From Acidiphilium sp. (GTDB lineage Bacteria; Pseudomonadota; Alphaproteobacteria; Acetobacterales; Acetobacteraceae): a stretch of 64,000 nt of DNA. The notes beneath the pieces are model-generated. The model saw only the letters and a program-made list of their open reading frames with translations, was not told the origin of the DNA and did no database searches. Positions 1 through 64,000 of the stretch are shown piece by piece. How positions within the stretch are numbered: the first letter of the stretch is position 1; the number at the start of each line of letters is the position of its first letter. A program made the translations under genes and the position numbers. The stretch lies in the NCBI GenBank assembly GCA_028688905.1, contig JAQTXH010000003.1, forward strand, positions 248,001 through 312,000, in the 5' to 3' direction.

Positions 1-2
1 GT

Positions 3-626
3 ATCGTCACCGGTGCCCAAGGCCAGATCTGGTTCGACGCCACGTTGCTCGGCCGCGATTCCCACGCCGGCACCACCCCGCCGGACGCCCGGCGCGACGC
101 CCTGGCCGGTGCGGCTGAAATCATTCTGCTGGTCGAAAGCATCATGCGCGAACAAGGGGAGTCCGGGCGCGGCACGGTGGGCCGCCTCACCGTGCATCCC
201 AACTCGCCCAACGTCGTGCCGGGCGAGATTCGCTTCGGGGCGGAGTTCCGCCACCCCGACGATGCGGTGATCGAAGCGATCGCCACACGCTTCCCGCGGG
301 AAGCCACCGCCGTGGCCATCGCACGCGGCCTCGACCTTGCGATCACGCCGGTGTTCCGTGTCGCCGCCACCCCGTTCGATCCCGCGTGCATTGCCCTGGT
401 GCGTGACGCCTGCGACCGCCTGGGCTACCCCGCCCGCAAAATGGTGTCCGGCGCGGGGCACGACGCGGTCCATGTCGCCAATGTCGTTCCCACCGCGATG
501 ATTTTTACGCCGTGCAAGGATGGGCTATCCCACAACGAAGCCGAATCGATCACCGACGCCGAGGCCGAGGCGGGCACCCAGGTGTTGCTCGATGTCGTGC
601 TCGCCCGCGCTAATCGCCCAGCGTAA
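3..626 (+). CDS. M20-family amidohydrolase (hydantoinase/carbamoylase type), 3' part
   Basis: This is the C-terminal 207 residues of a gene that begins before the window. The reading frame is open from base 3. It shows the substrate-loop motif GRDSHAGTTP, a dimerisation-domain stretch, SGAGHDA and the C-terminal metal motif CKDGLSHNEAE, all typical of the N-carbamoyl-L-amino-acid hydrolase / allantoate amidohydrolase branch of peptidase family M20. These enzymes use two metal ions in the cytoplasm to hydrolyse N-carbamoyl or ureido groups, usually in hydantoin, pyrimidine or purine nitrogen salvage. The N-terminal metal ligands are outside the window and the substrate cannot be told from this part. 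The next gene is on the opposite strand, so this gene ends its transcription unit here. Confidence 0.88.
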   Translation: MVTGAQGQIWFDATLLGRDSHAGTTPPDARRDALAGAAEIILLVESIMREQGESGRGTVGRLTVHPNSPNVVPGEIRFGAEFRHPDDAVIEAIATRFPREATAVAIARGLDLAITPVFRVAATPFDPACIALVRDACDRLGYPARKMVSGAGHDAVHVANVVPTAMIFTPCKDGLSHNEAESITDAEAEAGTQVLLDVVLARANRPA

Positions 627-674
627 CCGCGCGCCGGGCGCGGCGGCCATTGCCAGGCGGCCATCGCCAGACGA

Positions 675-1229
675 TCATGCGCCATGGCGCATGGCCCGCA
701 CCAGCGGCCCGTTTTCGTCGTAGGCGTGGCACGTATTGAGCAGGGCGGGCGAAATTTCGGCGCTGTCCTCGATAATGCCGCCGTCGCGCGCCGCCTGGTG
801 CGCCTGCACGCCGAACCTCGTCTGGATCGCGACGGTGGCCACCTGTTGCAACAATTCACGCAAGTGGGTGCAACCCTGGGTGCCGCCCACCCGCTCCATC
901 GCGCCCCGGAGGAACCCGCGCCCGATGGTCAATCCTTCCAGCCGGGCAAAATTCGGCGCGACACCAGGGCAGATCGCATAGGGCGTGTCGTCCATCGCCG
1001 CTTCGGCGCGCCGCACCGCCAAGCCCTGATCCACCGTCAACCGCAGCCACATGCCATGCAAAGCCTCACCCGCGTTGATCCGGCCGCGATCGTGATTGCC
1101 GAAACCATACGTCTTGGTGTCCACCAGATGCGCTTCGATATCGAGCATCCCATCGGTCCGCAGATAGCCACGGATCGTGATATCGCGCAGATGCAGCAAT
1201 TCGCGGGAGTCGGGCTGGCTCAATGGCAT
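675..1229 (-). CDS. DUF2889 domain protein
   Basis: A 184-residue cytoplasmic protein that resembles the DUF2889 family: an opening strand region (LLHLRDITIRGYLRTDGMLDIEAHL with charged breaks), the GEALHGMWLRLTVD stretch, and a C-terminal GCTHLRELLQQ helix with Cys and His that is well kept in the family. No function is established for the family. An AAGGA ribosome-binding site lies about 7 bases before the ATG. It is convergent with the preceding amidohydrolase and divergent from the MFS gene, so it is probably transcribed alone. Confidence 0.8.
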   Translation of the reverse strand: MPLSQPDSRELLHLRDITIRGYLRTDGMLDIEAHLVDTKTYGFGNHDRGRINAGEALHGMWLRLTVDQGLAVRRAEAAMDDTPYAICPGVAPNFARLEGLTIGRGFLRGAMERVGGTQGCTHLRELLQQVATVAIQTRFGVQAHQAARDGGIIEDSAEISPALLNTCHAYDENGPLVRAMRHGA

Positions 1230-1405
1230 GATCTCGATCCTTCACTCGGCTTTGAACGGGGTTGCCGCTTACGGTAGTGGACCCGGCCTGCCCATGCAAA
1301 CGCCCGATTTGCGCCGTGCATGTCAGCCTTGCTGTACCAGTTTTGCCCCGGCCATTGCAGCTTCGCGCCGCGCGGACAATGATCGCGCGCTTGGAATGAG
1401 GCGGC

Positions 1406-2857
1406 ATGGTATACACTCACAAGCAGCGGCTACAGGTCATTTTCGGCATTATCCTGTGCATGCTGCTCGCCGCGATCGATCAGACCGTGGTCATCCCCGC
1501 GGTTCCGGCCATCGCTGCCGATCTGCACGGATTCGCCCACCTCTCCTGGGTCGTCACCGCCTATCTGCTGACCTCGACCGCGACCACGCCGCTGTATGGC
1601 CGGCTCTCGGACCAGTTTGGCCGTAAAACCACCCTGATTCCCTCGATCATCCTGTTCGTCGCCGCCTCCTGCCTGTGCGCTTTGTCGCAAACCCTGCCGG
1701 AACTGATCGGCGCGCGCGCCCTGCAAGGCGTGGGGGGCGGTGGATTGCTGGCGATTTCCCAGGCCGCGATCGCCGATGTCGTCGCCCCGCGTGAACGCGG
1801 CAAATACCAGGGCTATCTCGCCGGCACCTGGGGCGTTGCCTCCACCGCCGGGCCGGTGGTGGGCGGCTGGGTCACCGATCACCTCACCTGGCGCTGGATT
1901 TTCTGGTTCAACCTGCCGCTCGGCATCGCCGCCCTCGTTCTCAGCCAGATCGGGCTGCGTCAGCTCAAGCAAATCCGGCGCGGCGGGCGGATCGATTTTC
2001 CTGGGGCCATTCTGCTCACCCTCGCGGTCACCGGTTTCCTGGTCGGCCTGTCCTGGGGCGGCCATACCTATCCCTGGCTGTCCGTCCCGGTGCTCGGCGC
2101 GTTCAGTGGTGGATTCATCCTGATTGCGGCCTTATGGACCTGGGAACAGCGGGTGCCGATGCCCTTGCTGCCGGTGCGGCTGTTCGCATCGGGTTCATTC
2201 AACCGGCTGGTCGGGATTGGGTTTCTCACCGCATTGGTGATGTTCACGGCCATTTTCCTATTGCCGCTATTTTTCCAGCTGGTGTTTCACGCCAACGCCG
2301 CGCAATCGGGGTGGGACATCATGCCCTTCCTGCTCGCCACTACGATCGGCTCCTACGCCGCCGGCCAATGGGCGCGCCGGATCGGCCGCACCCGGGGTCT
2401 GATGCTGGGCGGCCTGGCTGCCACCACCATTGGGTTCGGCCTGCTCGGCGTTCTACCGGACACCCTGCCTTTACCCTGGATCGTGTTCGTCTGTTTCGCG
2501 GTCGGCATCGGCATCGGATTCATTTTGCCGTCGAGCCTGGTCGCGATCCAGAACGCGGCTCCGCATGCCGATGTCGGGGCGGCCACGGCGACGTTGTTAC
2601 TCCTGCGGGCGATGGGCGGCGCGTTCGGTGCTACCTTGGCCGGCACCATTCTGGCGCTGCGCCTCGGCAACGCGATCGACGCGCTCGGCCATGCCCGCAA
2701 TCACGTTGCCGCCAACCCGGCGCTGCCCGCCGCGTTCCACCTCGCGTTTCTCGTCGCCGCCGGGTTTGCCGGCCTCGGCCTGATCGTCGGCCTCAAGGTG
2801 GAGGACGTCGCCTTGCGCGAAACCCTGGACTCCGGACCCGAACCCGCCGGCCATTGA
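1406..2857 (+). CDS. MFS drug exporter, DHA2 (EmrB/QacA) family, 14 TM
   Basis: A 483-residue inner-membrane transporter. The first helix carries the DHA2 signature LLAAIDQTVVIPAVPAIAADL, followed by the loop 2-3 motif GRLSDQFGRK and the motif C-like helix near GTWGVASTAGPVVGGW typical of proton antiporters. Length and helix count fit the 14-TM DHA2 group, which export drugs, dyes or toxic metabolites using the proton gradient. A GAGG site precedes the ATG. No membrane-fusion partner or dedicated regulator is adjacent, so the substrate is unknown. A membrane protein gene follows after 44 bases and may be co-transcribed. Confidence 0.9.
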   Translation: MVYTHKQRLQVIFGIILCMLLAAIDQTVVIPAVPAIAADLHGFAHLSWVVTAYLLTSTATTPLYGRLSDQFGRKTTLIPSIILFVAASCLCALSQTLPELIGARALQGVGGGGLLAISQAAIADVVAPRERGKYQGYLAGTWGVASTAGPVVGGWVTDHLTWRWIFWFNLPLGIAALVLSQIGLRQLKQIRRGGRIDFPGAILLTLAVTGFLVGLSWGGHTYPWLSVPVLGAFSGGFILIAALWTWEQRVPMPLLPVRLFASGSFNRLVGIGFLTALVMFTAIFLLPLFFQLVFHANAAQSGWDIMPFLLATTIGSYAAGQWARRIGRTRGLMLGGLAATTIGFGLLGVLPDTLPLPWIVFVCFAVGIGIGFILPSSLVAIQNAAPHADVGAATATLLLLRAMGGAFGATLAGTILALRLGNAIDALGHARNHVAANPALPAAFHLAFLVAAGFAGLGLIVGLKVEDVALRETLDSGPEPAGH

Positions 2858-2901
2858 CGGCGCTGGCTTGGCGCGGTCTCCTGGCGCGAAAGGAGCGGAC
2901 C

Positions 2902-3519
2902 ATGGCGTTACCGATCGGCGCGCGCACCAATATCGACGAGGAGGTCGCCCGGCTGAAACGCGGCATCGCCCGCAAGCTGGTCTATGCCGGCTTGGCCGAC
3001 GTGCTGATGCTGTGGGGCGGGATTTTCTTGCTCAACGATGCGATCATCAGCTTCATGAGCCAGTTCGGTCTTCTCACCTGGGCGTCCGGCCTGGGCGGAC
3101 TGTTCGGCACCTGGACGATCACTCACGTCCGCGCGCGCGCGCCCGCCCATGCCGAAAACGCACGCCGCCTGTTCTGGAGCTTCGCGGTGTTCTGCGCCGA
3201 TCTGATGATCTGGCAGGCGTTGGGAATTCCGACACCGTTCGACCATCTCTCGCTTGCCCAGGAGAACGCCGGCGTTTTGTTTCAACTCACCTTCAACATG
3301 ATGGGACTGGTCATTCTCGGCATCTGGGTGGGGTGGGAGTTGATCGCGCTCAGTATTTTCGTCTCGGCGATCATCATCGCGGATGACCTGCTTGGCCCCG
3401 CCGACCTGTTCATCGCCACCTCGATCCTCGCCACCGGCCTGGCATTGCTTGCCGCCGGTGCCTGGATGCGGCTTTCGGCACGTGACATCAGGGTCGATCC
3501 GTTGGCGGTGACGCGGTAG
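2902..3519 (+). CDS. Multi-pass membrane protein, unknown family
   Basis: A 205-residue protein with an N-terminal charged cytoplasmic segment (about residues 1-25) and about six predicted hydrophobic segments, the last at roughly 175-195, followed by a short basic tail. I chose the ATG at 2902 because a strong AGGAG lies 7 bases upstream; the frame stays open further 5' but only as a shadow of the MFS gene. I recognise no family motif. The short gap after the exporter suggests one transcription unit, so it might be an accessory membrane protein, but nothing in the sequence proves this. Confidence 0.7.
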   Translation: MALPIGARTNIDEEVARLKRGIARKLVYAGLADVLMLWGGIFLLNDAIISFMSQFGLLTWASGLGGLFGTWTITHVRARAPAHAENARRLFWSFAVFCADLMIWQALGIPTPFDHLSLAQENAGVLFQLTFNMMGLVILGIWVGWELIALSIFVSAIIIADDLLGPADLFIATSILATGLALLAAGAWMRLSARDIRVDPLAVTR

Positions 3520-3625
3520 CCAGGGTTTGTTCGACCCCGTCGGGGCTGGGGTGCTGTTTTGTCGATGATTGTTTCGCCGGCAATGTCCCGATGACAGAAG
3601 GCAAAACAGGGGATATTTGCCATCA

Positions 3626-3643
3626 TATTGCTTTAAAGCAATA
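3626..3643. repeat. Perfect 18-bp palindrome (TATTGC/GCAATA type)
   Basis: TATTGCTTTAAAGCAATA is a perfect inverted repeat in the gap between the membrane protein and the 24-residue microprotein. Its TTGC/GCAA arms resemble the palindromic tail of the dispersed repeat found at 13328-13343 and 30190-30201. It could be an operator or a hairpin. Confidence 0.5.
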
Positions 3644-3725
3644 AAACGGCCCTGGAAATCAGGCATCTTGGATTTACATATGCGATCAGCGACGACAGCA
3701 ACACTCGAAATGGAGATTTAAAGCC

Positions 3726-3800
3726 ATGTTTTACTGGGGTGGTGGTTTAGGAACGGTGATCGTTGTGTTGTTGATCCTTTGGCTATTGGGCGTGATTTGA
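3726..3800 (+). CDS. 24-residue hydrophobic microprotein
   Basis: The short frame encodes MFYWGGGLGTVIVVLLILWL followed by LGVI and a TGA stop: an aromatic/glycine N-terminus and one transmembrane helix with almost no charge. A GGAG ribosome-binding site starts 14 bases before the ATG. It matches the style of the tiny single-helix membrane peptides common in alphaproteobacteria, but I cannot name a family with confidence. It stands alone between a palindrome at 3626 and an imperfect 15-bp duplication just after the stop (around 3800-3830). Real translation is likely but unproven. Confidence 0.55.
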   Translation: MFYWGGGLGTVIVVLLILWLLGVI

Positions 3801-3906
3801 CCCATTGCTTTTTGGCCCATTGCTTGAGTTGAACCCGCTGTTTCTAGTTTTCGCGGGCAACCTCAGGCGATATCGCTCTGGCGCTATCCGGCCGGCCGCC
3901 AAGGTT

Positions 3907-4281
3907 TCAGCAATCGTTGCCGCGCAGCGTGAAGGACTGCACCACTTGGTCTTTCAAAGCGAAGGTGGTGGTGCATTCGGTGGTGTAGGTCTGGGCGGGG
4001 AATCCGCCGCCGTAGAACGGGCCGTAATAGCCGCCGAATGCCGGGCCGTAGAACGGACCGTAGCCGAACGAGCCGGAATCGAACTGAACAGACCGGTGGA
4101 CATAGGCGAAATAGGTCAGGTCACCGACCTGGATGCGCCGGTCCGGCACGCCCAGTTGCGCGACGAGCACCGATTCCGGGCGTCCGACGTAGCCGGACAT
4201 CTGCTCGGCAAGGCTGGGGCCGATGGCACAACCCGCCAGTGCCAACGCCGCAAATGGTGCCGCAAGGATGAATTTACGCAT
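3907..4281 (-). CDS. Small outer-membrane-type lipoprotein, Gly/Tyr/Phe-rich
   Basis: A 124-residue precursor with a lipoprotein signal peptide (MRKFILAAPFAALALAGC, lipobox LAGC with Cys18). The mature part first resembles small 'outer membrane assembly' type lipoproteins (GRPESVLVAQLGVPDRR), then has a Tyr/Phe/Gly/Pro-rich stretch (about residues 70-95, FGYGPFYGPAFGGYYGP) and ends with a two-Cys strand region (TECTTTFAL, RGNDC) that could form a disulfide. I chose the ATG at 4281 because it starts the signal peptide and has GGGAG upstream; the frame extends to 4359 but that would mask the signal peptide. Function unknown; it lies 68 bases downstream of epmA on the same strand. Confidence 0.75.
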   Translation of the reverse strand: MRKFILAAPFAALALAGCAIGPSLAEQMSGYVGRPESVLVAQLGVPDRRIQVGDLTYFAYVHRSVQFDSGSFGYGPFYGPAFGGYYGPFYGGGFPAQTYTTECTTTFALKDQVVQSFTLRGNDC

Positions 4282-4349
4282 GATCTGGCTCCCGCAGGGA
4301 CACGTATTCAAAACACCATATGATACCGGTACAGTGTATCCACAGTGTT

Positions 4350-5354
4350 TCAGAGCCATAGCACATCTGCAATGCGCGGGGCAGAGGTCGCGAGCATGAC
4401 GAGGCGGTCGAATCCCAGGGCGATGCCGGCGCAGGGCGGCAGACCGGCGACCGCGGCCAGGAAGTCTTCGTCGAGCGGCCAGTCGGCGGTGCCGGTCAAC
4501 GCGTGACGCCGGGCGCGGTCGGCGGTGAACCGGGCGCGCTGTTCGGCGGCATCGGTGAGTTCGGTGAAGGCATTGGCGAGTTCGAGGCCGCAGACGTACA
4601 ATTCAAAGCGTTCGGCGATACGCGGGTCCGCCTTGTCGCGGCGGGCGAGGGCCGCCAGGGGGGCGGGCCAGCCGGTGATAAAGGTCGGGTAGTCGTGGCC
4701 GAGATGCGGCTCGATGTGGCCGAGCATCAGGCGGAAAAACAGATCCTCCCAGGTTTCACCCTGGCGCAAAGGCGTGCTTGCGTCGGCGGCGAGGCGGGCG
4801 GCGTCGTTGACGCTGGCGAGAACGTCGAGGCCGAGATGGCGGTGGAAGGCCTCGGCGATGCTGAGGGTTTCAAAATGGTCGAGCCGGGTTGTCACGCCCC
4901 GGCAGGTCACGACGGGCGGCAGGACGGCGCGCAGGAAGGCAAAGGCTTCGTTGATCAGGCCGGCTTGATCCGCATCGGCCCGGTACCATTCCAGCATGGA
5001 AAACTCCGGCGCGTGGGTGGCGGAGGCTTCGCCGTTGCGCCAGACCCGGGCAATCTGGAAAATATCGCCGGCCCCGCCGGCGAGGAGTTTTTTCATGGCG
5101 AATTCCGGGCTGGTGTGCAGCCACAGGTTTTGCGCCGTGCCGTCGGGGGCGACTTTGGTGGTTTTGAAGGCGGCGAGATGAACCTCCTCGCCGGGGGCCG
5201 GCACGGCGTAAGGGGTTTCGACCTCGGTATAGCCGCGCGCGGTGAAAAACGCGCGGGTCGCCTGGGTCAGCAGCGCGCGGCGGCGCAAATGGGGCAGGCG
5301 GGCGGCAAGGCGTTCTGGATGCCAGGATGGCGTGGCGGCGTCTTGTGTCGTCAT
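4350..5354 (-). CDS. epmA: EF-P--(R)-beta-lysine ligase EpmA
   Basis: A 334-residue class-II lysyl-tRNA-synthetase paralogue lacking the anticodon-binding domain, the size of EpmA (PoxA/GenX). Visible class II elements: motif 1 region (FFTARGYTEVETPYAVPAPGEE), motif 2 (FQIARVWRNGEASATHAPEFSMLEWYR) and motif 3 (GIALGFDRLVMLATSAPRIADV). EpmA attaches (R)-beta-lysine to a conserved lysine of elongation factor P, which helps ribosomes through polyproline stretches. It diverges from epmB with only 23 bases between the start codons, so both genes probably share one control region. The efp gene itself is not in the window. Confidence 0.92.
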   Translation of the reverse strand: MTTQDAATPSWHPERLAARLPHLRRRALLTQATRAFFTARGYTEVETPYAVPAPGEEVHLAAFKTTKVAPDGTAQNLWLHTSPEFAMKKLLAGGAGDIFQIARVWRNGEASATHAPEFSMLEWYRADADQAGLINEAFAFLRAVLPPVVTCRGVTTRLDHFETLSIAEAFHRHLGLDVLASVNDAARLAADASTPLRQGETWEDLFFRLMLGHIEPHLGHDYPTFITGWPAPLAALARRDKADPRIAERFELYVCGLELANAFTELTDAAEQRARFTADRARRHALTGTADWPLDEDFLAAVAGLPPCAGIALGFDRLVMLATSAPRIADVLWL

Positions 5355-5377
5355 GGAGGAGCCGATAGCACCGGATC

Positions 5378-6358
5378 ATGGTTTCACGCACGCTCCGCAC
5401 CCCGGACGATTTGATTGCGGCGGGTTTGGCACCCAAGGCGGCGCGCGCCGGATTGAGCGCGGTTGCCGCGCGCTATGCCACCGCGATCGCGCCGGCCATG
5501 GTGTCTTTGATCGAACGGCCCGACGATCCGATCGGGCGGCAGTTCATTCCGGATGCCGCGGAATTGAACGCGGCCGCACACGAAAGTGTCGACCCGATCG
5601 GTGACGATGCGTTGTCGCCGATCAAAGGGATCGTGCATCGCTATCCCGACCGCGCCTTGCTGAAACCGACGCTGACCTGCCCGGTCTATTGCCGGTTCTG
5701 CTTCCGGCGCGAGCACGTCGGGCCGGATGGCGGGGTCCTGACCGTGGCGGAACTCGATGCGGCAATCGGCTGGATCGCGGATCATCCGGCGATCGCCGAG
5801 GTTATTCTCACCGGCGGCGATCCGCTCGTTCTGTCGGCCCGGCGCGTGGGGGCGCTGCTGCACCGCCTGGGGGCGATCGGGCATGTGCGGCGGCTGCGCA
5901 TCCACACCAGGGTGCCGGTGGTGGCACCTGAACGGATCACCGGTGAGCTGGTCGCGGCCCTCGACATCGAGACGCCGCTGTTCGTGGTGCTGCACGCGAA
6001 TCACGCGCGCGAGTTCACCGCCGCCGCCCGCGCCGCGCTGGCGCGGTTGCGCTACGGCGGGGTGCCGTTGCTCGGCCAGTCGGTATTGCTGCGCGGGGTT
6101 AACGATTCCAGCCCGGCATTGCGCGATTTGTTCGAGGCGATGCTCGCGAGCCGGGTGAAGCCCTATTACCTGCACCAGCTTGACCCGGCACGAGGCACCG
6201 CACGGTTTCATGTGCCGATCGCCGAAGGCCGCGCCCTGATCGCGTCCCTGCGGGGAACGATTTCGGGCACCGCGCTGCCGACCTATATTCTGGATGCGCC
6301 CACCGGAAAAACCGTTCTGGAACCCTCGCCGGTTGGCCACCGCAACGGCTTGTGCTAG
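5378..6358 (+). CDS. epmB: EF-P-type lysine 2,3-aminomutase EpmB
   Basis: A 326-residue radical SAM enzyme. The TCPVYCRFCFRREH motif gives the C-x3-C-x2-C cluster-binding signature, and the LTGGDPL and HTRVPVV segments match the lysine 2,3-aminomutase family. The short length and the neighbouring epmA point to EpmB, which makes (R)-beta-lysine from L-lysine with PLP, SAM and a 4Fe-4S cluster for EF-P modification. No large C-terminal tetramerisation domain of clostridial KamA is present. Followed closely by aroQ (9 bases), so it may head an epmB-aroQ-accB-accC transcription unit. Confidence 0.92.
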   Translation: MVSRTLRTPDDLIAAGLAPKAARAGLSAVAARYATAIAPAMVSLIERPDDPIGRQFIPDAAELNAAAHESVDPIGDDALSPIKGIVHRYPDRALLKPTLTCPVYCRFCFRREHVGPDGGVLTVAELDAAIGWIADHPAIAEVILTGGDPLVLSARRVGALLHRLGAIGHVRRLRIHTRVPVVAPERITGELVAALDIETPLFVVLHANHAREFTAAARAALARLRYGGVPLLGQSVLLRGVNDSSPALRDLFEAMLASRVKPYYLHQLDPARGTARFHVPIAEGRALIASLRGTISGTALPTYILDAPTGKTVLEPSPVGHRNGLC

Positions 6359-6367
6359 GCGCGGCGC

Positions 6368-6817
6368 ATGGCTGAACCCCTGATCGCCGTATTCAACGGC
6401 CCCAACCTCAATCTGCTCGGTCTGCGCGAGCCGGAGATTTACGGTATCCAGACGCTCGACGACCTTGAGGCGCTATGCGCCGAGGCGGGGGAACAGCTTG
6501 GCCTTGCGATCGATTTTCGCCAGACGAATGGCGAAGGCGAGCTGATTACCTGGGTACAGGAGTGCCGGGGCCGGGCGGATGGCATCGTGATCAATCCGGC
6601 GGGGTATTCGCACACGTCGGTCGCGCTGATGGATGCGCTGCATGCGGTCGATCTGCCGGTGATTGAGGTTCATTTGTCGAATATTTTCGGGCGCGAGTCC
6701 TTCCGCCATCACTCTTATGTGTCACTGGCGGCGCGGGGGGTGATTTGTGGCCTTGGGTTCAGCGGGTACCGGTTGGCGTTGCAGGCGATTGCCGAGATTG
6801 TGGAGCAGGAAGCATGA
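6368..6817 (+). CDS. aroQ: Type II 3-dehydroquinate dehydratase
   Basis: A 149-residue dodecameric-type dehydroquinase. Visible: [18 protein letters not shown] with the active-site Tyr, the QTNGEGELI loop, [13 protein letters not shown] with catalytic Asn and the His of the second lid, and [17 protein letters not shown] with the catalytic His. It converts 3-dehydroquinate to 3-dehydroshikimate in the shikimate pathway. Its stop overlaps the accB start (ATGA), so the two are translationally coupled, a gene order common in proteobacteria. Confidence 0.95.
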
Positions 6818-7260
6818 GTTTGTCCTTCGACCCCGAGGCGTTGCGCCAGTTGGCCGCCTTGTTGAACGAAAGCGGCCTGTCGGAGATCGAGCTTGAGGAA
6901 GGCGACCGCCGGCTGCGCTTGGCACGCGCGGTGACGCCGCCGGCCGCCCTGATGCAACCGGTGATGGCGGCGGCAGCCCCGATGGCCGCACCTGCCGCAG
7001 CCATCATGGCGGACATCGGCGGGCATCCCGGTATGGTGAAATCGCCGATGGTGGGGGTGGCGTATCTGGCCCCCGAGCCGAGTGCGCCGCCGTTCATCAG
7101 TGTAGGCCAGACGGTCGAACGCGGGCAGACCTTGTTGTTGATCGAGGCGATGAAGACCTTCAACCAGATCAAGGCACCGCGCGCCGGTACGGTGAAGCAG
7201 ATTCTGATCACCGCCGGGCAACCAGTCGAATACGACGAACCGCTCGTGGTCATCGAGTGA
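6814..7260 (+). CDS. accB: Acetyl-CoA carboxylase biotin carboxyl carrier protein
   Basis: A 148-residue BCCP. The N-terminal helix region ([20 protein letters not shown]) is followed by a flexible Ala/Pro/Met-rich linker (about 45-70) and the biotinyl domain with the site ...IEAMKTFN..., in which Lys of EAMK is biotinylated, and the 'thumb' [12 protein letters not shown]. Carries CO2 from AccC to the carboxyltransferase in fatty acid synthesis. The ATG at 6814 overlaps the aroQ stop and is preferred over the upstream in-frame codon at 6745, which lies inside aroQ. Confidence 0.95.
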
Positions 7261-7275
7261 TGGTCTTTATTTGAA

Positions 7276-8631
7276 ATGTTTGGCAAAATCCTGATCGCCA
7301 ACCGCGGTGAAATCGCGCTCCGGGTGCAGCGGGCCTGCCGTGAAATGGGCATTGCCACCGTTGCGGTGCATTCCACCACCGATCACGACGCGATGCACGT
7401 GCGCCTGGCCGATGAGAGCGTGTGCATCGGCCCGCCGGCCGCGCGGGATTCCTATTTGAACATGCCGGCGATTTTGTCGGCGGCGCTGATCACCGGGGCG
7501 GAGGCGATCCATCCCGGCTATGGGTTTTTGTCGGAAAACGCCGATTTCGCCGAGATGGTCGAGGCGCATGGGTTGACGTTCATCGGGCCGTCGCCCACCC
7601 ACATCCGGATGATGGGTGACAAGATCACCGCGAAATCCACCATGGCGGCCCTCGGCGTCCCGCTGGTGCCGGGGTCGGACGGCGAGGTGCCGGACGTCGA
7701 GGCGGCGCTGGCGGTTGCCAAACAGATCGGCTGCCCGGTGCTGGTCAAGGCGGCGGCGGGTGGCGGCGGGCGGGGCATGAAGGTCGCGCAGACGCTCGAC
7801 GAAGTGCCCGAAGCGTTTTCGATGGCACGGGCCGAAGCCGCCGCCGCGTTCGGCAACAACGCGGTCTACATCGAGAAATACCTCGACCGGCCGCGCCATA
7901 TCGAGTTGCAGGTGCTGGGCGACAATTACGGCAAGGTGGTGCATTTCGGCGAGCGCGACTGTTCGTTGCAGCGCCGGCATCAGAAATTGCTGGAAGAGGC
8001 CGGCTCCCCCGACATTACGGCGGCGGAACGCGGCGCGTTGGGTGCGATTGCGACGACGGCTTTGGAAAAATTCGGCTTTCGGAACGCCGGGACTCTGGAG
8101 TTTCTGTATCAGGACGGCCAGTTCGCGTTCATTGAAATGAACACGCGGTTGCAGGTGGAACATCCGGTGACCGAGATGGTCACCGGGGTCGATCTGGTGC
8201 GCGAACAAATCCGCATCGCCTTCGGTGAGCCGCTCGGTTACGAGCAGGCGGATGTGGTGGTCTCGGGCCATGCGATCGAGTGCCGGATCACTGCCGAAGA
8301 CCCGGAAACCTTCCTGCCGTCACCGGGCGTCGTCACCATGTTTCACGCGCCGGGAGGCTTAGGGGTGCGGCTGGATTCCGCCCTTTACGCGGGTTACCGG
8401 GTACCGTCGCATTACGACAGCCTGGTGGCCAAGCTGATCGTGCTGGGGCGCAACCGGGGCGAAGCGATCGCGCGGATGCGGCGGGCGCTGGAGGAATTCG
8501 CGATTGCCGGCATCAAGACCACGATTCCGCTGCATCTGCGAATTTTGGAAGACCCTGGCTTTATTGCGGGTGACTATACGATCCACTGGCTTGAGGATTT
8601 CGTTGCCAGTCATCCGTTGAGCCAAATTTAA
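7276..8631 (+). CDS. accC: Acetyl-CoA carboxylase biotin carboxylase subunit
   Basis: A 451-residue ATP-grasp enzyme that carboxylates biotin on AccB using bicarbonate and ATP. It has the N-terminal pre-ATP-grasp domain ([23 protein letters not shown]), the flexible lid GGGGRGMK, the [16 protein letters not shown] motif, the metal-binding EFLYQ...[16 protein letters not shown] and a biotin carboxylase C-terminal domain. Length is the family norm. Only 15 bases separate it from accB. After the stop a short CCCCG-AGCGC-CGGGG hairpin (near 8654-8668) without a T run may be a weak transcript end. Confidence 0.96.
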
Positions 8632-9031
8632 GCATAAGAGGCGGCTGACACCCCGAGCGCCGGGGGGTTCGATCACAATTGCGTGATAAATCAGGATATA
8701 GAGCAGCTTGGCTGTCCTTATAACGCTCGATAATCAGGGTGTAGCGTAATAATATTTCGTGCTGTGCCGGTGTGGCGCGATCCCGGCAAGCCCGATCGCG
8801 CAAGCTGAAGCAGCAAACCAAAAGACGACCGCCGCGGTGCCGCCGCCAGCGGATGTTTCTGATTTCTCTCGCAAATATCAGCGTCTTTGCACATACTTAA
8901 AGTCTGATCGTTCAAGGACGAACAGGCTCTATCGCTGTTTTTGCGAGCAATGTTGCTCCAGGAACAGGGACGACAGGCTGTTACCGGTTACCGCAATCCG
9001 AGCGCGCCTTGGGCGCAGGAGCGAATGTCCG
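8632..9031. other. 400-bp intergenic region with repeat remnants
   Basis: No convincing gene. It holds a GC hairpin just after accC, an apparently decayed copy of the dispersed hairpin repeat around 8690-8755 (pieces GTCCTTA, AACG, ATCAGGG match the hairpin at 61716), a clear copy at 8901-8958, and the leader of the oxidoreductase gene with AGGAG at 9017-9021. Confidence 0.6.
8901..8958 (+). repeat. Dispersed hairpin repeat, copy A
   Basis: A stem-loop (8901-8928, AGTCTGATCGT paired with ACGAACAGGCT around an A-A mismatch) is followed by ATCGCTGTTTTTGCG and a small palindrome GAGCAATGTTGCTC (8945-8958). The first 40-odd bases are almost identical to copy C at 24956. Confidence 0.75.
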
Positions 9032-12000
9032 ATGAAGACCGCCGAACTGATGCGAGCAGAATTGGCGCGTGACGCGCGTTATACCGCCATATCCGGCCCG
9101 ATGATCCTGACCGGGACGCAGGCGTTGATCCGGTTGCTGATCACCCAGCGCCGGCGCGATCGGGCGGCGGGGTTGAAGACGGCGGGGTTTTTGTCCGGGT
9201 ATCGCGGATCGCCGCTCGGCGGGTTGGATATTCAGGCCTTTGCCGCCGCCCGCGCGCTGGCGGATGAGGGTATCGTGTTCAAACCGGGCGTGAACGAAGA
9301 CCTCGCGATGACCGCGATCTGGGGGTCGCAGATGACCCCATTGTTCCCCGGTGCCACCGTCGATGGCGTGTTCGCGATGTGGTACGGCAAAGGGCCGGGG
9401 GTCGATCGTTCGGGCGATGCGCTGAAACACGCCAATTACGCCGGCACCACCCGCCTCGGCGGCGTGCTGGTCGTGACCGGCGATGACCACGCCGCGAAAT
9501 CGTCCTCGATCGCCAATCAGAGCGAACCGGCGCTGATCGCGGCGGGCGTGCCGGTGCTGGCCCCGAGTTCGATTGCCGATATGCTCGATCTCGGCCTCTA
9601 CGGCTGGGCCGCCTCGCGCCATTCCGGGCTGTATATCGGGTTCAAGACGGTCGAGGAAATCATCGACTGCACCGCCTCGATCACCACCGATCCCGAGGCG
9701 CTGCGGATCGCGATGCCCGAGATCGATCCGGCGTCCGTTGCGATGCGGTTGCACGAACCGGTGCTGGCGCAGGAGGCGCGAGTGCTGCGGGTGCGGGTTC
9801 CGGCATTGCTGGATTTTGTCCGCGCCAATCCGATCAACCGGATGATCGATGCCGCACCCGGCGCGCGGATCGGCATCGTGACGGCGGGGAAATCGTTCCT
9901 CGATGTCGAGCAGGCCCGGGCGGATTTGGCGCTGGCCGGCGTGCGGGTGCTCAAGCTTGGGATGACCTGGCCGATCGAGCCGGGCATAATTCGCGACTTC
10001 GCGCGCGGGCTTGAAGAAATTATCGTTGTCGAGGAAAAACAACCACTGATCGAAAACCAGATCAAGACGATTCTGTACCGCACCGCCAATGCACCCCGCG
10101 TGCTCGGCAAAACCGACGATCAGGGCATCACCCTGCTGAAACCCGAGTCGGATTTGTCGTCCGCCGAAATCACCCTGGCCCTGGGCGACCGGGCGCAGCT
10201 TGTGCAGTTTTCCGACGAGCGCGCCTCGATTCTTTCCAATCTGCGTGGCAATATCGGTGCGGCGCGCGGGTTGGATTTCGGGGCGCATCGCATCCCGTAC
10301 TTCTGCTCCGGCTGCCCGCATTCCACCTCGACCGTGGTGCCCGAAGGTTCGCGCGCGATGGCCGGGATCGGCTGCCATTACATGGTCACCTGGATGGATC
10401 GCCAGACCGACGTGTTCTCCCACATGGGCGGCGAGGGGGTCGCCTGGATCGGTCAGGCCCCGTTCACCACCGAGCGCCATGTGTTCGCCAATCTTGGCGA
10501 CGGCACCTACCACCATTCCGGCAGCCTCGCGATCCGCGCGGCGGTGGCGGCCAAGGCGAACATCACCTACCGCATCCTGTTCAACGATGCCGTCGCGATG
10601 ACCGGCGGCCAGCATGTCGATGGGCCGCTCTCGGTACCGCAGATCACCCGCCAGATGGCCGCCGAAGGGGCGGCACGGATCGATATTGTCACGGATGAGC
10701 CTGAGAAATATCAAACTGTGCGCGATCTGGCACCGGGCGTCGTGGTGCATCATCGCCGCGCGCTCGACGAGGTGCAGCGGGTGTTGCGCGAAACCCAGGG
10801 CGTCACCATCCTGATCTATGATCAGACCTGTGCCACCGAAAAACGCCGCCGCCGCAAACGCGGCACCATGGCCGACCCCGCGAAACGCGCCTTCATCAAC
10901 GAGCGGGTCTGCGAAGGCTGCGGCGATTGCTCGAAAACCTCCAACTGCGTCTCGGTGGTGCCGGTCGAAACCGCGTTCGGCCGCAAACGGGCGATCGACC
11001 AATCCTCCTGCAACAAGGATTTCTCCTGCGTCGAAGGTTTTTGTCCCAGTTTTGTCACGGTGCGGGGGGCGGGGCTGAAGAAACCCGAAATCACCCTGGG
11101 CGGTGCGCCGGGCGATCTGCCGGAACCGGTTCTCCCCGCGCTCGATCGCCCGTGGAATATCGTGATCGCCGGCATCGGCGGCACCGGCGTCGTCACCATC
11201 GGCGCGCTCCTCGGCATGGCAGCACATCTGGATGGCAACGCGGTTTCCGTGCTCGATGTGCTCGGCCTCGCCCAAAAAGGCGGTGCCGTGGTTTCGCATG
11301 TCCGGTTCGGGGGGGCGGCGGGAACCGGGCAATCGCTGCGGATTCCACAAGGCCGCGCCGATCTGCTGCTGGGCTGCGATGCGCTGGTCGCCGCCGAGCA
11401 TGAGACGCTGGATTGCCTGGGTGAAACCACGACCGGCGTGGTCAATCTGCACGAAACCGTCACCGGCGAGTTCACCCGCGATCCGGATTTTTCACTGCCG
11501 ATGCGCCGGCTGCGTCAGGTCATCGCGAAGCGGATCGGTGAGGGCCATCTCGCGACCCTCGACGCCACCGGACTGGCGACCGCGCTGATGGGCGATGCGA
11601 TCGCGACCAATCTGTTCGTGCTCGGCTATGCCTGGCAACGCGGCAAAGTGCCGGTTTCGCGCCAGTCGATCGAGGAGGGGATCAGGCTGAACAACCAAGC
11701 CGTCGCGCTCAACCTCGCCGCCTTCGCCTGGGGACGGGCGGCGGCGCTCGATCTCGACAGCGTGGCGGCACGGCTGCCAGCGGCCACGACAAAACCCGCG
11801 CCGATCGATCTCGATGCGGTGATCGCTAGGTTTCGCGATGAACTCGTCGCCTATCAGAACGCACAGTATGCCGGGCGCTACATGGCGCTGCTGGCCGAGG
11901 TGCGGAGCGCCGAACAGCGGGTTCGCCCCGGTTCGGCCGCATTGACCGAAGCGGTGGCGCGCAATTTATACAAATTAATGGCGTATAAGGACGAATACGA

Positions 12001-12481
12001 GGTCGCCCGGCTTTACGCCGCCCCGGCGTTCCGGGCGGCGGTGGCGGCGCAGTTTCAGGAGGGGGCGACCCTGAAATTCCACCTTGCGCCGCCGTTGCTG
12101 GCCAAGCGGGATGCGCGCACCGGCGAACAGCAAAAACGCGAATATGGGGCCTGGATGCTGAGCGTTTTCCGGGTTCTGGAAAAGTTCAGGTTCTTGCGTG
12201 GCACGGCGCTTGATCCGTTCGGCCACACCGCCGAGCGGCGCACCGAACGCGGCCTGATCGGGCGCTATGAAGCCTCGATCCGTGCCGCCCTGGGCCATCT
12301 CACCGAAGCGAATTTCGTCCGCACCCTCGAACTCGCCACTCTGCCCGCGCAGATCCGCGGCTATGGTCATGTCAAGGCGCACAACCTTGCCGCGATCGAG
12401 CCGGTATGGGTGGCGCTCGACGCCGAACTGGCGACACTGTCCCCAACGCCGGCACCACAGTTCGGCATTGCCGCCGAATAG
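9032..12481 (+). CDS. Indolepyruvate ferredoxin oxidoreductase, fused alpha-beta form
   Basis: A 1149-residue protein joining thiamine-diphosphate and gamma-type domains of 2-oxoacid:ferredoxin oxidoreductases, the size of the fused IorA-IorB enzymes of proteobacteria. It decarboxylates aryl pyruvates such as indolepyruvate or phenylpyruvate to acyl-CoA and reduces ferredoxin. Visible: GYRGSPLGGLD near the N-terminus, the ThDP-site GDGTYHHSGS...NDAVAMTGGQHVDG (about residues 490-530), the iron-sulfur segment CEGCGDCSKTSNC and CNKDFSCVEGFCP (about 625-675), then the gamma domain AGIGGTGVVTIGALLGMAAH (about 710-730) and a C-terminal DUF6537-like region. I chose the ATG at 9032 for its AGGAG site; the frame is open upstream to 8759 but that part crosses a repeat. 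Transcribed alone. Confidence 0.92.
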   Translation: MKTAELMRAELARDARYTAISGPMILTGTQALIRLLITQRRRDRAAGLKTAGFLSGYRGSPLGGLDIQAFAAARALADEGIVFKPGVNEDLAMTAIWGSQMTPLFPGATVDGVFAMWYGKGPGVDRSGDALKHANYAGTTRLGGVLVVTGDDHAAKSSSIANQSEPALIAAGVPVLAPSSIADMLDLGLYGWAASRHSGLYIGFKTVEEIIDCTASITTDPEALRIAMPEIDPASVAMRLHEPVLAQEARVLRVRVPALLDFVRANPINRMIDAAPGARIGIVTAGKSFLDVEQARADLALAGVRVLKLGMTWPIEPGIIRDFARGLEEIIVVEEKQPLIENQIKTILYRTANAPRVLGKTDDQGITLLKPESDLSSAEITLALGDRAQLVQFSDERASILSNLRGNIGAARGLDFGAHRIPYFCSGCPHSTSTVVPEGSRAMAGIGCHYMVTWMDRQTDVFSHMGGEGVAWIGQAPFTTERHVFANLGDGTYHHSGSLAIRAAVAAKANITYRILFNDAVAMTGGQHVDGPLSVPQITRQMAAEGAARIDIVTDEPEKYQTVRDLAPGVVVHHRRALDEVQRVLRETQGVTILIYDQTCATEKRRRRKRGTMADPAKRAFINERVCEGCGDCSKTSNCVSVVPVETAFGRKRAIDQSSCNKDFSCVEGFCPSFVTVRGAGLKKPEITLGGAPGDLPEPVLPALDRPWNIVIAGIGGTGVVTIGALLGMAAHLDGNAVSVLDVLGLAQKGGAVVSHVRFGGAAGTGQSLRIPQGRADLLLGCDALVAAEHETLDCLGETTTGVVNLHETVTGEFTRDPDFSLPMRRLRQVIAKRIGEGHLATLDATGLATALMGDAIATNLFVLGYAWQRGKVPVSRQSIEEGIRLNNQAVALNLAAFAWGRAAALDLDSVAARLPAATTKPAPIDLDAVIARFRDELVAYQNAQYAGRYMALLAEVRSAEQRVRPGSAALTEAVARNLYKLMAYKDEYEVARLYAAPAFRAAVAAQFQEGATLKFHLAPPLLAKRDARTGEQQKREYGAWMLSVFRVLEKFRFLRGTALDPFGHTAERRTERGLIGRYEASIRAALGHLTEANFVRTLELATLPAQIRGYGHVKAHNLAAIEPVWVALDAELATLSPTPAPQFGIAAE

Positions 12482-12598
12482 GTTCGGTCACAAATTGCAT
12501 AGGTTCGTTACGGATCGCCTGCCTATGGCACTGGATCTGGCGCTGACCGCGCGGGGAAATCTGGTGGGGGGATCAGGTGCCGATCGCGCCGTGACCAG

Positions 12599-13141
12599 CT
12601 ATGGCGTCGCGAGGTGCTCGCGCAGGCGCGGCATCAACTCGACCAGATTGCACGGGCGATGCCGCGAATCGAGCTGGAACAATAGAATATCATCCCACCC
12701 ATCCTTGACCGCGCCGGTCGAGCCGGGGAGTGCGAACAGATAGGTGCCGCCGCCCACGCCGCCGAGCGCGCGGGACTGGATGGTCGAGGTGCCGATTTTC
12801 TGGTAGCTCAGCATGCGGAACAATTCGCCGAAGCCTTCGATCTGCTTGTCGAGCACGCGGGCGAAGGCTTCGGGCGTTACATCGCGGCCGGTCACCCCGG
12901 TGCCGCCGGTGGTGACGATGACGTCGATCGCCGGGTCGGCGATCCAGTCGCGCAACTGGGCCTCGATCACATCGGCATCGTCGCGCAAAATGGTGCGGGC
13001 GGCGAGGTGATGGCCGGCGGCGACAACCCGGCCGGCCAGGGCATCGCCTGAGGTGTCGTTTTCGAGGGTGCGGCTATCCGATACGGTCATCACCGCGATG
13101 GAGACCGGGACAAATTTTCGGCTTTCGTCGATCCGCGACAT
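12599..13141 (-). CDS. moaB: Molybdenum cofactor biosynthesis protein B
   Basis: A 180-residue MogA/MoaB-fold protein. [20 protein letters not shown], the [19 protein letters not shown] active-site segment and [17 protein letters not shown] are diagnostic. The family binds molybdopterin and adenylates it before metal insertion. The ATG at 13141 has AGGAG in front; upstream codons in frame are repeat DNA. Other Moco genes (moaE, moaD, mobB) lie 48 kb away, and a Mo-enzyme candidate lies at 30223-32328. It is convergent with the oxidoreductase gene, with 117 bases between stops. Confidence 0.92.
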
Positions 13142-13240
13142 GCAGCGCACTCCTGGTTGAATGACGTCGGCGCGCCGGGGTTGGCGGGCGGAGTTGCCGG
13201 AAGGGCAACGGAGGGGGTGGCGCGCGAAATAAAGCGTATA

Positions 13241-13343
13241 GAGCATGATCGTTTGAGGACGAACATGCTCCATCGCTATTTTGGCGGGCAATTTCATCGC
13301 CTTCGGTTGCCGCAGGGGCGTCAATCTCAAGCAATATTGCTTG
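13241..13343 (+). repeat. Dispersed hairpin repeat, copy B (full length)
   Basis: Starts with the stem GAGCATGATCGTTT / GGACGAACATGCTC (13241-13270), then a middle block (CATCGC, TTTCATCGCCTTCGG, TGCCGCA) and ends with a perfect 16-bp palindrome CAAGCAATATTGCTTG (13328-13343). Compared with copies A and C the stem carries paired base changes that preserve pairing. It sits upstream of moaB and 64 bases before tRNA-Val. Confidence 0.8.
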
Positions 13344-13406
13344 CACCGTCCAAAACCGGCCCCCTTGCGCCAAGCGCTGCGGAAAGCTAGAGCACTTCGT
13401 CATTAC

Positions 13407-13481
13407 GGGCGCGTAGCTCAGCGGTAGAGCATCGCCTTCACACGGCGGGGGTCACAGGTTCAATCCCTGTCGCGCCCACCA
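13407..13481 (+). tRNA. tRNA-Val (anticodon CAC)
   Basis: A 75-base sequence folds as a cloverleaf: acceptor GGGCGCG with CGCGCCC, D stem GCTC/GAGC, anticodon stem TCGCC/GGCGG with loop TTCACAC (anticodon CAC), and T arm ACAGG TTCAATC CCTGT. CCA is encoded. It is not preceded by other tRNAs. I searched nearby for a duplicated 3' end that would mark an integration site and saw none. Confidence 0.95.
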
Positions 13482-13738
13482 CGATTTCACTGACTTACGG
13501 GAAATCGTGCCTCGCCTTTAAAATTTTAAGGCCGATTTATTTACAGCGAATCTGCCTTGGAGATCGCCGATATCGCCTTGATGCGGGTTGGCATGATGCG
13601 GGGGGCCGCAAATGGCGGGCTTCGTCTCGCTTGGCCACAACGGAAATCCGAACTTTGTTTTGTGAGCCGCCTCATCGCCTTCGGCTGCCGTTCCGGTGGT
13701 TAAACTTAAGCAATAGTGCAGTGGCGCAACCGAGTCTC
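13482..13738. other. Intergenic region after tRNA-Val
   Basis: No gene that I can support; frames here have poor composition. Its only recognisable content is the tail-only repeat copy at 13671-13714. Confidence 0.5.
13671..13714 (+). repeat. Dispersed repeat, tail-only copy D
   Basis: CTCATCGCCTTCGGCTGCCG followed by AAGCAATAGTGC matches the middle and tail of copy B but lacks the 5' hairpin. With copy B it flanks tRNA-Val in direct orientation. Confidence 0.55.
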
Positions 13739-13784
13739 TTGACGGTGCCAAGCCTTTTCGTGCTATAAACCGAACGTTCGTTCT
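13739..13784 (+). promoter_or_regulatory. Promoter with overlapping palindromic operator for VOC-GST-tetR
   Basis: TTGACG (13739-13744), a 19-base spacer, and an extended -10 TGCTATAAA (13761-13769) are followed directly by the perfect 10-bp palindrome CGAACGTTCG (13771-13780). The position over the start site fits repression by the TetR protein encoded third in the operon. Inference from sequence layout; the binding was not tested. Confidence 0.6.
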
Positions 13785-13795
13785 GGGGTGGTGAA

Positions 13796-14221
13796 ATGTT
13801 CAAGGTCATGAAGTATGAGCATGTCGGTATCAGGGTGACGGACCGGGCGCGCGCGGTTGCCTTCTACGAAACGCTGGGTTGGCGGGAAGAGACGGATCTG
13901 CCGGACAACATCGCCAACGAGATGGTCAATGACGCGGGCGTCCACATCAATCTGATTTTCAATGGCGTTGCCCGCGACGAAAATCGTAACATTCTGCAAG
14001 ATGAAGCGATCAAATACCCTGGTGTAACACATCCGGCTTTTGTGATCGAAAATATGGATGCACTGCTAGCAACGTTCGCCCGCGCCGGCATTCGGGTTAC
14101 GCAGGGTCCCGAAATCATCGCCGGACGACGCAAGGCTTGCTTCATCCGCGACCCGGACGGAACCGTGCTCGAGTTCGATGAAATGCTGCCCAATCAACGC
14201 CATACCCAATCAACGCCATAA
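13796..14221 (+). CDS. VOC-family (glyoxalase/bleomycin-resistance fold) protein
   Basis: A 141-residue vicinal-oxygen-chelate protein. MKYEHVGIRVTDRARAVAFYETLGW and the later VTHPAFVIENMDALLATFARAGI with RDPDGTVLEFDEML show two paired beta-alpha-beta-beta-beta modules and metal ligands His (EHVG), His (HPAF region) and Glu (LEFDE), as in lactoylglutathione lyase-like enzymes. The partner is a GST gene, so a glutathione adduct or electrophile is a likely substrate; this is inference. ATG at 13796 or 13811 could be the start. The 3' end contains a 16-bp tandem duplication that shifts the last residues. Confidence 0.85.
   Translation: MFKVMKYEHVGIRVTDRARAVAFYETLGWREETDLPDNIANEMVNDAGVHINLIFNGVARDENRNILQDEAIKYPGVTHPAFVIENMDALLATFARAGIRVTQGPEIIAGRRKACFIRDPDGTVLEFDEMLPNQRHTQSTP
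14189..14220 (+). repeat. Perfect 16-bp tandem duplication in the VOC gene end
   Basis: CCCAATCAACGCCATA occurs twice head to tail. Because 16 is not a multiple of three, the second copy changes the frame and creates the present stop codon at 14219. Confidence 0.9.
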
Positions 14222-14230
14222 AGGAGTGCA

Positions 14231-14842
14231 ATGATGCTAAAGCTATTTGACCTCGAACTTTCGGGAAATTGTTACAAGGTGCGCCTGCTCGCGGCACTAC
14301 TTGGCGTGACGTTAGACATCATACCCGTGGATTTCATGGCAGGGGCGCACAAGGCGGACGCATTTCTCAAGCTCAACCCGTTCGGGGAGATTCCAGTCTT
14401 ACAGGATGACGAACTTGTGTTGCGCGATAGCCAGGCGATTCTCGTTTATCTCGCGCGCAAGCACGGCGGGGAGGCTTGGTTGCCGACCGATGCCGCCGGT
14501 ATGGCGCGCGTCATGCAGTGGCTCTCGACGGCGGCCAACGACGTGGCGCGCGGGCCGAACGATGCCCGTTTGCACGATTTGTTTAGCTATAAGCTGGACA
14601 TCGTCAAAGCCCGGCACCAGTCTCAGCATGTCCTTGCTATTTTCGAGACCCACCTGACATCGCACAACTGGCTGGAGTTCGACCGACCGACGATCGCCGA
14701 CATCGCTTGCTATCCATACATTGTCCTGGCGGAACAGGGCGGCGTTTCCCTCGCGAATTACCCCTCGATCCATCGGTGGGCGGCCCGAATTCGCGCTCTA
14801 CCCGGTTATATTCCGATGCCGGGTCAATATCAGGCGGCTTGA
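14231..14842 (+). CDS. Glutathione S-transferase
   Basis: A 203-residue two-domain GST. The thioredoxin-like N-terminal domain shows LFDLELSGNCYKVRLLAALLG (Ser/Cys active-site region), LNPFGEIPVLQDDELVLRDSQAILVYLA with the cis-Pro IPVL and the DSQAI glutathione-binding turn. The helical C-terminal domain contains the N-capping segment RPTIADIACYPYI. Cytosolic; conjugates or isomerises electrophiles with glutathione. AGGAG lies 5 bases before the ATG. It sits between the VOC gene and a TetR regulator, forming a compact detoxification operon. Confidence 0.92.
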   Translation: MMLKLFDLELSGNCYKVRLLAALLGVTLDIIPVDFMAGAHKADAFLKLNPFGEIPVLQDDELVLRDSQAILVYLARKHGGEAWLPTDAAGMARVMQWLSTAANDVARGPNDARLHDLFSYKLDIVKARHQSQHVLAIFETHLTSHNWLEFDRPTIADIACYPYIVLAEQGGVSLANYPSIHRWAARIRALPGYIPMPGQYQAA

Positions 14843-14848
14843 ACCACA

Positions 14849-15445
14849 TTGAATGAGAAAACCCGGCGAACCCGGCCGAATCGTCAAGACATTGTCCGTC
14901 GTATTCGCGACGTGTTTCGCGAGCGCGGCTACGATGGGGCGACGTTGACGGCGCTGGCAGAGGCGACGGGGTTGGAGCGCGCAAGCCTCTATCATTATTT
15001 TCCAGGCGGCAAGGAGGCGATGGCCGAGGCGGCGCTCTCCGACGTGGAAGACCAGCTGGAGGCGACGCTGCTGGCCCCTCTACGTCAGGGCGGGACGATT
15101 ACGGAACGTGTTGAGGGCATGGTGCGGGCGCTTGACGGATATTACAATGGGGGGCGTTCAGGCTGTCTCCTGGCCGCCCTGGCCCTCAACCGATCCGACC
15201 ACCAACTCGGTACCCGCGTGGCGGCGAGTTTCGAGGCTTGGGCAAAAGCGCTCACAGCGCTGGCCATCGAGGCGGGTGTCCCCAACCCGCAAGTCTGCGC
15301 CGAAGACATCATCGTTCTGATACAAGGCGGACTCGTGCTGTCTGCCGGACTGAGCGACCCATCGCCCTTCCGTCGCGCGTTGCAACGGGTCGTCACACTC
15401 ATGGCCGGAAGCGATGAGGCACCTTCAGGCCGTCGCCATCAATGA
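14849..15445 (+). CDS. TetR-family transcriptional regulator
   Basis: A 198-residue repressor-type protein. The N-terminal helix-turn-helix reads RRIRDVFRERGYDGATLTALAEATGLERASLYHYFPGGKEAM, and the C-terminal ligand domain resembles the TetR C-terminal group that regulates GST- or LysR-type detoxification genes. The start used here is TTG at 14849, six bases after the GST stop; no in-frame ATG is near, so the exact start is uncertain. A palindrome over the operon promoter (13771-13780) is the obvious candidate operator, giving autoregulation. Confidence 0.88.
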   Translation: MNEKTRRTRPNRQDIVRRIRDVFRERGYDGATLTALAEATGLERASLYHYFPGGKEAMAEAALSDVEDQLEATLLAPLRQGGTITERVEGMVRALDGYYNGGRSGCLLAALALNRSDHQLGTRVAASFEAWAKALTALAIEAGVPNPQVCAEDIIVLIQGGLVLSAGLSDPSPFRRALQRVVTLMAGSDEAPSGRRHQ

Positions 15446-15448
15446 CGG

Positions 15449-15487
15449 GCATCGCTGAATGGCATCGCTGAATGGTATCATTGAATG
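15449..15487 (+). repeat. 13-bp tandem repeat, three units plus a partial fourth
   Basis: GCATCGCTGAATG twice perfectly, then GTATCATTGAATG and a partial unit GTATCGCT. It starts four bases after the tetR stop codon. Confidence 0.85.
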
Positions 15488-15628
15488 GTATCGCTCGATC
15501 GCACCGAGAATCGAATAGGGGATGCCACTGTACCTCTTTGGTTCAATGCCCGTTCAGGGGCGGGACGCTATCTTAGCCATCTGCCCAGCTTAGCCACTTG
15601 CCCAGTTTCCGGGGATCCCCTCGGTGAA

Positions 15629-15657
15629 TTGACATCTAAAATATTCTCTTACATAAT
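15629..15657 (+). promoter_or_regulatory. Sigma-70 promoter for the mgd operon
   Basis: TTGACA (15629-15634), 17-base spacer, CATAAT (15652-15657). Near consensus and AT-rich around it. It directly precedes the inverted repeat at 15663-15677. Confidence 0.65.
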
Positions 15658-15662
15658 GTATT

Positions 15663-15677
15663 ATTCTTTTTAGGAAT
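15663..15677. promoter_or_regulatory. Candidate methylamine-regulon operator, site 1
   Basis: ATTC-TTTTTAG-GAAT, flanked as TTATTC...GAATATT. It lies on the expected transcription start. Site 3 at 34733 is nearly identical (17 of 20 positions over the flanked motif), and site 2 at 25831 has the same 5-7-5 geometry. Confidence 0.55.
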
Positions 15678-15945
15678 ATTATATGTCAGACCGATGTCAT
15701 CCGAAAAGCTTTGGGCAACCGAAAAATTCAAGGTGCGAAGCCGTCAGCCGAACCTATGGCCATGTGCGCTGGCACCGTCACGCGCCTGGGGGCGTATAAC
15801 TTCCGTTTGTCAGCGAAACCGATTTTTCCAGCCTCTGCTTGCGGAAGATCACCGCAAGGAATGGCTTTCGCGTTTTCGTGCGCTTTGCGCATTACGGCCC
15901 TGAAAAATCACGGGTAAAAACGTACACGGGTAAGAACGTAATTGC

Positions 15946-17196
15946 ATGCGATATTCAGCTCTCACCGTCCTCACTCAAGCGCTACGCGGTCACGCCGGTT
16001 GGCGACCGGCTTGGCGCAATCCGGCACCGGCACCGGATTATGATGTCGTCATCGTCGGCGGCGGCGGGCATGGTCTGGCGACCGCTTATTACCTCGCGAA
16101 ACACCATAATGTCGGTCGTATTGGCCTGCTGGAGAAATCCTGGCTTGGCAATGGCAGCGTCGGTCGTAATACCACCATCATCCGCTCCAACTATCTGCTG
16201 CCAGGCAATCTTCCGTTTTACGAACTCTCGATGAAGCTGTGGGAGGGGCTGGAGCAGGACATCAATTACAATGCCATGGTCAGCCAGCGTGGGGTGTTCA
16301 ACATCTATCATTCCGATCCGCAGCGCGATGCCTATGCAAGGCGGGGCAATGCAATGCGCCTGCACGGCATTGACGCCGAGTTAGTCGACCGAGACGCACT
16401 TCGGCAACGGATACCCTATCTCGACTACGACAATGCGCGTTTTCCAATTCAGGGTGCGCTACTGCAAAAGCGCGGTGGCACCGTGCGGCACGACGCGGTG
16501 GCGTGGGGCTATGCGCGTGCGGCCGACCGCCTGGGGGTCGATATCATCCAGAATTGCGAGGTCACCGGCATTCGCCAGGAGCGCGGCAAGGTGATCGGCG
16601 TGGAGACCACACGCGGCTACATCGGCGCTAAAAAACTCGGGATCGCGGTCGCCGGCGCGTCGTCGCTGGTCGCCGCCATGGCCGGACTGCGCCTACCGAT
16701 CGAGAGCCACGTCCTCCAAGCCTTCGTATCCGAGGCGCTCAAACCGCTTATCGATACGGTGATCACGTTCGGTGCCGGTCATTTTTATATCTCGCAATCC
16801 GATAAAGGCGGTCTGGTGTTCGGCGGTGATATCGACGGCTATAATTCCTATGCCGCCCGGGGCAACCTGCCGACCATCGAGGATGTCTGCGAAGGCGGCA
16901 TGGCGCTGATGCCGATGATTGGCCGAGCACGGCTGGTGCGTCATTGGGGCGGCATCATGGACATGACGATGGATGGTTCACCGATCATCGACCGGACGCC
17001 GGTGGAGAATCTCTTTCTCAATGCCGGCTGGTGCTATGGCGGTTTCAAGGCCACACCGGCATCGGGATTCTGCTTCGCACATCTGATTGCCTGCGAAACG
17101 CCGCACAAGGTCGCGACGTTCTACCGGCTTGACCGCTTTGCCTCGGGCCGGCTGATTGACGAAAAGGGTGTCGGTGCCCAGCCGAATTTGCACTGA
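15946..17196 (+). CDS. mgdA: N-methylglutamate dehydrogenase, SoxB-like (beta) subunit
   Basis: A 416-residue FAD-dependent DAO-family protein. The N-terminus MRYSALTVLTQALRG precedes the dinucleotide-binding motif YDVVIVGGGGHGLATAYYL (about 31-50), GNGSVGRNTTIIRSNYL marks the covalent-flavin/substrate face of SoxB proteins, and GWCYGGFKATPASG is the C-terminal FAD loop. By sequence alone it could be heterotetrameric sarcosine oxidase. The linked gmaS and mgsABC genes make N-methylglutamate dehydrogenase the better call: N-methylglutamate is oxidised to glutamate with the methyl carbon passed to tetrahydrofolate. First of four overlapping genes (mgdA-mgdB-mgdC-mgdD, order soxB-D-A-G). The letter assignment follows gene order. 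Confidence 0.85.
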   Translation: MRYSALTVLTQALRGHAGWRPAWRNPAPAPDYDVVIVGGGGHGLATAYYLAKHHNVGRIGLLEKSWLGNGSVGRNTTIIRSNYLLPGNLPFYELSMKLWEGLEQDINYNAMVSQRGVFNIYHSDPQRDAYARRGNAMRLHGIDAELVDRDALRQRIPYLDYDNARFPIQGALLQKRGGTVRHDAVAWGYARAADRLGVDIIQNCEVTGIRQERGKVIGVETTRGYIGAKKLGIAVAGASSLVAAMAGLRLPIESHVLQAFVSEALKPLIDTVITFGAGHFYISQSDKGGLVFGGDIDGYNSYAARGNLPTIEDVCEGGMALMPMIGRARLVRHWGGIMDMTMDGSPIIDRTPVENLFLNAGWCYGGFKATPASGFCFAHLIACETPHKVATFYRLDRFASGRLIDEKGVGAQPNLH

Positions 17197-17459
17197 TGCG
17201 CATCGCCTGTCCCTACTGCGGCCCACGTGGCCTCGAAGAATTTCTCTACCATGGTGATGCCAGCGTGCGACGCCCCGAGGACGGCGGGGCGGTGCCTGAC
17301 CAAGCCTGGACCGACTATGTCTATCTTCGCGAGAACGCCAACGGTCCGCATCGGGAGTTGTGGTATCACCATGCTGGCTGTCACGCCTGGCTGGTTGTTA
17401 CGCGCGATCTGCGCAGCCACGACATTTTGGGCGTTACAGCCGCGCGAGACGAAGCATGA
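17196..17459 (+). CDS. mgdB: N-methylglutamate dehydrogenase, SoxD-like (delta) subunit
   Basis: An 87-residue protein with the SoxD signature: MRIACPYCGPRGLEEFLYHGDA, in which C5 and C8 start a zinc-binding set completed by His and Cys in WYHHAGCHAWL. The delta subunit is a small structural zinc subunit of the heterotetramer. The start codon overlaps the mgdA stop (TGATG), which implies translational coupling. Confidence 0.88.
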   Translation: MRIACPYCGPRGLEEFLYHGDASVRRPEDGGAVPDQAWTDYVYLRENANGPHRELWYHHAGCHAWLVVTRDLRSHDILGVTAARDEA

Positions 17460-20263
17460 CCGCGCATCGGCTTCCCGCCGGCGGCCTGATCGACCGGGGC
17501 AGGCCGCTCGGCTTTACCTTCGATGGCAAACGCTATCAGGGATTCGCGGGCGACACGCTCGCTTCGGCGTTGCTCGCCAACGATGTCAGGCTGGTTGGCC
17601 GAAGTTTCAAATATCACCGACCGCGCGGCCTTATCGCGGCGGGGGTTGAGGAACCCAATGCGCTGGTCGAACTGCGATCGGGTGGTTATCGCGAGCCGAA
17701 TACCCGCGCCACCGTTGTCGAGCTGTTCGAAGGCCTGGAGGCGCGTAGCCAGAACCGCTTTCCGAGTTTGAAATTCGATTTACTCGGCGTCAATTCGCTG
17801 CTCGCGCCGCTGTTTGCGGCTGGGTTCTATTATAAGACCTTCATGTGGCCGGCATCGTTCTGGGAAAAACTTTATGAGCCGGCGATCCGCCGTGCCGCGG
17901 GTCTAGGACGCCATTCTCGTCAGGCTGATCCGGATACCTATGAAAAATCCCACGAGTTTTGCGACGTTCTGGTGATCGGCGGCGGAACCTCCGGGATCGC
18001 GGCCGCGCGCGAGGCGGCGGCGGCGGGTGCGCGCGTCATCCTCTGCGACGAGGGTTTCGCGCCGCTCGACCTACCCGATGCCGCCAATCTCAGTGTCTTT
18101 ATGCGCTGCACGGTATTCGGTGTGTACGATGGCGGCACCTATGGCGCGGTGCAACGCTTGACCGATCATCTGCCTGCGTCTCATCCGTCAGCACGGGGCG
18201 GCCCACGCCAGCGTTTCATGAAAATCGTGGCGGACCGTAGCATTCTGGCGAGCGGTGCGTTCGAACGACCGATGGTATTCGGCTATAACGACCTGCCCGG
18301 CATTATGCTCGCCGGTGCGGTCGCCACTTATGTGACGCGCTACGCCGTCGCACCAGGAACGAATGCCGTGATCTTCCTCAATCACGACGATGTGGTACCC
18401 AATGTTCAGATTATGGCGGATGCCGGCATTGCGATCACCGCGATCGTTGATGTGCGTGCCACCAGCAGTGAGGCCGTGCGGGTACTCTCCCACCGCATCC
18501 AGGCCCCGGTTTTCGCCGGTGCCGTGATAGACCGCGCTCACGGTTCCACCGCCGTCTCGGGCGTCGATATCATCGATGCTCGCGGCACGAAAATCAGCGT
18601 CCCATGCGATCTTGTCGCCATGTCGGGCGGTTGGAATCCCGTCCTGCATCTCACCTCACATCTTGATGGCAAGCCGATCTGGGACGAGGCCATCGCGGCC
18701 TTTGTGCCGGGTACCCTGCCACATGGCATGCAAGTTGTCGGCGCGGCGGCCGGTTGCGGCATCAATGCGAATATCCAGCCGCTCTGGTTGTCAGGACAGC
18801 ATCCCGCTAAATCTTTCGTGGACTTCCAGAATGACGTGACAGCCAGAGATCTTATCCTTGCCAAACAGGAAGGTTTTGCCGCGGTCGAGCACCTGAAACG
18901 CTACACGACGCTCGGGATGGCGACGGATCAAGGCAAGACATCGAATGTGAACGGCCTCGCGATTTTAGCGACCGAGACAGGTAAAACGATCCCCGAGACC
19001 GGCACGACGCGGTTTCGTCCCCCCTACACCCCGGTGGCGCTCGGCGTGCTTGCCGGTCCGCATCGCGGTAAATATTTCAAACCCACGCGCCTCACCCCGA
19101 CTCACGATTTTGCCGTGGCCAATCACGCGACTTTCGTTGAGGCCGGGCTGTGGCTGCGGGCGCGGTACTTTGCTCAAGGAACCGAGGATCGGCGTGCCGC
19201 CGTCTTTCGCGAAGTCGACGCTGTACGGAACGGTGTTGGCTTCTGCGATGTAACGACGCTCGGCAAGATCGACATCCAGGGGCCGGATTCGGTGAAATTT
19301 CTGGAGTTTGTCTACGCCAATGGCTGGAACGACCTTGCCATCGGCCGCGTTCGATACGGGCTGATGCTGCGCGAGGATGGTTTCGTGATGGATGACGGTA
19401 CCTGCGCGCGGCTCGGTCAGCAGCACTTCGTCATGACCACCACCACCGCGAATGCCGCCAAGGTGATGCAACATATGGAGTTCTGTCATCAGGTCCTGGC
19501 ACCGGCTCTCGACGTCTGCTTCGTCTCGGTCACAGATCAATGGGCGCAGCTTGCCATCGCTGGCCCGCATGCGCGCCGGGTGTTGCAAAGACTGGTTGAT
19601 CCGCCATTCGATCTTTCCAACGACGCATTCCCACATATGGCAGCGGCAGTGCCGACGATTTGCGGTGGCATTGCGGCGCGTTTGTTCCGGCTCTCCTTTT
19701 CTGGCGAGCTTGGCTATGAACTCGCGGTGCCGGCCCGTTATGGCAACGCGCTCGCAGCCCAACTCATGCAGACGGGTGCCGATTTCAACATCACTCCCTA
19801 TGGTACCGAAGCCCTCGGTGTCATGCGGATTGAAAAGGGCCACCCTGCCGGGCCGGAACTGAACGGCCAGACCACGGCACATGATCTGGGTCTTGCCAGG
19901 CTACTTTCCCGTAAGAAGGATTATGTAGGTCGTGCTCTGGCCGCCCGCCCGGCATTGACGGATCCGCACCGGCCCACTCTGGTTGGTCTCAAGCCCTGCG
20001 ATCGCCGCACAATCTTGCGCGCTGGCAGCCATCTGTTGCGCCCTGAGGCCGCGCTTACCGCCGCAAATGACGAAGGGTTTGTGACTTCGGCAATCGTTTC
20101 GCCAACCCTTGGCTACCCAATCGCGCTCGCTTTACTCGCAAACGGACCCGCGCGGATTGGTGAGACCATTCGGGTCTACGATCCCATCCGTAATGGCGAC
20201 GTACTGGCCGATATCGTGGCCCCGGTCTTCCACGATCCGGCGGGGAGCCGACGGCATGCTTGA
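17456..20263 (+). CDS. mgdC: N-methylglutamate dehydrogenase, SoxA-like (alpha) subunit
   Basis: A 935-residue multidomain subunit. An N-terminal 2Fe-2S-like fold (FTFDGKRYQGFAGDTLASALLAND, SFKYHRPRGL) is followed by an NAD-binding Rossmann domain (CDVLVIGGGTSGIAAAREAAAAGARVILCDE, about 175-205) and, from about residue 560, a GcvT-like aminomethyltransferase domain with a C-terminal barrel (VGLKPCDRRTILRAG). The folate domain captures the methyl carbon as methylene-tetrahydrofolate. The ATG at 17456 overlaps the mgdB stop by four bases; in-frame sequence 5' of it is mgdB shadow. Confidence 0.9.
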   Translation: MTAHRLPAGGLIDRGRPLGFTFDGKRYQGFAGDTLASALLANDVRLVGRSFKYHRPRGLIAAGVEEPNALVELRSGGYREPNTRATVVELFEGLEARSQNRFPSLKFDLLGVNSLLAPLFAAGFYYKTFMWPASFWEKLYEPAIRRAAGLGRHSRQADPDTYEKSHEFCDVLVIGGGTSGIAAAREAAAAGARVILCDEGFAPLDLPDAANLSVFMRCTVFGVYDGGTYGAVQRLTDHLPASHPSARGGPRQRFMKIVADRSILASGAFERPMVFGYNDLPGIMLAGAVATYVTRYAVAPGTNAVIFLNHDDVVPNVQIMADAGIAITAIVDVRATSSEAVRVLSHRIQAPVFAGAVIDRAHGSTAVSGVDIIDARGTKISVPCDLVAMSGGWNPVLHLTSHLDGKPIWDEAIAAFVPGTLPHGMQVVGAAAGCGINANIQPLWLSGQHPAKSFVDFQNDVTARDLILAKQEGFAAVEHLKRYTTLGMATDQGKTSNVNGLAILATETGKTIPETGTTRFRPPYTPVALGVLAGPHRGKYFKPTRLTPTHDFAVANHATFVEAGLWLRARYFAQGTEDRRAAVFREVDAVRNGVGFCDVTTLGKIDIQGPDSVKFLEFVYANGWNDLAIGRVRYGLMLREDGFVMDDGTCARLGQQHFVMTTTTANAAKVMQHMEFCHQVLAPALDVCFVSVTDQWAQLAIAGPHARRVLQRLVDPPFDLSNDAFPHMAAAVPTICGGIAARLFRLSFSGELGYELAVPARYGNALAAQLMQTGADFNITPYGTEALGVMRIEKGHPAGPELNGQTTAHDLGLARLLSRKKDYVGRALAARPALTDPHRPTLVGLKPCDRRTILRAGSHLLRPEAALTAANDEGFVTSAIVSPTLGYPIALALLANGPARIGETIRVYDPIRNGDVLADIVAPVFHDPAGSRRHA

Positions 20264-20789
20264 TATCGCCCCTCTGAAGTTCCCGGAATCGGAAGTCTTG
20301 CAGTCTTTATCTCGCATGAGCATCGCCGGTATCGCGGCGTTCAAGGGCCGGCGAGCGGCACTTGAGGCCGCGCTGGGTCTAACCCTCCCGCACACCCCGC
20401 GCCGGGTCGCGCACGGTACGACGAATTACCTCTGGAATGGCCATGACGCATGGCTTGCGATGTCCGAGACTCCCGCGCTCCTTGAAAATCTCACGACCGT
20501 CGCCGCAAAATTTGCTGCCATCACCGACCAGAGTGACGGGTTTGTCGCTTTCCGTGTGAGCGGGTTCCATCGCCGTGCCATTCTTAAAAAACTCGTGCCG
20601 ATCGATCTGCATCAAGACGTCTTTGCGCCAGACGCGGTCGCCCTCACACTCGCGGGTCAGCTGCCGGTAAAACTCTGGATGCAAGACGATGGCAGTTTTG
20701 CACTGGCCGGCCTGCGTAGTTTCTCCCGTGCGTTGCACCATGCGCTGGAAGAGGCCGCGCGGGAGTTCGTTCATCCCGGGCACGATTGA
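20256..20789 (+). CDS. mgdD: N-methylglutamate dehydrogenase, SoxG-like (gamma) subunit
   Basis: A 177-residue gamma subunit. The fold resembles a shortened folate-binding barrel; TNYLWNGHDAWLAM, AAITDQSDGFVAFRVSGFHRRAILKKLVPIDLH and VALTLAGQLPVKLWMQDDGSFALAGLRSFSRALHHALEEAAREF follow the SoxG pattern. The ATG at 20256 overlaps the mgdC end by eight bases. It closes the mgd operon; a GC hairpin follows at 20854. Confidence 0.85.
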   Translation: MLDIAPLKFPESEVLQSLSRMSIAGIAAFKGRRAALEAALGLTLPHTPRRVAHGTTNYLWNGHDAWLAMSETPALLENLTTVAAKFAAITDQSDGFVAFRVSGFHRRAILKKLVPIDLHQDVFAPDAVALTLAGQLPVKLWMQDDGSFALAGLRSFSRALHHALEEAAREFVHPGHD

Positions 20790-20853
20790 AAGCGGCTCTT
20801 CGCAATCTCTATATTATCGGGAACCTCTATGTGCCGACCCTTCCTTGCCGGCA

Positions 20854-20875
20854 TCGCCGGTCATCCGACCGGCGA
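20854..20875 (+). terminator. GC hairpin after the mgd operon
   Basis: TCGCCGGT-CATCCG-ACCGGCGA forms an 8-bp stem with a 6-base loop, 65 bases after the mgdD stop. There is no T run, so termination would need Rho or be partial. Confidence 0.45.
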
Positions 20876-20920
20876 AACCGGCATCGGTTGGCGGAATCCG
20901 GCGGTTGGTTACGGTGGTGA

Positions 20921-20950
20921 TTGACAGAAACGGTTCTTTTGAAGTATCTT
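20921..20950 (+). promoter_or_regulatory. Sigma-70 promoter for the dmm operon
   Basis: TTGACA (20921-20926), 18-base spacer, TATCTT (20945-20950). The predicted start near 20957 leaves a leader of about 320 bases. Confidence 0.6.
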
Positions 20951-21275
20951 ACTTGCTCTGTAGGAAAGTTTTAGGATTCTGGGAGTTTGGTCGCGCTGAT
21001 CGATTGGCAACGCCATTCGCAACGGTCGTCTGGAAATGGCCAGGGAGGGCCGGATCAAACACAGGGCCACAATCATTGCCGCCGGTATCGACCATGTGCC
21101 GGCTCTTGCGGGAAAAGCCAAGGCTGGTCGTCGATTTCGAGGGCACCGCAAAAACCGCCCGCCACATGGCCCCGGCCTTGGAGATATCGGTCCAATGACC
21201 CTCGCGTACCCGCTGCACAACACGCTTTTCCCGCTGCCAAACGCATCGGATTATCCCTAACCCGAGAGGTCCTGA

Positions 21276-22409
21276 ATGACACGTTCCTGGCGCTACGCCG
21301 TTCTTGCCGATCGTCATCGCGCTCTCGGCTCGAAGCTGGAAGACTGGAACGGCATGCCGACGGCATGGAGCTATGCCACCCGTTTGCAGGACGACCATGT
21401 CGCCATCCGTACCGCGGCGGGACTGATGGATGTCTCAGGGCTTAAAAAACTTCATCTGCACGGCCCGCATGCTTCAGGCGTTCTGGATTACCTCACAACC
21501 CGCGACGTCGGTAAAATCACCCCGGGCAAAGCCGCCTATGCCTGCTTTCTGAACGAAGGCGGTAAGTTCATCGACGATGGCATTCTCTACCGCACCGGCC
21601 CGAATTCGTGGTTCGTCGTGCATGGCTCCGGAGCGGCTCATCAGGCGATCGCCGCTTCCGTCCATGGCCGCAATGTGTCGATGATATTCGACGACGACCT
21701 GCTCGATCTGTCGCTGCAAGGGCCGCTAGCGGTCGACTATCTTGCCACGCATGTCCCTGGCATCAGGGATCTCAAATATTTCCATCACCTCGGTACCACC
21801 CTGTTCGGCAAGCCGGTGATGATCTCGCGCACGGGCTATACCGGTGAGCGCGGCTACGAGATATTCTGCAAATCCGAGGATGCGGCATTGATCTGGGACA
21901 CGATCCTGGCGGAAGGCCGTGAAATGGGGATAATCCCCTGCGCTTTCACGGCGCTCGATCTGCTGCGGGCCGAAAGCTATCTGTTGTTTTATCCTTATGA
22001 CAATTCTGAGATGTACCCGTTCAAAGACGAAGCGGCCGGTGACACGCTCTGGGAATTGGGGTTGGATTTCACCGTCAGTCCGGGCAAAACTGGCTTTCGT
22101 GGCGCAGAGGAACATGACCGGCTGAAAGGTCGGGAGCGCTTCAAAATTTTCGGAATACTGCTGGAGGGGGCAACGGCCGCCAATGCCGGCGACAGGATTT
22201 TTGCCGAGGACAAAACCGTCGGCGTCATCACCTGCCCTATGGTCTCGGCGCTCACCGGCAAATCCATTGCCATCGCCCGGATCGACGTGCCTTATGCCGT
22301 GCATGGTACCGGGCTATCGGTCGCGCATAGCGGCGGTTTTATTCCGGCAATCGCGCATACACTGCCATTTGACGATCCCAAAAAGACCAAACGCATGGCC
22401 GTCGGCTGA
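21276..22409 (+). CDS. GcvT-family folate-dependent aminomethyltransferase, DMA-operon linked
   Basis: A 377-residue stand-alone GcvT/DmdA-fold protein: AIRTAAGLMDVSGLKKLHLHGPHASGVLDYLTTRDV, the AAYACFLNEGGKFIDDGILYRTG strand pair, RTGYTGERGYEIFC and the C-terminal barrel DRIFAEDKTVGVITCPM...IAIARI. Such proteins bind tetrahydrofolate and accept C1 units from methylated amines. It is the first gene of the dimethylamine monooxygenase operon and may be the subunit that catches formaldehyde as methylene-tetrahydrofolate (a DmmD role); this is inference from position. An AGAGG site precedes the ATG. The next gene starts three bases after the stop. Confidence 0.82.
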   Translation: MTRSWRYAVLADRHRALGSKLEDWNGMPTAWSYATRLQDDHVAIRTAAGLMDVSGLKKLHLHGPHASGVLDYLTTRDVGKITPGKAAYACFLNEGGKFIDDGILYRTGPNSWFVVHGSGAAHQAIAASVHGRNVSMIFDDDLLDLSLQGPLAVDYLATHVPGIRDLKYFHHLGTTLFGKPVMISRTGYTGERGYEIFCKSEDAALIWDTILAEGREMGIIPCAFTALDLLRAESYLLFYPYDNSEMYPFKDEAAGDTLWELGLDFTVSPGKTGFRGAEEHDRLKGRERFKIFGILLEGATAANAGDRIFAEDKTVGVITCPMVSALTGKSIAIARIDVPYAVHGTGLSVAHSGGFIPAIAHTLPFDDPKKTKRMAVG

Positions 22410-22412
22410 GGC

Positions 22413-22967
22413 ATGATCAAGAGTCGTCCGCTCTATCGGCCGTTCACGCTGGATGTTTCGGGGCGTGCGCATCTTGTGGTCACGGACCAACCCGAATTGC
22501 CTGAAATGGTCGATCTGCCGTCAGTCGATCTGGAAATTTTTACCGTCCAAACGGTCTCATCCGAAATCGAAGCGCCGGTCGATGGCAACCGGCGCGCCTT
22601 TCATGCCGTCGTTGACCTCCTGGCCCATCTGCCCCGCCGGCTTGCCAACGATAAAATCGGTCTCCGAATTTATGCCATCGGCACCGAGGCCTTTGTCTGG
22701 GACGTGCATAATATTGCGCGCGCCGCCGGATTGGGATCGGCCGAAATCCATCTCACCCATGCCGGTAGCCTGCGGCGGCGCGTTTACTGCGCGCATTGCA
22801 AAACGATGAGCGAAGACGTTACCGATAATATCGTGCTTTGCCCAGGTTGTGGGGCTTCACTGTTGGTGCGCGACCATTTCTCCCGGCGGCTCGCTGCCTT
22901 CATGGGCGTGAAGGTCGATGCCGAGATACCTGGCGAAATTCCAGCAGCCGAGTCGCTTTACCAATGA
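22413..22967 (+). CDS. dmmA: Dimethylamine monooxygenase small subunit DmmA
   Basis: A 184-residue protein with a mixed alpha/beta N-terminal part (IGLRIYAIGTEAFVWDVHNIARAAGL, a flavodoxin- or reductase-like turn) and a C-terminal four-cysteine ribbon: C126-AH-C129 and C143-PG-C146. This two-part layout matches the DmmA family described for the heme- and flavin-dependent dimethylamine monooxygenase. The operon order with dmmB and the heme subunit supports the call. Its stop overlaps the dmmB start (ATGA). Confidence 0.82.
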   Translation: MIKSRPLYRPFTLDVSGRAHLVVTDQPELPEMVDLPSVDLEIFTVQTVSSEIEAPVDGNRRAFHAVVDLLAHLPRRLANDKIGLRIYAIGTEAFVWDVHNIARAAGLGSAEIHLTHAGSLRRRVYCAHCKTMSEDVTDNIVLCPGCGASLLVRDHFSRRLAAFMGVKVDAEIPGEIPAAESLYQ

Positions 22968-23884
22968 AGCTGCGCATCGAGGCGATTTCTGTTCTGTCGC
23001 CCACGATCCGCCGTTTTATCCTGGCGGCGGATGATGGTGCTCCATTGCCCGTGGCCGGCGCGGGTGCGCATGTCATGGTCTCCCTCCCCGGTGAAACGCG
23101 GTCCTGGAGAAATGCGTACTCGGTGGTCTCCGGCCCGGGGATGCGCGACCATTACGAGATCGTCGTCCGTCGAAGTCAACAATCGCGCGGTGGCTCAGCC
23201 TTTCTGCATGAGCGTGCCGTCGCCGGCGATAGGCTGGAGGTTGGCCTGCCGCAAAACTTTTTTGCGCCCTCCCGGATTGCCGGCAGGCATTTGCTGCTCT
23301 CGGGCGGTATCGGCATCACGCCCTTTCTCTCCTACATCAGGACGCTCCATACGCCGTTCGAACTGCATCATTGCTGCAAGCGTGAGGACACTCCGGCTTT
23401 CGCCGGTTTGCTGCCGAGCGGGGCAACGAACATCGTGTTGCATACCAACCGCGAGGAGCTGAACTTCAGAACCCTGCTGGCAGCGCAAAAACTCGATACC
23501 CACCTCTATTGCTGTGGCCCGGAAGATTTCATGAACGACGCGTTCGGTGCGGCACGGCATCTGGGTTGGCCGGAAGCCAAAATTCATCGCGAGAGCTTTG
23601 GCGGCGTGGTCAGTGGCGCATTTTTCACCGTGCATCTCAAAAAATCTGGCCTGACTGTGCAGGTCAGGCAAGAGGAAACACTGCTGGACGCCTTGGAAGC
23701 CGCCGGCCTGGAACCGCCCTCCCTCTGCCGTGGCGGTGCCTGCGGCGAATGTGAACTGCCGGTGCTCGCCGGCATTCCCGCCCACCACGACCACTACCTC
23801 TCCGACAGCCGTCGCGCAAAGAACGACGCCATCATGACCTGCGTCTCACGCGCTCACACAAGTGAACTGGTACTGGATTTTTGA
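22964..23884 (+). CDS. dmmB: Dimethylamine monooxygenase reductase subunit DmmB
   Basis: A 306-residue phthalate-dioxygenase-reductase-type protein. Flavin domain with RNAYSVVSGPG (FMN phosphate loop), nucleotide domain with LLSGGIGITPFLSYI and YCCGPEDFMNDAF, then a plant-type 2Fe-2S ferredoxin domain (about 225-306) with SLCRGGACGECELPVL and a final TCVSRA Cys. It should pass electrons from NAD(P)H through FMN and the iron-sulfur cluster to the heme subunit. ATG at 22964 overlaps the dmmA stop; in-frame codons upstream are dmmA shadow. Confidence 0.88.
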   Translation: MKLRIEAISVLSPTIRRFILAADDGAPLPVAGAGAHVMVSLPGETRSWRNAYSVVSGPGMRDHYEIVVRRSQQSRGGSAFLHERAVAGDRLEVGLPQNFFAPSRIAGRHLLLSGGIGITPFLSYIRTLHTPFELHHCCKREDTPAFAGLLPSGATNIVLHTNREELNFRTLLAAQKLDTHLYCCGPEDFMNDAFGAARHLGWPEAKIHRESFGGVVSGAFFTVHLKKSGLTVQVRQEETLLDALEAAGLEPPSLCRGGACGECELPVLAGIPAHHDHYLSDSRRAKNDAIMTCVSRAHTSELVLDF

Positions 23885-23888
23885 ACCG

Positions 23889-24962
23889 ATGAACCTCAAT
23901 CTCAAACCGGACGAGACATTTCGCGGCGATTTCTCCACCCGCAACTCCGATACGGCGATCCTGCGCTTCCCATTTCCGTTTCACGACGACAAATACATGT
24001 ACGCCGTCAATCTGGAACCACATGTACGCGGCGGTCCCACCGCCGCCTATGACGCGATATTCGATCTCGATGAGCATTATATCGGCGAATGCCGCGACCG
24101 GGCACTCACCCTGGCGGAAGACCCGCTGCGCTGCCAGGTTCTGCCCCATATGATCGAGGCTGAATGGGACACGCTGGAACTGCTCATGGAAAGCCTTGCA
24201 TTCGACTATCCTGAGCATTTCACGTTGACCAAAAGCGGCACCGACAGGCACTGGGTCAATCGGCCGCTAGGGCTTGACCGGAATTTTACCTTTGGCGACG
24301 CTTCGAGCCTACCCCTTCCGCCGTTCGAATATATCACCCGCCAGGTTCAGGGCGACTTCACGCTTCACGACCAGCGCGAGAATACCCTATTCATGGATGG
24401 CGGCATGGTGACATCGCAGGCTGACTGGTCACTCAATTTCGACCTTGGCATGACGTTCCACGAATGGCATGGGCCGGTTCCGGTCGCGCATGAACTAGGC
24501 GTGTTCGACCGGGCGCTGGCCTACCTCATGCGCTTGCCGTACGGCAAACCGGTCCGGCGCCTCAATTGGACGCTGACGGTCCATCCCCGGCTCGACACCT
24601 CGCCGGAGACCTACCCGATCTGGGGACCGGACAAAGCGACCATCACGCCGGCTAATGTCGGTGCTCACATGTGTTTGCGGGTTGAATTGCAGACGTTGAC
24701 CCGGTTGCCGCGCAGCAATGCGATTTTGTTTGGAATTCGCGGCTATCTGATCCGGCTGGACGAACTGGTGCGGGTCAAAAAATGGGCTATGCGTCTGCAC
24801 CGTGTCCTGCGCGACCTGCATCCCGGTATCGCCGAATATAAAGGCACATCGCGATATAGGCAGACCATCGTCGACTACCTCGGCGCATTTGATGACGGTT
24901 CTATCATCTCGCCCGGCACGGGGTCCGAACAAGCCTCTCTTAGAGAAGTGACCACGGCCTGA
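23889..24962 (+). CDS. dmmC: Heme-dependent oxidative N-demethylase / DMA monooxygenase heme subunit
   Basis: A 357-residue protein of the DUF3445 / heme-dependent oxidative N-demethylase alpha-subunit family. Recognisable segments: LLMESLAFDYPEHFTL, DASSLPLPPFEYITRQVQGDF (entry of the PAS-like heme pocket), HEWHGPVPVAHELGVFDRALAYLMRLP and the Cys/Arg-containing VGAHMCLRVELQTLTRLPRSNAILFGIRGYL. It should be the catalytic subunit that demethylates dimethylamine to methylamine and formaldehyde. The ATG at 23889 follows the dmmB stop by four bases. The stop codon lies inside the dispersed hairpin repeat, copy C. Subunit letter is assigned by similarity to the dmmABC scheme. Confidence 0.82.
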   Translation: MNLNLKPDETFRGDFSTRNSDTAILRFPFPFHDDKYMYAVNLEPHVRGGPTAAYDAIFDLDEHYIGECRDRALTLAEDPLRCQVLPHMIEAEWDTLELLMESLAFDYPEHFTLTKSGTDRHWVNRPLGLDRNFTFGDASSLPLPPFEYITRQVQGDFTLHDQRENTLFMDGGMVTSQADWSLNFDLGMTFHEWHGPVPVAHELGVFDRALAYLMRLPYGKPVRRLNWTLTVHPRLDTSPETYPIWGPDKATITPANVGAHMCLRVELQTLTRLPRSNAILFGIRGYLIRLDELVRVKKWAMRLHRVLRDLHPGIAEYKGTSRYRQTIVDYLGAFDDGSIISPGTGSEQASLREVTTA

Positions 24963-25057
24963 TCGTTCAAGGACGAACAGGCCCTATCGCTGTTTTTGCG
25001 AGCAATTTCATCGCATTCGGTTGACGCACCTGCGGCAACCTCAAGCAACATTACTCT
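24956..25057 (+). repeat. Dispersed hairpin repeat, copy C (full length)
   Basis: Stem GGCCTGATCGTTC / GGACGAACAGGCC (24956-24983) covers the dmmC stop codon. Middle block GCAATTTCATCGC, TTCGGTTG and CAACCTCAAGCAACATTACTC matches copy B, but the terminal palindrome has decayed. It may act as the 3' end of the dmm transcript. Confidence 0.78.
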
Positions 25058-25106
25058 AGCATTTCCAATCTTTGCGGCATATTACAGGCGATATGGACAG
25101 CAAAGC

Positions 25107-25817
25107 ATGACCACTCGCGCCAAGATGGGATCGCGGGCTCAGGTGATCAAAGCGACCTTGCCCGAGGCCCTACGCGAGGCCGCACTACCCGAGGCTTTAG
25201 CCGATCGCTATGTCACCGGCTCATCCGCCGCCGGCGTCTCCGACATGACGTTGGAGCAGGCAATCGGGGTGCAGGTCCGCCAGCTCCGCCGGCGCGTCGG
25301 AATCACGGTGTCGGAGCTTGCCGCCGCCGCCGGGTTGTCGGGTGGTATGCTATCGAAAATCGAGAATGGCCAGATATCCCCATCGCTCGCCAGCCTGCAG
25401 GCGCTCGCCCAGGCACTCAACGTGCCGCTGACGACCTTCTTCTCGACCTTCGAGGAAAAGCGGGACTGCTCGTTCGTGAAATCGGGCACCGGCGTCATCA
25501 TCGAGCGGCGGGGCACGAAAGCAGGGCACCAATACAGCCTGCTTGGCCATGCTCTCGGCGGTGCCGTCGTGGTCGAACCCTATCTGATCACGTTGCACAA
25601 GGACGCTGCCCCATTCCCCGCCTTCCAGCATGAGGGAACCGAATTCATCTATATGCTGACCGGCGAGGTGGTGTACCGGCATGGCGACCAATCCTATCAT
25701 CTTACCCCAGGGGACGCGCTGCTGTTCGACTCCGTCGCACCGCACGGCCCAGAGAAACTGATCATAAAGCCAATGACCTATCTCTCGATCATCACTTACG
25801 CTCGCGACCCGAGTTAA
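25107..25817 (+). CDS. XRE-type regulator with C-terminal cupin sensor
   Basis: A 236-residue regulator. The helix-turn-helix is VRQLRRRVGITVSELAAAAGLSGGMLSKIENGQISPSLASLQALAQALNVPLTTFF (about 55-110). A cupin barrel follows (about 150-230) with EGTEFIYMLTGEVVYRHGDQSYHLTPGDALLFDSVAPHGPE, which carries the usual Glu/His metal or ligand positions. This HTH-cupin family often controls amine, glutamate or polyamine catabolism. It sits between the dmm and mgs operons and is the best candidate to bind the inverted repeats found before mgdA, mgsA and the permease gene. ATG at 25107; the frame upstream overlaps repeat copy C. Confidence 0.88.
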   Translation: MTTRAKMGSRAQVIKATLPEALREAALPEALADRYVTGSSAAGVSDMTLEQAIGVQVRQLRRRVGITVSELAAAAGLSGGMLSKIENGQISPSLASLQALAQALNVPLTTFFSTFEEKRDCSFVKSGTGVIIERRGTKAGHQYSLLGHALGGAVVVEPYLITLHKDAAPFPAFQHEGTEFIYMLTGEVVYRHGDQSYHLTPGDALLFDSVAPHGPEKLIIKPMTYLSIITYARDPS

Positions 25818-25830
25818 TGTGCGCGAAAAA

Positions 25831-25847
25831 ATTTCTCCGTAAGAAAT
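25831..25847. promoter_or_regulatory. Candidate methylamine-regulon operator, site 2
   Basis: ATTTC-TCCGTAA-GAAAT, a perfect 5-bp inverted repeat with 7-base spacer, placed 15 bases upstream of the -35 element. A half-match TTATTCTTTCAAG follows at about 25848-25862. Confidence 0.5.
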
Positions 25848-25862
25848 TATTATTCTTTCAAG

Positions 25863-25891
25863 TTGACGCCAAAATCCTATCTGCGTAAGGT
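25863..25891 (+). promoter_or_regulatory. Promoter for mgsABC-gmaS
   Basis: TTGACG (25863-25868), 17-base spacer, TAAGGT (25886-25891). The -10 is weak, as expected for a promoter that needs an activator; the inverted repeat lies just upstream. Confidence 0.5.
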
Positions 25892-25898
25892 GACCCAA

Positions 25899-25930
25899 GT
25901 TAAAACAAAAGTTAAAACAAAAGTTAAAAC
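25899..25930 (+). repeat. 12-bp tandem repeat in the mgsA leader
   Basis: GTTAAAACAAAA twice followed by GTTAAAAC. It occupies the short leader between promoter and the mgsA start. Confidence 0.85.
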
Positions 25931-25944
25931 CAACGGGTTGAACC

Positions 25945-26823
25945 ATGTGTGGCGTCGTAGGATTATTTTTAAAAAATCGGGTATTGGAGCCTGAACTTGG
26001 TGTCTTGACCGCCGGTATGTTGACCGTTCTGACCGACCGTGGGCCGGACTCGGCAGGATTCGCGCTCTATAGCGCCGGTTTGCCCGGTCATCTCAAATTT
26101 ACCCTGCGTGGCCCGAAACATTATGATTTTTCTGCATTGGCCGCAGCGTTTGGGGTTGCTTGCCGGCTGCACGATGACCACGCCGTGTTCCCCGTGCCGG
26201 AGAACCAGGAGGCAGACTTTCGAGCGGCCCTGGCAAATCATCCAGAGATTACCATCGTCGCCTCTGGCGCGCGAATGGAGCTTTTCAAGGGCACGGGCCT
26301 GCCGGAGGACGTTTCAAGACGGTTCGGGTTGCAAACCATGTCTGGTAGCCACGCGATTGGCCATACCCGCATGGCAACCGAATCCGCCGTGACCACCCAG
26401 GGCGCGCATCCGTTCTCGACCGGACCGGACCAGTGCCTGGTGCATAACGGTTCGCTTTCCAACCATAACGATGTGCGCCGAACGCTGATTCGCGAGCATA
26501 TAAGTTTCGAGACGCAGAACGACTCCGAGGTCGCCGCCGGCTACCTGTCGTGGAAGCTGCGCTCAGGTGCAAAGCTCGACGAGGCGCTGACCTCGGCACT
26601 CGGTGTGCTCGACGGCTTTTACACATTTGTCGTCGGTACCGAGAGCGGTTTCGGCGTGCTACGCGACCCGGTCGCATGCAAACCGGCGGTAATGGCCGAA
26701 ACCGATGACTACGTCGCCTTCGGCTCGGAATATCGAGCACTGGTCGATCTGCCGGGCATATCCAATGCCCATCTGTTCGAGCCGGAGCCTGCGAAAGTTT
26801 ATTTCTGGGAGCATTCGGTGTGA
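25945..26823 (+). CDS. mgsA: N-methylglutamate synthase subunit A (class II glutamine amidotransferase)
   Basis: A 292-residue Ntn-type glutaminase domain. The start MCGVVGLFLKN gives the catalytic Cys2 after Met removal; LTDRGPDSAGFAL, GHTRMATESAVTTQGAHPF and HNGSLSNHNDVRR are the substrate-binding segments. In N-methylglutamate synthase this domain handles the gamma-glutamylmethylamide amide, releasing methylamine for transfer. It could equally be called GlxB-like, but the following mgsB, mgsC and gmaS genes set the pathway. Its stop overlaps the mgsB start (GTGA). Confidence 0.88.
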   Translation: MCGVVGLFLKNRVLEPELGVLTAGMLTVLTDRGPDSAGFALYSAGLPGHLKFTLRGPKHYDFSALAAAFGVACRLHDDHAVFPVPENQEADFRAALANHPEITIVASGARMELFKGTGLPEDVSRRFGLQTMSGSHAIGHTRMATESAVTTQGAHPFSTGPDQCLVHNGSLSNHNDVRRTLIREHISFETQNDSEVAAGYLSWKLRSGAKLDEALTSALGVLDGFYTFVVGTESGFGVLRDPVACKPAVMAETDDYVAFGSEYRALVDLPGISNAHLFEPEPAKVYFWEHSV

Positions 26824-27536
26824 GGCGCGCGCTGAAGCCTGCCGCCCGCGAGCCGGTCGTGTTCGATCTTGCGACCCGACCTTTGCGCGACATCAACGCC
26901 ATCCTCCAGGCGCTGCCGGCACATACCAATGAAACTGCGTGGGCGATCGCCAATCCGCGCGGCGCGCATGCCGTTGCGGTCGGAGTCACCACGCCGGTAT
27001 CGATCAGCATCGATGGCCATGTCGGTTATTACTGCGCGGGCATGAACGACGGGGCGCACGTGACCATTGCCGGGAATGCCGGGCCGGGTGTCGCGGAGAA
27101 CATGATGTCCGGCACCGTGCATGTGATGGGCGATGCCAGTCAGGCCGCAGGCGCAACCGCGCATGGCGGACTGCTGATCATCGAAGGCAACGCAAGCGCG
27201 CGCTGCGGCATTTCCATGAAAGGCGTCGACATCGTGGTCAAAGGTTCGGTTGGCCATATGAGTGGCTTCATGGCGCAATCGGGTAATCTCGTTATCCTTG
27301 GCGTTGCCGGCGAAGCCTTGGGCGATAGCCTTTACGAAGCCAATATTTTCGTCCGTGGTGGCATTACCAGCCTGGGTGCGGATTGCGAAGAAAAGCCGAT
27401 GACCGAGGCGGCAAGCGCCATCCTCGAAACCCTGCTGAAAAAAGCGGGTGCCGACGCCGACCCGAAGGACTTCAAGCTGTTTGGCTCCGCCCGTACCCTC
27501 TATCATTTCCATGTCGACAACGCGGATGCCTACTGA
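26820..27536 (+). CDS. mgsB: N-methylglutamate synthase subunit B (GXGXG domain)
   Basis: A 238-residue protein with the right-handed beta-helix of the glutamate synthase C-terminal domain: repeated G-x-G-x-G-like turns from VGYYCAGMNDGAHVTIAGNAGPGVAENMMSG through GGLLIIEGNASARCGISMKGVDIVVKGSVGHMSG to ANIFVRGG. It is the structural subunit between the amidotransferase and FMN subunits. GTG start at 26820 overlaps the mgsA stop. Confidence 0.87.
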   Translation: MRRALKPAAREPVVFDLATRPLRDINAILQALPAHTNETAWAIANPRGAHAVAVGVTTPVSISIDGHVGYYCAGMNDGAHVTIAGNAGPGVAENMMSGTVHVMGDASQAAGATAHGGLLIIEGNASARCGISMKGVDIVVKGSVGHMSGFMAQSGNLVILGVAGEALGDSLYEANIFVRGGITSLGADCEEKPMTEAASAILETLLKKAGADADPKDFKLFGSARTLYHFHVDNADAY

Positions 27537-27537
27537 G

Positions 27538-28881
27538 ATGAACGAAACTTCCGACCCGCGTATCCCGCAAACGCGCCCCCGCTTTTCGGCGACCTTCGAT
27601 CCACATAGTATCGCCGAAATCCAACGCGCCGCCGCCACCGGGATCTACGACATCCGCGGTGGCGGGGCGAAGCGCAAGCTCCCGCATTTCGACGATCTGC
27701 TGTTTCTTGGCGCTTCCATCTCGCGCTACCCGCTGGAGGGCTATCGCGAGCGCTGCGGCACCGATGTTACGCTCGGGACGCGTTTTGCCAAAAACCCGAT
27801 CAAGCTGAAGATCCCTGTTACCATTGCCGGCATGTCGTTTGGCGCGCTCTCGGGCAATGCGAAGGAGGCGCTCGGTCGCGGGGCAACGGCTGCGGGTACG
27901 TCCACAACCACCGGTGACGGGGGTATGACGCCTGAGGAGCGGGGCCATAGCCAAACGCTCGTCTACCAGTACCTGCCATCGCGCTACGGCATGAACCTGA
28001 CCGATCTGCGCAAGGCCGACGCGATCGAGGTCGTGATTGGTCAGGGAGCCAAGCCGGGCGGCGGCGGCATACTGCTGGGTCAAAAAATTTCGCCCCGGGT
28101 GGCCGCCATGCGCAACTTGCCCGAGGGCATCGACCAGCGATCCGCCTGCCGTCATCCGGACTGGACCGGACCGGACGATCTGGAGATCAAGATTCTGGAA
28201 TTACGCGAACTGACCAACTGGGAAAAACCAATCTACGTCAAGGTCGGTGCCAGTCGTCCCTACTATGACACGGCCCTCGCCATCAAGGCCGGTGCGGATG
28301 TCGTCGTGCTGGACGGCATGCAGGGCGGCACCGCCGCGACGCAGGAAGTGTTCATCGAGCATGTCGGTCTGCCAATCCTGGCCGCCATTCGCCCGGCCGT
28401 TCAGGCTTTGCAGGATTTAGGATATCACCGGAAAATTCAGCTCATCGTCTCGGGCGGTATCCGCACCGGCGCGGACGTCGCCAAGGCATTGGCGCTCGGC
28501 GCGGATGCGGTCGCCATCGGCACAGCGGCACTGATCGCCCTCGGCGACAACGCCCCCGAATGGGAGGAGGAATACCGAAAGCTCGGCACCACATCGGGGG
28601 CCTATGACGACTGGCACGAGGGAAGGGACCCCGCCGGGATCACCACCCAGGACCCTGTCCTCGCGGCCCGGCTCGATCCGGTGAAGGCGGGACGCCGCCT
28701 CGCCAATTATCTCTCGGTGCTGACGCTCGAGGCGCAGGCGATCGCACGCGCCTGCGGCAAGAGCCATCTGCATAATCTTGAACCGGAAGACCTCGTCGCG
28801 CTCACCATCGAGGCTGCCGCCATGGCGCAAATCCCGCTGGCCGGCACGAATTGGATACCAGGAAAATCAACGGGATTCTAA
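27538..28881 (+). CDS. mgsC: N-methylglutamate synthase subunit C (FMN synthase domain)
   Basis: A 447-residue glutamate-synthase-like TIM barrel. PVTIAGMSFGALSGNAKEALGRGATAAGTSTTTGDGGM is the FMN/substrate entry; GQGAKPGGGGILLGQKI, the VVLDGMQGGTAATQEVF strand, and QLIVSGGIRTGADVAKALALGADAVAIGTAALIALG bind the flavin phosphate. It should join methylamine to 2-oxoglutarate reductively to form N-methylglutamate. Three-cysteine 3Fe-4S spacing of full GltB is not obvious to me. Starts one base after the mgsB stop (ATG at 27538), with an alternative in-frame ATG at 27526. Confidence 0.87.
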   Translation: MNETSDPRIPQTRPRFSATFDPHSIAEIQRAAATGIYDIRGGGAKRKLPHFDDLLFLGASISRYPLEGYRERCGTDVTLGTRFAKNPIKLKIPVTIAGMSFGALSGNAKEALGRGATAAGTSTTTGDGGMTPEERGHSQTLVYQYLPSRYGMNLTDLRKADAIEVVIGQGAKPGGGGILLGQKISPRVAAMRNLPEGIDQRSACRHPDWTGPDDLEIKILELRELTNWEKPIYVKVGASRPYYDTALAIKAGADVVVLDGMQGGTAATQEVFIEHVGLPILAAIRPAVQALQDLGYHRKIQLIVSGGIRTGADVAKALALGADAVAIGTAALIALGDNAPEWEEEYRKLGTTSGAYDDWHEGRDPAGITTQDPVLAARLDPVKAGRRLANYLSVLTLEAQAIARACGKSHLHNLEPEDLVALTIEAAAMAQIPLAGTNWIPGKSTGF

Positions 28882-28889
28882 TAGCGAAC

Positions 28890-30191
28890 ATGACAAAGCA
28901 ACTGAGCGACTGCGCAAGCGAACTTGGTCTTAAATATTTTCTGATCTCCTATACTGATTTATTCGGTAGCCAACGCGCTAAACTGGTACCCGCGTCGGCG
29001 ATCGCGGGCATGCAAAAAAACGGTGCGGGCTTCGCTGGGTTTGCCACCTGGCTCGATCTTTCGCCGGCCGACCCGGACATGTTCGCCATTCCCGATCCCG
29101 ATACGTTGATCGCGCTCCCCTGGAAACCCGAAGTAGGTTGGCTCGCCGCGGATATCTGGATGGAGGGTGCTCCGGTCGAGCAGGGACCGCGCAACGTGTT
29201 GCAGCGTGTCATCGCCCAGGCCAAAACCGCCGGCTATGAGATGAAGTCGGGGGTCGAATGCGAATTTTTTCTCACTAACGTCGACGGTTCCGCGATCGCG
29301 GACGGTGCCGATCGCGCGATCAAACCCTGCTATGACCAGTCCGCTTTGATGCGGCGATACGATGTGATCACTGAAATCTGCGATGCAATGCTGGCACTGG
29401 GTTGGGAGGCGTATCAAAACGATCACGAGGACGCTAACGGTCAATTCGAAATGAATTGGAGCTATGACACCGCGTTGGTGACGGCTGACCGGCATGCGTT
29501 CTTCAAGTTCATGACCAAATCGATCGCCGAAAAACACGGATTGCGCGCGACATTCATGCCCAAACCGTTCCTTGGCCTGACCGGCTCCGGCTGTCACAGC
29601 CATGTCTCACTCTGGCACCGAGCCAGTAATCTCTTCGAAGACGAAGCCGGTGAACTCGGCGTCTCGGCGCTCGGCTATCATTTCATCGGCGGCGTCATCG
29701 AACATGCCGATGCACTCTGCGCCCTGCTTAACCCTACCGTGAACTCCTACAAGCGCATCAACGCGCCGCGCACGAGTTCGGGTGCCACCTGGGCACCCAA
29801 CACGGTGACCTATTCGGGCAATAACCGCACCCATATGATCCGTATTCCAGAACCGGGCCGATTCGAAATGCGGCTCGCCGACGGTTCGACCAATCCCTAT
29901 CTGCTACAGGCCGGTATCCTCGCCGCGGGACTCGACGGCATCATCAAAAAAACCCCGAGTGGCCCGCGCCTGGATATCAACATGTATACTGAGGGTCATA
30001 CCGTGAAGGATGCCAAACGCCTGCCGCTGAACTTGCTCGATGCATTACGCGCCTTCGAGGTCTCTGCCGCCTTGAAATCCGCGCTCGGTGAATCGTTCGT
30101 AAAATCCTATGCCAGGCTCAAGCATGCCGAATGGAACGAATATGCCGCACATCTGTCGCAATGGGAGCGTGAAACGACTTTGGATTGTTAG
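28890..30191 (+). CDS. gmaS: Gamma-glutamylmethylamide synthetase (GlnA-like)
   Basis: A 433-residue glutamine-synthetase-fold ligase. Beta-grasp N-domain (YFLISYTDLFGSQRAKLVPA), catalytic segments VECEFFL, DHEDANGQFEMNWSY, GSGCHSHVSLW and NPTVNSYKRINAPRTSSGATWAPN, and RFEMRLADGSTNPYL. It ligates methylamine to glutamate using ATP. The GlnT/type III-like length and the mgs neighbours support GmaS over ordinary glutamine synthetase. ATG at 28890 is nine bases after the mgsC stop. The stop codon lies within the palindrome AGCAATATTGCT. Confidence 0.88.
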   Translation: MTKQLSDCASELGLKYFLISYTDLFGSQRAKLVPASAIAGMQKNGAGFAGFATWLDLSPADPDMFAIPDPDTLIALPWKPEVGWLAADIWMEGAPVEQGPRNVLQRVIAQAKTAGYEMKSGVECEFFLTNVDGSAIADGADRAIKPCYDQSALMRRYDVITEICDAMLALGWEAYQNDHEDANGQFEMNWSYDTALVTADRHAFFKFMTKSIAEKHGLRATFMPKPFLGLTGSGCHSHVSLWHRASNLFEDEAGELGVSALGYHFIGGVIEHADALCALLNPTVNSYKRINAPRTSSGATWAPNTVTYSGNNRTHMIRIPEPGRFEMRLADGSTNPYLLQAGILAAGLDGIIKKTPSGPRLDINMYTEGHTVKDAKRLPLNLLDALRAFEVSAALKSALGESFVKSYARLKHAEWNEYAAHLSQWERETTLDC

Positions 30192-30201
30192 CAATATTGC
30201 T
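30190..30201. repeat. AGCAATATTGCT palindrome at the gmaS stop
   Basis: A perfect 12-bp palindrome identical to the core of the copy B tail (13330-13341). It overlaps the gmaS TAG and lies between convergent genes. Confidence 0.6.
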
Positions 30202-30222
30202 CCAGTACATGCATTGCGGCGG

Positions 30223-32328
30223 TCATGCCGGGATCTTCGCGACGTCATATGCTGGCGGAGGAGACCTCAGAGGTGCCGCCACCAGTTCCGCCTGGACGCC
30301 ATGCACCGCCGAGCTTTCGCCCATGTCGGCGTGAGCGCCGTCGTAGAGCGCATTCACGTTCACGCCAGTGCCGGACGAACCTGCCGGTTCGAAGGCTGGC
30401 CAGCGTCCCTTCGGGGCTAGCGCCACCCCGCACGGCAACGTGGGATCGAGCGTCAATATCATGGGCACTTCACCCTCTTCGTTGCGCAGCAGCACGCGAT
30501 CGCCCCCGCGCAGAGATCGGGCCTGTGCCTCTGCGGGGTTCACCCGCACGGAGGCGACATCGAGGCGGGCGCGGATCAGGGCGTCGTTGGCATAGGAGCT
30601 GTTCATCGTCCAGGGCGACGCGGGGGAGAGCACGCGCAGCTGTCCGGTAGGTGGTGGCAGATCGGCGTGCGGCACCGGCACCAAAGGCAGTCCAGCTGCT
30701 GCCGCCTGCTTCGATGCGATCTCCACCCGGCCACTTGGCGTCGGGAAGCGGCCACCGGCAAACGGGACGTGCGGCGTGCGGTGCGCCTCCAAGGTTCCGG
30801 CAGCCGCCAGGGCTTGGAAGTCGGCGGCAACGCCGGTGGCCGCGACCAACCGGTCCAAAAGGGGCCGATCCTGCTCGTGCAATGCGGGTTCATGCAGGCC
30901 CATGGCACCCGCGAGCCGCCGGAAGATCTCCTGGTTGGGTCGTGCGTCTCCCGGCGGGTCGGCCGCCTTCACCTGGGGGCTGACGGTGTGCTGGAAGTAT
31001 GAAAGCACGAGATCGTCGAATTCCAGGAAACTGGCCGCAGGCAGAACCCAGTCGGCGTAGGCCGTCGTGTCGGTCGCGAACAGCTCCAGGCAGACGTGCA
31101 GGAGGTCTTCACGCTCAAGGGCGCGACGCAACCGGTCCTGACGCGGGGAGGACGCGACAATGTTATTGTTCCAACAGAGCAGTGCGCCGGATCGCACGGG
31201 GTCTTGCAGCGCCTCCGCGAGGTCCAAGTGGCTGACCGACCGGGTTCCTCCGGATGGGGCCAACTCCGGGCAGGTAACCGCCGCCATGTCGATGCCGCGG
31301 CTGGCGGGACCGTTCATGTAGTAAAGCCCCCGGCCGGAGGTGCCCAGATTGCCGGTGCAGGCCGCGAGGGCCGCGAGCGCCCGGAAGGCATTACCGCCGC
31401 GCGGCTGCCTTTGCCCGCCTTGACCCAGCCAGAGCAGGCTCGGGCCGGGCGCATAGAGCCGCGCCGCGTGCTCGATCAGCGCGGAGGGCACATTTGTCAG
31501 GCTTTCGGTCCGATCAGGGGTCATCGCGGCAACATCGGGTTCGATCGCCTCCCAACCCAGCACGTGGGCCGCGATGAAGTCCCGATCGAGAAGCCCCTCG
31601 CGCCGGGCGACATGCATGAGCCCAAAAGCAAGCGCGGCGTCGGTGCCGGGCCTGGGCTGGAGGTGGAGGTAGGCGCGGGCGGCGGTGTCGTGCCGGACCG
31701 GGTCCACGACGATAACGCGAGCCGGGGTCTCCGCCAGCCAATATCGGTCGGTGTGTGGCGCGCTCGTGGAGGGGTTGGCACCCCATACCATGATGCAGGC
31801 GGCACGGGCCGAGTCTCGCGGGTCGAACCCGGCCAGACTGTCGCCGAGTGTCCACTCAAGCGCCAGGTGACCCGCCTTGTTACAGACACTATCCGGGTCG
31901 ACCTCGGTGGCACCGATGGCGTTGAACAGCCGCAGGCCGAACCAGCCGGATAGCATGGCGACGGTGCCGGTGTAGTGGGTGTGCAGAATCCTCGAGGGCG
32001 TGTCGGCACGGATGACGTTCAGGCGCTCAGCGATGTCGCGAAGGGCATCGTCCCAGCTCGCTGGCTCGAACCGCCCCTCGCCTTTGCGGCCCACCCGGCG
32101 AAGCGGACGCGACAGGCGGAGTTCCGGGTCGCGCCAAGCGCCATTGTAGGCCAGGGCACACTTGCCGCACAGGGCACCGCGGGCGACAGGATGTGCCGCG
32201 TCGCCCAGCACCTTGCGTATTTTGCCCCCGCGCTTGGTGACGACGATACCGCAGGCGTCATAGCAGTCCCGGGGGCAGGTGGTCCGAATGGTCTCGCGAC
32301 CTTCAATCGTCATGGTGCTGTCGGGCAT
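30223..32328 (-). CDS. Molybdopterin-dependent oxidoreductase (DMSO reductase family)
   Basis: A 701-residue cytosolic Mo-bisMGD enzyme with no Tat signal. The N-terminal 4Fe-4S site is C18-x3-C22-x3-C26-x27-C54 (TCPRDCYDACG, GALCGKC). C149 in DPDSVCNKAG is a likely molybdenum ligand. Later segments VWGANPSTSAPHTDRYW, GNLGTSGRGLYYMNGPASRG and the dinucleotide-binding C-terminal domain (LRVLSPASPWTMNSSYAN, VRVNPAEAQARSL) are typical. The substrate is not evident; a formate-dehydrogenase-like role finishing C1 oxidation is possible but unproven. AGGAG precedes the ATG. It lies 43 bases downstream of the MocR regulator on the same strand, so the pair is probably one operon. No electron-transfer subunit is adjacent. 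Confidence 0.85.
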   Translation of the reverse strand: MPDSTMTIEGRETIRTTCPRDCYDACGIVVTKRGGKIRKVLGDAAHPVARGALCGKCALAYNGAWRDPELRLSRPLRRVGRKGEGRFEPASWDDALRDIAERLNVIRADTPSRILHTHYTGTVAMLSGWFGLRLFNAIGATEVDPDSVCNKAGHLALEWTLGDSLAGFDPRDSARAACIMVWGANPSTSAPHTDRYWLAETPARVIVVDPVRHDTAARAYLHLQPRPGTDAALAFGLMHVARREGLLDRDFIAAHVLGWEAIEPDVAAMTPDRTESLTNVPSALIEHAARLYAPGPSLLWLGQGGQRQPRGGNAFRALAALAACTGNLGTSGRGLYYMNGPASRGIDMAAVTCPELAPSGGTRSVSHLDLAEALQDPVRSGALLCWNNNIVASSPRQDRLRRALEREDLLHVCLELFATDTTAYADWVLPAASFLEFDDLVLSYFQHTVSPQVKAADPPGDARPNQEIFRRLAGAMGLHEPALHEQDRPLLDRLVAATGVAADFQALAAAGTLEAHRTPHVPFAGGRFPTPSGRVEIASKQAAAAGLPLVPVPHADLPPPTGQLRVLSPASPWTMNSSYANDALIRARLDVASVRVNPAEAQARSLRGGDRVLLRNEEGEVPMILTLDPTLPCGVALAPKGRWPAFEPAGSSGTGVNVNALYDGAHADMGESSAVHGVQAELVAAPLRSPPPAYDVAKIPA

Positions 32329-32371
32329 CGCCGTGTCTCCTCAGTTAAGTCGTGTTGATCTAACAGCGACA

Positions 32372-33898
32372 TCATGGACGGTCCGGAACAATGGGGACGG
32401 GGGTAACTCCTAATATTCTCGCAATACGAGATACCGCCATTTCAATTCTGGATTCCGAGAGGCACGCATAACCGAAAAAAATAATATCGTCGTCATGCGC
32501 AAATCGGGTGAATTGCCGCGCCGGGCTATCCCGCAACGAGTAGATCCCAACGCCAACCGGCCTGAGGCACTTTTGCAGGTGGTAAGCGCTCATGCCCATG
32601 CTGGGCACCCGCAAGGACAGGTGCATTCCAGCATCGATGCCCTTGATGACACAGTGCTGTCCGATCTGGCGATAGAGCTGGCCGATGAGGCAATCGCGGC
32701 GGGCCAAATAACATTTTCGGATCAATCGCAAATGCTTCTCAAACCCCCCGGAGCGGATGAACGCCGCCATGATCGCCTGTTCCAGCCAAGGATGCCCATT
32801 ATTGGCAAGGGCTTTGGCGGCAGTCGCTCCTCGTACCAATTGCGGCGGCACGACGGCATAACCGAGTCGAAGCCCCGCGCCGATCGATTTTGAGAAGGTG
32901 CCGAGATAAATCACCCGTTCCGCCGTATCGAGCGCCTTGACCGCCGGCAGCGGAGAATGATCGTAGCGGAAATCGCTGTCGTAATCGTCCTCGATCACGT
33001 AGCCACCTGAGTCCAGTGCCCATTGGATCAGGCTGCGACGCCGTTTGAGTGACATTGTCGATCCCAGTGGAAACTGGTGCGAGGGCGTCGCATAAACGAG
33101 CTTCGCGTCACTGGCCACCAATCGCTCGATGTCGAGGCCGTCCTCATCGACCGGAATGGCGACGAGGCGCGCATTGTGGCTTTCGAATACCCCAGCCGCA
33201 CCTTGATAACAGGGGTCCTCAATTGCGACAGGCGTACCAGGGGCCACGAGGAGACGCGCCATGACATTCAGGCCCTCTTGACAGCCCGCCACGATGATCA
33301 CCTGTTCGGGAGCGCAACGAATGCCGCGCGCGCTAAGCAAATGTGTGCAAATCGCGGTGCGGAGCGGCCAATACCCGGCGGGGTCGCCATATTGACTGAG
33401 CGGATACTCGGCTCCACCGAGACATTCAACAACGAGGCGTCGCCAGGCTTTGACCGGAAAAAAGGTTTTTTCGACCCGGCCCATCCGAAAATCGTAAAGG
33501 AGTTCATCCTGAAGCGGGTCGAAGAGCCGCGGTGCCTGAGCCTCGAAGGCGATCGCGTCGGCAGGGTCGCGGATACCGAAAATTTCGTCTTCAAAAAGCG
33601 ATTTAACGGGGTTGTTTCGGCCCATCTCGATGAAGGTGTTAGGCAGGGTTCGGCTGACCGCGGTCGATGCGGTGGACTGCGTTTCGAGGTATCCCTCGGC
33701 AATCAATCGATGGTAGGCAATCACGATTGTACCGCGCGAAACCCCGAGCCGTTCGCTGAGAACGCGCGTTGCGGGCAGTTTGCTACCCAAAGGGAGCGTG
33801 CCGTTGAGGATTAAACCGCGCAAGGTCTCGATAATCTGCTGCTGGATTGGAAACTGACTCCGGGAACGGGGATCAAGGGCGAACGACAGTGCCGGCAT
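32372..33898 (-). CDS. MocR-type regulator (GntR HTH fused to class I aminotransferase)
   Basis: A 508-residue PLP-dependent regulator. The N-terminal winged helix (QQIIETLRGLILNGTLPLGSKLPATRVLSERLGVSRGTIVIAYHRLIAEGYLETQ, about 16-75) is linked to an aminotransferase domain with IIVAGCQEGLNVMARLL, IEDDYDSDFRYD and the PLP lysine segment YLGTFSKSIGAGLRLGY. MocR proteins use PLP or amines as ligands. The ATG at 33898 has AGGAG upstream; a longer frame to 33946 exists but would enter the palindrome at 33935. Likely targets are its own operon and the divergent gene at 34102. Confidence 0.9.
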   Translation of the reverse strand: MPALSFALDPRSRSQFPIQQQIIETLRGLILNGTLPLGSKLPATRVLSERLGVSRGTIVIAYHRLIAEGYLETQSTASTAVSRTLPNTFIEMGRNNPVKSLFEDEIFGIRDPADAIAFEAQAPRLFDPLQDELLYDFRMGRVEKTFFPVKAWRRLVVECLGGAEYPLSQYGDPAGYWPLRTAICTHLLSARGIRCAPEQVIIVAGCQEGLNVMARLLVAPGTPVAIEDPCYQGAAGVFESHNARLVAIPVDEDGLDIERLVASDAKLVYATPSHQFPLGSTMSLKRRRSLIQWALDSGGYVIEDDYDSDFRYDHSPLPAVKALDTAERVIYLGTFSKSIGAGLRLGYAVVPPQLVRGATAAKALANNGHPWLEQAIMAAFIRSGGFEKHLRLIRKCYLARRDCLIGQLYRQIGQHCVIKGIDAGMHLSLRVPSMGMSAYHLQKCLRPVGVGIYSLRDSPARQFTRFAHDDDIIFFGYACLSESRIEMAVSRIARILGVTPVPIVPDRP

Positions 33899-33934
33899 GG
33901 ACAGTCTCCTGGCGAGCCCGCAGGGGTCGCTTTT

Positions 33935-33953
33935 ATGACTATGCAAAAGTCAT
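33935..33953. promoter_or_regulatory. Inverted repeat between mocR and the ABM gene
   Basis: ATGACT-ATGCAAA-AGTCAT: perfect 6-bp arms with a 7-base spacer, 37 bases before the mocR start. A candidate MocR operator in the divergent control region. Confidence 0.5.
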
Positions 33954-34101
33954 GCTGATCCCGTGACGGCGATGCCGGTTCGCTCCGCCGTCACAGTATT
34001 GGACTAATCAGAAATCCACCAGTTGGTACTGTTCAGCCAGCACTAATCTGTCCGAAGATAGCGACCTCAATAATGAGAAATTCAGAAATGAGGAATTCGG
34101 A

Positions 34102-34566
34102 ATGGCAATCTATCAGAGCATGCAGCGTGTAAGGTTTTCCAGCCCCGACGGTTACGAAAAATTCAAGGTCGTGTTTGCAGACGTCCGCAATCATTTGAAA
34201 AAAATGCCGGGGTTTCTTCATCTCACCTGGTGGATACATCCCAACGATCCGCAGTGGCACAATGAAATCAGCTTTTGGTCAAGTCGTGAATCGCTCAAGG
34301 ATTGGCACATGAACGACTACCATAAACATGCCAAAGCATGGGCGGTTCGCAGCGGCGCCATCATGGAGGACATCATCACCAATTTCGAATTGATGAGCAC
34401 AAGGCTGCTTCGGATCTGCCCGACATGCGGGAACGCGCAGGACCTACCCTACGATCTGGCGCATGAACAGCAGGCGCTTGCGGTACCCTGTCCGCTATGC
34501 AACTTCCATTTTCCTGTAATGGGGGAAATGGCCGATAGTTCCGCGGTTTTTAAAGACTCGGTCTAG
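34102..34566 (+). CDS. ABM-like domain fused to a zinc ribbon
   Basis: A 154-residue protein. Residues about 5-95 look like a dimeric alpha/beta-barrel (antibiotic biosynthesis monooxygenase or heme-binding type): FSSPDGYEKFKVVFADVRNHLKKMPGFLHLTWWIHP, NEISFWSSRESLKDWHMNDYHKHAKAW. Residues 106-133 form a four-Cys ribbon: C106-PT-C109 and C130-PL-C133. The ATG at 34102 follows an imperfect 14/15-bp duplication that supplies AGGAA. I do not know a described protein with this combination. It is divergent from mocR and upstream of the amine-island permease, so a link to that regulon is plausible but unproven. Confidence 0.7.
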   Translation: MAIYQSMQRVRFSSPDGYEKFKVVFADVRNHLKKMPGFLHLTWWIHPNDPQWHNEISFWSSRESLKDWHMNDYHKHAKAWAVRSGAIMEDIITNFELMSTRLLRICPTCGNAQDLPYDLAHEQQALAVPCPLCNFHFPVMGEMADSSAVFKDSV

Positions 34567-34702
34567 CGTTTGTTGTCAGGCCGCAGGGCGCGACAACTGC
34601 CATCGTTTGCATTCGCTGGCAGGAGACGCCGACAGGGGATTGATTCATTAATCCTGACTTTGCCTATTTTTATTTCATAAATGCATAAACTTTCAGCAAA
34701 AA

Positions 34703-34731
34703 CTGACTAAGTTTTAGTACCATGAAATAAT
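34703..34731 (+). promoter_or_regulatory. Weak promoter for the APC permease gene
   Basis: CTGACT (34703-34708), 17-base spacer, AATAAT (34726-34731), immediately followed by the inverted repeat at 34733. Assigned by spacing; the -35 is poor. Confidence 0.35.
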
Positions 34732-34732
34732 T

Positions 34733-34747
34733 ATTCCTTTTAAGAAT
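34733..34747. promoter_or_regulatory. Candidate methylamine-regulon operator, site 3
   Basis: ATTC-CTTTTAA-GAAT within TTATTCCTTTTAAGAATTTT. It lies just after the predicted -10, as does site 1 before mgdA. Confidence 0.55.
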
Positions 34748-34870
34748 TTTTATGGTAGTAAGATCGAGAAGGCGGCGCGGGATGTCGTTTAGCGCCATCG
34801 ATGACAAGCAACTTCCGATCACGGTCGGAAGAAATGACTGGCGCGTGATTACGAACCATGAGGAGTTCCC

Positions 34871-36256
34871 ATGTCTGAACTACGTAAGAACAATTTGTCG
34901 TTTATCGAAGCCATCGGTCAGTCTATCACTAGTCTATCGCCGACCTTCACCCCGGCTCTCGGGGTTGCGGTCGTGGGTGGCATGGCCGGGTCGGCTTCCT
35001 GGTTGGTCTATACGCTGGCGACGGTCGGGATTGTCATTGTGGCGCTCAATATCGCGAAACTGGCGAAACGAATTCCAGCCGCCGGCTCATTTTTCCTCTA
35101 TGTCTCGCGGACCCTCGGGCCGTCCTACGGGCTGCTCTCAGGCTGGGCGATGCTCGTAGCCTACTTGTTCACCTCGGTTGCTTTGACAGTCGCCACCTCT
35201 CTTTTCTTTAAGGCACTCATCGCGGGGTTGGGTATAACCATCATCATTCCGAACGTCGTGATTTACGTCGTGGTTTCCGCCTTAATTTGGTTGTTGGCAT
35301 ATCGCGACATCAAGTTTTCCACACGTTTTGGGTTATCCCTTGAAGGGTTATCCGTCGCCGCAATCCTGATTGTCTGCTTTCTTGTCTGGAAGAAGTTTGG
35401 TTTTGAGATAGATCCCAAGCAGGTTCACCTGAGTGGAGCCTCGTTTGGAAGTATCGCGCCGCCCATCGTTTTTGCGATTTTCTCCTGGGTCGGCTTCGAA
35501 AGTGCGGCGACGCTCAGCAAGGAAATCCGGAATCCGGAGGTTGTGGTACCGCGCGCGATCGTTGCCACCGCGATCATCGTGGGGATCTTTTTCATCGGCA
35601 CGACGGCAATCGTCGTGATGGGTTTCGGCGATAATGCGACGAAGCTCGGTGCCAGCGCTGCGCCATTGAACTATATTTCGGAGGGCCTGGGTTCCTGGGT
35701 TGCGCTGTTCATCTATTTCGCGGCCATGATCAGTTGTTTTGCCTGTTCGCTTGGCCAGTTGAACGCGTTTTCCCGGATGCTGTTCTCCCTCGGCCGCTAC
35801 CAGTTTGTCCACAAGTCGATGGGTGTCGTCCATAAACAACACCACACTCCGCACCTTGCTCTGGCCGTCGGAACCATCGCGAATGCCATCCTTTGCATCG
35901 TCTTCTCCGAACAAGGGGAAACCAATCTGGTTGGTTATTTCGGCACAATCGCCACGTTTGGCTTCATCACCGTCTATTTCCTTTGCTCGATTTGTGCGCC
36001 GATCCTGCTTTATCGGGAAAAAACGCTGAAGGCAGGTGATGTCATTCTCGGAGCGGCGGGGGCCATTGCGATGGCGCTGGCTTTCTTCGGCAGCGTCTAT
36101 CCGGTCCCGGCCGCTCCGTACAATTACTTCCCTTGGGGTTTCATAGTTTATATGGCGATTGGCATTGTCTGGTTTTTTGTCCTCAAGGCGAAATCACCCA
36201 ATGTATTGCTTGGCATCGAACATGATCTCGAAGGACTCGGTACCGCAGCAGATTGA
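34871..36256 (+). CDS. APC-superfamily amino acid/amine permease
   Basis: A 461-residue transporter with about 12 membrane segments. The N-terminus (NLSFIEAIGQSITSLSPTFTPALG) and SWVGFESAATLSKEIRNPEVVVPRAI in TM6-7 are classic APC features that shape the substrate site. It probably imports an amino acid or amine with protons. Its promoter carries the same inverted repeat as mgdA, so a methylamine, dimethylamine or N-methyl amino acid is a reasonable substrate guess. GAGGAG lies before the ATG. Confidence 0.88.
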   Translation: MSELRKNNLSFIEAIGQSITSLSPTFTPALGVAVVGGMAGSASWLVYTLATVGIVIVALNIAKLAKRIPAAGSFFLYVSRTLGPSYGLLSGWAMLVAYLFTSVALTVATSLFFKALIAGLGITIIIPNVVIYVVVSALIWLLAYRDIKFSTRFGLSLEGLSVAAILIVCFLVWKKFGFEIDPKQVHLSGASFGSIAPPIVFAIFSWVGFESAATLSKEIRNPEVVVPRAIVATAIIVGIFFIGTTAIVVMGFGDNATKLGASAAPLNYISEGLGSWVALFIYFAAMISCFACSLGQLNAFSRMLFSLGRYQFVHKSMGVVHKQHHTPHLALAVGTIANAILCIVFSEQGETNLVGYFGTIATFGFITVYFLCSICAPILLYREKTLKAGDVILGAAGAIAMALAFFGSVYPVPAAPYNYFPWGFIVYMAIGIVWFFVLKAKSPNVLLGIEHDLEGLGTAAD

Positions 36257-36319
36257 CGTTGGTCATGATTTTGGCGACGTTTATGTGTTTAGATCAGAAA
36301 ATCAATACATTCGGAGTCC

Positions 36320-36523
36320 TTGCTTGAACCTATTGACCGGCTTTCCGATTACCCGCACGCCGCGATCTACGACGGGCTGCTCGCCGATTTCGAGTTCAAA
36401 CCGCCACCGCTGCTCTGCGTGCTGGAAATCCACATACGCCACCCGGAGAACGGCTTTGGTGTTTTTTATGAAAACACGCTGCTCAGCGACAATTATTTTG
36501 GCAGTGCGGTCATGGCCGACTAA
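36320..36523 (+). CDS. Small acidic protein, unknown
   Basis: A 67-residue frame (LEPIDRLSDYPHAAIYDGLL...VLEIHIRHPENGFGVFYENT) with strong GC3 codon bias (CTGCTC, GAC, ATC), which supports coding. It has no clear ATG: the frame opens at 36293 and the only usual start is TTG at 36320, with GGAG just three bases away. No family recognised. It lies between the permease and the kinase, 73 bases before the latter. Confidence 0.45.
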   Translation: MLEPIDRLSDYPHAAIYDGLLADFEFKPPPLLCVLEIHIRHPENGFGVFYENTLLSDNYFGSAVMAD

Positions 36524-36596
36524 CCGCGTTGTCAGGACAGCGGTCTGACACTCCGATTGCCATGCGGCACGCCGTGTCACGCCTGCCGCGGAGCGG

Positions 36597-38384
36597 ATGC
36601 ATGACCCAAAGTTTCCAGACGGTTTCGTGGATCCAGGCAACAGCGCGCCTCCACGGGAAGCGTTTATCATGACCAGAATGGCTGGTGAGATCAATGACGG
36701 CGGCTGGCGGATCGCGACAGGATTCGCGGCGACCAGCCTCCACAATTCCCATAATTTCTATGCTGTCTATGCCGGGGATGCGTTCGGCCATCCCGAGCGC
36801 GGCGTCATCGCCATCATGGCACGCGCGCATGCTGAATCGCCGGAGCAAGCCACCGGTGCGCGATACGCTGCGCAGATCGTCGTACATTCCCTGGCGGAAG
36901 GCTATTTTGGCGCGCGGCGCACGCTATCGACGCGCCGTGCCGCCAGTCTTTCGCTCACCGCCGTTAACCGTTGGCTGTTCGATCAGGTCCGAACCGATGC
37001 CGCAGGGCACTTGACCCCCGTCTCGCTCACCGCCGTCCTGTTCCACAATGATCGGATCGGGTTAGTCCAGATCGGCACCTGCCAAGGCTATCGTTGCCGG
37101 AATGGCATTCTCTCACCGCTGATGCGCGAGCATACGCACGTCAAGCCGGAAGGCAGAAAAGCCCCAACCCGCGCCATCGGTCTTGACCTTGATCTAGCTA
37201 TCGATTTCATCGAGGAAACCGCCGAGCCGGCGGATCGTTACATTCTCGTCAGCGGAATGGAGAGCCAGAACCCGGACTCCCTTTGCACAGGGCTGACGGA
37301 ACCTCTGTCGACTGCGCCGAGTGACCCCACGGCTTTTGCGCAGGCTCTGTTGGTTGCTCTCAACAACGCTCCCGGCGATGACAAAGCGATCATGGTGTTG
37401 GACATCATCGCCGTACCGCCTGGGCGTGCCGCTACCCCTGCCGCCGATCTTGCGGATTTGCCCCTGCGCCCAGCCCCGCGCGAGGGGGATGTGTGGGACG
37501 GTTTTATTCTGGGTAAAACGCTCTACCACGGGCGCTATACTATGCTTAAAGCTGCTTACGACAGTATTGAAAAACGCGAAGTCGTACTCAAAATTCCGCT
37601 GCCCGCCATGTTGCAGGACGAGATTTTTACGGCCGGCTTCATGCGCGAGGCCTGGATCGGCACCATCGTGCGGGGTGCCACCGTCGCGCGTTATCTGGAA
37701 CTACCGCCTGAGCGTCGATCCAGCCTCTACCTCGTCATGCCACTCTATAATGGCGAGACCCTGGAAAATCGCCTACATCGGGGACCGGCGGTGTCCCTGC
37801 CGGAAGGTATCGGCATCGCCCTGAAACTTTGTGAGGCGGTACAGGATCTCGCAGCCATCCAGATCGTGCATCGCGACATCAAGCCTGAAAATATCATGCT
37901 GCTTGCCGATAACGAACTCCGCCTCCTCGATCTCGGCCTTGCCTATCTTCCCGGCATCGACACCATGGACAGGGCGAGGCCCGGTGGCACCATCCGCTAT
38001 ATGGCACCCGAACTGCTGCAAGGGGTCGCCGCCAATGCCCGCACCGAGGTCTATGCTCTGGCGGTGACAATTTACCGTATGTTTGCCGGCGGTGCCTATC
38101 CGTTTGGCCAGCGTGAAGTCACACCGCTCGCGCGCTTGCGTCCGGATTTGCCGCGCTGGCTGGGGCATTGTCTTGCGCGCGCGTTGGCCGCTCAACCCGC
38201 CGAGCGTTTCAAGGATTCCGGCGAATTTGCCAGGGCGTTGCAAATTGCGTTAACCACCGCCCCTGAGGATGACGCCAAATCACCGAAACAATTCCCGCTG
38301 TCCCGCCTGCAAATCTGGCAGGTTCTTACGGTAATCTTCGCCCTGGGCTTTCTGATCATGCTTCTTCTGCGCGGCCTGAAATAG
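36597..38384 (+). CDS. Ser/Thr protein kinase fused to a degenerate PP2C domain, C-terminal TM
   Basis: A 595-residue bifunctional-type protein. Residues about 30-275 have the PP2C layout, but key metal sites are altered: YAGDAFGHPERG for the usual DGMGGH, and ILVSGMESQNPD where SDG is expected. Residues about 300-550 are a Hanks kinase: VVLKIP (K332), REAW (E351), HRDIKPEN (D427), DLG (445-447) and MAPELL. One transmembrane helix (573-592) anchors it with the enzyme in the cytoplasm. Related fusions accompany nitrate transporters; here an amine-type permease is upstream. ATG at 36597 used; 36669 is an alternative with a better GGAAG site. Confidence 0.85.
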   Translation: MHDPKFPDGFVDPGNSAPPREAFIMTRMAGEINDGGWRIATGFAATSLHNSHNFYAVYAGDAFGHPERGVIAIMARAHAESPEQATGARYAAQIVVHSLAEGYFGARRTLSTRRAASLSLTAVNRWLFDQVRTDAAGHLTPVSLTAVLFHNDRIGLVQIGTCQGYRCRNGILSPLMREHTHVKPEGRKAPTRAIGLDLDLAIDFIEETAEPADRYILVSGMESQNPDSLCTGLTEPLSTAPSDPTAFAQALLVALNNAPGDDKAIMVLDIIAVPPGRAATPAADLADLPLRPAPREGDVWDGFILGKTLYHGRYTMLKAAYDSIEKREVVLKIPLPAMLQDEIFTAGFMREAWIGTIVRGATVARYLELPPERRSSLYLVMPLYNGETLENRLHRGPAVSLPEGIGIALKLCEAVQDLAAIQIVHRDIKPENIMLLADNELRLLDLGLAYLPGIDTMDRARPGGTIRYMAPELLQGVAANARTEVYALAVTIYRMFAGGAYPFGQREVTPLARLRPDLPRWLGHCLARALAAQPAERFKDSGEFARALQIALTTAPEDDAKSPKQFPLSRLQIWQVLTVIFALGFLIMLLLRGLK

Positions 38385-38401
38385 GCATCCGCATTTTATA
38401 T

Positions 38402-39262
38402 ATGAGCGACCTCCATTTGGAGATGGCCCGCTGGCGCGTGCCCGTGCCGGGCTGGACTGTGCTTCTGGGCCGCCATCGCCCCCTCGCCAGCCGCCTCTGG
38501 CGCGGCCCCAAGCTCAACGATCTCGGTCGCATCGACCTCATCGCCATGGCGGGAGACATTCATAATGGCCTGCGCGGCATCGCCTATGCTGACCGGATCG
38601 CGAAATTCATGTCCGCGCCTGTCGTTTATGTTGCGGGCAACCACGAATTCTATCATCACGATATCGATCAGTTGTTGCCGATGCTCACCCGGGCGGCCTC
38701 GCGCACGCGAGGTCGCGTGACCTTCCTTGAAAACGCCGTTGCCGGTTTCACTTTTCATGGCCAACACCTGAACGTTCTGGGCTGCACACTATGGTCCGAT
38801 TACGCGCTGCACGGCGATCCCGCGGCCGCCATGACGATTGCCGCGCGCCGAATGAGCGATCATGCCATCATCCACTGCGAAAATGGACTTTTTACACCGG
38901 GAGATGCGCTGGCCCGCCATAAAGCCTCCCGGCACTGGCTGCATGAAACTTTGGCCCGTTTGGATGAAACTGAACCGGGAGTGCCGGTTCTCATCGTTAC
39001 CCATCATGCGCCAAGCCCCGCATGTCTCGGAGCGCGCACCGGCGACATCGCCCCGGCGTACGGTTCCGATCTAGTGAAAGAATTCGCGCATTTTCGTCCC
39101 ACCGCATGGATAAACGGTCATACCCATTTTCGGCATGATAGCGTGGAAGCCGGTATCCGACTGGTCTCGGCTCCGCGCGGTTATCCGGTATACGGTGGCG
39201 CGGCGGCACCAGACTATCGGCCCGGAGTGCTGGAGTTACGTCTGATCCCATCTCCGAGCTGA
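38402..39262 (+). CDS. Calcineurin-like metallophosphoesterase
   Basis: At least 286 residues. All five metal motifs are present: SDLHLE, AGDIHNG, AGNHEFY, VTHHAPS and NGHTHFRHD. It should be a cytosolic two-metal phosphoesterase; substrate unknown. The first ATG lies directly before SDLHLE, which would remove the usual first strand. Codons upstream in the same frame read IRILY, exactly the expected strand, but contain no ATG, GTG or TTG, so the true start may be an ATT/ATC/ATA codon overlapping the kinase stop region. Probably co-transcribed with the kinase. Confidence 0.85.
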   Translation: MSDLHLEMARWRVPVPGWTVLLGRHRPLASRLWRGPKLNDLGRIDLIAMAGDIHNGLRGIAYADRIAKFMSAPVVYVAGNHEFYHHDIDQLLPMLTRAASRTRGRVTFLENAVAGFTFHGQHLNVLGCTLWSDYALHGDPAAAMTIAARRMSDHAIIHCENGLFTPGDALARHKASRHWLHETLARLDETEPGVPVLIVTHHAPSPACLGARTGDIAPAYGSDLVKEFAHFRPTAWINGHTHFRHDSVEAGIRLVSAPRGYPVYGGAAAPDYRPGVLELRLIPSPS

Positions 39263-39270
39263 TTGGGCTA

Positions 39271-39289
39271 GCCGAGGCACGCCCTCGGC
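39271..39289. terminator. Hairpin between convergent genes
   Basis: GCCGAGG-CACGC-CCTCGGC, a 7-bp stem in the 36-bp gap between the metallophosphoesterase and phosphoesterase stops. No T run on the plus strand; it may serve both directions. Confidence 0.5.
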
Positions 39290-39298
39290 AAGCATGTT

Positions 39299-40717
39299 CT
39301 AATTTAGTCCCACATGTTTTTTGACCAGATCCAGCGTATGTTCGAGCCTCCCGAGGAGACCGCTGCCCGGTTGCCGTTCGCCGATGAAGGCTTCCAGCCG
39401 GTCGGTGGCGAGTTTTGCCTGGCTCATGCTGTCGTTCAGGGCCTCATGGGCGCGCGCCATCAGGCCGCTTCTGTGACCGGCGTGCTGGAGTTCGCGTTCC
39501 AGATGGTGGGTGAAGCCGAACAGCGAGGCTTTGAAGCCGTCGAGCGCGGGGATAACCCGAGCGGGCTGGATGTCCGGCGCGAGGGCGGCTTCGGGCAGTT
39601 CCGTCCGGGGTGTCGTCCGCCAGCTTAAGGCGGCGACCGGATCGTTCGCCTGTTCCGACCGTTTGCCGAGGGGTTGCACCGGCGGCCACAGGCCGCTCGC
39701 CATTTTCAGCAGGCTGGTATGGTCGAAAACGGTCGAAATCACACCTGGATCGAGCATCGGCGATATCAACACCGCCGGCACCCGGAACCCCAGAAGGTCG
39801 AACCCGAAATGCTCGGTATGTTCATCGGGCGGCACGGTCTTCGGTGGCACCACATGGTCGTAGAACCCGCCGTGCTCATCGTACAGAACGATCAGCAGGG
39901 TTTTGGCGAACAGCGCTTCGTTGGCGCGCAGCGCATTGTAGACGGTGGCGATCAGCGCATCGCCGCGCATGATGTCGTGCGGCGGATGCTGGTCGTTCTG
40001 GTGGGGGCCAAAATAGGTTGGTTCGATGAAGGTGTAGGCGGCGAGATCGCCTTTGGCGATATCGTCGTTGAAATGGGCGAACCGGCGGTAACCGCCAAGG
40101 TGTTGCCATTGGTGACTGAGCACCAGCGACTGCGGCACGTCGCCATAATAGATGCGCCACGCCACGCCGGCATCGCTCAGTTCATCGTACAGGGTGCGCT
40201 GGCCGTACATGTGCAGCTTCGAGCTGAACAGGCCACCCGGTTCGTTGACGTGACCGTGCGAGGTGCCGCTATGGGCGAACAGACGGTTGATCCAGGTTGG
40301 CCCCGGCATCGAGGAAAACCAGTGGTCGCACATCACGAAATGCTCGGCGAGGGTGTGCAGGCCGGGCAGAAACCCGCGCGGGTAATAGCCCATGACCTCC
40401 TGGCGTTCTTCCGGCGTGGCGTTCGGGTGGGTGCGGATGAAATCGGCGACGAAGCCCAGGTTGGTCCCGTGGTCGAACTGCGCCAGGGAGTTGGATAAAT
40501 AATGCCGGGGGTCGCGCTCCACGTTGCGCGTGCGGGTTTCGGCCTGAAACAACGCGGGCTGGCCGGGGCCGGCCGGGTTGCTGTGCGGGTGCGCCGGATC
40601 GACGCCTTCGAGTCCCGGATGCAGGGCGGTCATGCAGCCCAGCATGCGGTCGAACCCGTTATTCTCCAGCATGAGAACCACGACGTGGTCGATGGGTATG
40701 TCGTCAATCGAGGCCAT
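39299..40717 (-). CDS. Phospholipase C / acid phosphatase-family phosphoesterase
   Basis: A 472-residue alkaline-phosphatase-superfamily enzyme: IDHVVVLMLENNGFDRMLG (metal-binding Glu-Asn), DHWFSSMPGPTWINRLFAHSGTSHG and IVLYDEHGGFYDHVVPP (Asp/His metal ligands). Members hydrolyse phosphodiesters of phospholipids or other substrates. No signal peptide is present at the N-terminus (MASIDDIPIDHV), which is unusual because many relatives are secreted. The C-terminal 100 residues are helical and charged. Single-gene unit, divergent from recQ. Confidence 0.85.
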   Translation of the reverse strand: MASIDDIPIDHVVVLMLENNGFDRMLGCMTALHPGLEGVDPAHPHSNPAGPGQPALFQAETRTRNVERDPRHYLSNSLAQFDHGTNLGFVADFIRTHPNATPEERQEVMGYYPRGFLPGLHTLAEHFVMCDHWFSSMPGPTWINRLFAHSGTSHGHVNEPGGLFSSKLHMYGQRTLYDELSDAGVAWRIYYGDVPQSLVLSHQWQHLGGYRRFAHFNDDIAKGDLAAYTFIEPTYFGPHQNDQHPPHDIMRGDALIATVYNALRANEALFAKTLLIVLYDEHGGFYDHVVPPKTVPPDEHTEHFGFDLLGFRVPAVLISPMLDPGVISTVFDHTSLLKMASGLWPPVQPLGKRSEQANDPVAALSWRTTPRTELPEAALAPDIQPARVIPALDGFKASLFGFTHHLERELQHAGHRSGLMARAHEALNDSMSQAKLATDRLEAFIGERQPGSGLLGRLEHTLDLVKKHVGLN

Positions 40718-41038
40718 AGGTCGTTTGCTCCCCGGTACGGCGTATCGCGTTGCCGCTATTTAGGGAGGCACCGCCGCACAAACCATGGGCAGCGCTGTCA
40801 CGGCGCGCGGTCACTGCGTCCGATTGACATCGCGGATTGCGCGGCGGACACCATCGTGTCGTACTTGTGGTTGGGCGAGTCGCTTGATGAAACCGCTCTA
40901 AAACCCGTCCAATGGGTTGGTCGCCCGTCGTTGGTGGCCCGTCGTTGGTGGCCCGTCGTTGGTCGCACATAGCTGGAGGCGCAGTCTATTCCGAGCGAAG
41001 ACCTTCCCCCGGCCCTGACGCGGCGGCCCGAACAAATA
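40718..41038. other. 321-bp region before recQ
   Basis: Contains the 14-bp tandem repeat at 40924-40965. The recQ frame remains open 5' to 40973 (see recQ), so part of this stretch may be coding. Nothing else recognised. Confidence 0.5.
40924..40965 (+). repeat. 14-bp tandem repeat, three units
   Basis: CCCGTCGTTGGTGG twice perfectly, then CCCGTCGTTGGTCG. It ends seven bases before the point where the recQ frame opens. Confidence 0.9.
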
Positions 41039-42817
41039 TTGCATGTCGTTTTCGGCCACGGCGGCTTTCGCGGTCAGCAGGCCGAAATCGTGTCCCATGT
41101 GATTGCCGGGGGCGACGCGATCGTGCTGATGCCGACCGGCGGGGGCAAATCAGTCTGCTATCAGCTTCCGGCGCTGGCCCGGCCCGGCGTGGGCATTGTG
41201 GTCTCGCCGCTGATCGCGCTGATGCGCAACCAGGTGGAGGCGTTGCGCCAGTTGGGGGTGCGCGCGGCGGCGCTCAATTCCAGCCTCGATGCCGCCGAAC
41301 GGTCGCGGGTGCGGGCCGATTTGCGGGGTGGGCGGCTCGATTTGTTGTATGTGGCCCCGGAGCGGCTGGTGTCGCCCGATTTCCTCGCGTTACTCGACGA
41401 GGTGCCGATCGCGCTGTTCGCGATCGACGAGGCGCATTGCATCAGCCAGTGGGGTCACGATTTCCGGCCGGAATATATGCAGCTTGCCGCCTTGGGAACG
41501 CGGTTTCCCGGAGTGCCGCGCATCGCGCTGACCGCCACGGCGGACCCGCAGACCCGCGAGGATATTCGCCGCCGGCTCGATCTGGGTGTGGCGCGGTTGT
41601 TTCTGGCGAGTTTCGACCGGCCCAATATTTTTTATAATATCGCGCTGAAGTCCGAACCCAAGAAGCAACTCCTGGCGTTTTTGAAGACCCATCCCGGCGA
41701 GAGCGGCATTGTCTATTGCCTCAGCCGCGCCACGGTCGAGGAAACCGCCGCGTGGCTGCGCGCGCAGGGGATCAACGCGCTGGCCTATCACGCTGGCCTG
41801 GATGCCGGGATGCGCAACCGGCATCAGGATGCGTTTCTGGCAGAGGATGGCATCGTGCTGGTGGCGACGATCGCGTTCGGCATGGGGATCGACAAGCCGG
41901 ACGTGCGGTTTGTCGCGCATGTCGATCTGCCGTCGAGCCTGGAGGCATTTTATCAGGAGACCGGGCGGGCCGGGCGCGACGGCCAACCCGCCGAAACCCT
42001 GCTGCTGTATGGGTTGCACGATGTGACACTGCGCGGGCGGATGATCGACCAGGGCGATGCGCCCGACGAGGTCAAGCGGGTGGAGCGGAGCAAGCTCGAT
42101 GCCTTGCTCGGCGTGTGCGAAACCGCGGCCTGCCGGCGGCGGGCGATTCTGGCGCATTTCGGCGAAACCCCGCCCGTCGCCTGCGGTCATTGCGATAATT
42201 GCGCGACGGCGGTCGAAACGTGGGACGGCACGGTCGCGGCACGCAAGGCGCTGTCGGCGATGCTGCGCACCGGCCAGCGGTTCGGCGTCGGGCATCTGAC
42301 CGATGTGCTGCTGGGGGTGGCGACCGAAAAGATCGTCCGGTTCGGGCATGACAAATTGCCGACCTTCGGGGTTGGCACCGAGCTCGATCGCAAGGCCTGG
42401 GCATCGGTGTTTCGCCAGCTGGTGGTGGGGGGTATCGTCGCGGTCGATCATGCGGCGTTTGGGGCACTGTGTACCACGCCTCTGTCCGGCCCGATCCTGC
42501 GCGGCACGGAAACCCTGCGCTTCCGGCGCGACCGGCCGAACCCGAAATCCACCGCGTTGAAAACGACGGACCGCGCCGCACTCGATCCTGCCACCGAAAC
42601 GATCTTTGAGGCATTGCGCGCCCGGCGCAAGCATCTGGCCCTTGAACAGGGCGTGCCCGCCTATGTGATTTTCCACGACAGCACCCTGGTCGCCCTGGCC
42701 CGATCGCGCCCGCGCAGCCGCGCCGAGCTTGAGGCGATCCCTGGCATGGGGCGCAGCAAGATCGAGCGCTATGGCGATGAGGTTCTGGCGGCGCTGGCGC
42801 AGGGAACGGCAAAATAA
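41039..42817 (+). CDS. recQ: ATP-dependent DNA helicase RecQ
   Basis: A RecQ helicase of 592 residues from TTG 41039. Motif 0 [15 protein letters not shown], Walker [50 protein letters not shown]-type motif V and [10 protein letters not shown] are clear; an RQC zinc segment ([16 protein letters not shown]...CGHCDNC) and a C-terminal HRDC domain (about 510-592) follow. It unwinds DNA 3' to 5' in recombination repair. The frame continues upstream to 40973 with [14 protein letters not shown], as homologues have, so the real start may be a rarer codon 5' of 41039. Confidence 0.93.
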
Positions 42818-42941
42818 CATATTGGCAATTTAACAATTTATCTATAGCTTAAGTATTGCGTCGCGTGGCTGCGGGCGCATGGAATCGTCGCGATGCGCCG
42901 AGCCGAATGCCTGCTGGCCGAAAGATCGTCAAGGATTGAAA

Positions 42942-43619
42942 ATGAACCCATTGTCTTCCAGCGAACCGGTGCATCCGCCGTTGCTGCACGACGCGGCACC
43001 CGAATTTCAGGCCCGCACCACCTTGGGGATGCGCTCACTGTCGGATTATCGGGGGCAGTGGCTGCTGTTTTTTTCCCACCCAGCCGATTTCACTCCAGTC
43101 TGCGCCAGTGAATTCGTGGCATTCGCCCGCGCAACCGACCGGTTCAAGGCGCTCGACTGCGCATTGCTCGCTTTGTCGGTGGACAGCCTGTATTCGCATT
43201 TGGCCTGGTTGCGCAGCATTCGCGCCCAGTTCGGGGTCGAAATTCCCTTTCCGATCATCGAAGACCCCTCGATGGTGATCGCTCGCAGCTTCGGGATGAT
43301 CGCGCCCAGCTCGCTCGATACCGCACTGGTGCGGGCGGTGTACGTGATCGACCCGATCGGGGTGATCCGCGCGATTTTGTGGTACCCGATGACGACGGGG
43401 CGCAATGTCGAGGAGTTGTTGCGCCTGGTGGCGGCGCTGCGCACCAGCGATGCGCACCATGTTTCGACGCCGGAAGGCTGGCAACCCGGCGACGATGTGA
43501 TTTTGCCGCCGCCGCAATCGGCGGAGGGGCTGTTCGAGCCGGTGGCGGCCGGCGAGGACTGGTATTACCGGACCGGCCCGCTCGCGGCAGGCGATGCCGT
43601 GAAAGGCAGACGGACATGA
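42942..43619 (+). CDS. Peroxiredoxin, 1-Cys (Prx6-like) type
   Basis: A 225-residue AhpC/TSA-family protein. FFSHPADFTPVCASEF contains the peroxidatic Cys54; no C-terminal resolving Cys motif is visible, and the long C-terminal domain (TPEGWQPGDDVILPPP) is that of the Prx6/1-Cys group. Reduces hydrogen or organic peroxides in the cytosol. ATG at 42942 starts a typical N-terminus; the frame upstream is leader. Its stop overlaps the following ArsR start (ATGA). Confidence 0.9.
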   Translation: MNPLSSSEPVHPPLLHDAAPEFQARTTLGMRSLSDYRGQWLLFFSHPADFTPVCASEFVAFARATDRFKALDCALLALSVDSLYSHLAWLRSIRAQFGVEIPFPIIEDPSMVIARSFGMIAPSSLDTALVRAVYVIDPIGVIRAILWYPMTTGRNVEELLRLVAALRTSDAHHVSTPEGWQPGDDVILPPPQSAEGLFEPVAAGEDWYYRTGPLAAGDAVKGRRT

Positions 43620-44011
43620 GCGTTACAGAATCGATCGATGTCGTCAGGGCGGCCCAGGTGCTGCGCTCACTGGCCAACGCGGTGCGGTTGCGCATTGTGT
43701 TGCATCTGCTGGACGGCGAGCAGTCGGTGGGCGATCTGGAGGCGACGCTCGAAATTCGCCAGCCTAATTTATCGCAGCAACTGGCCGAGTTGCGCGACGC
43801 CGGGCTGGTGACGGCGCGGCGGGAATCGCGCGCGATGATCTACAGCATCGCCAACGAGGAGCAGAAGCGGTTGGTCGCGGCACTGCTGTCCGGCTTCGGC
43901 GGCAGACCACTGGAACCGGTGGCCCGCAAGCCGCGCCGGCAAAACGGCGCGACCGTGCCCGAGCCGCACCGGCAGGTCGCGATGTTCGCAACGATCGGCC
44001 ACCGGCGTTAG
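43616..44011 (+). CDS. ArsR/SmtB-family regulator
   Basis: A 131-residue winged-helix regulator: AAQVLRSLANAVRLRIVLHLLDGEQSVGDLEATLEIRQPNLSQQLAELRDAGLVTARRESRAMIYSIA. No cysteine is present, so metal or thiol sensing of the usual BigR/ArsR kind is unlikely with this protein alone. Translationally coupled to the peroxiredoxin gene, so it probably controls this operon in response to an oxidative or other signal. The C-terminal 35 residues are basic and disordered. Confidence 0.88.
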   Translation: MSVTESIDVVRAAQVLRSLANAVRLRIVLHLLDGEQSVGDLEATLEIRQPNLSQQLAELRDAGLVTARRESRAMIYSIANEEQKRLVAALLSGFGGRPLEPVARKPRRQNGATVPEPHRQVAMFATIGHRR

Positions 44012-44052
44012 AGTGTGATGGCGGCGGCGGAATCGCCGGCCGCGACTCACAC
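44012..44052. terminator. GC-rich hairpin region between arsR and thrS
   Basis: CGGCGGCG pairs with CGCCGGCCG-type sequence inside a GTG/CAC base, in the 102-bp gap between convergent genes. Stem is imperfect and there is no T run. Confidence 0.35.
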
Positions 44053-44113
44053 GTGAAACCGAAGCGCTAGAGCGCCCGTTGTGGTCAAATGGGAACGGTG
44101 CCCCGTCGCGCGG

Positions 44114-46036
44114 TTACCTGAGGTCGGGTGGCGTTGCCTCGGTTTTCAGGGATGCGACCGCTTCATCCAGCGGCATGGATTGCGGCGCGTCGCTGCCCAG
44201 ACGGCGGAGCGAGACGGTGGTTTGGTCCGCCTCACGCCGCCCGACGACCAGGATGTTGGGAACCAGGGCGAGGCTGAGGTCGCGGATTTTGGCGGCGATC
44301 TTTTCATTGCGGGTATCGGTGATCACCGAAAGCCCGGCGGCTTTGAGTGTGGCGGCAACGGTTTCGACGTAGTCGTTGGCATCGGTCACGATGCTGGCGA
44401 TCGCGACCTGGGTGGGGGCGAGCCAGAGCGGGAAGCGGCCGGCGAAGTTTTCGATCAGGATGCCGATGAAACGTTCGAAACTGCCAAGGATCGCGCGATG
44501 CAGCATCACCGGCCGCGCGCGGGAACTGTCGGCGGTGACGTAGCTGGCATCGAGCCGTTCCGGCATCACGAAATCGACCTGAAGCGTGCCGCATTGCCAG
44601 TCGCGGCCGATCGCGTCGCGCAGCACGAATTCCAGTTTCGGGCCGTAGAACGCACCTTCGCCGGGGTTGAGCGTATAGCTGACGCCGGCTTGCGCGCAGG
44701 CCGATTTGAGCGCGAATTCGGCCTTGTCCCAAACCTCGTCGCTGCCTGAACGCGGGGTCGGGCGGTCGGCGAACTTCACGATGAAATCGTCGAACCCGAA
44801 GTCGCGATAAACCAGCCGCAGCATCTCGACGAAGCGGACGGTCTCGTCGGCGATCTGGTCCTCGGTGCAGAAAATATGCGCGTCGTCCTGGGCGAAGGCG
44901 CGCACCCGCATGATGCCGTGCAGCGCGCCCGAGGGTTCATAGCGGTGGCACGCCCCGAATTCCGCCATCCGTAGCGGCAGTTCCCGATAGGACCGCAGGC
45001 CATGATTGAAGATCTGGACGTGGCAGGGGCAGTTCATCGGCTTGACCGCGAGGATTTTGTTTTCGTCCTCGACCTCGGCGATGAACATATGGGCGTGGTA
45101 ATTGTCCCAATGGCCGGATTTTTCCCAGAGCGACCGGTCGAGCAACTGTGGGGTACGGACTTCGGAATAGCCGAACTGCTCCTGCCGGCGGCGCATGTAG
45201 GCTTCGACCGTGCGGTAGAGCCGCCAGCCTTTCTCGTGCCAGAACACCGACCCCACAGCCTCTTCCTGCATGTGGAACAAATCCATCTGCCGGCCGATCT
45301 TGCGATGATCGCGCCGCTCGGCCTCCTCCAACTGGTGCAGATGGGCGTCAAGCTCGGCCTTGTCGCGCCAGGCGGTTCCATAGATGCGGCTGAGCATCGG
45401 GTTGCGATGATCGCCGCGCCAGTAGGCGCCGGCAACCTTGGTGAGTTTGAACGCGGGGCCGATGTCGCCGGTTGCGCGCATGTGCGGACCGCGGCACAGG
45501 TCGAGCCAGTCGCCCTGGCGGTAGATCGTGATGGTTTCGGCGTCCGGCAGGTCGCGGATCAGCTCGGCCTTGAAGCGTTCGCCGCGTGCCTCGAAGAAGT
45601 CGATGGCGGTATCGCGCGGCCAGACCTCGCGGGTGAAGGGCGCGTTGGCGGCGACGATCGCGCGCATCTTGGCCTCGATCGCGGGCAGATCGTCCGGGGT
45701 GAAGGCTTCGTTGCGGAAGAAATCGTAATAGAAGCCACCCTCGATCGCCGGGCCGATGGTGACCTGGGTGCCGGGATAGAGTGATTGCACGGCTTCCGCC
45801 ATCACATGGGCGGCGTCATGGCGGATCAGGGTGAGGGCTTCGGGGTCTTTGCGGGTGATGAAGCGAAGGCGGGAATCGGCATTGATTTCGCGCGACATAT
45901 CCATCAGCGCGCCATCGACCTCCATCGCCAGCGCGGCTTTGGCAAGGCCCGGCCCGATCGATGCCGCGATCGTGGTGCCGGTGACGACGCCCGGATAGTC
46001 GCGGACGGAACCGTCAGGCAGAGTGATCGCAGGCAT
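44114..46036 (-). CDS. thrS: Threonyl-tRNA synthetase
   Basis: A 640-residue class II synthetase with TGS domain ([13 protein letters not shown]), N-terminal editing domain with the [10 protein letters not shown] motif and a later Cys/His pair, and the catalytic core: [20 protein letters not shown], motif 2 region [31 protein letters not shown] and the zinc-binding Cys (MNCPCH). C-terminal anticodon-binding domain from about 540 ([26 protein letters not shown]). Charges tRNA-Thr and edits Ser mischarging. Glycosyltransferase genes lie just upstream on the map and end 12 bases before its start. Confidence 0.97.
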
Positions 46037-46048
46037 TGTTTCGCTCCT

Positions 46049-47002
46049 TCAAGGCATCAAAGAGGGGTGGTTATGCCGCCCCGCAACCGCTTGGGCAACC
46101 GTTGCCACCGGCAGGTCTGCGAGGCTGGCGGCGCGGATGATCGTGGGCCACGCGCCGTCGGGGGCGCGCGGTGCGGTCAGCGCGGGGTCGCTGGTGCCGC
46201 CGAACAGGACGATGCTGGGGATGCCCAGGGCGGCGGCAAGGTGCATCGGGCCGGTGTCGTTGCCGATGGCAAGGCCGGCGCGGCTAAGGGCGGCGGCGAG
46301 TTGGGGCAGGGTGGTGCGGCCGGTGAGGTCGATCGCGCCGGGCATGCTGCCCTCAATCGCGGCGGCCAGGTCTCGTTCGGACTTGGTGCCGAAGATGACC
46401 GTGGGCATGCCGAGCGACGCCGCGAGCGCGCCGAAACGCGCGGCGGGCCAACGTTTTTCCGGCCGGTGCGGCGCGGTACCGGGGATCAGGGCGATGAAAC
46501 GATCGGGCAAAGCGAGCGGCGGCGGCGCGGTCCGCAGCCAGGTGAGATCGGGTTGCGCCATTGTGGCTATCCCTGCCATCGCCAGTTGCTCGGCGATGCG
46601 TTCGCGCGAGTGCAGGGTGTCGCGCGCCGGGTTGGCGTGCGGGTAATCGCAGCCAGGGGCGATGCCCGACCATTGGGGCGACCCGGCGAGGCGGTAATAG
46701 CGCGAGGACCGCGACGAAGTCTGGAGATCGTAGACCCTGTCGAACCCCATTAAACTCCGGCGCAGGCGGATCAGGCCGGCGACATCCCAGGGCGATGGTT
46801 TTGCATCGATCGTCACGTGGTCGAACCACGGCGATGGTGCCATCCACGCGGCGAAGGGGGCCGTGGTGAGGAGGGTGATGTCAGCCTGCTCGTGGGCGGC
46901 GCGGATGGCGGCAAATCCGGCAAAACTCAGAACGATGTCGCCCAGCGCACCGTGGCGGATGACCAGTACCCGTTTGAGAGGCGCGTGGTGTCCCAACGCC
47001 AT
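46049..47002 (-). CDS. Glycosyltransferase family 9 (heptosyltransferase-like)
   Basis: A 317-residue GT-B enzyme. The N-terminus KRVLVIRHGALGDIVLSFAGFAAIR is the ADP-heptose transferase signature, and GNDTGPMHLAAALGIPSIVLFGGTSDP the donor-binding motif. It should add a sugar to the lipopolysaccharide core at the inner membrane face. I chose the ATG at 47002, which starts MALGHHAPLKRVLVIRHG; the longer frame overlaps the upstream glycosyltransferase. The operon GT4-GT9-thrS is tight (11 and 12 bases between genes). Confidence 0.88.
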   Translation of the reverse strand: MALGHHAPLKRVLVIRHGALGDIVLSFAGFAAIRAAHEQADITLLTTAPFAAWMAPSPWFDHVTIDAKPSPWDVAGLIRLRRSLMGFDRVYDLQTSSRSSRYYRLAGSPQWSGIAPGCDYPHANPARDTLHSRERIAEQLAMAGIATMAQPDLTWLRTAPPPLALPDRFIALIPGTAPHRPEKRWPAARFGALAASLGMPTVIFGTKSERDLAAAIEGSMPGAIDLTGRTTLPQLAAALSRAGLAIGNDTGPMHLAAALGIPSIVLFGGTSDPALTAPRAPDGAWPTIIRAASLADLPVATVAQAVAGRHNHPSLMP

Positions 47003-47013
47003 GCCGGGACGCC

Positions 47014-48153
47014 TCAGCCCAGCAATTCGTGGTAGACGGCGAGGTTGCCGGCCTGCATCGCCGCAACCGAATAATGTGCCGCGACGAAGGCCCGTGCCGC
47101 TGCTCCCACGGCGATGCGGGCGTCGATCGGCAGGTCGAGAGCAGCGTCGATCGCGGCGGCCAGGGCTGCCGGGTCGCCTGGGGTGACGCGCCAGCCGGTT
47201 TCTCCGGCCCGGATGGTTTCGCGCGCCGCACCGTGATCGGTGGCGACGACGAGGCGGCGCATCGCCTGTGCTTCGACGATGGTGCGGCCGAACGCCTCCG
47301 GGTCGGTCGAGGCGTTCACCACGACGTCGGCAAGCTTGTAGGCGGCGGGCATATCCGCGCAGTCGCCGGCGAACAACACGCGCTTGTCGACATCGAGGCT
47401 CACGGCAATTTCGGACAGCGACTTCAGATAGGCGTCGCGGCCTTGCGCGCTGCCCACCAAAATCAGTATGGCATCGCGGTGGCGGAGTTGGGCCAGCGCC
47501 GCGATCATCACCGCCTGGCCCTTCCACGTGGTCAGGCGTGCCGGCAGCATGATGGTCGGCACCCCGTCCGGCAGCCGCCACGACCGGGCAAGGCGTTCGA
47601 CCCGGCCATCGTTCACCGCATCCGGGTCGAACCGCGCGGGATCGACGCCGCCGGGGACGAGGCGCAGCCGGTCGTCGCCCACGTGATGGCGCGCGCGCAC
47701 CAGATCGGCGATGAACTGCGACGTGGCGATCACCCGGTCGCCGGAGGCCATGACCGCGTTATAGTGGCGTTTCAGCAGGCCGCTCTGGTTGTAGGCACCG
47801 TGATAGGTGGTCACGAACGGAATGCTGCGGCGTTTGCTGGCCGAGCGGGCGGCGAAGGCCGGTGTCCGCGAATGGGCATGCACCAGGGAGACGTGGTGGC
47901 TGTGGATCAGCTTGGATAACTGGTCGCCGTTCCAACTCATGCGGAACGGGTTACGCGATTTCAGGTCGAGCGAAATATGGGTACCCCCGGCGCGCTCGAC
48001 GGCGGCGACGAGTTTGCCCGGCAGGCTGGCGACCAGCGCGCGGGCGCCGGTGCGGGCGATGGCTTCGGTCAGCTCCACCACCACCTGCTCGACGCCGCCG
48101 GTTTCCAGTTGCGGCAGAACCTGTAAAATCGCGTAATCCGAGGGTTGGGCCAT
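47014..48153 (-). CDS. Glycosyltransferase family 4
   Basis: A 379-residue GT-B enzyme. N-terminal acceptor domain VLPQLETGGVEQVVVELTEAIA, then HAHSRTPAFAARSASKRRSIPFVTTYHG, and donor-domain motifs LPARLTTWKGQAVMIAAL and NASTDPEAFGRTIVEAQAMRRLVVATDHGAARE with the E-x7-E nucleotide-sugar site. It acts at the cytoplasmic side in LPS or exopolysaccharide synthesis; the acceptor is unknown. First gene of the GT4-GT9-thrS unit, divergent from the hydrolase at 48213. Confidence 0.9.
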   Translation of the reverse strand: MAQPSDYAILQVLPQLETGGVEQVVVELTEAIARTGARALVASLPGKLVAAVERAGGTHISLDLKSRNPFRMSWNGDQLSKLIHSHHVSLVHAHSRTPAFAARSASKRRSIPFVTTYHGAYNQSGLLKRHYNAVMASGDRVIATSQFIADLVRARHHVGDDRLRLVPGGVDPARFDPDAVNDGRVERLARSWRLPDGVPTIMLPARLTTWKGQAVMIAALAQLRHRDAILILVGSAQGRDAYLKSLSEIAVSLDVDKRVLFAGDCADMPAAYKLADVVVNASTDPEAFGRTIVEAQAMRRLVVATDHGAARETIRAGETGWRVTPGDPAALAAAIDAALDLPIDARIAVGAAARAFVAAHYSVAAMQAGNLAVYHELLG

Positions 48154-48212
48154 AGTTCACCTGCTGTGTGAACGGGGCGTTAGCATGACGGGCACGCAAT
48201 GGGGAGGGCGGT

Positions 48213-48977
48213 ATGGATGAACGGTATGGCGTAATCGAGGCGGGCGGGGTCGCGCTGCACTACGCGCATCTGATCGGTGACGGCCCGACCGTGGTGTTTC
48301 TGCCGGGTTTCGCCTCCGACATGCAGGGGTCGAAAGCGGTATTTCTGCGCGACGCGTGCGCGGTACGCGGCCAGGCGATGTTGCGGCTGGACTATTCCGG
48401 CCATGGTGCCTCGGGCGGGCGGTTCGAGGAGGGTACGATCGGGCGGTGGTCGGCGGATGCGCTGGCGGTGATCGGCGCGGTGGTGCCAACGCAGACGCTC
48501 GTGCTGGTGGGATCTTCAATGGGCGGCTGGATCATGCTGTTGCTGCTGCGTGCGTTGGGGGCGCGGGTGGCCGGCGTGGTGGGGGTTGCCGCCGCGCCCG
48601 ACTTCACCGAGGATTTGATAAGACCGGAATTGTCAGCGGCGGCCTACGCGGCGCTGGCGCGGGACGGCATGGTGCCGATGCCCAATCCCTACGGGCCGCC
48701 GACACCCTTGACCGCCGCCCTGCTCGACGATGGCCGCGCGCAACTGGTGTTGCGCAGCCCGATCCGGTTCGCCGGGCCGGTGCGACTGGTGCATGGCCAA
48801 CGCGACGCCGATGTCCCCTGGCAGACCAGTCTTCGCCTCGCCGAACGGATTACCGGCGACGATGTGCAGATCGTGCTGATCAAGGACGGTGAGCATCGGC
48901 TGTCGCGCCCGAGCGATCTGGCGGTGATCGGGGATGCTACGGCGGCGGTCGTCGCCCTGTGTAAAGGCTCGTCGTGA
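48213..48977 (+). CDS. Alpha/beta hydrolase, ABHD10-like
   Basis: A 254-residue serine hydrolase: VVFLPGFASDMQGSKAVFL (oxyanion region), DYSGHGASGG, nucleophile elbow GSSMGGW, Asp in HGQRDADVPW and catalytic His in KDGEHRLSRP. The pattern resembles the ABHD10/palmitoyl-thioesterase group of alphaproteobacteria. Cytosolic esterase; natural substrate unknown. Its last 41 bases overlap the 3' end of the convergent methyltransferase gene. Confidence 0.87.
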   Translation: MDERYGVIEAGGVALHYAHLIGDGPTVVFLPGFASDMQGSKAVFLRDACAVRGQAMLRLDYSGHGASGGRFEEGTIGRWSADALAVIGAVVPTQTLVLVGSSMGGWIMLLLLRALGARVAGVVGVAAAPDFTEDLIRPELSAAAYAALARDGMVPMPNPYGPPTPLTAALLDDGRAQLVLRSPIRFAGPVRLVHGQRDADVPWQTSLRLAERITGDDVQIVLIKDGEHRLSRPSDLAVIGDATAAVVALCKGSS

Positions 48978-49776
48978 AGCGCCGATCGACCGTGCCGCCG
49001 AACTGTTCGTCGGCGATGCGGGCTATGCCGGCGAGAAAAATCTGGCGCTGCGCGGGCGGTAACGCCGTGACGGCGGAAAACGTCGCGTAAAGCCCGACCA
49101 GACGGGTTGTGTCATAGCGCTGGGTCCATTGCCAGGCATCGGCGCGCACATCAACGAAGCCCGCCGCCGTCAGGTCATGCAGGCGGGCGGTGCGGTCCAG
49201 ATCGAACGGCAGGCGCGGGCCAGGCGCGGCGATGCGGGGCGGCGCGGCGATCGTGAAAAGATGCCGGGTTGCGGCTTGAAAATTGTCGGTGGTCGCGCGG
49301 CCAAAATGGGTCCACCACATCGCCCACCAGCCACCGGGTGCCAAGGCGGCGTAAATTTTTCGCAGGCCCGAACGTTGGTCGATCCAGTGAAATGAGGTCG
49401 CCGCGACGCCGAGGGTGAAGCTGGCGGCGGGAAGGCGGGCATTTTCGAAGGGCGTTTCGTCGAGGGTAAGGGCGCGGTTGGGAAAGGCGTGCCGCAGATG
49501 GGCGGCAAACCGGGCATCAGGTTCGATCGCGTGCAGCCGCGAGGTACCCCGGGCCAGCAACGATGCGGTGGCGATGCCGGTGCCGGGGCCGATTTCGAGG
49601 GTTGTGCTGTCGATCCCCAGATCGCACCGGTCGGTCAGGCAGGCGTAAAGCGCATCGGGGTAGCCGGGCCGGACGGCGGCATAGGTGGCCGGGCTTTCAC
49701 CAAATCCGCGACGCCCGAAGCTGTGCGGCACTTTTGTCACGGTGCCTCGATAGGCTGGAACGATATTGCGTGACAA
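48937..49776 (-). CDS. Class I SAM-dependent methyltransferase
   Basis: A methyltransferase of up to 279 residues: LEIGPGTGIATASLLARG (motif I, SAM glycine loop), AIEPDARFAAHLRHAFP (motif II acidic residue), ATSFHWIDQRSGLRKIYAALAPGGWWAMWW. The FGESPATYAAVRPGYPDALYACL N-terminus places it in the group of small-molecule methyltransferases. The only start at 49776 is TTG at the edge of the 23-bp repeat; GTG at 49740 (with GAGG upstream) may be the true start. The promoter must read through or start in the tandem repeat. Confidence 0.85.
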   Translation of the reverse strand: MSRNIVPAYRGTVTKVPHSFGRRGFGESPATYAAVRPGYPDALYACLTDRCDLGIDSTTLEIGPGTGIATASLLARGTSRLHAIEPDARFAAHLRHAFPNRALTLDETPFENARLPAASFTLGVAATSFHWIDQRSGLRKIYAALAPGGWWAMWWTHFGRATTDNFQAATRHLFTIAAPPRIAAPGPRLPFDLDRTARLHDLTAAGFVDVRADAWQWTQRYDTTRLVGLYATFSAVTALPPAQRQIFLAGIARIADEQFGGTVDRRFTTSLYTGRRPPP

Positions 49777-49913
49777 GCGGAGCGGTGAAACGGACCGGAG
49801 CGGAGCGGTGAAACGGACCGGAGCGGAGCGGTGAAACGGACCGGAGCGGAGCGGTGAAACGGACCGGAGCGGAGCGGTGAAACGGACCGGAGCGGAGCGG
49901 TGAAACGGACCAG
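49776..49913. repeat. 23-bp tandem repeat, six units (minisatellite)
   Basis: Six head-to-tail units of 23 bp beginning AGCGGAGCGGTGAAAC and ending GGACCGG. Five are identical; the last has one substitution. It sits directly upstream of the methyltransferase gene and before the terminator at 49944. Confidence 0.95.
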
Positions 49914-49943
49914 AATGCTACGTGATCACTGCAGTAAGTGAAA

Positions 49944-49982
49944 AGAGCCTGTCGATGCGCCGTGCGGCACCGAACAGGCTCT
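49944..49982 (-). terminator. Rho-independent-type terminator of the repeat-protein gene
   Basis: AGAGCCTGT (49944-49952) pairs with ACAGGCTCT (49974-49982); an inner GC pairing extends the stem. On the minus strand it is followed by TTTT and lies 30 bases after the gene's stop. The right arm with its flank (CGAACAGGCTCT, CGCT) resembles the dispersed hairpin repeat. Confidence 0.65.
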
Positions 49983-50011
49983 CGCTTGAAGCCGCCGAAA
50001 GGCGCGGCTGA

Positions 50012-51847
50012 TCAGGTCAGGATTGTGCCGGACCCGCCGATGCTGGCCGACAGGGTGGAGGTGATGCCCTGCACGGAGATTTGGGTGCCATCGCTCAAGG
50101 TGATGCCCAGAGCGCCGGCAGCGACCGCCTGGTGTGTGATGGTGACGCCGGACCCCAGAGTGACGGTGTCGGTGCCGCTGCGAAAGCCGGTGATGACATC
50201 GATACTGGTGCCGGAATTGCTGTTGAACTCGAAATTATTGAGTGCGGCGTTTGCACCCCCGATCATGGTCGTGCTGCCCGGCCCGGCGATCAGATTATTG
50301 GTGCCAATGCCCCCCGTGAGGGTGTTGCCACTGCCTTCGGCATACAGTGTGTTGACGCCGGCACCGCCCGTGAGCGAGTTATTCCCGTCGGAGCCGCCGT
50401 AGGCGGTGATCCCCCCTGACCCACCGGTTGCGGTGATGCCTCCGGTGCCGCGTTCGACAACGCTGTGGCCAGGACCACCGATGAAATCAAGCGTTCCGCT
50501 GCCGCCGTAGACATATGCCGCCCCGGTCGCGCTGATCGTGTCCGCCCCGGAGCTTACAAACGCGAGCGACCCGCCGTTCAAGGTGGCGCTATTGGAGCCG
50601 GAGGCGAAAATCACGAAGTTGCTGCCAGTGGCGTCGATCGAGGCGTTGCCCTGGGCGTAGGCGGAGGAGGAACCGCTAAGGGTCGCCAGATCGCTGGCAC
50701 CGGGGCCGCCGAGAACCACGAAGGCGTTGCTCGATGAGGAGGCGATGATCGAATCGTTGGTCCCGGCGGCAAACACTACGCCACCGCCCGCGACGTTGAT
50801 GGTGTTGTTCGTGCCGTTGCCGAGAACGGTGTCGGTGCCGGTGGCATTGATCGTGTTGCCGCTGCCGTAGGCATAAAAAACCCCGGTGGGTCCGGCGTCG
50901 ACAATATTGCTCTGGCCGAACAGGGCAACCGGCGCGCTGCCACTGCTGCTGATCGTGTTTTCATTACCGAGAACGATCACCTTGAGACCGGCGGTCATGT
51001 TCACGGAGTTCATATTGCCGCCGACCAGCACATTGGTGCTGCCGCCCGCCGTAAGGCTGTCTTCGGTGCCGTACATGTTGACCGTATCGTTACCGGTCGC
51101 CGTCACCGCGTTGCTCGACGAGAGCGTCGTCATGCCGACGAAGGCATTGCCGGTGACGGTGATAAGATTGCCGGCGTCGGCCACAGTCACATGATCGTTG
51201 CCGCCGGACGTGACGGTGGATGTCCCGGCATCGAGTTGGATCAAATTGTTGCCGCCGGTTGTGGAGATCGTGTTGTAGCTGTTCGATTGCCCGTTATTCA
51301 AAGCGGCGGTGATGGTGTTGTTGCCGCTCGCCACGACCACGGTATAGTTCAGACCATCCAGCGTGAAGTTGTTGTTGCCGCCGCCGCCAAAGATCGAGTC
51401 GGTGTTCGTGCCGCCCTGGGGGTCGAATGTCAGATTGGTGCTGGCACCGGTGACGACCAGCTGACTGCTCCCGGCACCGCCGGTGATGGTTTCGTTGCCC
51501 GAAAATGTCGCGATGATACCGGCGAACCCGCGGGAGTTTCCTTGCGCCGGCAGCGAAAGGGCACCTCCGCCGGTCACCGTGCCGGATAGGTACACATAGT
51601 TTCCCGTGGCGTACCCTGAAATGGACCCAGGCAGAGCGGAACTCGGCGTTCCATCGGGATTGAGGACGATCTGCGACGCCGTGACGGAGGCTTCGCTCAG
51701 GTTTTGGGCGGCAAGCTCGGTGATATTGTTACTGAGAAGATGCTGCACCGCCGGCACCAGACTGGCACTGATATCGAAGCTGATCGGGGTTCCCTGATAT
51801 ACCGGTGTGACCGAGACGCTACCCGTCGTGGATTGTGAACCTGACAC
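50012..51847 (-). CDS. Gly/Asn/Ser/Thr-rich repeat protein (RTX/beta-helix type)
   Basis: A 611-residue protein with no signal peptide. After a unique N-terminal part (about 1-85) it consists of irregular 9-10-residue beta-strand repeats rich in GGxGxN-like and GNNTI turns (about 90-560), for example GGAGVNTLYAEGSGNTLTGG and NNLIAGPGSTTMIGG, which resemble calcium-binding RTX nonapeptides; the C-terminal domain (FEFNSNSGTSIDVITGFRSGTDTV) looks like the end of hemolysin-type proteins, where the type I secretion signal lies. It is probably an exported surface or matrix protein; no type I secretion genes are near. GTG start with GGAGA upstream. Function unknown. Confidence 0.75.
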   Translation of the reverse strand: MSGSQSTTGSVSVTPVYQGTPISFDISASLVPAVQHLLSNNITELAAQNLSEASVTASQIVLNPDGTPSSALPGSISGYATGNYVYLSGTVTGGGALSLPAQGNSRGFAGIIATFSGNETITGGAGSSQLVVTGASTNLTFDPQGGTNTDSIFGGGGNNNFTLDGLNYTVVVASGNNTITAALNNGQSNSYNTISTTGGNNLIQLDAGTSTVTSGGNDHVTVADAGNLITVTGNAFVGMTTLSSSNAVTATGNDTVNMYGTEDSLTAGGSTNVLVGGNMNSVNMTAGLKVIVLGNENTISSSGSAPVALFGQSNIVDAGPTGVFYAYGSGNTINATGTDTVLGNGTNNTINVAGGGVVFAAGTNDSIIASSSSNAFVVLGGPGASDLATLSGSSSAYAQGNASIDATGSNFVIFASGSNSATLNGGSLAFVSSGADTISATGAAYVYGGSGTLDFIGGPGHSVVERGTGGITATGGSGGITAYGGSDGNNSLTGGAGVNTLYAEGSGNTLTGGIGTNNLIAGPGSTTMIGGANAALNNFEFNSNSGTSIDVITGFRSGTDTVTLGSGVTITHQAVAAGALGITLSDGTQISVQGITSTLSASIGGSGTILT

Positions 51848-52031
51848 GAAACTCTCCTTGCAATGGCGACCTTAAGGCGATACCGCTTCATTAAGCAGGA
51901 TTGGTTAAGATCCGCTGAATGGACCACCTGAAATATGGTGTCGCCCGTGTATTGCAACCTGAGCGTGTTATCAAGAAAAATTTGCGTGACTTCTAATTGT
52001 GTCTCAGAAAACGAGACAATTATTTGGATGA

Positions 52032-52838
52032 TCAGCTAAATTTCAACCCGGACTCCAGGAGTGCCTGGAACTCATCCTGATGGCGGTAGCCCGGCATCAG
52101 GGCGTCCAGATCGGCATCGTGGCTGGTTGCGGGGTGAAAATAGATTTCGCTGGAACCGGGGGGCAGATGGGCCAGCAGGGTCTGCACGTGCGGCAGCGTC
52201 ATCTGGCCCGACCATTTTATGCCGAACACATGGTCGGTGCAGGTGAGGCCGGCGCGACGCGCCCGATGGCGCAATAACTGTGTCCAGGCGTAAAGCACGC
52301 GGTCGCCGAGGCTGGGGGCCACGCCACAAGCCTCCAAAGTCGCCGGCGGCTCAGCGGGAACCCGGATGCGGCGAAGGCCGAACTCGCGGCCGATGTCGAT
52401 CATCAGGCGCGCGACCGTCGGATGCAGATGCATATGTTTGTGGCAATCCGCATGGTGAAGCGGCAAGCCGGTGGCACGATAGGCGGTGAACTGGGCACGG
52501 ATTTCGGCGCAGAGTTCACCCCGGGCGCGCGGCGAAAAAAAATAGCGAAAGCCCAGCGCGGTCTGGTGGGTGCCAAACCGGCCATCGTTGCCGGTAACGC
52601 TCGGCAGCGACGCATGGCCCAGCACCGAATCGCCCTCGACCAGAACGAGGTGCAACCCCACGTTCAGACCCGGCAACCGCCTGGCGCGGGCAACGGCATC
52701 GGCCGCCGCCGGGCCGGCGACCATCAGGCTGGCCTGGGTCAGAACGCCATCCCGATGGGCGACCTCAACCGCTTCATTGACGCTCTCGGTCAGGCCGAAG
52801 TCATCGGCCGAGAAGACGACGGAGGTTGGTTCAGGCAG
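52032..52838 (-). CDS. hpnK: Hopanoid biosynthesis deacetylase HpnK
   Basis: A YdjC/ChbG-fold carbohydrate deacetylase. The usual N-terminal metal motif is present: VVFSADDFGLTESVNEAVEV, followed by GLNVGLHLVLVEGDS, HHADCHKHMHLHP and EIYFHPATSHDAD. The first ATG in frame is only at 52724, inside the protein, which would delete the ADDFG motif; the frame is open to CTG at 52838, which overlaps the hpnJ stop and gives 268 residues. I extend the gene to there. HpnK removes acetyl from N-acetylglucosaminyl-bacteriohopanetetrol made by HpnI. Last gene of the dxs-hpnM-I-J-K unit. Confidence 0.82.
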   Translation of the reverse strand: MPEPTSVVFSADDFGLTESVNEAVEVAHRDGVLTQASLMVAGPAAADAVARARRLPGLNVGLHLVLVEGDSVLGHASLPSVTGNDGRFGTHQTALGFRYFFSPRARGELCAEIRAQFTAYRATGLPLHHADCHKHMHLHPTVARLMIDIGREFGLRRIRVPAEPPATLEACGVAPSLGDRVLYAWTQLLRHRARRAGLTCTDHVFGIKWSGQMTLPHVQTLLAHLPPGSSEIYFHPATSHDADLDALMPGYRHQDEFQALLESGLKFS

Positions 52839-54255
52839 CGTGGCGCTCGCGGAGGAACTGATAGAATTCGACCCCTTCGCGCAGGCGGCGCTTCATCATC
52901 TGCGGGCTGCGGATCATTTCATTGACGATCGACATGATCTTCGGCGCACGGAAGTAGAATTTCCGGTAGAAGGTCTCGACACTTTCAAAAATCTCGGTGT
53001 GGCTCAGATTCGGATAGTGCAACGGCGCGATCTGGATACCGTGATCGTCGATCAATTCGGCGTTGGCAACGTCGAGCCAGCCGTTTTCCACCGCCTGATC
53101 ATACAGGAACGTGCCGGGATAGGGTGCCGCCAGCGAAACCTGGATGGTATGCGGGTTGATATCCTTGGCGAACTGGATGGTCTCGCGGATGGTTTCCTGG
53201 CTCTCGCCGGGCAGGCCGAGGATGAAGGTGCCGTGGATCTTGATGCCGAGATCGTGGCAATCCTGGGTGAACTGGCGGGCGACCTCGATCCGCATGCCTT
53301 TCTTTATATTATGCAGAATCTGCTGGTTGCCGGATTCGTAGCCGACCAGGAGCAGGCGCAACCCGTTGGCGGCGAGCACTTTGAGGGTGTCGCGCGGCAC
53401 GTTGGCCTTGGCGTTGCACGACCAGGTGACACCGAGCTTGCCGAGTTCGCGGGCGATCGCTTCGGCGCGCGGGAGATTATCGGTGAAGGTATCGTCGTCG
53501 AAGAACAATTCCTTCATCTGCGGGAAGTCACGCTGGATCTGCCGCACCTCGGCGATGACATGCTCGACTGAACGCGTCCGGTACCGGTGACCGCCGACCG
53601 TCTGCGGCCAGAGGCAGAAGGTGCAGCGCGATTTGCAGCCCCGCCCGGTATAGAGCGACACATAAGGGTGAAGCAGATAACCGATGAAGTAATCCTCCAT
53701 CCGCAGATCGCGCTTGTACACATCCGAGACGAACGGCAGGCTGTCCATATCCTCAAGGATGGTGCGATCCTTGTTATGAACGATCACCCCCGCCTGATCC
53801 CGATACGAAATCCCATCGACCTCGGCAAACAGTCGGCCCTCGGCAATCTCCTTGATCGTGAAGTCGAACTCGTTGCGCGCCACGAAATCGACCGGCGCAC
53901 CCTGTTCGAGGCTCTCCTTTGCCTGCACCGCCACCTTCGCCCCGATCATGCCGATGATGACGCGCGGGTTGGCATCCTTGATCGCGGCGGCGACCTTCAC
54001 GTCGTTGGCGAATGAGGGGGTCGAGGTATGGATGATCACCAGATCCGCCGCATTCGAATGCGGCAGCACGTCGGCCATGCCGAGATTGGCGGGCGGCGCA
54101 TCGATCAGTTTCGAGCCGGGGATCAGCGCGGCGGGCTGGGCGAGCCAGGTCGGAAACCAGAACGAGCGGATTTCCCGCTTGGCCTGATAGCGCGAACCGG
54201 CACCGCCATCGAACCCGTCGAACGAGGGGGGTTGCAGAAACAGGGTCTTCATCAT
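52831..54255 (-). CDS. hpnJ: Hopanoid radical SAM enzyme HpnJ
   Basis: A 474-residue B12-binding-type radical SAM protein. N-terminal cobalamin-like domain (TLFLQPPSFDGFDGGAGSRYQAKRE, SNAADLVIIHTSTPSFANDVKVA), radical SAM motif YTGRGCKSRCTFCLWPQ (C-x3-C-x2-C) near residue 205, then DDDTFTDN and GYESGNQQILHNIKKG. HpnJ converts glucosaminyl-bacteriohopanetetrol to the cyclitol ether. The start ATGATGA overlaps the hpnI stop, so the genes are coupled. Confidence 0.92.
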   Translation of the reverse strand: MMKTLFLQPPSFDGFDGGAGSRYQAKREIRSFWFPTWLAQPAALIPGSKLIDAPPANLGMADVLPHSNAADLVIIHTSTPSFANDVKVAAAIKDANPRVIIGMIGAKVAVQAKESLEQGAPVDFVARNEFDFTIKEIAEGRLFAEVDGISYRDQAGVIVHNKDRTILEDMDSLPFVSDVYKRDLRMEDYFIGYLLHPYVSLYTGRGCKSRCTFCLWPQTVGGHRYRTRSVEHVIAEVRQIQRDFPQMKELFFDDDTFTDNLPRAEAIARELGKLGVTWSCNAKANVPRDTLKVLAANGLRLLLVGYESGNQQILHNIKKGMRIEVARQFTQDCHDLGIKIHGTFILGLPGESQETIRETIQFAKDINPHTIQVSLAAPYPGTFLYDQAVENGWLDVANAELIDDHGIQIAPLHYPNLSHTEIFESVETFYRKFYFRAPKIMSIVNEMIRSPQMMKRRLREGVEFYQFLRERHAA

Positions 54256-55454
54256 CGCATCGATCCTAACTCGTGAGCCGGTGGTGGTGCCGGGATGTCG
54301 GTGCCGCGGCCGGAATCGGCCTGCAACACGTGGCCCCGCCATTCGACAGTGTCGCTGCCAAAACTGGCAATGAAAATGACCGCCGAAAGACCATCGCGCA
54401 AGAGGAAAAGCCACGGCGCGGCGGTCTTGGCAAGGGCGGGGGATTTCGCGCGCCCCCCGGCAAGGCCGAGACGGTGTTCGAGGTGGCGCGCCAGCGCATA
54501 GCGAAGCCCGGCGGCAAGCGCCAGCCCGATCCACGCCCAGGTTGCGAATCCGGCGAAAACCAGCGCGGCGGCGGCCCAGAACAGCGGAAACTGCAAGGTC
54601 ATGCCCCAGTAGGCGACCGGTACCAAGGCGCGGATGGTGCGCGCCCAGCGCAATTCATGGTGGATCAACGGCGTAAAGCGGGTTTCGGTGACGCTGGTGG
54701 CGGGGATGGTGGGTGCCAGGGCAACGGTTTGGCCGAGGGCGCGGACCCGGCGGCCGAGCACGTTGTCATCGGCCAGATGGTCGAGCAGGCCAGCAAATCC
54801 GCCGATCGTGGCGAGGGTTTTCCGGGTCAGCGCCATGGTCGCACCCAGGCAGTCCCGTCGGCCGAGGCGGTGGGCGAGGGCAGCACCGGGCAGGAACAAA
54901 TGGTTGATCTGCATCGCCCCGAGGAGCGAGGGAAGCACGGGGCTGGCCGGCAGACCCGTATAGAGAGTCGTGACGAGGCCGGTTCCGGGCCGCGACAGCG
55001 CGGCGGCGATCGCCGCAAGAAAATCGGGTGCCACGTGGATGTCGGCATCCGAAACCACCAGCGTCTCATGTTTGGCACCGGGCAACATGGCGATCAGATT
55101 GGCGACCTTGCGGTTGCGGCCTGGCGGGGTGGGGCCGGAGACGACGGTGACGTCGATACCGGGGTAGCGCCGGCACAGGTCAGCCACGATGGCCAATGCC
55201 GGATCGTCGGGGTTTTCGGCACCAAAAACAATCTGGAACTCGGGATAGTCGAGCAGGAAAAACGATTCGAGGGCGGAGTCCAGCAGAGGCTCGTTGCCGT
55301 GCAGTGGCTTGAGAATCGAAATCGGCGGCAGCGCGACGGCATGCGCCGGTGCCGGTGCCGGTGCGGGGGCACGGATGAGCGCCGAGCCGATCGCTTGCTG
55401 GGCGAGACCCGCGATGCAGAGCATTTCCGCGATCGCAGGCAGCACGGCGACCAT
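54252..55454 (-). CDS. hpnI: Hopanoid glycosyltransferase HpnI
   Basis: A 400-residue membrane GT2 enzyme. Helix at the N-terminus, then PPISILKPLHGNEPLLDSALESFFLLDYPEFQIVFG, NRKVANL, VVSDADIHVAPDF (DxD), GATMALTRKTLATIGGF, LADDNVLGRRV and the Q/RxxRW-type HHELRWARTIRAL, with C-terminal membrane helices. HpnI adds N-acetylglucosamine to bacteriohopanetetrol. ATG at 55454 is two bases downstream of the hpnM stop codon. Confidence 0.9.
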   Translation of the reverse strand: MVAVLPAIAEMLCIAGLAQQAIGSALIRAPAPAPAPAHAVALPPISILKPLHGNEPLLDSALESFFLLDYPEFQIVFGAENPDDPALAIVADLCRRYPGIDVTVVSGPTPPGRNRKVANLIAMLPGAKHETLVVSDADIHVAPDFLAAIAAALSRPGTGLVTTLYTGLPASPVLPSLLGAMQINHLFLPGAALAHRLGRRDCLGATMALTRKTLATIGGFAGLLDHLADDNVLGRRVRALGQTVALAPTIPATSVTETRFTPLIHHELRWARTIRALVPVAYWGMTLQFPLFWAAAALVFAGFATWAWIGLALAAGLRYALARHLEHRLGLAGGRAKSPALAKTAAPWLFLLRDGLSAVIFIASFGSDTVEWRGHVLQADSGRGTDIPAPPPAHELGSMR

Positions 55455-55456
55455 GA

Positions 55457-56080
55457 TCAGCCCTTGATCGCGCCGCCGGACAGGGCGGCGATTTTCTGCA
55501 TCAGGGCATCGATCAGCCGGCTCGCATCGTTCGGCTCGATCAGGGAGCTGAATTCCGAGCGTTGGGTGGCAACCTTGCTGATCGTGCCGTCGAACAGCAC
55601 ATCGGTGATCTTCCAAGTGCCGGCAGTAGGCGTCATGACATAGGCGAGCGGGGTTTTCCGGCCGGATTTGGCGATGAGATCGGTGGTAACGACGCGTTTG
55701 GTCCCCACGGTGCGGATGCCCGGAAGGGTCTCAAAACTCTGGCCATCGTAGGCGTTGAAACTGCTGACGTAGGTCGCGATCGTGTACTGGCGGAACAATG
55801 TCTGCAACTGCGTCTGCTGCGCCGCCGGGATTTCGGCCCAGAACAATCCCGCCGAGACCTGCAGAATGGTCGACAGATCGAAGCTCTGTTCGACCACCGG
55901 CTTGAGCATGTCGTATCGCGCGGTGAAGGGCTGACCGGCGCTGCCCGCTTTCATGACCGCGATCAGGGCATCGTCGAGCGCGATGACGGGTTCGGCTTCC
56001 GGGGCAGCGGCGCGTGCCGGCGGAATGGCCAAGGGCAGGACCGCGAGAAGCGGTGCTGCCAGAAGGATGCGGCGTTTCAT
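55457..56080 (-). CDS. hpnM: Hopanoid-associated MlaC-like protein HpnM
   Basis: A periplasmic lipid-binding protein of the Ttg2D/MlaC family. Signal peptide MKRRILLAAPLLAVLPLAIPPARA (cleavage near residue 24 of this start) and a mature domain with ARYDMLKPVVEQSFDLSTILQVSAGLFW and KITDVLFDGTISKVATQRSEF. HpnM is thought to help move hopanoids across the periplasm with the RND pump HpnN, which is not here. I chose ATG 56080 to begin the signal peptide; GTG at 56101 overlapping the dxs stop is possible. Confidence 0.86.
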   Translation of the reverse strand: MKRRILLAAPLLAVLPLAIPPARAAAPEAEPVIALDDALIAVMKAGSAGQPFTARYDMLKPVVEQSFDLSTILQVSAGLFWAEIPAAQQTQLQTLFRQYTIATYVSSFNAYDGQSFETLPGIRTVGTKRVVTTDLIAKSGRKTPLAYVMTPTAGTWKITDVLFDGTISKVATQRSEFSSLIEPNDASRLIDALMQKIAALSGGAIKG

Positions 56081-56097
56081 GGTCAGGGATATGGGGA

Positions 56098-58044
56098 TCA
56101 CTGCGCCGGAATTGCGATCGAAGAGTGGGTGTTTCCGGCGATTTCGGCGTGGCCGAGCGCTGTCAGCGCGTGGCTGACAATATCCTTGGCGGTCAGCCCG
56201 GCTTCGATCAGCTGTGCCGCCGGAGAATTGTGGTCGATGAAGCGGTCCGGCAGGGCCATCGGGCGGAACCGCAAGCCATGATCGAAGGCACCCGTCCAGG
56301 CGAGATGATGCGCGACGGCCGCACCAAACCCGCCGGCAACCCCGTCCTCGATGGTGATGAGAACCTCATGGTGGCGGGCGAGTTGGTCGATCAGGCCGGT
56401 ATCGAGCGGCTTCATGAAGCGGGCGTCCGCCACGGTGGTGGAAAATCCGCGCGCAGCGAGTTCGTCGGCGGCTTTCAGCGCGTCGTACACGCGCGGGCCG
56501 AGGGCGAGGATGGCGACGCTGCTGCCCTCGCGAACGATCCGCCCGCGCCCAATCTGCCACGGCGTGCCGCGCGCGGGCAGTTCAAGTCCGATCCCCTCGC
56601 CGCGCGGGTAGCGGAACGCGGAAGGGCGATCGTCGATGATGGCGGCGGTGGCGACGCAATCCATCAACTCCGCCTCGTCGGACGGGGCCATGACGACCAT
56701 GCCCGGCAGGCAGCCGAGATAGGCGAGGTCGAACACCCCGGCGTGGGTCGCGCCATCGGCACCGACCAGACCGGCGCGGTCCATCGCGAAGCGGACCGGC
56801 AGGGACTGGATCGCGACGTCGTGGATCACCTGATCGTAGGCGCGTTGCAGAAAGGTGGAATAGATCGCGCAGAACGGGGCCATGCCCTCGGTCGCCATGC
56901 CGGCGGCGAAGGTGACGGCGTGCTGCTCGGCAATGCCGACATCGAAGGTGCGGGCCGGGAATTTATTGCCGAACGCATCGAGGCCGGTGCCGCTCGGCAT
57001 CGCGGCGGTGATCGCGACGATCGCCGGATTGGCTTCGGCCTCGGCGATCAGGGCCTTGGCGAAGACCTTGGTGTAGGATGGCGGGCCGGGCGGCGCCTTG
57101 GCCTGTTCGCCGGTGATCACGTTGAATTTCGACACGGCGTGGTATTTGTCGCCCGACGCTTCGGCGGGGGCGTAGCCCTTGCCCTTTTGCGTGACGACAT
57201 GGAGCAGGATCGGCTCGTCGCCCTCGAAATCGCGCAGATTGCGCAGAACCGGGAGCAGATGGTCGAGGTTATGGCCGTCGATCGGGCCGACATAGTAAAA
57301 GCCGAGTTCCTCGAACAGCGTGCCGCCGGTGAGAATGCCGCGGGCGTATTCCTCGGCGCGCTTGGCGGTGCGTTCCAGTTGGCGCGGGAAGCGCTTGGCC
57401 ATGCGGACGGCGAAATCGCGCAGGGACAAAAAGCTGCGCGAGGAGATCAGGCGCGACAGATAGGCGCTCATCGCACCGACCGGCGGGGCGATCGACATGT
57501 CGTTGTCGTTCAGGATCACGATCAGGCGGGATTTGCTCGCCCCCGCGTTGTTCATCGCCTCGTAGGCCATGCCCGCGCTCATCGCACCGTCGCCGATCAC
57601 CGCGATGACATTGCGCTGCGGGGTTTCGCCCTTGAGATCGCGCGCGACAGCCATGCCGAGGCCAGCGGAAATCGAGGTGGAGGAATGGGCGGCACCGAAC
57701 GGATCGTACTCGCTCTCCGAGCGGCGGGTGAAGCCGGAAAGTCCGCCGGGCTGGCGCAGGGTGCGGATGCGGTCGCGCCGTCCGGTCAGGATTTTATGCG
57801 GGTAGGTCTGGTGGCCGACATCCCAGATCAGCCGGTCGCGCGGGGTATCGAACACCGCGTGGATCGCCACGGTCAGCTCGACCACGCCGAGCGACGCGCC
57901 GAGGTGGCCGCCGGTGACGGAGACGGTGTCGATGGTTTCGGCGCGGAGTTCATCGGCGAGCTGGCGGAGTTGTTCTGCGGAAAGGTTGCGCAGATCGGCG
58001 GGAATTTTGACCCGGTCGAGCAAGGGGGTGCGGGGTGGCATCAA
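56098..58044 (-). CDS. dxs: 1-deoxy-D-xylulose-5-phosphate synthase
   Basis: A 648-residue thiamine-diphosphate transketolase-like enzyme: [53 protein letters not shown] (ThDP motif), then [18 protein letters not shown] and [21 protein letters not shown]. It makes DXP from pyruvate and glyceraldehyde-3-phosphate, the entry step of the MEP isoprenoid pathway that feeds squalene and hopanoids. It heads the hpnM-I-J-K cluster and diverges from ispH. Confidence 0.97.
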
Positions 58045-58423
58045 CCACGGTCCTCAGCGCGGGACTCCGGACGGTCGCTTTTGCAATAACTCATTATGCT
58101 CAATCCTTTAAGATCCGTCGTGTTCGTCTCAACTCCATAATGCGCGGGCGCTTCAGAAACCGCGAGATCGAATCGAGACCCTTTATTCGATACAGACATA
58201 AGCTGAACGGAAACGGATTGAAACTACCAGGCTGGATTGGCCAGCCAGCATGGCAAATTCGCCACAGGTAGACGCGGTGGTATGCATTGCAACCCGCCGA
58301 GGCGGTACGGGCCTTGCGGAACAACGCCGCGATGACCTATCTGTTATCTCTTGAACTGAGATCGCGTCTGATCCAGGCGGCGACTCGCAGATTTGCTCCG
58401 GATCACGAAAGGGCGACAGCACG
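58045..58423. other. 379-bp divergent control region dxs / ispH
   Basis: No gene seen. It must drive both hopanoid arms. It contains a hairpin GGCTGG-ATTGG-CCAGCC (58230-58246) and AT-rich patches near 58090-58140 and 58180-58215, but I cannot define promoters with confidence. Confidence 0.5.
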
Positions 58424-59416
58424 ATGGATATGACCCTCATCTCGACCGCATTGACCCAGGCTGGACCCGAAGGCGGTGTGATGCCGACGATGAAAGTGGT
58501 GCTGGCGCAACCGCGCGGGTTCTGTGCCGGGGTGGAGCGGGCGATCGAGATCGTCGAGCGGGCGTTGGTCAAGTTCGGGCCGCCGATTTATGTGCGCCAC
58601 GAAATTGTCCACAACCGGCACGTCGTCGAGGATTTGCGGGCGCGCGGGGCGGTGTTCGTCGATGAGATCGGTCAGGTGCCGGATGGCGCGATCACGGTAT
58701 TTTCAGCGCATGGTGTGGCGCGCAAGGTGCAGCAGGCGGCGGCCAATCGGGCGTTGCCGGTGATCGATGCGACCTGCCCGCTGGTGGCGAAGGTCCATTC
58801 CGAAGGGCGGCGCTACGCCGGACAGGGCCGCGAGATCATTTTGATCGGGCACGCCGGGCATGCCGAAGTCGAAGGGACGATCGGGCAAATCGACGGCCGG
58901 GTGTATCTGGTACAAACGGTCCAGGACGTCGCGACCCTGGTGGTCGAGAACCCGGACCGGCTGGCTTATATTACGCAGACGACATTGTCGGTCGATGATA
59001 CGCGGGGCATCATTGCCGCGCTGTCCCAGCGTTTTCCCACCATTACCGGACCGGATGTGCGCGATATTTGCTACGCGACGCAGAACCGCCAGGAGGCGGT
59101 GCGCCATCTGGCCGAGCAGGTCGAACTTATCCTGGTGGTGGGGAGCCGGAATTCATCGAATTCCAACCGCCTGCGCGAGATCGGCGCGGAGCTTGGCCGG
59201 CCCTCGTATCTGATCGACGATGCCGATCATCTGGATGCGGCGTGGTTCGAGGGGATACGTACCGTGGGTGTGACCGCCGGGGCTTCGGCACCGGAAATAC
59301 TGGTGCGCGGTGTGCTCGAAGGGCTGAAGCGATTCGGGACGATCGAGGTCGAAGTGCTGGCGGGTACGCCGGAAGACGTGCGGTTCAAGCTGCCGACCGA
59401 AGTGACCGAGGATTGA
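58424..59416 (+). CDS. ispH: 4-hydroxy-3-methylbut-2-enyl diphosphate reductase
   Basis: A 330-residue iron-sulfur enzyme. [80 protein letters not shown] and [12 protein letters not shown] contain the three cluster cysteines and substrate-binding His/Ser residues. It releases IPP and DMAPP at the end of the MEP pathway. Gene start at ATG 58424 (an internal ATG at 58484 is possible). Followed 51 bases later by hpnH. Confidence 0.96.
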
Positions 59417-59467
59417 CGGTGCCGGATCGGCGTTCGGGGACGATTTCAGGGAATTCAGGAGTTTACG

Positions 59468-60619
59468 ATGGGTGTGCCGCTTAACCAGGCGATCAAGGTA
59501 GGGTCATATGTGCTCAAACAGCACCTGACCGGGCGCAAGCGCTATCCACTGGTGCTGATGCTGGAGCCGTTGTTCCGCTGCAATCTGGCGTGCTCGGGAT
59601 GCGGCAAAATCGATTATCCCGCGCCTATTCTCAACCAGCGGCTTTCGGTGGCGGACGCGCTGGAGGCGGTGGACGAGTGTGGCGCGCCGGTGGTGGCGAT
59701 TGCGGGGGGTGAGCCGCTGCTGCACAAGGAAATGCCGGAAATCGTCGAGAAAATTCTAGCGCGCGGCAAGTTCATTTATTTGTGTACCAACGCGCTGCTG
59801 CTGGAAAAAAAGATCGACCAGTACAAGCCGCACAAAAATTTCTGCTGGGACATTCATCTGGATGGCGACAAGCAGATGCACGACCGTGCGGTGAGCCAGG
59901 ACGGCGTTTACGAGCGGGCGGTCGCAGCACTCAAACTCGCCAAGGCCAGGGGGTTTCGGGTTTCGATCAACTGCACCTTGTTCGATGGTACCGATCCGGG
60001 CCGGGTCGCTGAATTTCTGGATACGGTGAATGCAATCGGCGTGGATGGGGTGATGACCTCGCCGGGCTACGCCTATGAGCGCGCCCCCGATCAGGAGCAT
60101 TTCCTGAACCGTCAGCGAACCAAGGAATTGTTCCGGGCGATTTTCCGCCACGGCAAGGAACGCAAAGCCGGCGGCCGGGCGTGGAAATTCAACCAGTCCC
60201 CGTTGTTTCTCGATTTTCTGGCGGGTAACCAGACCTATAAATGCACGCCATGGGGCAATCCGACCCGAAACGTATTTGGCTGGCAGCGGCCCTGTTATTT
60301 ATTGGGCGAAGGGTACGCCAAGACTTTCAAAGAATTGATGGACACTACCGATTGGGACAAATACGGCGTCGGCAATTACGAAAAATGCGCCGATTGCATG
60401 GTTCATTCCGGGTTCGAGGCGACGGCGGTGGTCGATTCCGTCAAGCGCCCGTGGAAAATGGTCAAATTGGCGATCCAGGGCATCAAAACCGAAGGTAGCA
60501 TGGCGGCGGATATCCCTCTCGATCGTCAGCGACCGGCGGATTTTATGTTTTCCCGTCATGTCGAGCAGAAGATGGCCGAAATTCACGCCAAGCCGGTGCC
60601 CGTCGACAGCGCGGATTGA
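59468..60619 (+). CDS. hpnH: Adenosyl-hopene transferase HpnH
   Basis: A 383-residue radical SAM enzyme. LEPLFRCNLACSGCGKIDYP carries C-x3-C-x2-C; VAIAGGEPLLH and WDIHLDGDKQMHDRAVSQDGVYER, and the C-terminal CTPWGNPTRNVFGWQRPCYLL and KYGVGNYEKCADCMVHSGFEATAV segment are family marks. HpnH adds the 5'-deoxyadenosyl group to diploptene, the first step in making C35 hopanoids. Strong AGGAG site. With ispH it forms the plus-strand arm of the hopanoid locus. Confidence 0.95.
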   Translation: MGVPLNQAIKVGSYVLKQHLTGRKRYPLVLMLEPLFRCNLACSGCGKIDYPAPILNQRLSVADALEAVDECGAPVVAIAGGEPLLHKEMPEIVEKILARGKFIYLCTNALLLEKKIDQYKPHKNFCWDIHLDGDKQMHDRAVSQDGVYERAVAALKLAKARGFRVSINCTLFDGTDPGRVAEFLDTVNAIGVDGVMTSPGYAYERAPDQEHFLNRQRTKELFRAIFRHGKERKAGGRAWKFNQSPLFLDFLAGNQTYKCTPWGNPTRNVFGWQRPCYLLGEGYAKTFKELMDTTDWDKYGVGNYEKCADCMVHSGFEATAVVDSVKRPWKMVKLAIQGIKTEGSMAADIPLDRQRPADFMFSRHVEQKMAEIHAKPVPVDSAD

Positions 60620-60643
60620 TGAAGCGCGCGGGTCGGACTTCGA

Positions 60644-61411
60644 TCAGGTTCCGACCCGCAAGAACAGGCCGGCGGTAAGCCGGGCATCCGTCGGCAAGGT
60701 GGTGTCGGCGGATTTTGGGGGCGGTGCTATGTCGGCGCTGCGTTTTTCCACCACCATGTAACCGCGGCCCCAGTTGGTTTCGATCAAGTCGTCTGCGCCG
60801 AGTGCCAGCAATTTTTTGCGGATCTTGCAGATGAAGACATCGATGATTTTGGGGTTCGGCTCATCCAGCCCGCCGTAGAGATGGTCAAGAATGGCTTCCT
60901 TGCTGAGGACGCAGCCTTTGCGCAGCGCAAGGATTTCGAGGATCTGGTACTCTTTTTTCGTGAGCGTGACCTCAGATCCCGCCGCATAGATTTTTTTGGC
61001 GTTCATGTTGATCTCGACATTACCGATCACGAGCGACGGGCTTTGGAAGCCTCGGCTGCGCCGGACCTGATTCTGGACCCTTAGAAAAATTTCCTCCTGC
61101 GATGTCGCGCTGACGATCAGATCGTCCACCCCGGCTTCGAGCACCCGCAGCCGGCTGGCTTCGCCGAGGCTGTGAGCGACCGCCACAATCGGGCAGCGCA
61201 ATCCGCCGATACGCAAGCGCCGGATCAGTTCGATTTCGGTGGGCCTGGTATCCGCCAAGCGCAGCAGCACCGCGTCGTAGTCATAAAAACGCGCCAGATC
61301 GAGGGCTTCCTCGCTTTCGGAGGTTTCATCGACCACGACCAGTTTCGATTTGAAGAAGGTCGTTAAAACATCTCTATTGTCGATAATATTCCCAAAAATA
61401 AGTATTTTCAT
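60644..61411 (-). CDS. CtrA-like response regulator with a non-canonical receiver
   Basis: A 255-residue OmpR/PhoB-type protein. The C-terminal winged helix (about 125-222) is very CtrA-like: LTKKEYQILEILALRKGCVLSKEAILDHLYGG and EPNPKIIDVFICKIRKKL. The N-terminal domain keeps the receiver outline (YDYDAVLLRL, GVDDLIV) but lacks the phosphorylation set: the acidic pair is G7-N8, the phospho-acceptor position is R51, and the conserved Lys is replaced by Ser near 101. It probably acts without phosphorylation. It is convergent with hpnH (24 bases between stops). A 30-residue Pro/Ala-rich tail follows the DNA-binding domain. Confidence 0.85.
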   Translation of the reverse strand: MKILIFGNIIDNRDVLTTFFKSKLVVVDETSESEEALDLARFYDYDAVLLRLADTRPTEIELIRRLRIGGLRCPIVAVAHSLGEASRLRVLEAGVDDLIVSATSQEEIFLRVQNQVRRSRGFQSPSLVIGNVEINMNAKKIYAAGSEVTLTKKEYQILEILALRKGCVLSKEAILDHLYGGLDEPNPKIIDVFICKIRKKLLALGADDLIETNWGRGYMVVEKRSADIAPPPKSADTTLPTDARLTAGLFLRVGT

Positions 61412-61715
61412 AACAACCTCCGGTTAAGTACAAGTATCAATACAACCGAAAGACGCAGTCGTCAACAAAATAATTTTAATTTGATCGTAAATGTTGAAAT
61501 AATAATACTTCTACCGACACATGTTGCATAGTCTCTTTTATTATAACTATTTCAATTTTAAAACGAATTGACGTGGGTTGGAACGCGCAAGCGGCCTGTC
61601 AAATATTTTGAGGCTGGTATGTTTGAGGCTGGTATGTTTGTGGTGCGCTAGCCGAGCCTGTCGCCCCGGACATCTCTTACCGCAACCAACCGTCATGAAA
61701 TTGCGCGCAAAACAT
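61412..61715. other. AT-rich upstream region of the CtrA-like gene
   Basis: Non-coding and AT-rich around 61430-61560, likely to hold the promoter of the minus-strand regulator gene. A near CtrA-box TTAA-TTTGATC-GTAA occurs near 61482-61496, one mismatch from TTAA-N7-TTAA. A 15-bp duplication lies at 61607-61636. Confidence 0.45.
61607..61636 (+). repeat. 15-bp perfect tandem duplication
   Basis: TTTGAGGCTGGTATG occurs twice in a row, followed by a partial TTTG. Confidence 0.9.
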
Positions 61716-61759
61716 CCTGATAGACCCTGATCGTCCTTAAACGATCAGGGTCTATCAGG
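61716..61759 (-). terminator. Perfect 19-bp hairpin over the moaE stop
   Basis: CCTGATAGACCCTGATCGT (61716-61734) and its exact complement (61741-61759) enclose the loop CCTTAA. The stem includes the moaE stop codon (61755-61757). The inner part CCTGATCGT/ACGATCAGG resembles the stem of the dispersed hairpin repeat. No T run; may protect the mRNA end or terminate. Confidence 0.6.
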
Positions 61760-62213
61760 GGCCAGACAATACCCAGCGCGCGCGTGCGGCGTGATCGGCA
61801 TCGCGCGGGGCGACCCATTCCGAGTGGCCATCGATAAAATCTTCGCGCTTCCAGAACGGCGCGTCGGTTTTCAGCCAGTCGATCAGGAAAGCAGTGGCTT
61901 CCAGCGCATCGCCGCGATGAGCGCTCGCGGTGGCGGCGAGAACGATGCGCGCCCCCGGCTCCAGCCGGCCGATCCGATGGATGATCAGGCAGTCGAGCAG
62001 ACGCCAGCGGGTCATGGCGGTGCCGGCCATGGCGGCGAGCGCTTGTTCGGTCATGCCGGGATAGTGTTCGAGCGTGAGGGCGGCAAGAGTCCGGCCCTGC
62101 GATTCACCCCGCACAATGCCGACAAAGCCCGAAACTGCGCCGGCCCCGGCCTCAAGCCGGGCGAGTTCCGCGCCCGGATCGAAATCGGCGGCGGCGACAA
62201 TCACGCGGGGCAT
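61755..62213 (-). CDS. moaE: Molybdopterin synthase catalytic subunit
   Basis: A 152-residue MoaE. SGFVGIVRGESQGRTLAALTLEHYPGM, IIHRIGRLEPGARIVLAATASAHRGDALEATAFLIDWLKTDAPFWKRE with the conserved Lys residues of the active site. It transfers sulfur from MoaD thiocarboxylate to precursor Z. Two bases downstream of moaD, so one transcript. Confidence 0.95.
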   Translation of the reverse strand: MPRVIVAAADFDPGAELARLEAGAGAVSGFVGIVRGESQGRTLAALTLEHYPGMTEQALAAMAGTAMTRWRLLDCLIIHRIGRLEPGARIVLAATASAHRGDALEATAFLIDWLKTDAPFWKREDFIDGHSEWVAPRDADHAARARWVLSGP

Positions 62214-62215
62214 GG

Positions 62216-62467
62216 TCAGCCGCCGGTGAAGGGGGGAAAGAAGGCGACTTCGCGCGCGTTGCCCAGAGGTGTTTCGGGAGGCACGAACTGCTGGTCGAGC
62301 GCTGCCTTGATCATGCCGCGATCGGCGAAGGCGCGGGCATGCGCCGGACTCAGCCCGGCCAGAAACTCGGCCAGCGCCGCGACGGTGGTGACCGACGCGG
62401 GCGGGTCGATCGTATCCTCGGCGTAGCCGATTCGTTCGCGCAACCAGGCAAAATAGAGGATCTTCAT
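62216..62467 (-). CDS. moaD: Molybdopterin synthase sulfur carrier subunit
   Basis: An 83-residue ubiquitin-fold protein: MKILYFAWLRERIGYAEDTI at the start, VAFFPPFTGG at the end. The terminal Gly-Gly is adenylated and converted to thiocarboxylate to supply sulfur to MoaE. Confidence 0.95.
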   Translation of the reverse strand: MKILYFAWLRERIGYAEDTIDPPASVTTVAALAEFLAGLSPAHARAFADRGMIKAALDQQFVPPETPLGNAREVAFFPPFTGG

Positions 62468-62489
62468 GGCTCGATCATTGGGTATCCGG

Positions 62490-63236
62490 TCACTCGCCCT
62501 GAACGGTGACCACCTGACCGTTCGGCTGGATCAGGGTGGCGGTACCGTTGCCGTTGGGGATCAGAATGCCGCCGCCGGCACCGTTGATCGGGGCCACGGT
62601 CTGGTAGCGGCCGTTGCTGGAGCCGGTAACCACGCCTGCCGGCCCCGTCGGCCCCATCAGGGTCTGGCCGACGGCGAAGCTTTTATGAACCCCAACGCCC
62701 GCTGCCGGGGTGGGCGTGGTGCCAGGGATAACGGGTACCGTCGGCAACGGACTCTGGACGCTGCCGGGCGGGGTGGAGCTGCTGTTCAAGGGATGGCCGA
62801 AGCTGGGGGCACCCGTGGCCGGTCCCGCGCGATAGTGGGGAGGCACCGCGCGCGGCTGCACCCCTTGCGGCACCGAAAACATGTTAGCCCCGGAACCGGG
62901 AGTGGTCCGATACTGGTTCTCATACTCCTGACCGAGCGGCACGTTCATATGCTGCTGAATGTCGCTGAGCGTGGGGATCGGGCGTACCGGACCGGGCCAG
63001 ACATCGCCCGGCTGCGCCACGATCGGGGTAACCGCGACGTCGTTGCCTCGGGCGCGCTGCATGTTCAGCGCGTCGCCCTTGGGTGCGTTGGGGTTGCCGA
63101 ACGGGTTTATGGTCGTATCGAGGTAGTTGCCGACCCCGGCACAGCCCGACAGCAGCAGGGCCATGGTGCCGGGAATGACCCAGGCTACGGCCAGGGAAAG
63201 GGGTCTTACCATCACAGATTGGGCACCGCGCCGCAT
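62490..63236 (-). CDS. Lipoprotein, Pro/Gly-rich, unknown
   Basis: A 248-residue precursor with an extended lipoprotein signal (VIPGTMALLLSGC, lipobox LSGC). The mature part is low in charge and rich in Pro, Gly, Asn and Thr (linker-like, about 35-190), ending in a beta-rich module with repeated G-V-V-T-G, NGNGTATLIQPNGQVVTVQ. It looks like a cell-envelope anchor with a small C-terminal domain. ATG at 63236 chosen because AGGAG sits 8 bases upstream; 63260 is further 5'. Unrelated in function to its Moco neighbours as far as I can see. Confidence 0.72.
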   Translation of the reverse strand: MRRGAQSVMVRPLSLAVAWVIPGTMALLLSGCAGVGNYLDTTINPFGNPNAPKGDALNMQRARGNDVAVTPIVAQPGDVWPGPVRPIPTLSDIQQHMNVPLGQEYENQYRTTPGSGANMFSVPQGVQPRAVPPHYRAGPATGAPSFGHPLNSSSTPPGSVQSPLPTVPVIPGTTPTPAAGVGVHKSFAVGQTLMGPTGPAGVVTGSSNGRYQTVAPINGAGGGILIPNGNGTATLIQPNGQVVTVQGE

Positions 63237-63249
63237 CGGGTTCGCTCCT

Positions 63250-63807
63250 TCAGACATCATGGTTTTGATTATGCTCTGATTTAGCGTGCAACCTCAAGCC
63301 AAGTCGTGTGACGATGAAGCTGACGATGGCCGTGGGATCGCCCAGATCGAGCACCGGCAGCGGGCAATTGGGCAGGGTGGTGTCGGTTGCAACGGCGATG
63401 ATGCCGGGCCACTCGGGCCATAGCGGCGATTTGCCGAGGCTGGGGCGGTGGATTTCGAGTTTCGCCACCGGGGCGGACTTGAAGCCTTCGGCGAGGTAGA
63501 GATCGGCCGGTGCCATGCGGGCGAGCAGCATGGCGAGGTCGGGTTCATCGGTGCTGCGGTGCTCGCGGAACAGCACGAACCGCTCGCGTGTGGCAAGCAT
63601 GGTTTCGGTTGCTCCGGCGATCCGATGTCGGTGACTGTCTTTGCCCGGCTGATCGGGATCGACCTTGTGATGGGCGTGCTTCAGGGTCGAGACGACGAGG
63701 CCCTGGGCGATAAGCCGCGGGACCAGCGCGGTGAGCAGTGTGGTCTTGCCGCTTCCAGACCAGCCCACCAGCGCGAGCACGGGCGGGGATGTCATGTTAT
63801 TTGACAT
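63250..63807 (-). CDS. mobB: Molybdopterin-guanine dinucleotide biosynthesis protein MobB
   Basis: A 185-residue GTP-binding accessory protein: VGWSGSGKTTLLTALVPRL (Walker A), STLKHAHHKVDPDQPGKDSHRHRIAGA and LAEGFKSAPVAKLEIHR are family marks. It assists MobA in making the MGD form of Moco used by DMSO-reductase-type enzymes such as the one at 30223. ATG at 63807 or 63795 may be the start. Confidence 0.92.
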   Translation of the reverse strand: MSNNMTSPPVLALVGWSGSGKTTLLTALVPRLIAQGLVVSTLKHAHHKVDPDQPGKDSHRHRIAGATETMLATRERFVLFREHRSTDEPDLAMLLARMAPADLYLAEGFKSAPVAKLEIHRPSLGKSPLWPEWPGIIAVATDTTLPNCPLPVLDLGDPTAIVSFIVTRLGLRLHAKSEHNQNHDV

Positions 63808-63850
63808 TTATGCTAAAATTAAGCGCGAGCAAAAGCGGCGCGAGAACAGG

Positions 63851-64000
63851 TCACGGGGCCGGATCGGGCTGGATGACGTGACGCAGGCCGGCGTTCAGAT
63901 AGTCCCAACCGGTGACGAGGGTGAGAATGGCGGACAGCCAGAGCAGGACGCCGCCGATGCCCGTCGCCGGGAAAAACCCGATACCGAGAACGTCCGCCCC
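63851..64000 (-). CDS. pgsA: CDP-diacylglycerol--glycerol-3-phosphate 3-phosphatidyltransferase, C-terminal end
   Basis: Only the last 49 codons are in the window. The peptide has a final membrane helix (TGIGGVLLWLSAILTLVTGW) followed by DYLNAGLRHVIQPDPAP and a TGA, a pattern typical of the PgsA C-terminus (TLVTGWDYL-AGLRH). PgsA makes phosphatidylglycerol phosphate in the inner membrane. The gene order with mobB, moaD and moaE fits alphaproteobacteria. Catalytic CDP-alcohol motif is outside the window. Confidence 0.75.
   Translation of the reverse strand, partial: GADVLGIGFFPATGIGGVLLWLSAILTLVTGWDYLNAGLRHVIQPDPAP

Follow-up and report, generated by a model that had tools for sequence, protein, structure and literature searches.

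The methylated-amine island of Ruegeria pomeroyi DSS-3 is composed of tmm, tdm, dmmDABC, gmaS-mgsABC, mgdABCD, and tmaR; the dimethylamine monooxygenase (Dmm) genes and those of the N-methylglutamate pathway stand there in a single cluster (available text of PMC5520151 and PMC13390433). In E. coli, demethylation by the genes of R. pomeroyi has been demonstrated (PMC5520151). For Ruegeria, the available text of PMC13390433 describes control of such genes by the AraC-type TmaR and by TmoR. The consulted part of PMC7574528 lists an XRE gene among the recurring neighbours and gives no function, and that of PMC5023235 mentions an induced putative regulator in Methyloversatilis. No operator for an XRE-cupin protein was found in the literature searched.

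Paracoccus aminophilus JCM 7686 carries mgsABC-gmaS and mgdABCD operons together with dmmDABC on plasmid pAMI6 (locus L139), and mutant phenotypes are reported (PMC4543880, in the part available). It differs from the present locus in having three methylated-amine clusters, tmm/tdm, methylamine dehydrogenase, and the serine cycle (same part of PMC4543880). APC permeases are found nearby. The p42e island of Rhizobium etli CFN 42 (L104) also contains dmmDABC, gmaS, mgsABC, an XRE-cupin gene (61% identity), and mgdABCD in ~17 kb; it is arranged in divergent halves and additionally includes folD, purU, and GlxA. The E. coli Puu putrescine system is made up of a glutamine synthetase (GS)-like gamma-glutamyl ligase, a PuuR-type XRE-cupin regulator, and an APC permease. 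The same kinds of ligase, regulator, and permease are found here, with a different amine.

The window analysed here is the whole 64-kb stretch of Acidiphilium sp. DNA. Its island resembles that of R. pomeroyi in joining Dmm and N-methylglutamate-pathway genes. Unlike in R. pomeroyi, neither tmm nor a full tdm was found in the genome, the regulator is an XRE-cupin protein with no AraC-type TmaR within the island, and the mgd-dmm-xre-mgs-gmaS genes all run in one direction. The enzymes, the pathway, and the clustering are already in print, and the genes found here are typical of that known pathway. The shared promoter palindrome is apparently undescribed and is probably where the island's own regulator would bind. 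The useful part is regulatory: with a conserved operator, regulons can be recognised in genome sequences, a candidate permease comes into view, and the regulator becomes open to direct testing.

Gene content of the island

Profile searches of the open reading frames (ORFs) identified 13 genes on the + strand between 15946 and 30191, encoding MgdABCD, DmmDABC, the XRE-cupin regulator, MgsABC, and GmaS. All island frames are intact. The original prediction had placed the named genes on one strand in this order; the Pfam and NCBIfam searches agree, and the strand is the + strand. Its left boundary, 15629, was a promoter guess, because the TTGACA of a promoter-like site (11/12 matches) stands there; the first gene begins only at 15946.

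mgdA, 15946..17196, + strand: SoxB-like, N-methylglutamate dehydrogenase subunit (TIGR01373, 686 bits; cut-off 529)
mgdB, 17196..17459, + strand: SoxD-like (Pfam SoxD, 109 bits; NCBIfam 104 bits, below the cut-off of 116.5)
mgdC, 17456..20263, + strand: SoxA-like with folate-binding GCV_T domain PF01571 (TIGR01372, 1228 bits; cut-off 1164)
mgdD, 20256..20789, + strand: SoxG-like (Pfam SoxG, 21.3 bits against 21; TIGR01375, 79 bits, below the cut-off of 144)
dmmD, 21276..22409, + strand: GcvT-like (GCV_T and GCV_T_C, PF01571/PF08669)
dmmA, 22413..22967, + strand: dimethylamine monooxygenase subunit (NF041259, 118 bits; cut-off 60; PF22289/PF22290)
dmmB, 22964..23884, + strand: flavin/2Fe-2S ferredoxin-type reductase (Fer2; relatives have the same dmmA-dmmB-dmmC order)
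dmmC, 23862..24962, + strand: haem-dependent oxidative N-demethylase (HODM) alpha (PF11927, 225 bits; possible start at ATG 23889)
XRE-cupin regulator, 25107..25817, + strand: PuuR-like (HTH_3 and Cupin_2; open frame from TTG 24996)
mgsA, 25945..26823, + strand: glutamine-amidotransferase-like, GATase_6 (PF13522/PF13537)
mgsB, 26820..27536, + strand: GXGXG-type (NCBIfam formylmethanofuran dehydrogenase subunit C models, below cut-offs; syntenic)
mgsC, 27538..28881, + strand: FMN glutamate-synthase-like (NF008730, partial, E 2e-36)
gmaS, 28890..30191, + strand: gamma-glutamylmethylamide synthetase (TIGR03105, 669 bits; cut-off 470)

The same gene set stands together in R. etli and three other fetched loci, so the clustering is not a product of chance. 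MgsC is 80-92% identical to MgsC of relatives, and DmmD is 64-83% identical to the DmmD adjoining dmmABC in several loci. When window positions 21000-40990 were compared with three genomes of the same genus for signs of a recent insertion, ~1.4 kb of flank beyond the island was matched in two, and the third gave matching pieces of 87 and 52 bases only; the comparison revealed no empty site. None of the three genomes has a close GmaS or a full DmmC. An Rfam search of the window returned one tRNA and no riboswitch above the gathering score.

A palindrome at the promoters

Training on 14 mgsA promoters from outside the window yielded an operator matrix with the palindromic consensus TTTCYTnnnARGAAA. 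The matrix gave the following sites in the window, the last of them in front of a permease gene.

15662..15678, + strand: predicted operator before mgdA (TATTCTTTTTAGGAATA), score 19.6, starting 33 bp after the TTGAC of a -35-like box
20932..20948, + strand: weak candidate operator before dmmD (GGTTCTTTTGAAGTATC), score 9.95, register +11 to TTGACA
25831..25847, + strand: predicted operator before mgsA (ATTTCTCCGTAAGAAAT), score 17.7, starting 32 bp before TTGAC
34732..34748, + strand: predicted operator before the APC permease (TATTCCTTTTAAGAATT), score 20.0, the best of the window; no TTGA[CT] within 45 bp
34871..36256, + strand: APC-family amino acid/amine permease (TIGR00909 and ethanolamine-permease models, below cut-offs)

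Only three window sites score at least 15 (17.7-20.0), namely those before mgdA, mgsA, and the permease, the last counted as a predicted member of the pathway. Outside the window, the best score in 519,904 sampled bases of the same genome was 16.1. The dmmD site was rejected as evidence by score alone, 9.95 being at chance level. The original prediction contained neither the predicted operators nor the permease at 34871.

Statistically, the operator is established. Scores of at least 15 are reached by 8/10 held-out mgsA promoters counting those just behind an xre gene (4/5 without them), by 11/16 held-out dmmA promoters, and by 10/14 held-out promoters of dmmD with at least 60% identity. The background at this threshold is 0.3-0.7% in block-of-two shuffles and 1.7-3.8% in random windows of the same loci. 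The dmmD and dmmA counts are not independent, since the two genes are divergent in sphingomonads and have one upstream region in common. Among all dmmD-type starts, Tdm-like paralogues included, 15/40 reach 15. The threshold is also reached by 1/13 other mgdA promoters and 3/18 xre promoters, counts that omit L031 mgdA and L140 xreC, where the genes run off the locus. In R. etli, an operator-like site is found at dmmD (16.5) and mgsA (18.3) and not at mgdA (12.0); P. aminophilus has such sites at mgsA and mgdA. Acidocella L023, the closest of the named relatives, has a dmm promoter score of 8.7.

The position of the palindrome relative to TTGAC recurs. Register -32 is observed in 13 of the 22 mgsA sites listed for other loci, and +11, the register of the weak dmmD candidate here, in 7/12 dmmA sites. 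These are chosen sites: of 24 mgsA loci, L137, which has no site, and L028, whose best site lies just 50 bp upstream of mgsA, were left out, and for L096 the site of 13.2 was used rather than the better-scoring one of 15.9.

The XRE-cupin protein as candidate regulator

The palindrome is most likely the predicted operator of the island's PuuR-like XRE-cupin regulator, whose binding and sign of control are predictions. The best NCBIfam model for this protein is PuuR (E 2e-16), at 60 bits against a cut-off of 211; by that cut-off it is not PuuR, and at most it works like PuuR. Such a protein would bind the palindrome at the mgd and mgs-gmaS promoters and perhaps at the dmm promoter. It would also control the promoter of the APC permease, 4.7 kb downstream of the island, which may import an amine; no transporter was found inside the island. 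The permease may be a member of the predicted regulon, with a substrate assigned by prediction. It was sought in 55 loci and gave only matches of 25.6-31.1% identity in 3, so its synteny is not conserved.

An XRE-cupin gene is present in 17/24 fetched loci holding mgsA. In the other seven (L028, L090, L094, L095, L096, L139, and L143), none lies in the stretch read; L139 has one on the same plasmid and L094 on another contig. Among plasmid records, gmaS and XRE-cupin counts are equal in Rhizobium (138/138), Sinorhizobium (28/28), Aminobacter (9/9), Paracoccus (9/9), Thioclava (5/5), and Shinella (4/4). With a looser E limit, the XRE-cupin protein was also matched in genera with few or no gmaS (Acinetobacter, 20 records; Variovorax, 7). 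Phages searched with the regulator gave no match.

A different owner of the palindrome, such as a GlxA/AraC-type TmaR with the XRE-cupin gene as a mere neighbour, is unlikely. TmaR binds the dmm, gmaS-mgs, and mgd promoters of R. pomeroyi (PMC13390433, in the part available), GlxA genes adjoin mgdA in several relatives, and 6 of the 7 mgsA loci lacking an XRE-cupin gene in the stretch read still score at least 15 at mgsA. Against these points, a search limited to the island found no AraC/GlxA gene among its ORFs, and the mgdA promoters elsewhere, several of them beside GlxA, mostly lack the site (1/13, as given above). The palindrome is moreover a dyad, a form more in keeping with a homodimeric HTH_3 protein than with the sites of AraC proteins. 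Finally, dmm promoters carry the palindrome in 11/12 loci with an XRE-cupin gene in the same locus and in 6/18 without, a comparison typed within the locus, so that an XRE gene may lie elsewhere in the 18 genomes. The window, at 9.95, and the G463 pair, which is split and scores 12.5, stand outside this comparison; including both gives 11/14 and 6/18. The associated p = 0.002 is optimistic because of near-duplicate loci (three from Aquabacterium; G386 and G442).

The reading in which the XRE-cupin protein owns the palindrome extends beyond this genome. With fair probability, many Alphaproteobacteria that fall outside the Roseobacter model with its TmaR use a PuuR-like XRE-cupin protein as the general regulator of their genes for dimethylamine and the N-methylglutamate pathway. 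This protein would act via one palindrome on one helix face, with +11, -21, and -32 from the -35 box as the commonest positions. Here, the mgd operon and the APC permease would come under the same control, forming an import-to-glutamate regulon.

The predicted route from dimethylamine to glutamate

The identity of the genes is established at the level of sequence, and the reactions are assigned from established knowledge of the enzyme families. The island very probably encodes a complete catabolic route from dimethylamine to glutamate. DmmABC, a haem N-demethylase with its reductase, would convert dimethylamine to methylamine and a C1 unit; transfer of this unit to tetrahydrofolate (THF) is probably assisted by DmmD. 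GmaS would ligate methylamine to glutamate, and MgsABC would move the methylamino group onto 2-oxoglutarate, generating N-methylglutamate. MgdABCD would oxidise this product to glutamate and methylene-THF. The original prediction had proposed the same succession, and the route, with gamma-glutamylmethylamide as an intermediate, is well supported by the GmaS residues, the grouping of MgdA, and the HODM-like DmmC.

DmmC matches the solved haem N-demethylase HODM (5lte) with E 1.5e-142, and the genes for DmmA, the reductase, and this HODM-type subunit are adjacent, together with dmmD. All eight genes of gmaS, mgsABC, and mgdABCD are present and intact; mgdB and mgdD pass the Pfam and not the NCBIfam cut-offs.

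MgdA is 70.7-77.3% identical to six gmaS-linked copies versus 49.7% to the tetrameric sarcosine oxidase 2GAG, and it groups with two gmaS-linked copies at a support of 98/95. Three relatives at 72-75% identity show no gmaS within the stretch read, so identity alone is no proof of substrate. No single residue divided gmaS-linked MgdA from other SoxB (6 versus 7 rows). These three relatives would also suit a genuine sarcosine oxidase that works in the degradation of glycine betaine and only happens to stand beside dmm and gmaS, as would the membership of the set in the SoxBDAG family and the status of mgdA as the only SoxB above cut-off in the genome. Such an enzyme is nevertheless quite improbable, given the MgdA grouping and its distance from the solved oxidase, the position of mgd with gmaS and mgs, and the predicted operator common to mgd and mgsA.

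GmaS shares 278/428 aligned positions (65%) with the solved RhGmaS (7cql) and keeps 12 of 13 named residues, including Asp177, Glu186, and Arg312. Ala48 and Trp300 replace the ammonium-site Asp and flap Glu of glutamine synthetase. An ordinary glutamine synthetase in an ammonium-assimilation cluster, suggested by the GS superfamily and by an NCBIfam name that is still type III glutamate-ammonia ligase, is scarcely credible and was rejected on this GmaS-specific residue set, and five further GS-family genes are present in the genome.

No FMO-like match (Tmm) was found in the genome, and the Tdm model gave only partial matches below cut-off, so the route, as read from the gene content, seems to begin at dimethylamine. 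A complete trimethylamine island (tmm-tdm-dmm-NMG) was thus not found. The island adds one more Acetobacteraceae genome predicted to be able to start at dimethylamine. Use mainly as a nitrogen source is possible; no Fae was found in the genome. The original prediction had argued, from the lack of methanol dehydrogenase and folate C1 genes in the vicinity, that the organism is probably not a dedicated methylotroph. That argument is unsound because formate-THF ligase, PurU, and PQQ dehydrogenases are present in the genome. The formate-THF ligase gene lies ~28 kb left of the island on the same contig, and purU is on another contig. Three PQQ alcohol dehydrogenases are encoded, one of them ~66 kb left of the island with a MoxJ-like neighbour.

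Island genes and the identity of GmaS and MgdA

The window (G000:C18:248001-312000) belongs to a 3.41 Mb genome in 26 contigs. The island is composed of thirteen intact genes.

15946-30191, + strand: mgdA, mgdB, mgdC, mgdD, dmmD, dmmA, dmmB, dmmC, XRE-cupin regulator, mgsA, mgsB, mgsC, gmaS, in this order
25107-25817, + strand: the XRE-cupin regulator gene

Family matches agree with the names originally given to these genes. The start proposed for the island, 15629, coincides with the TTGACA in a promoter-like site, and the first gene begins at 15946. Upstream of mgdA, tandem repeats of TGAATGGYATCRY occupy 15456-15500. Elsewhere in the window (4350-6358), a divergent EpmA-like lysine ligase and a lysine 2,3-aminomutase-like gene, both above model cut-offs, are perhaps involved in EF-P modification.

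Because glutamine synthetases resemble one another, GmaS is the best test of identity. Its top PDB match is the solved Rhodovulum GmaS 7cql (E 1.8e-189; 278 of 428 positions identical), followed by a chain named glutamate-methylamine ligase (5e-98) and by glutamine synthetases (1e-68 and weaker). Thirteen GmaS residues named in PMC7948447 were compared; 12 are identical in the window, and the single difference, I305 to V, is a conservative change. The protein retains catalytic Asp177, Glu186, and Arg312, as well as Ala48 and Trp300 at the positions occupied in glutamine synthetase by the Asp for ammonium and the Glu of the flap.

MgdA shares 49.7% identity with the sarcosine oxidase chain of 2GAG versus 70.7-77.3% with six gmaS-linked copies, two of which form a supported group with it (98/95). 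The tree position supports an N-methylglutamate-type MgdA. It falls short of proving the substrate, since three copies (72-75% identity) without gmaS in the stretch read share the same wider group.

DmmC resembles the solved haem-dependent oxidative N-demethylase 5lte (E 1.5e-142), and its closest named relative, from an Acidocella metagenome assembly, is 76% identical, which makes the organism a probable member of the Acetobacteraceae. DmmD has two GcvT domains; among solved structures, trimethylamine N-oxide demethylase matches it best. R. pomeroyi needs dmmD to grow on trimethylamine or trimethylamine N-oxide but not on dimethylamine, and dmmABC without further genes suffices in E. coli (PMC5520151, in part). 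Paracoccus aminophilus dmmD mutants do not grow on dimethylamine as carbon source (PMC4543880, in part).

By established family knowledge, DmmABC would convert dimethylamine to methylamine and a C1 unit, GmaS would produce gamma-glutamylmethylamide, MgsABC would produce N-methylglutamate, and MgdABCD would release glutamate and methylene-THF. The gene families, GmaS residues, and DmmC match support the predicted dimethylamine-to-glutamate route.

A predicted operator and its candidate regulator

The palindrome TTTCYTnnnARGAAA was recognised in front of mgsA genes from outside the window. A symmetric 17-bp matrix was fitted on 14 mgsA upstream regions with the window left out, and the window was then scanned. 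The total fit is 282.7, whereas 40 shuffled refits reached no more than 146.8. The three best sites in the 64 kb are:

34732, score 20.0: before an APC permease
15662, score 19.6: before mgdA
25831, score 17.7: before mgsA

Twenty shuffled windows gave a best single score of 18.1 and a best third score of 13.0, and the 519,904 bases scanned elsewhere in this genome reach at most 16.1. The permease (34732-36256 with its operator site), beyond the range originally described, is a candidate importer of methylamine or dimethylamine. Directly before mgsA, at 25897-25932, lie three tandem copies of approximately AAGTTAAAACAA.

Promoters with operator score of at least 15
mgsA, held out: 8/10 (4/5 without those just behind the xre gene)
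dmmA, held out: 11/16
dmmD: 10/14 at 60% identity or more; 15/40 for all dmmD-type starts
mgdA, other loci: 1/13
xre: 3/18
Background: 0.3-0.7% in shuffles; 1.7-3.8% in random windows of the same loci

The -35 box with its TTGAC lies outside the matrix, yet the position of the sites relative to TTGAC recurs. Of the 22 mgsA sites listed, 13 are at -32; 7 of 12 dmmA sites are at +11, and 5 of 23 dmm sites at -21, registers that are apart by about whole helical turns. In the window, the mgsA site is at -32, a weak dmmD site at +11, and the mgdA site at +33; no TTGAC-type box is near the permease site. Placement between -35 and -10 is repressor-like and a site before the -35 box fits either sign, so control may be of either sign, with repression somewhat favoured.

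The XRE-cupin protein is PuuR-like, far under the PuuR cut-off. The E. coli Puu system, with a GS-like ligase, PuuR, and an APC permease, may be a parallel to the set in the window. The regulator is present in 17 of 24 fetched mgsA loci and absent from the stretch read in 7. Plasmid-record searches returned 210 records for gmaS relatives (E limit 1e-120) and 258 for the regulator (E limit 1e-25). As genus totals rather than record-by-record overlap, the counts agree for Rhizobium (138/138), Sinorhizobium (28/28), Aminobacter (9/9), Paracoccus (9/9), Thioclava (5/5), and Shinella (4/4). The regulator also matches in genera outside the top of the gmaS list (Acinetobacter 20, Variovorax 7, Paraburkholderia 6); rows listed from genera of this type are 42-48% identical.

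Dmm promoters carry the site in 11 of 12 cases when the locus holds the XRE-cupin gene versus 6 of 18 otherwise, a count that includes several near-duplicate loci and leaves out the window and the split pair of genome G463 (11/14 versus 6/18 with them). The palindrome could instead be bound by GlxA/TmaR, the AraC-type regulator TmaR being in use in Ruegeria (PMC13390433, in part). However, no GlxA/TmaR gene was found in the island, and mgdA promoters elsewhere, several beside GlxA, mostly do not have the palindrome. From sequence, we read the window as a case where mgd and the permease came under the XRE-cupin regulator via the predicted operator.

A figure legend in PMC7574528 includes an XRE gene among recurring neighbours and gives no function. 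Searched portions of open-access papers yielded no description of an XRE-cupin/palindrome regulon of methylamine genes. As far as this literature shows, the predicted regulon appears to be new, while the pathway is known.

Occurrence of the gene set

The gene set is not unusual, and the pathway is ordinary. Published clusters include those of Ruegeria, Paracoccus aminophilus, Methyloversatilis, and Methylocella (PMC5520151; PMC4543880; PMC8292978, each in part); PMC4543880 describes compact methylotrophy islands. As in the window, dmm, mgs, gmaS, mgd, and the XRE-cupin gene occur together in Rhizobium etli p42e (L104), Sphingomonas oleivorans (L031; gmaS cut by the stretch end), alphaproteobacterium L099, and Rhizobium jaguaris (L142); for the latter two, the part read showed no mgdD. 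Among 20 loci of named organisms found via DmmC, the fetched stretch holds mgs or gmaS genes in 4 and the XRE-cupin gene in 7.

The DmmA domain is in 9 of 289 genomes sampled from the class (8 above cut-off). In 200 same-family genomes, DmmC of at least 66% identity is in 5, the window's genome included, and GmaS of at least 63% in 22. None of the other four family genomes with dmm showed it beside gmaS: two have 296 kb between them, and in the remaining two, whose assemblies are fragmented, they fall on separate contigs. Three same-genus genomes have no close copy of DmmC or GmaS.

One-carbon genes in the genome

Whole-genome searches found no FMO-like candidate for Tmm, no full-length Tdm, and no Fae. 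A formate-THF ligase is at C18:234319-235980, ~28 kb left of the island, and PurU is on contig C17. Three PQQ alcohol dehydrogenases are above cut-off (L125, L129, L130), one of them on the island's contig and adjoining a gene whose match to MoxJ-type models falls just short of the cut-off. All three possess the WDYDG motif, which we take to be the lanthanide type. The argument that the organism is not a dedicated methylotroph, based on a lack of nearby methanol dehydrogenase and folate C1 genes, therefore fails. Adjoining gmaS on the - strand (30223-32328) is a molybdopterin oxidoreductase, Fdh-alpha-like though far under cut-off, that is possibly tied to formate derived from the C1 unit.

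L131 (G000:C19:12000-30000) holds a second GmaS-like ligase (42% identity), near a 1218-aa ORF and a stretch that matches the Tdm model in its N-terminal part. These genes may form another gamma-glutamyl-amine pathway.
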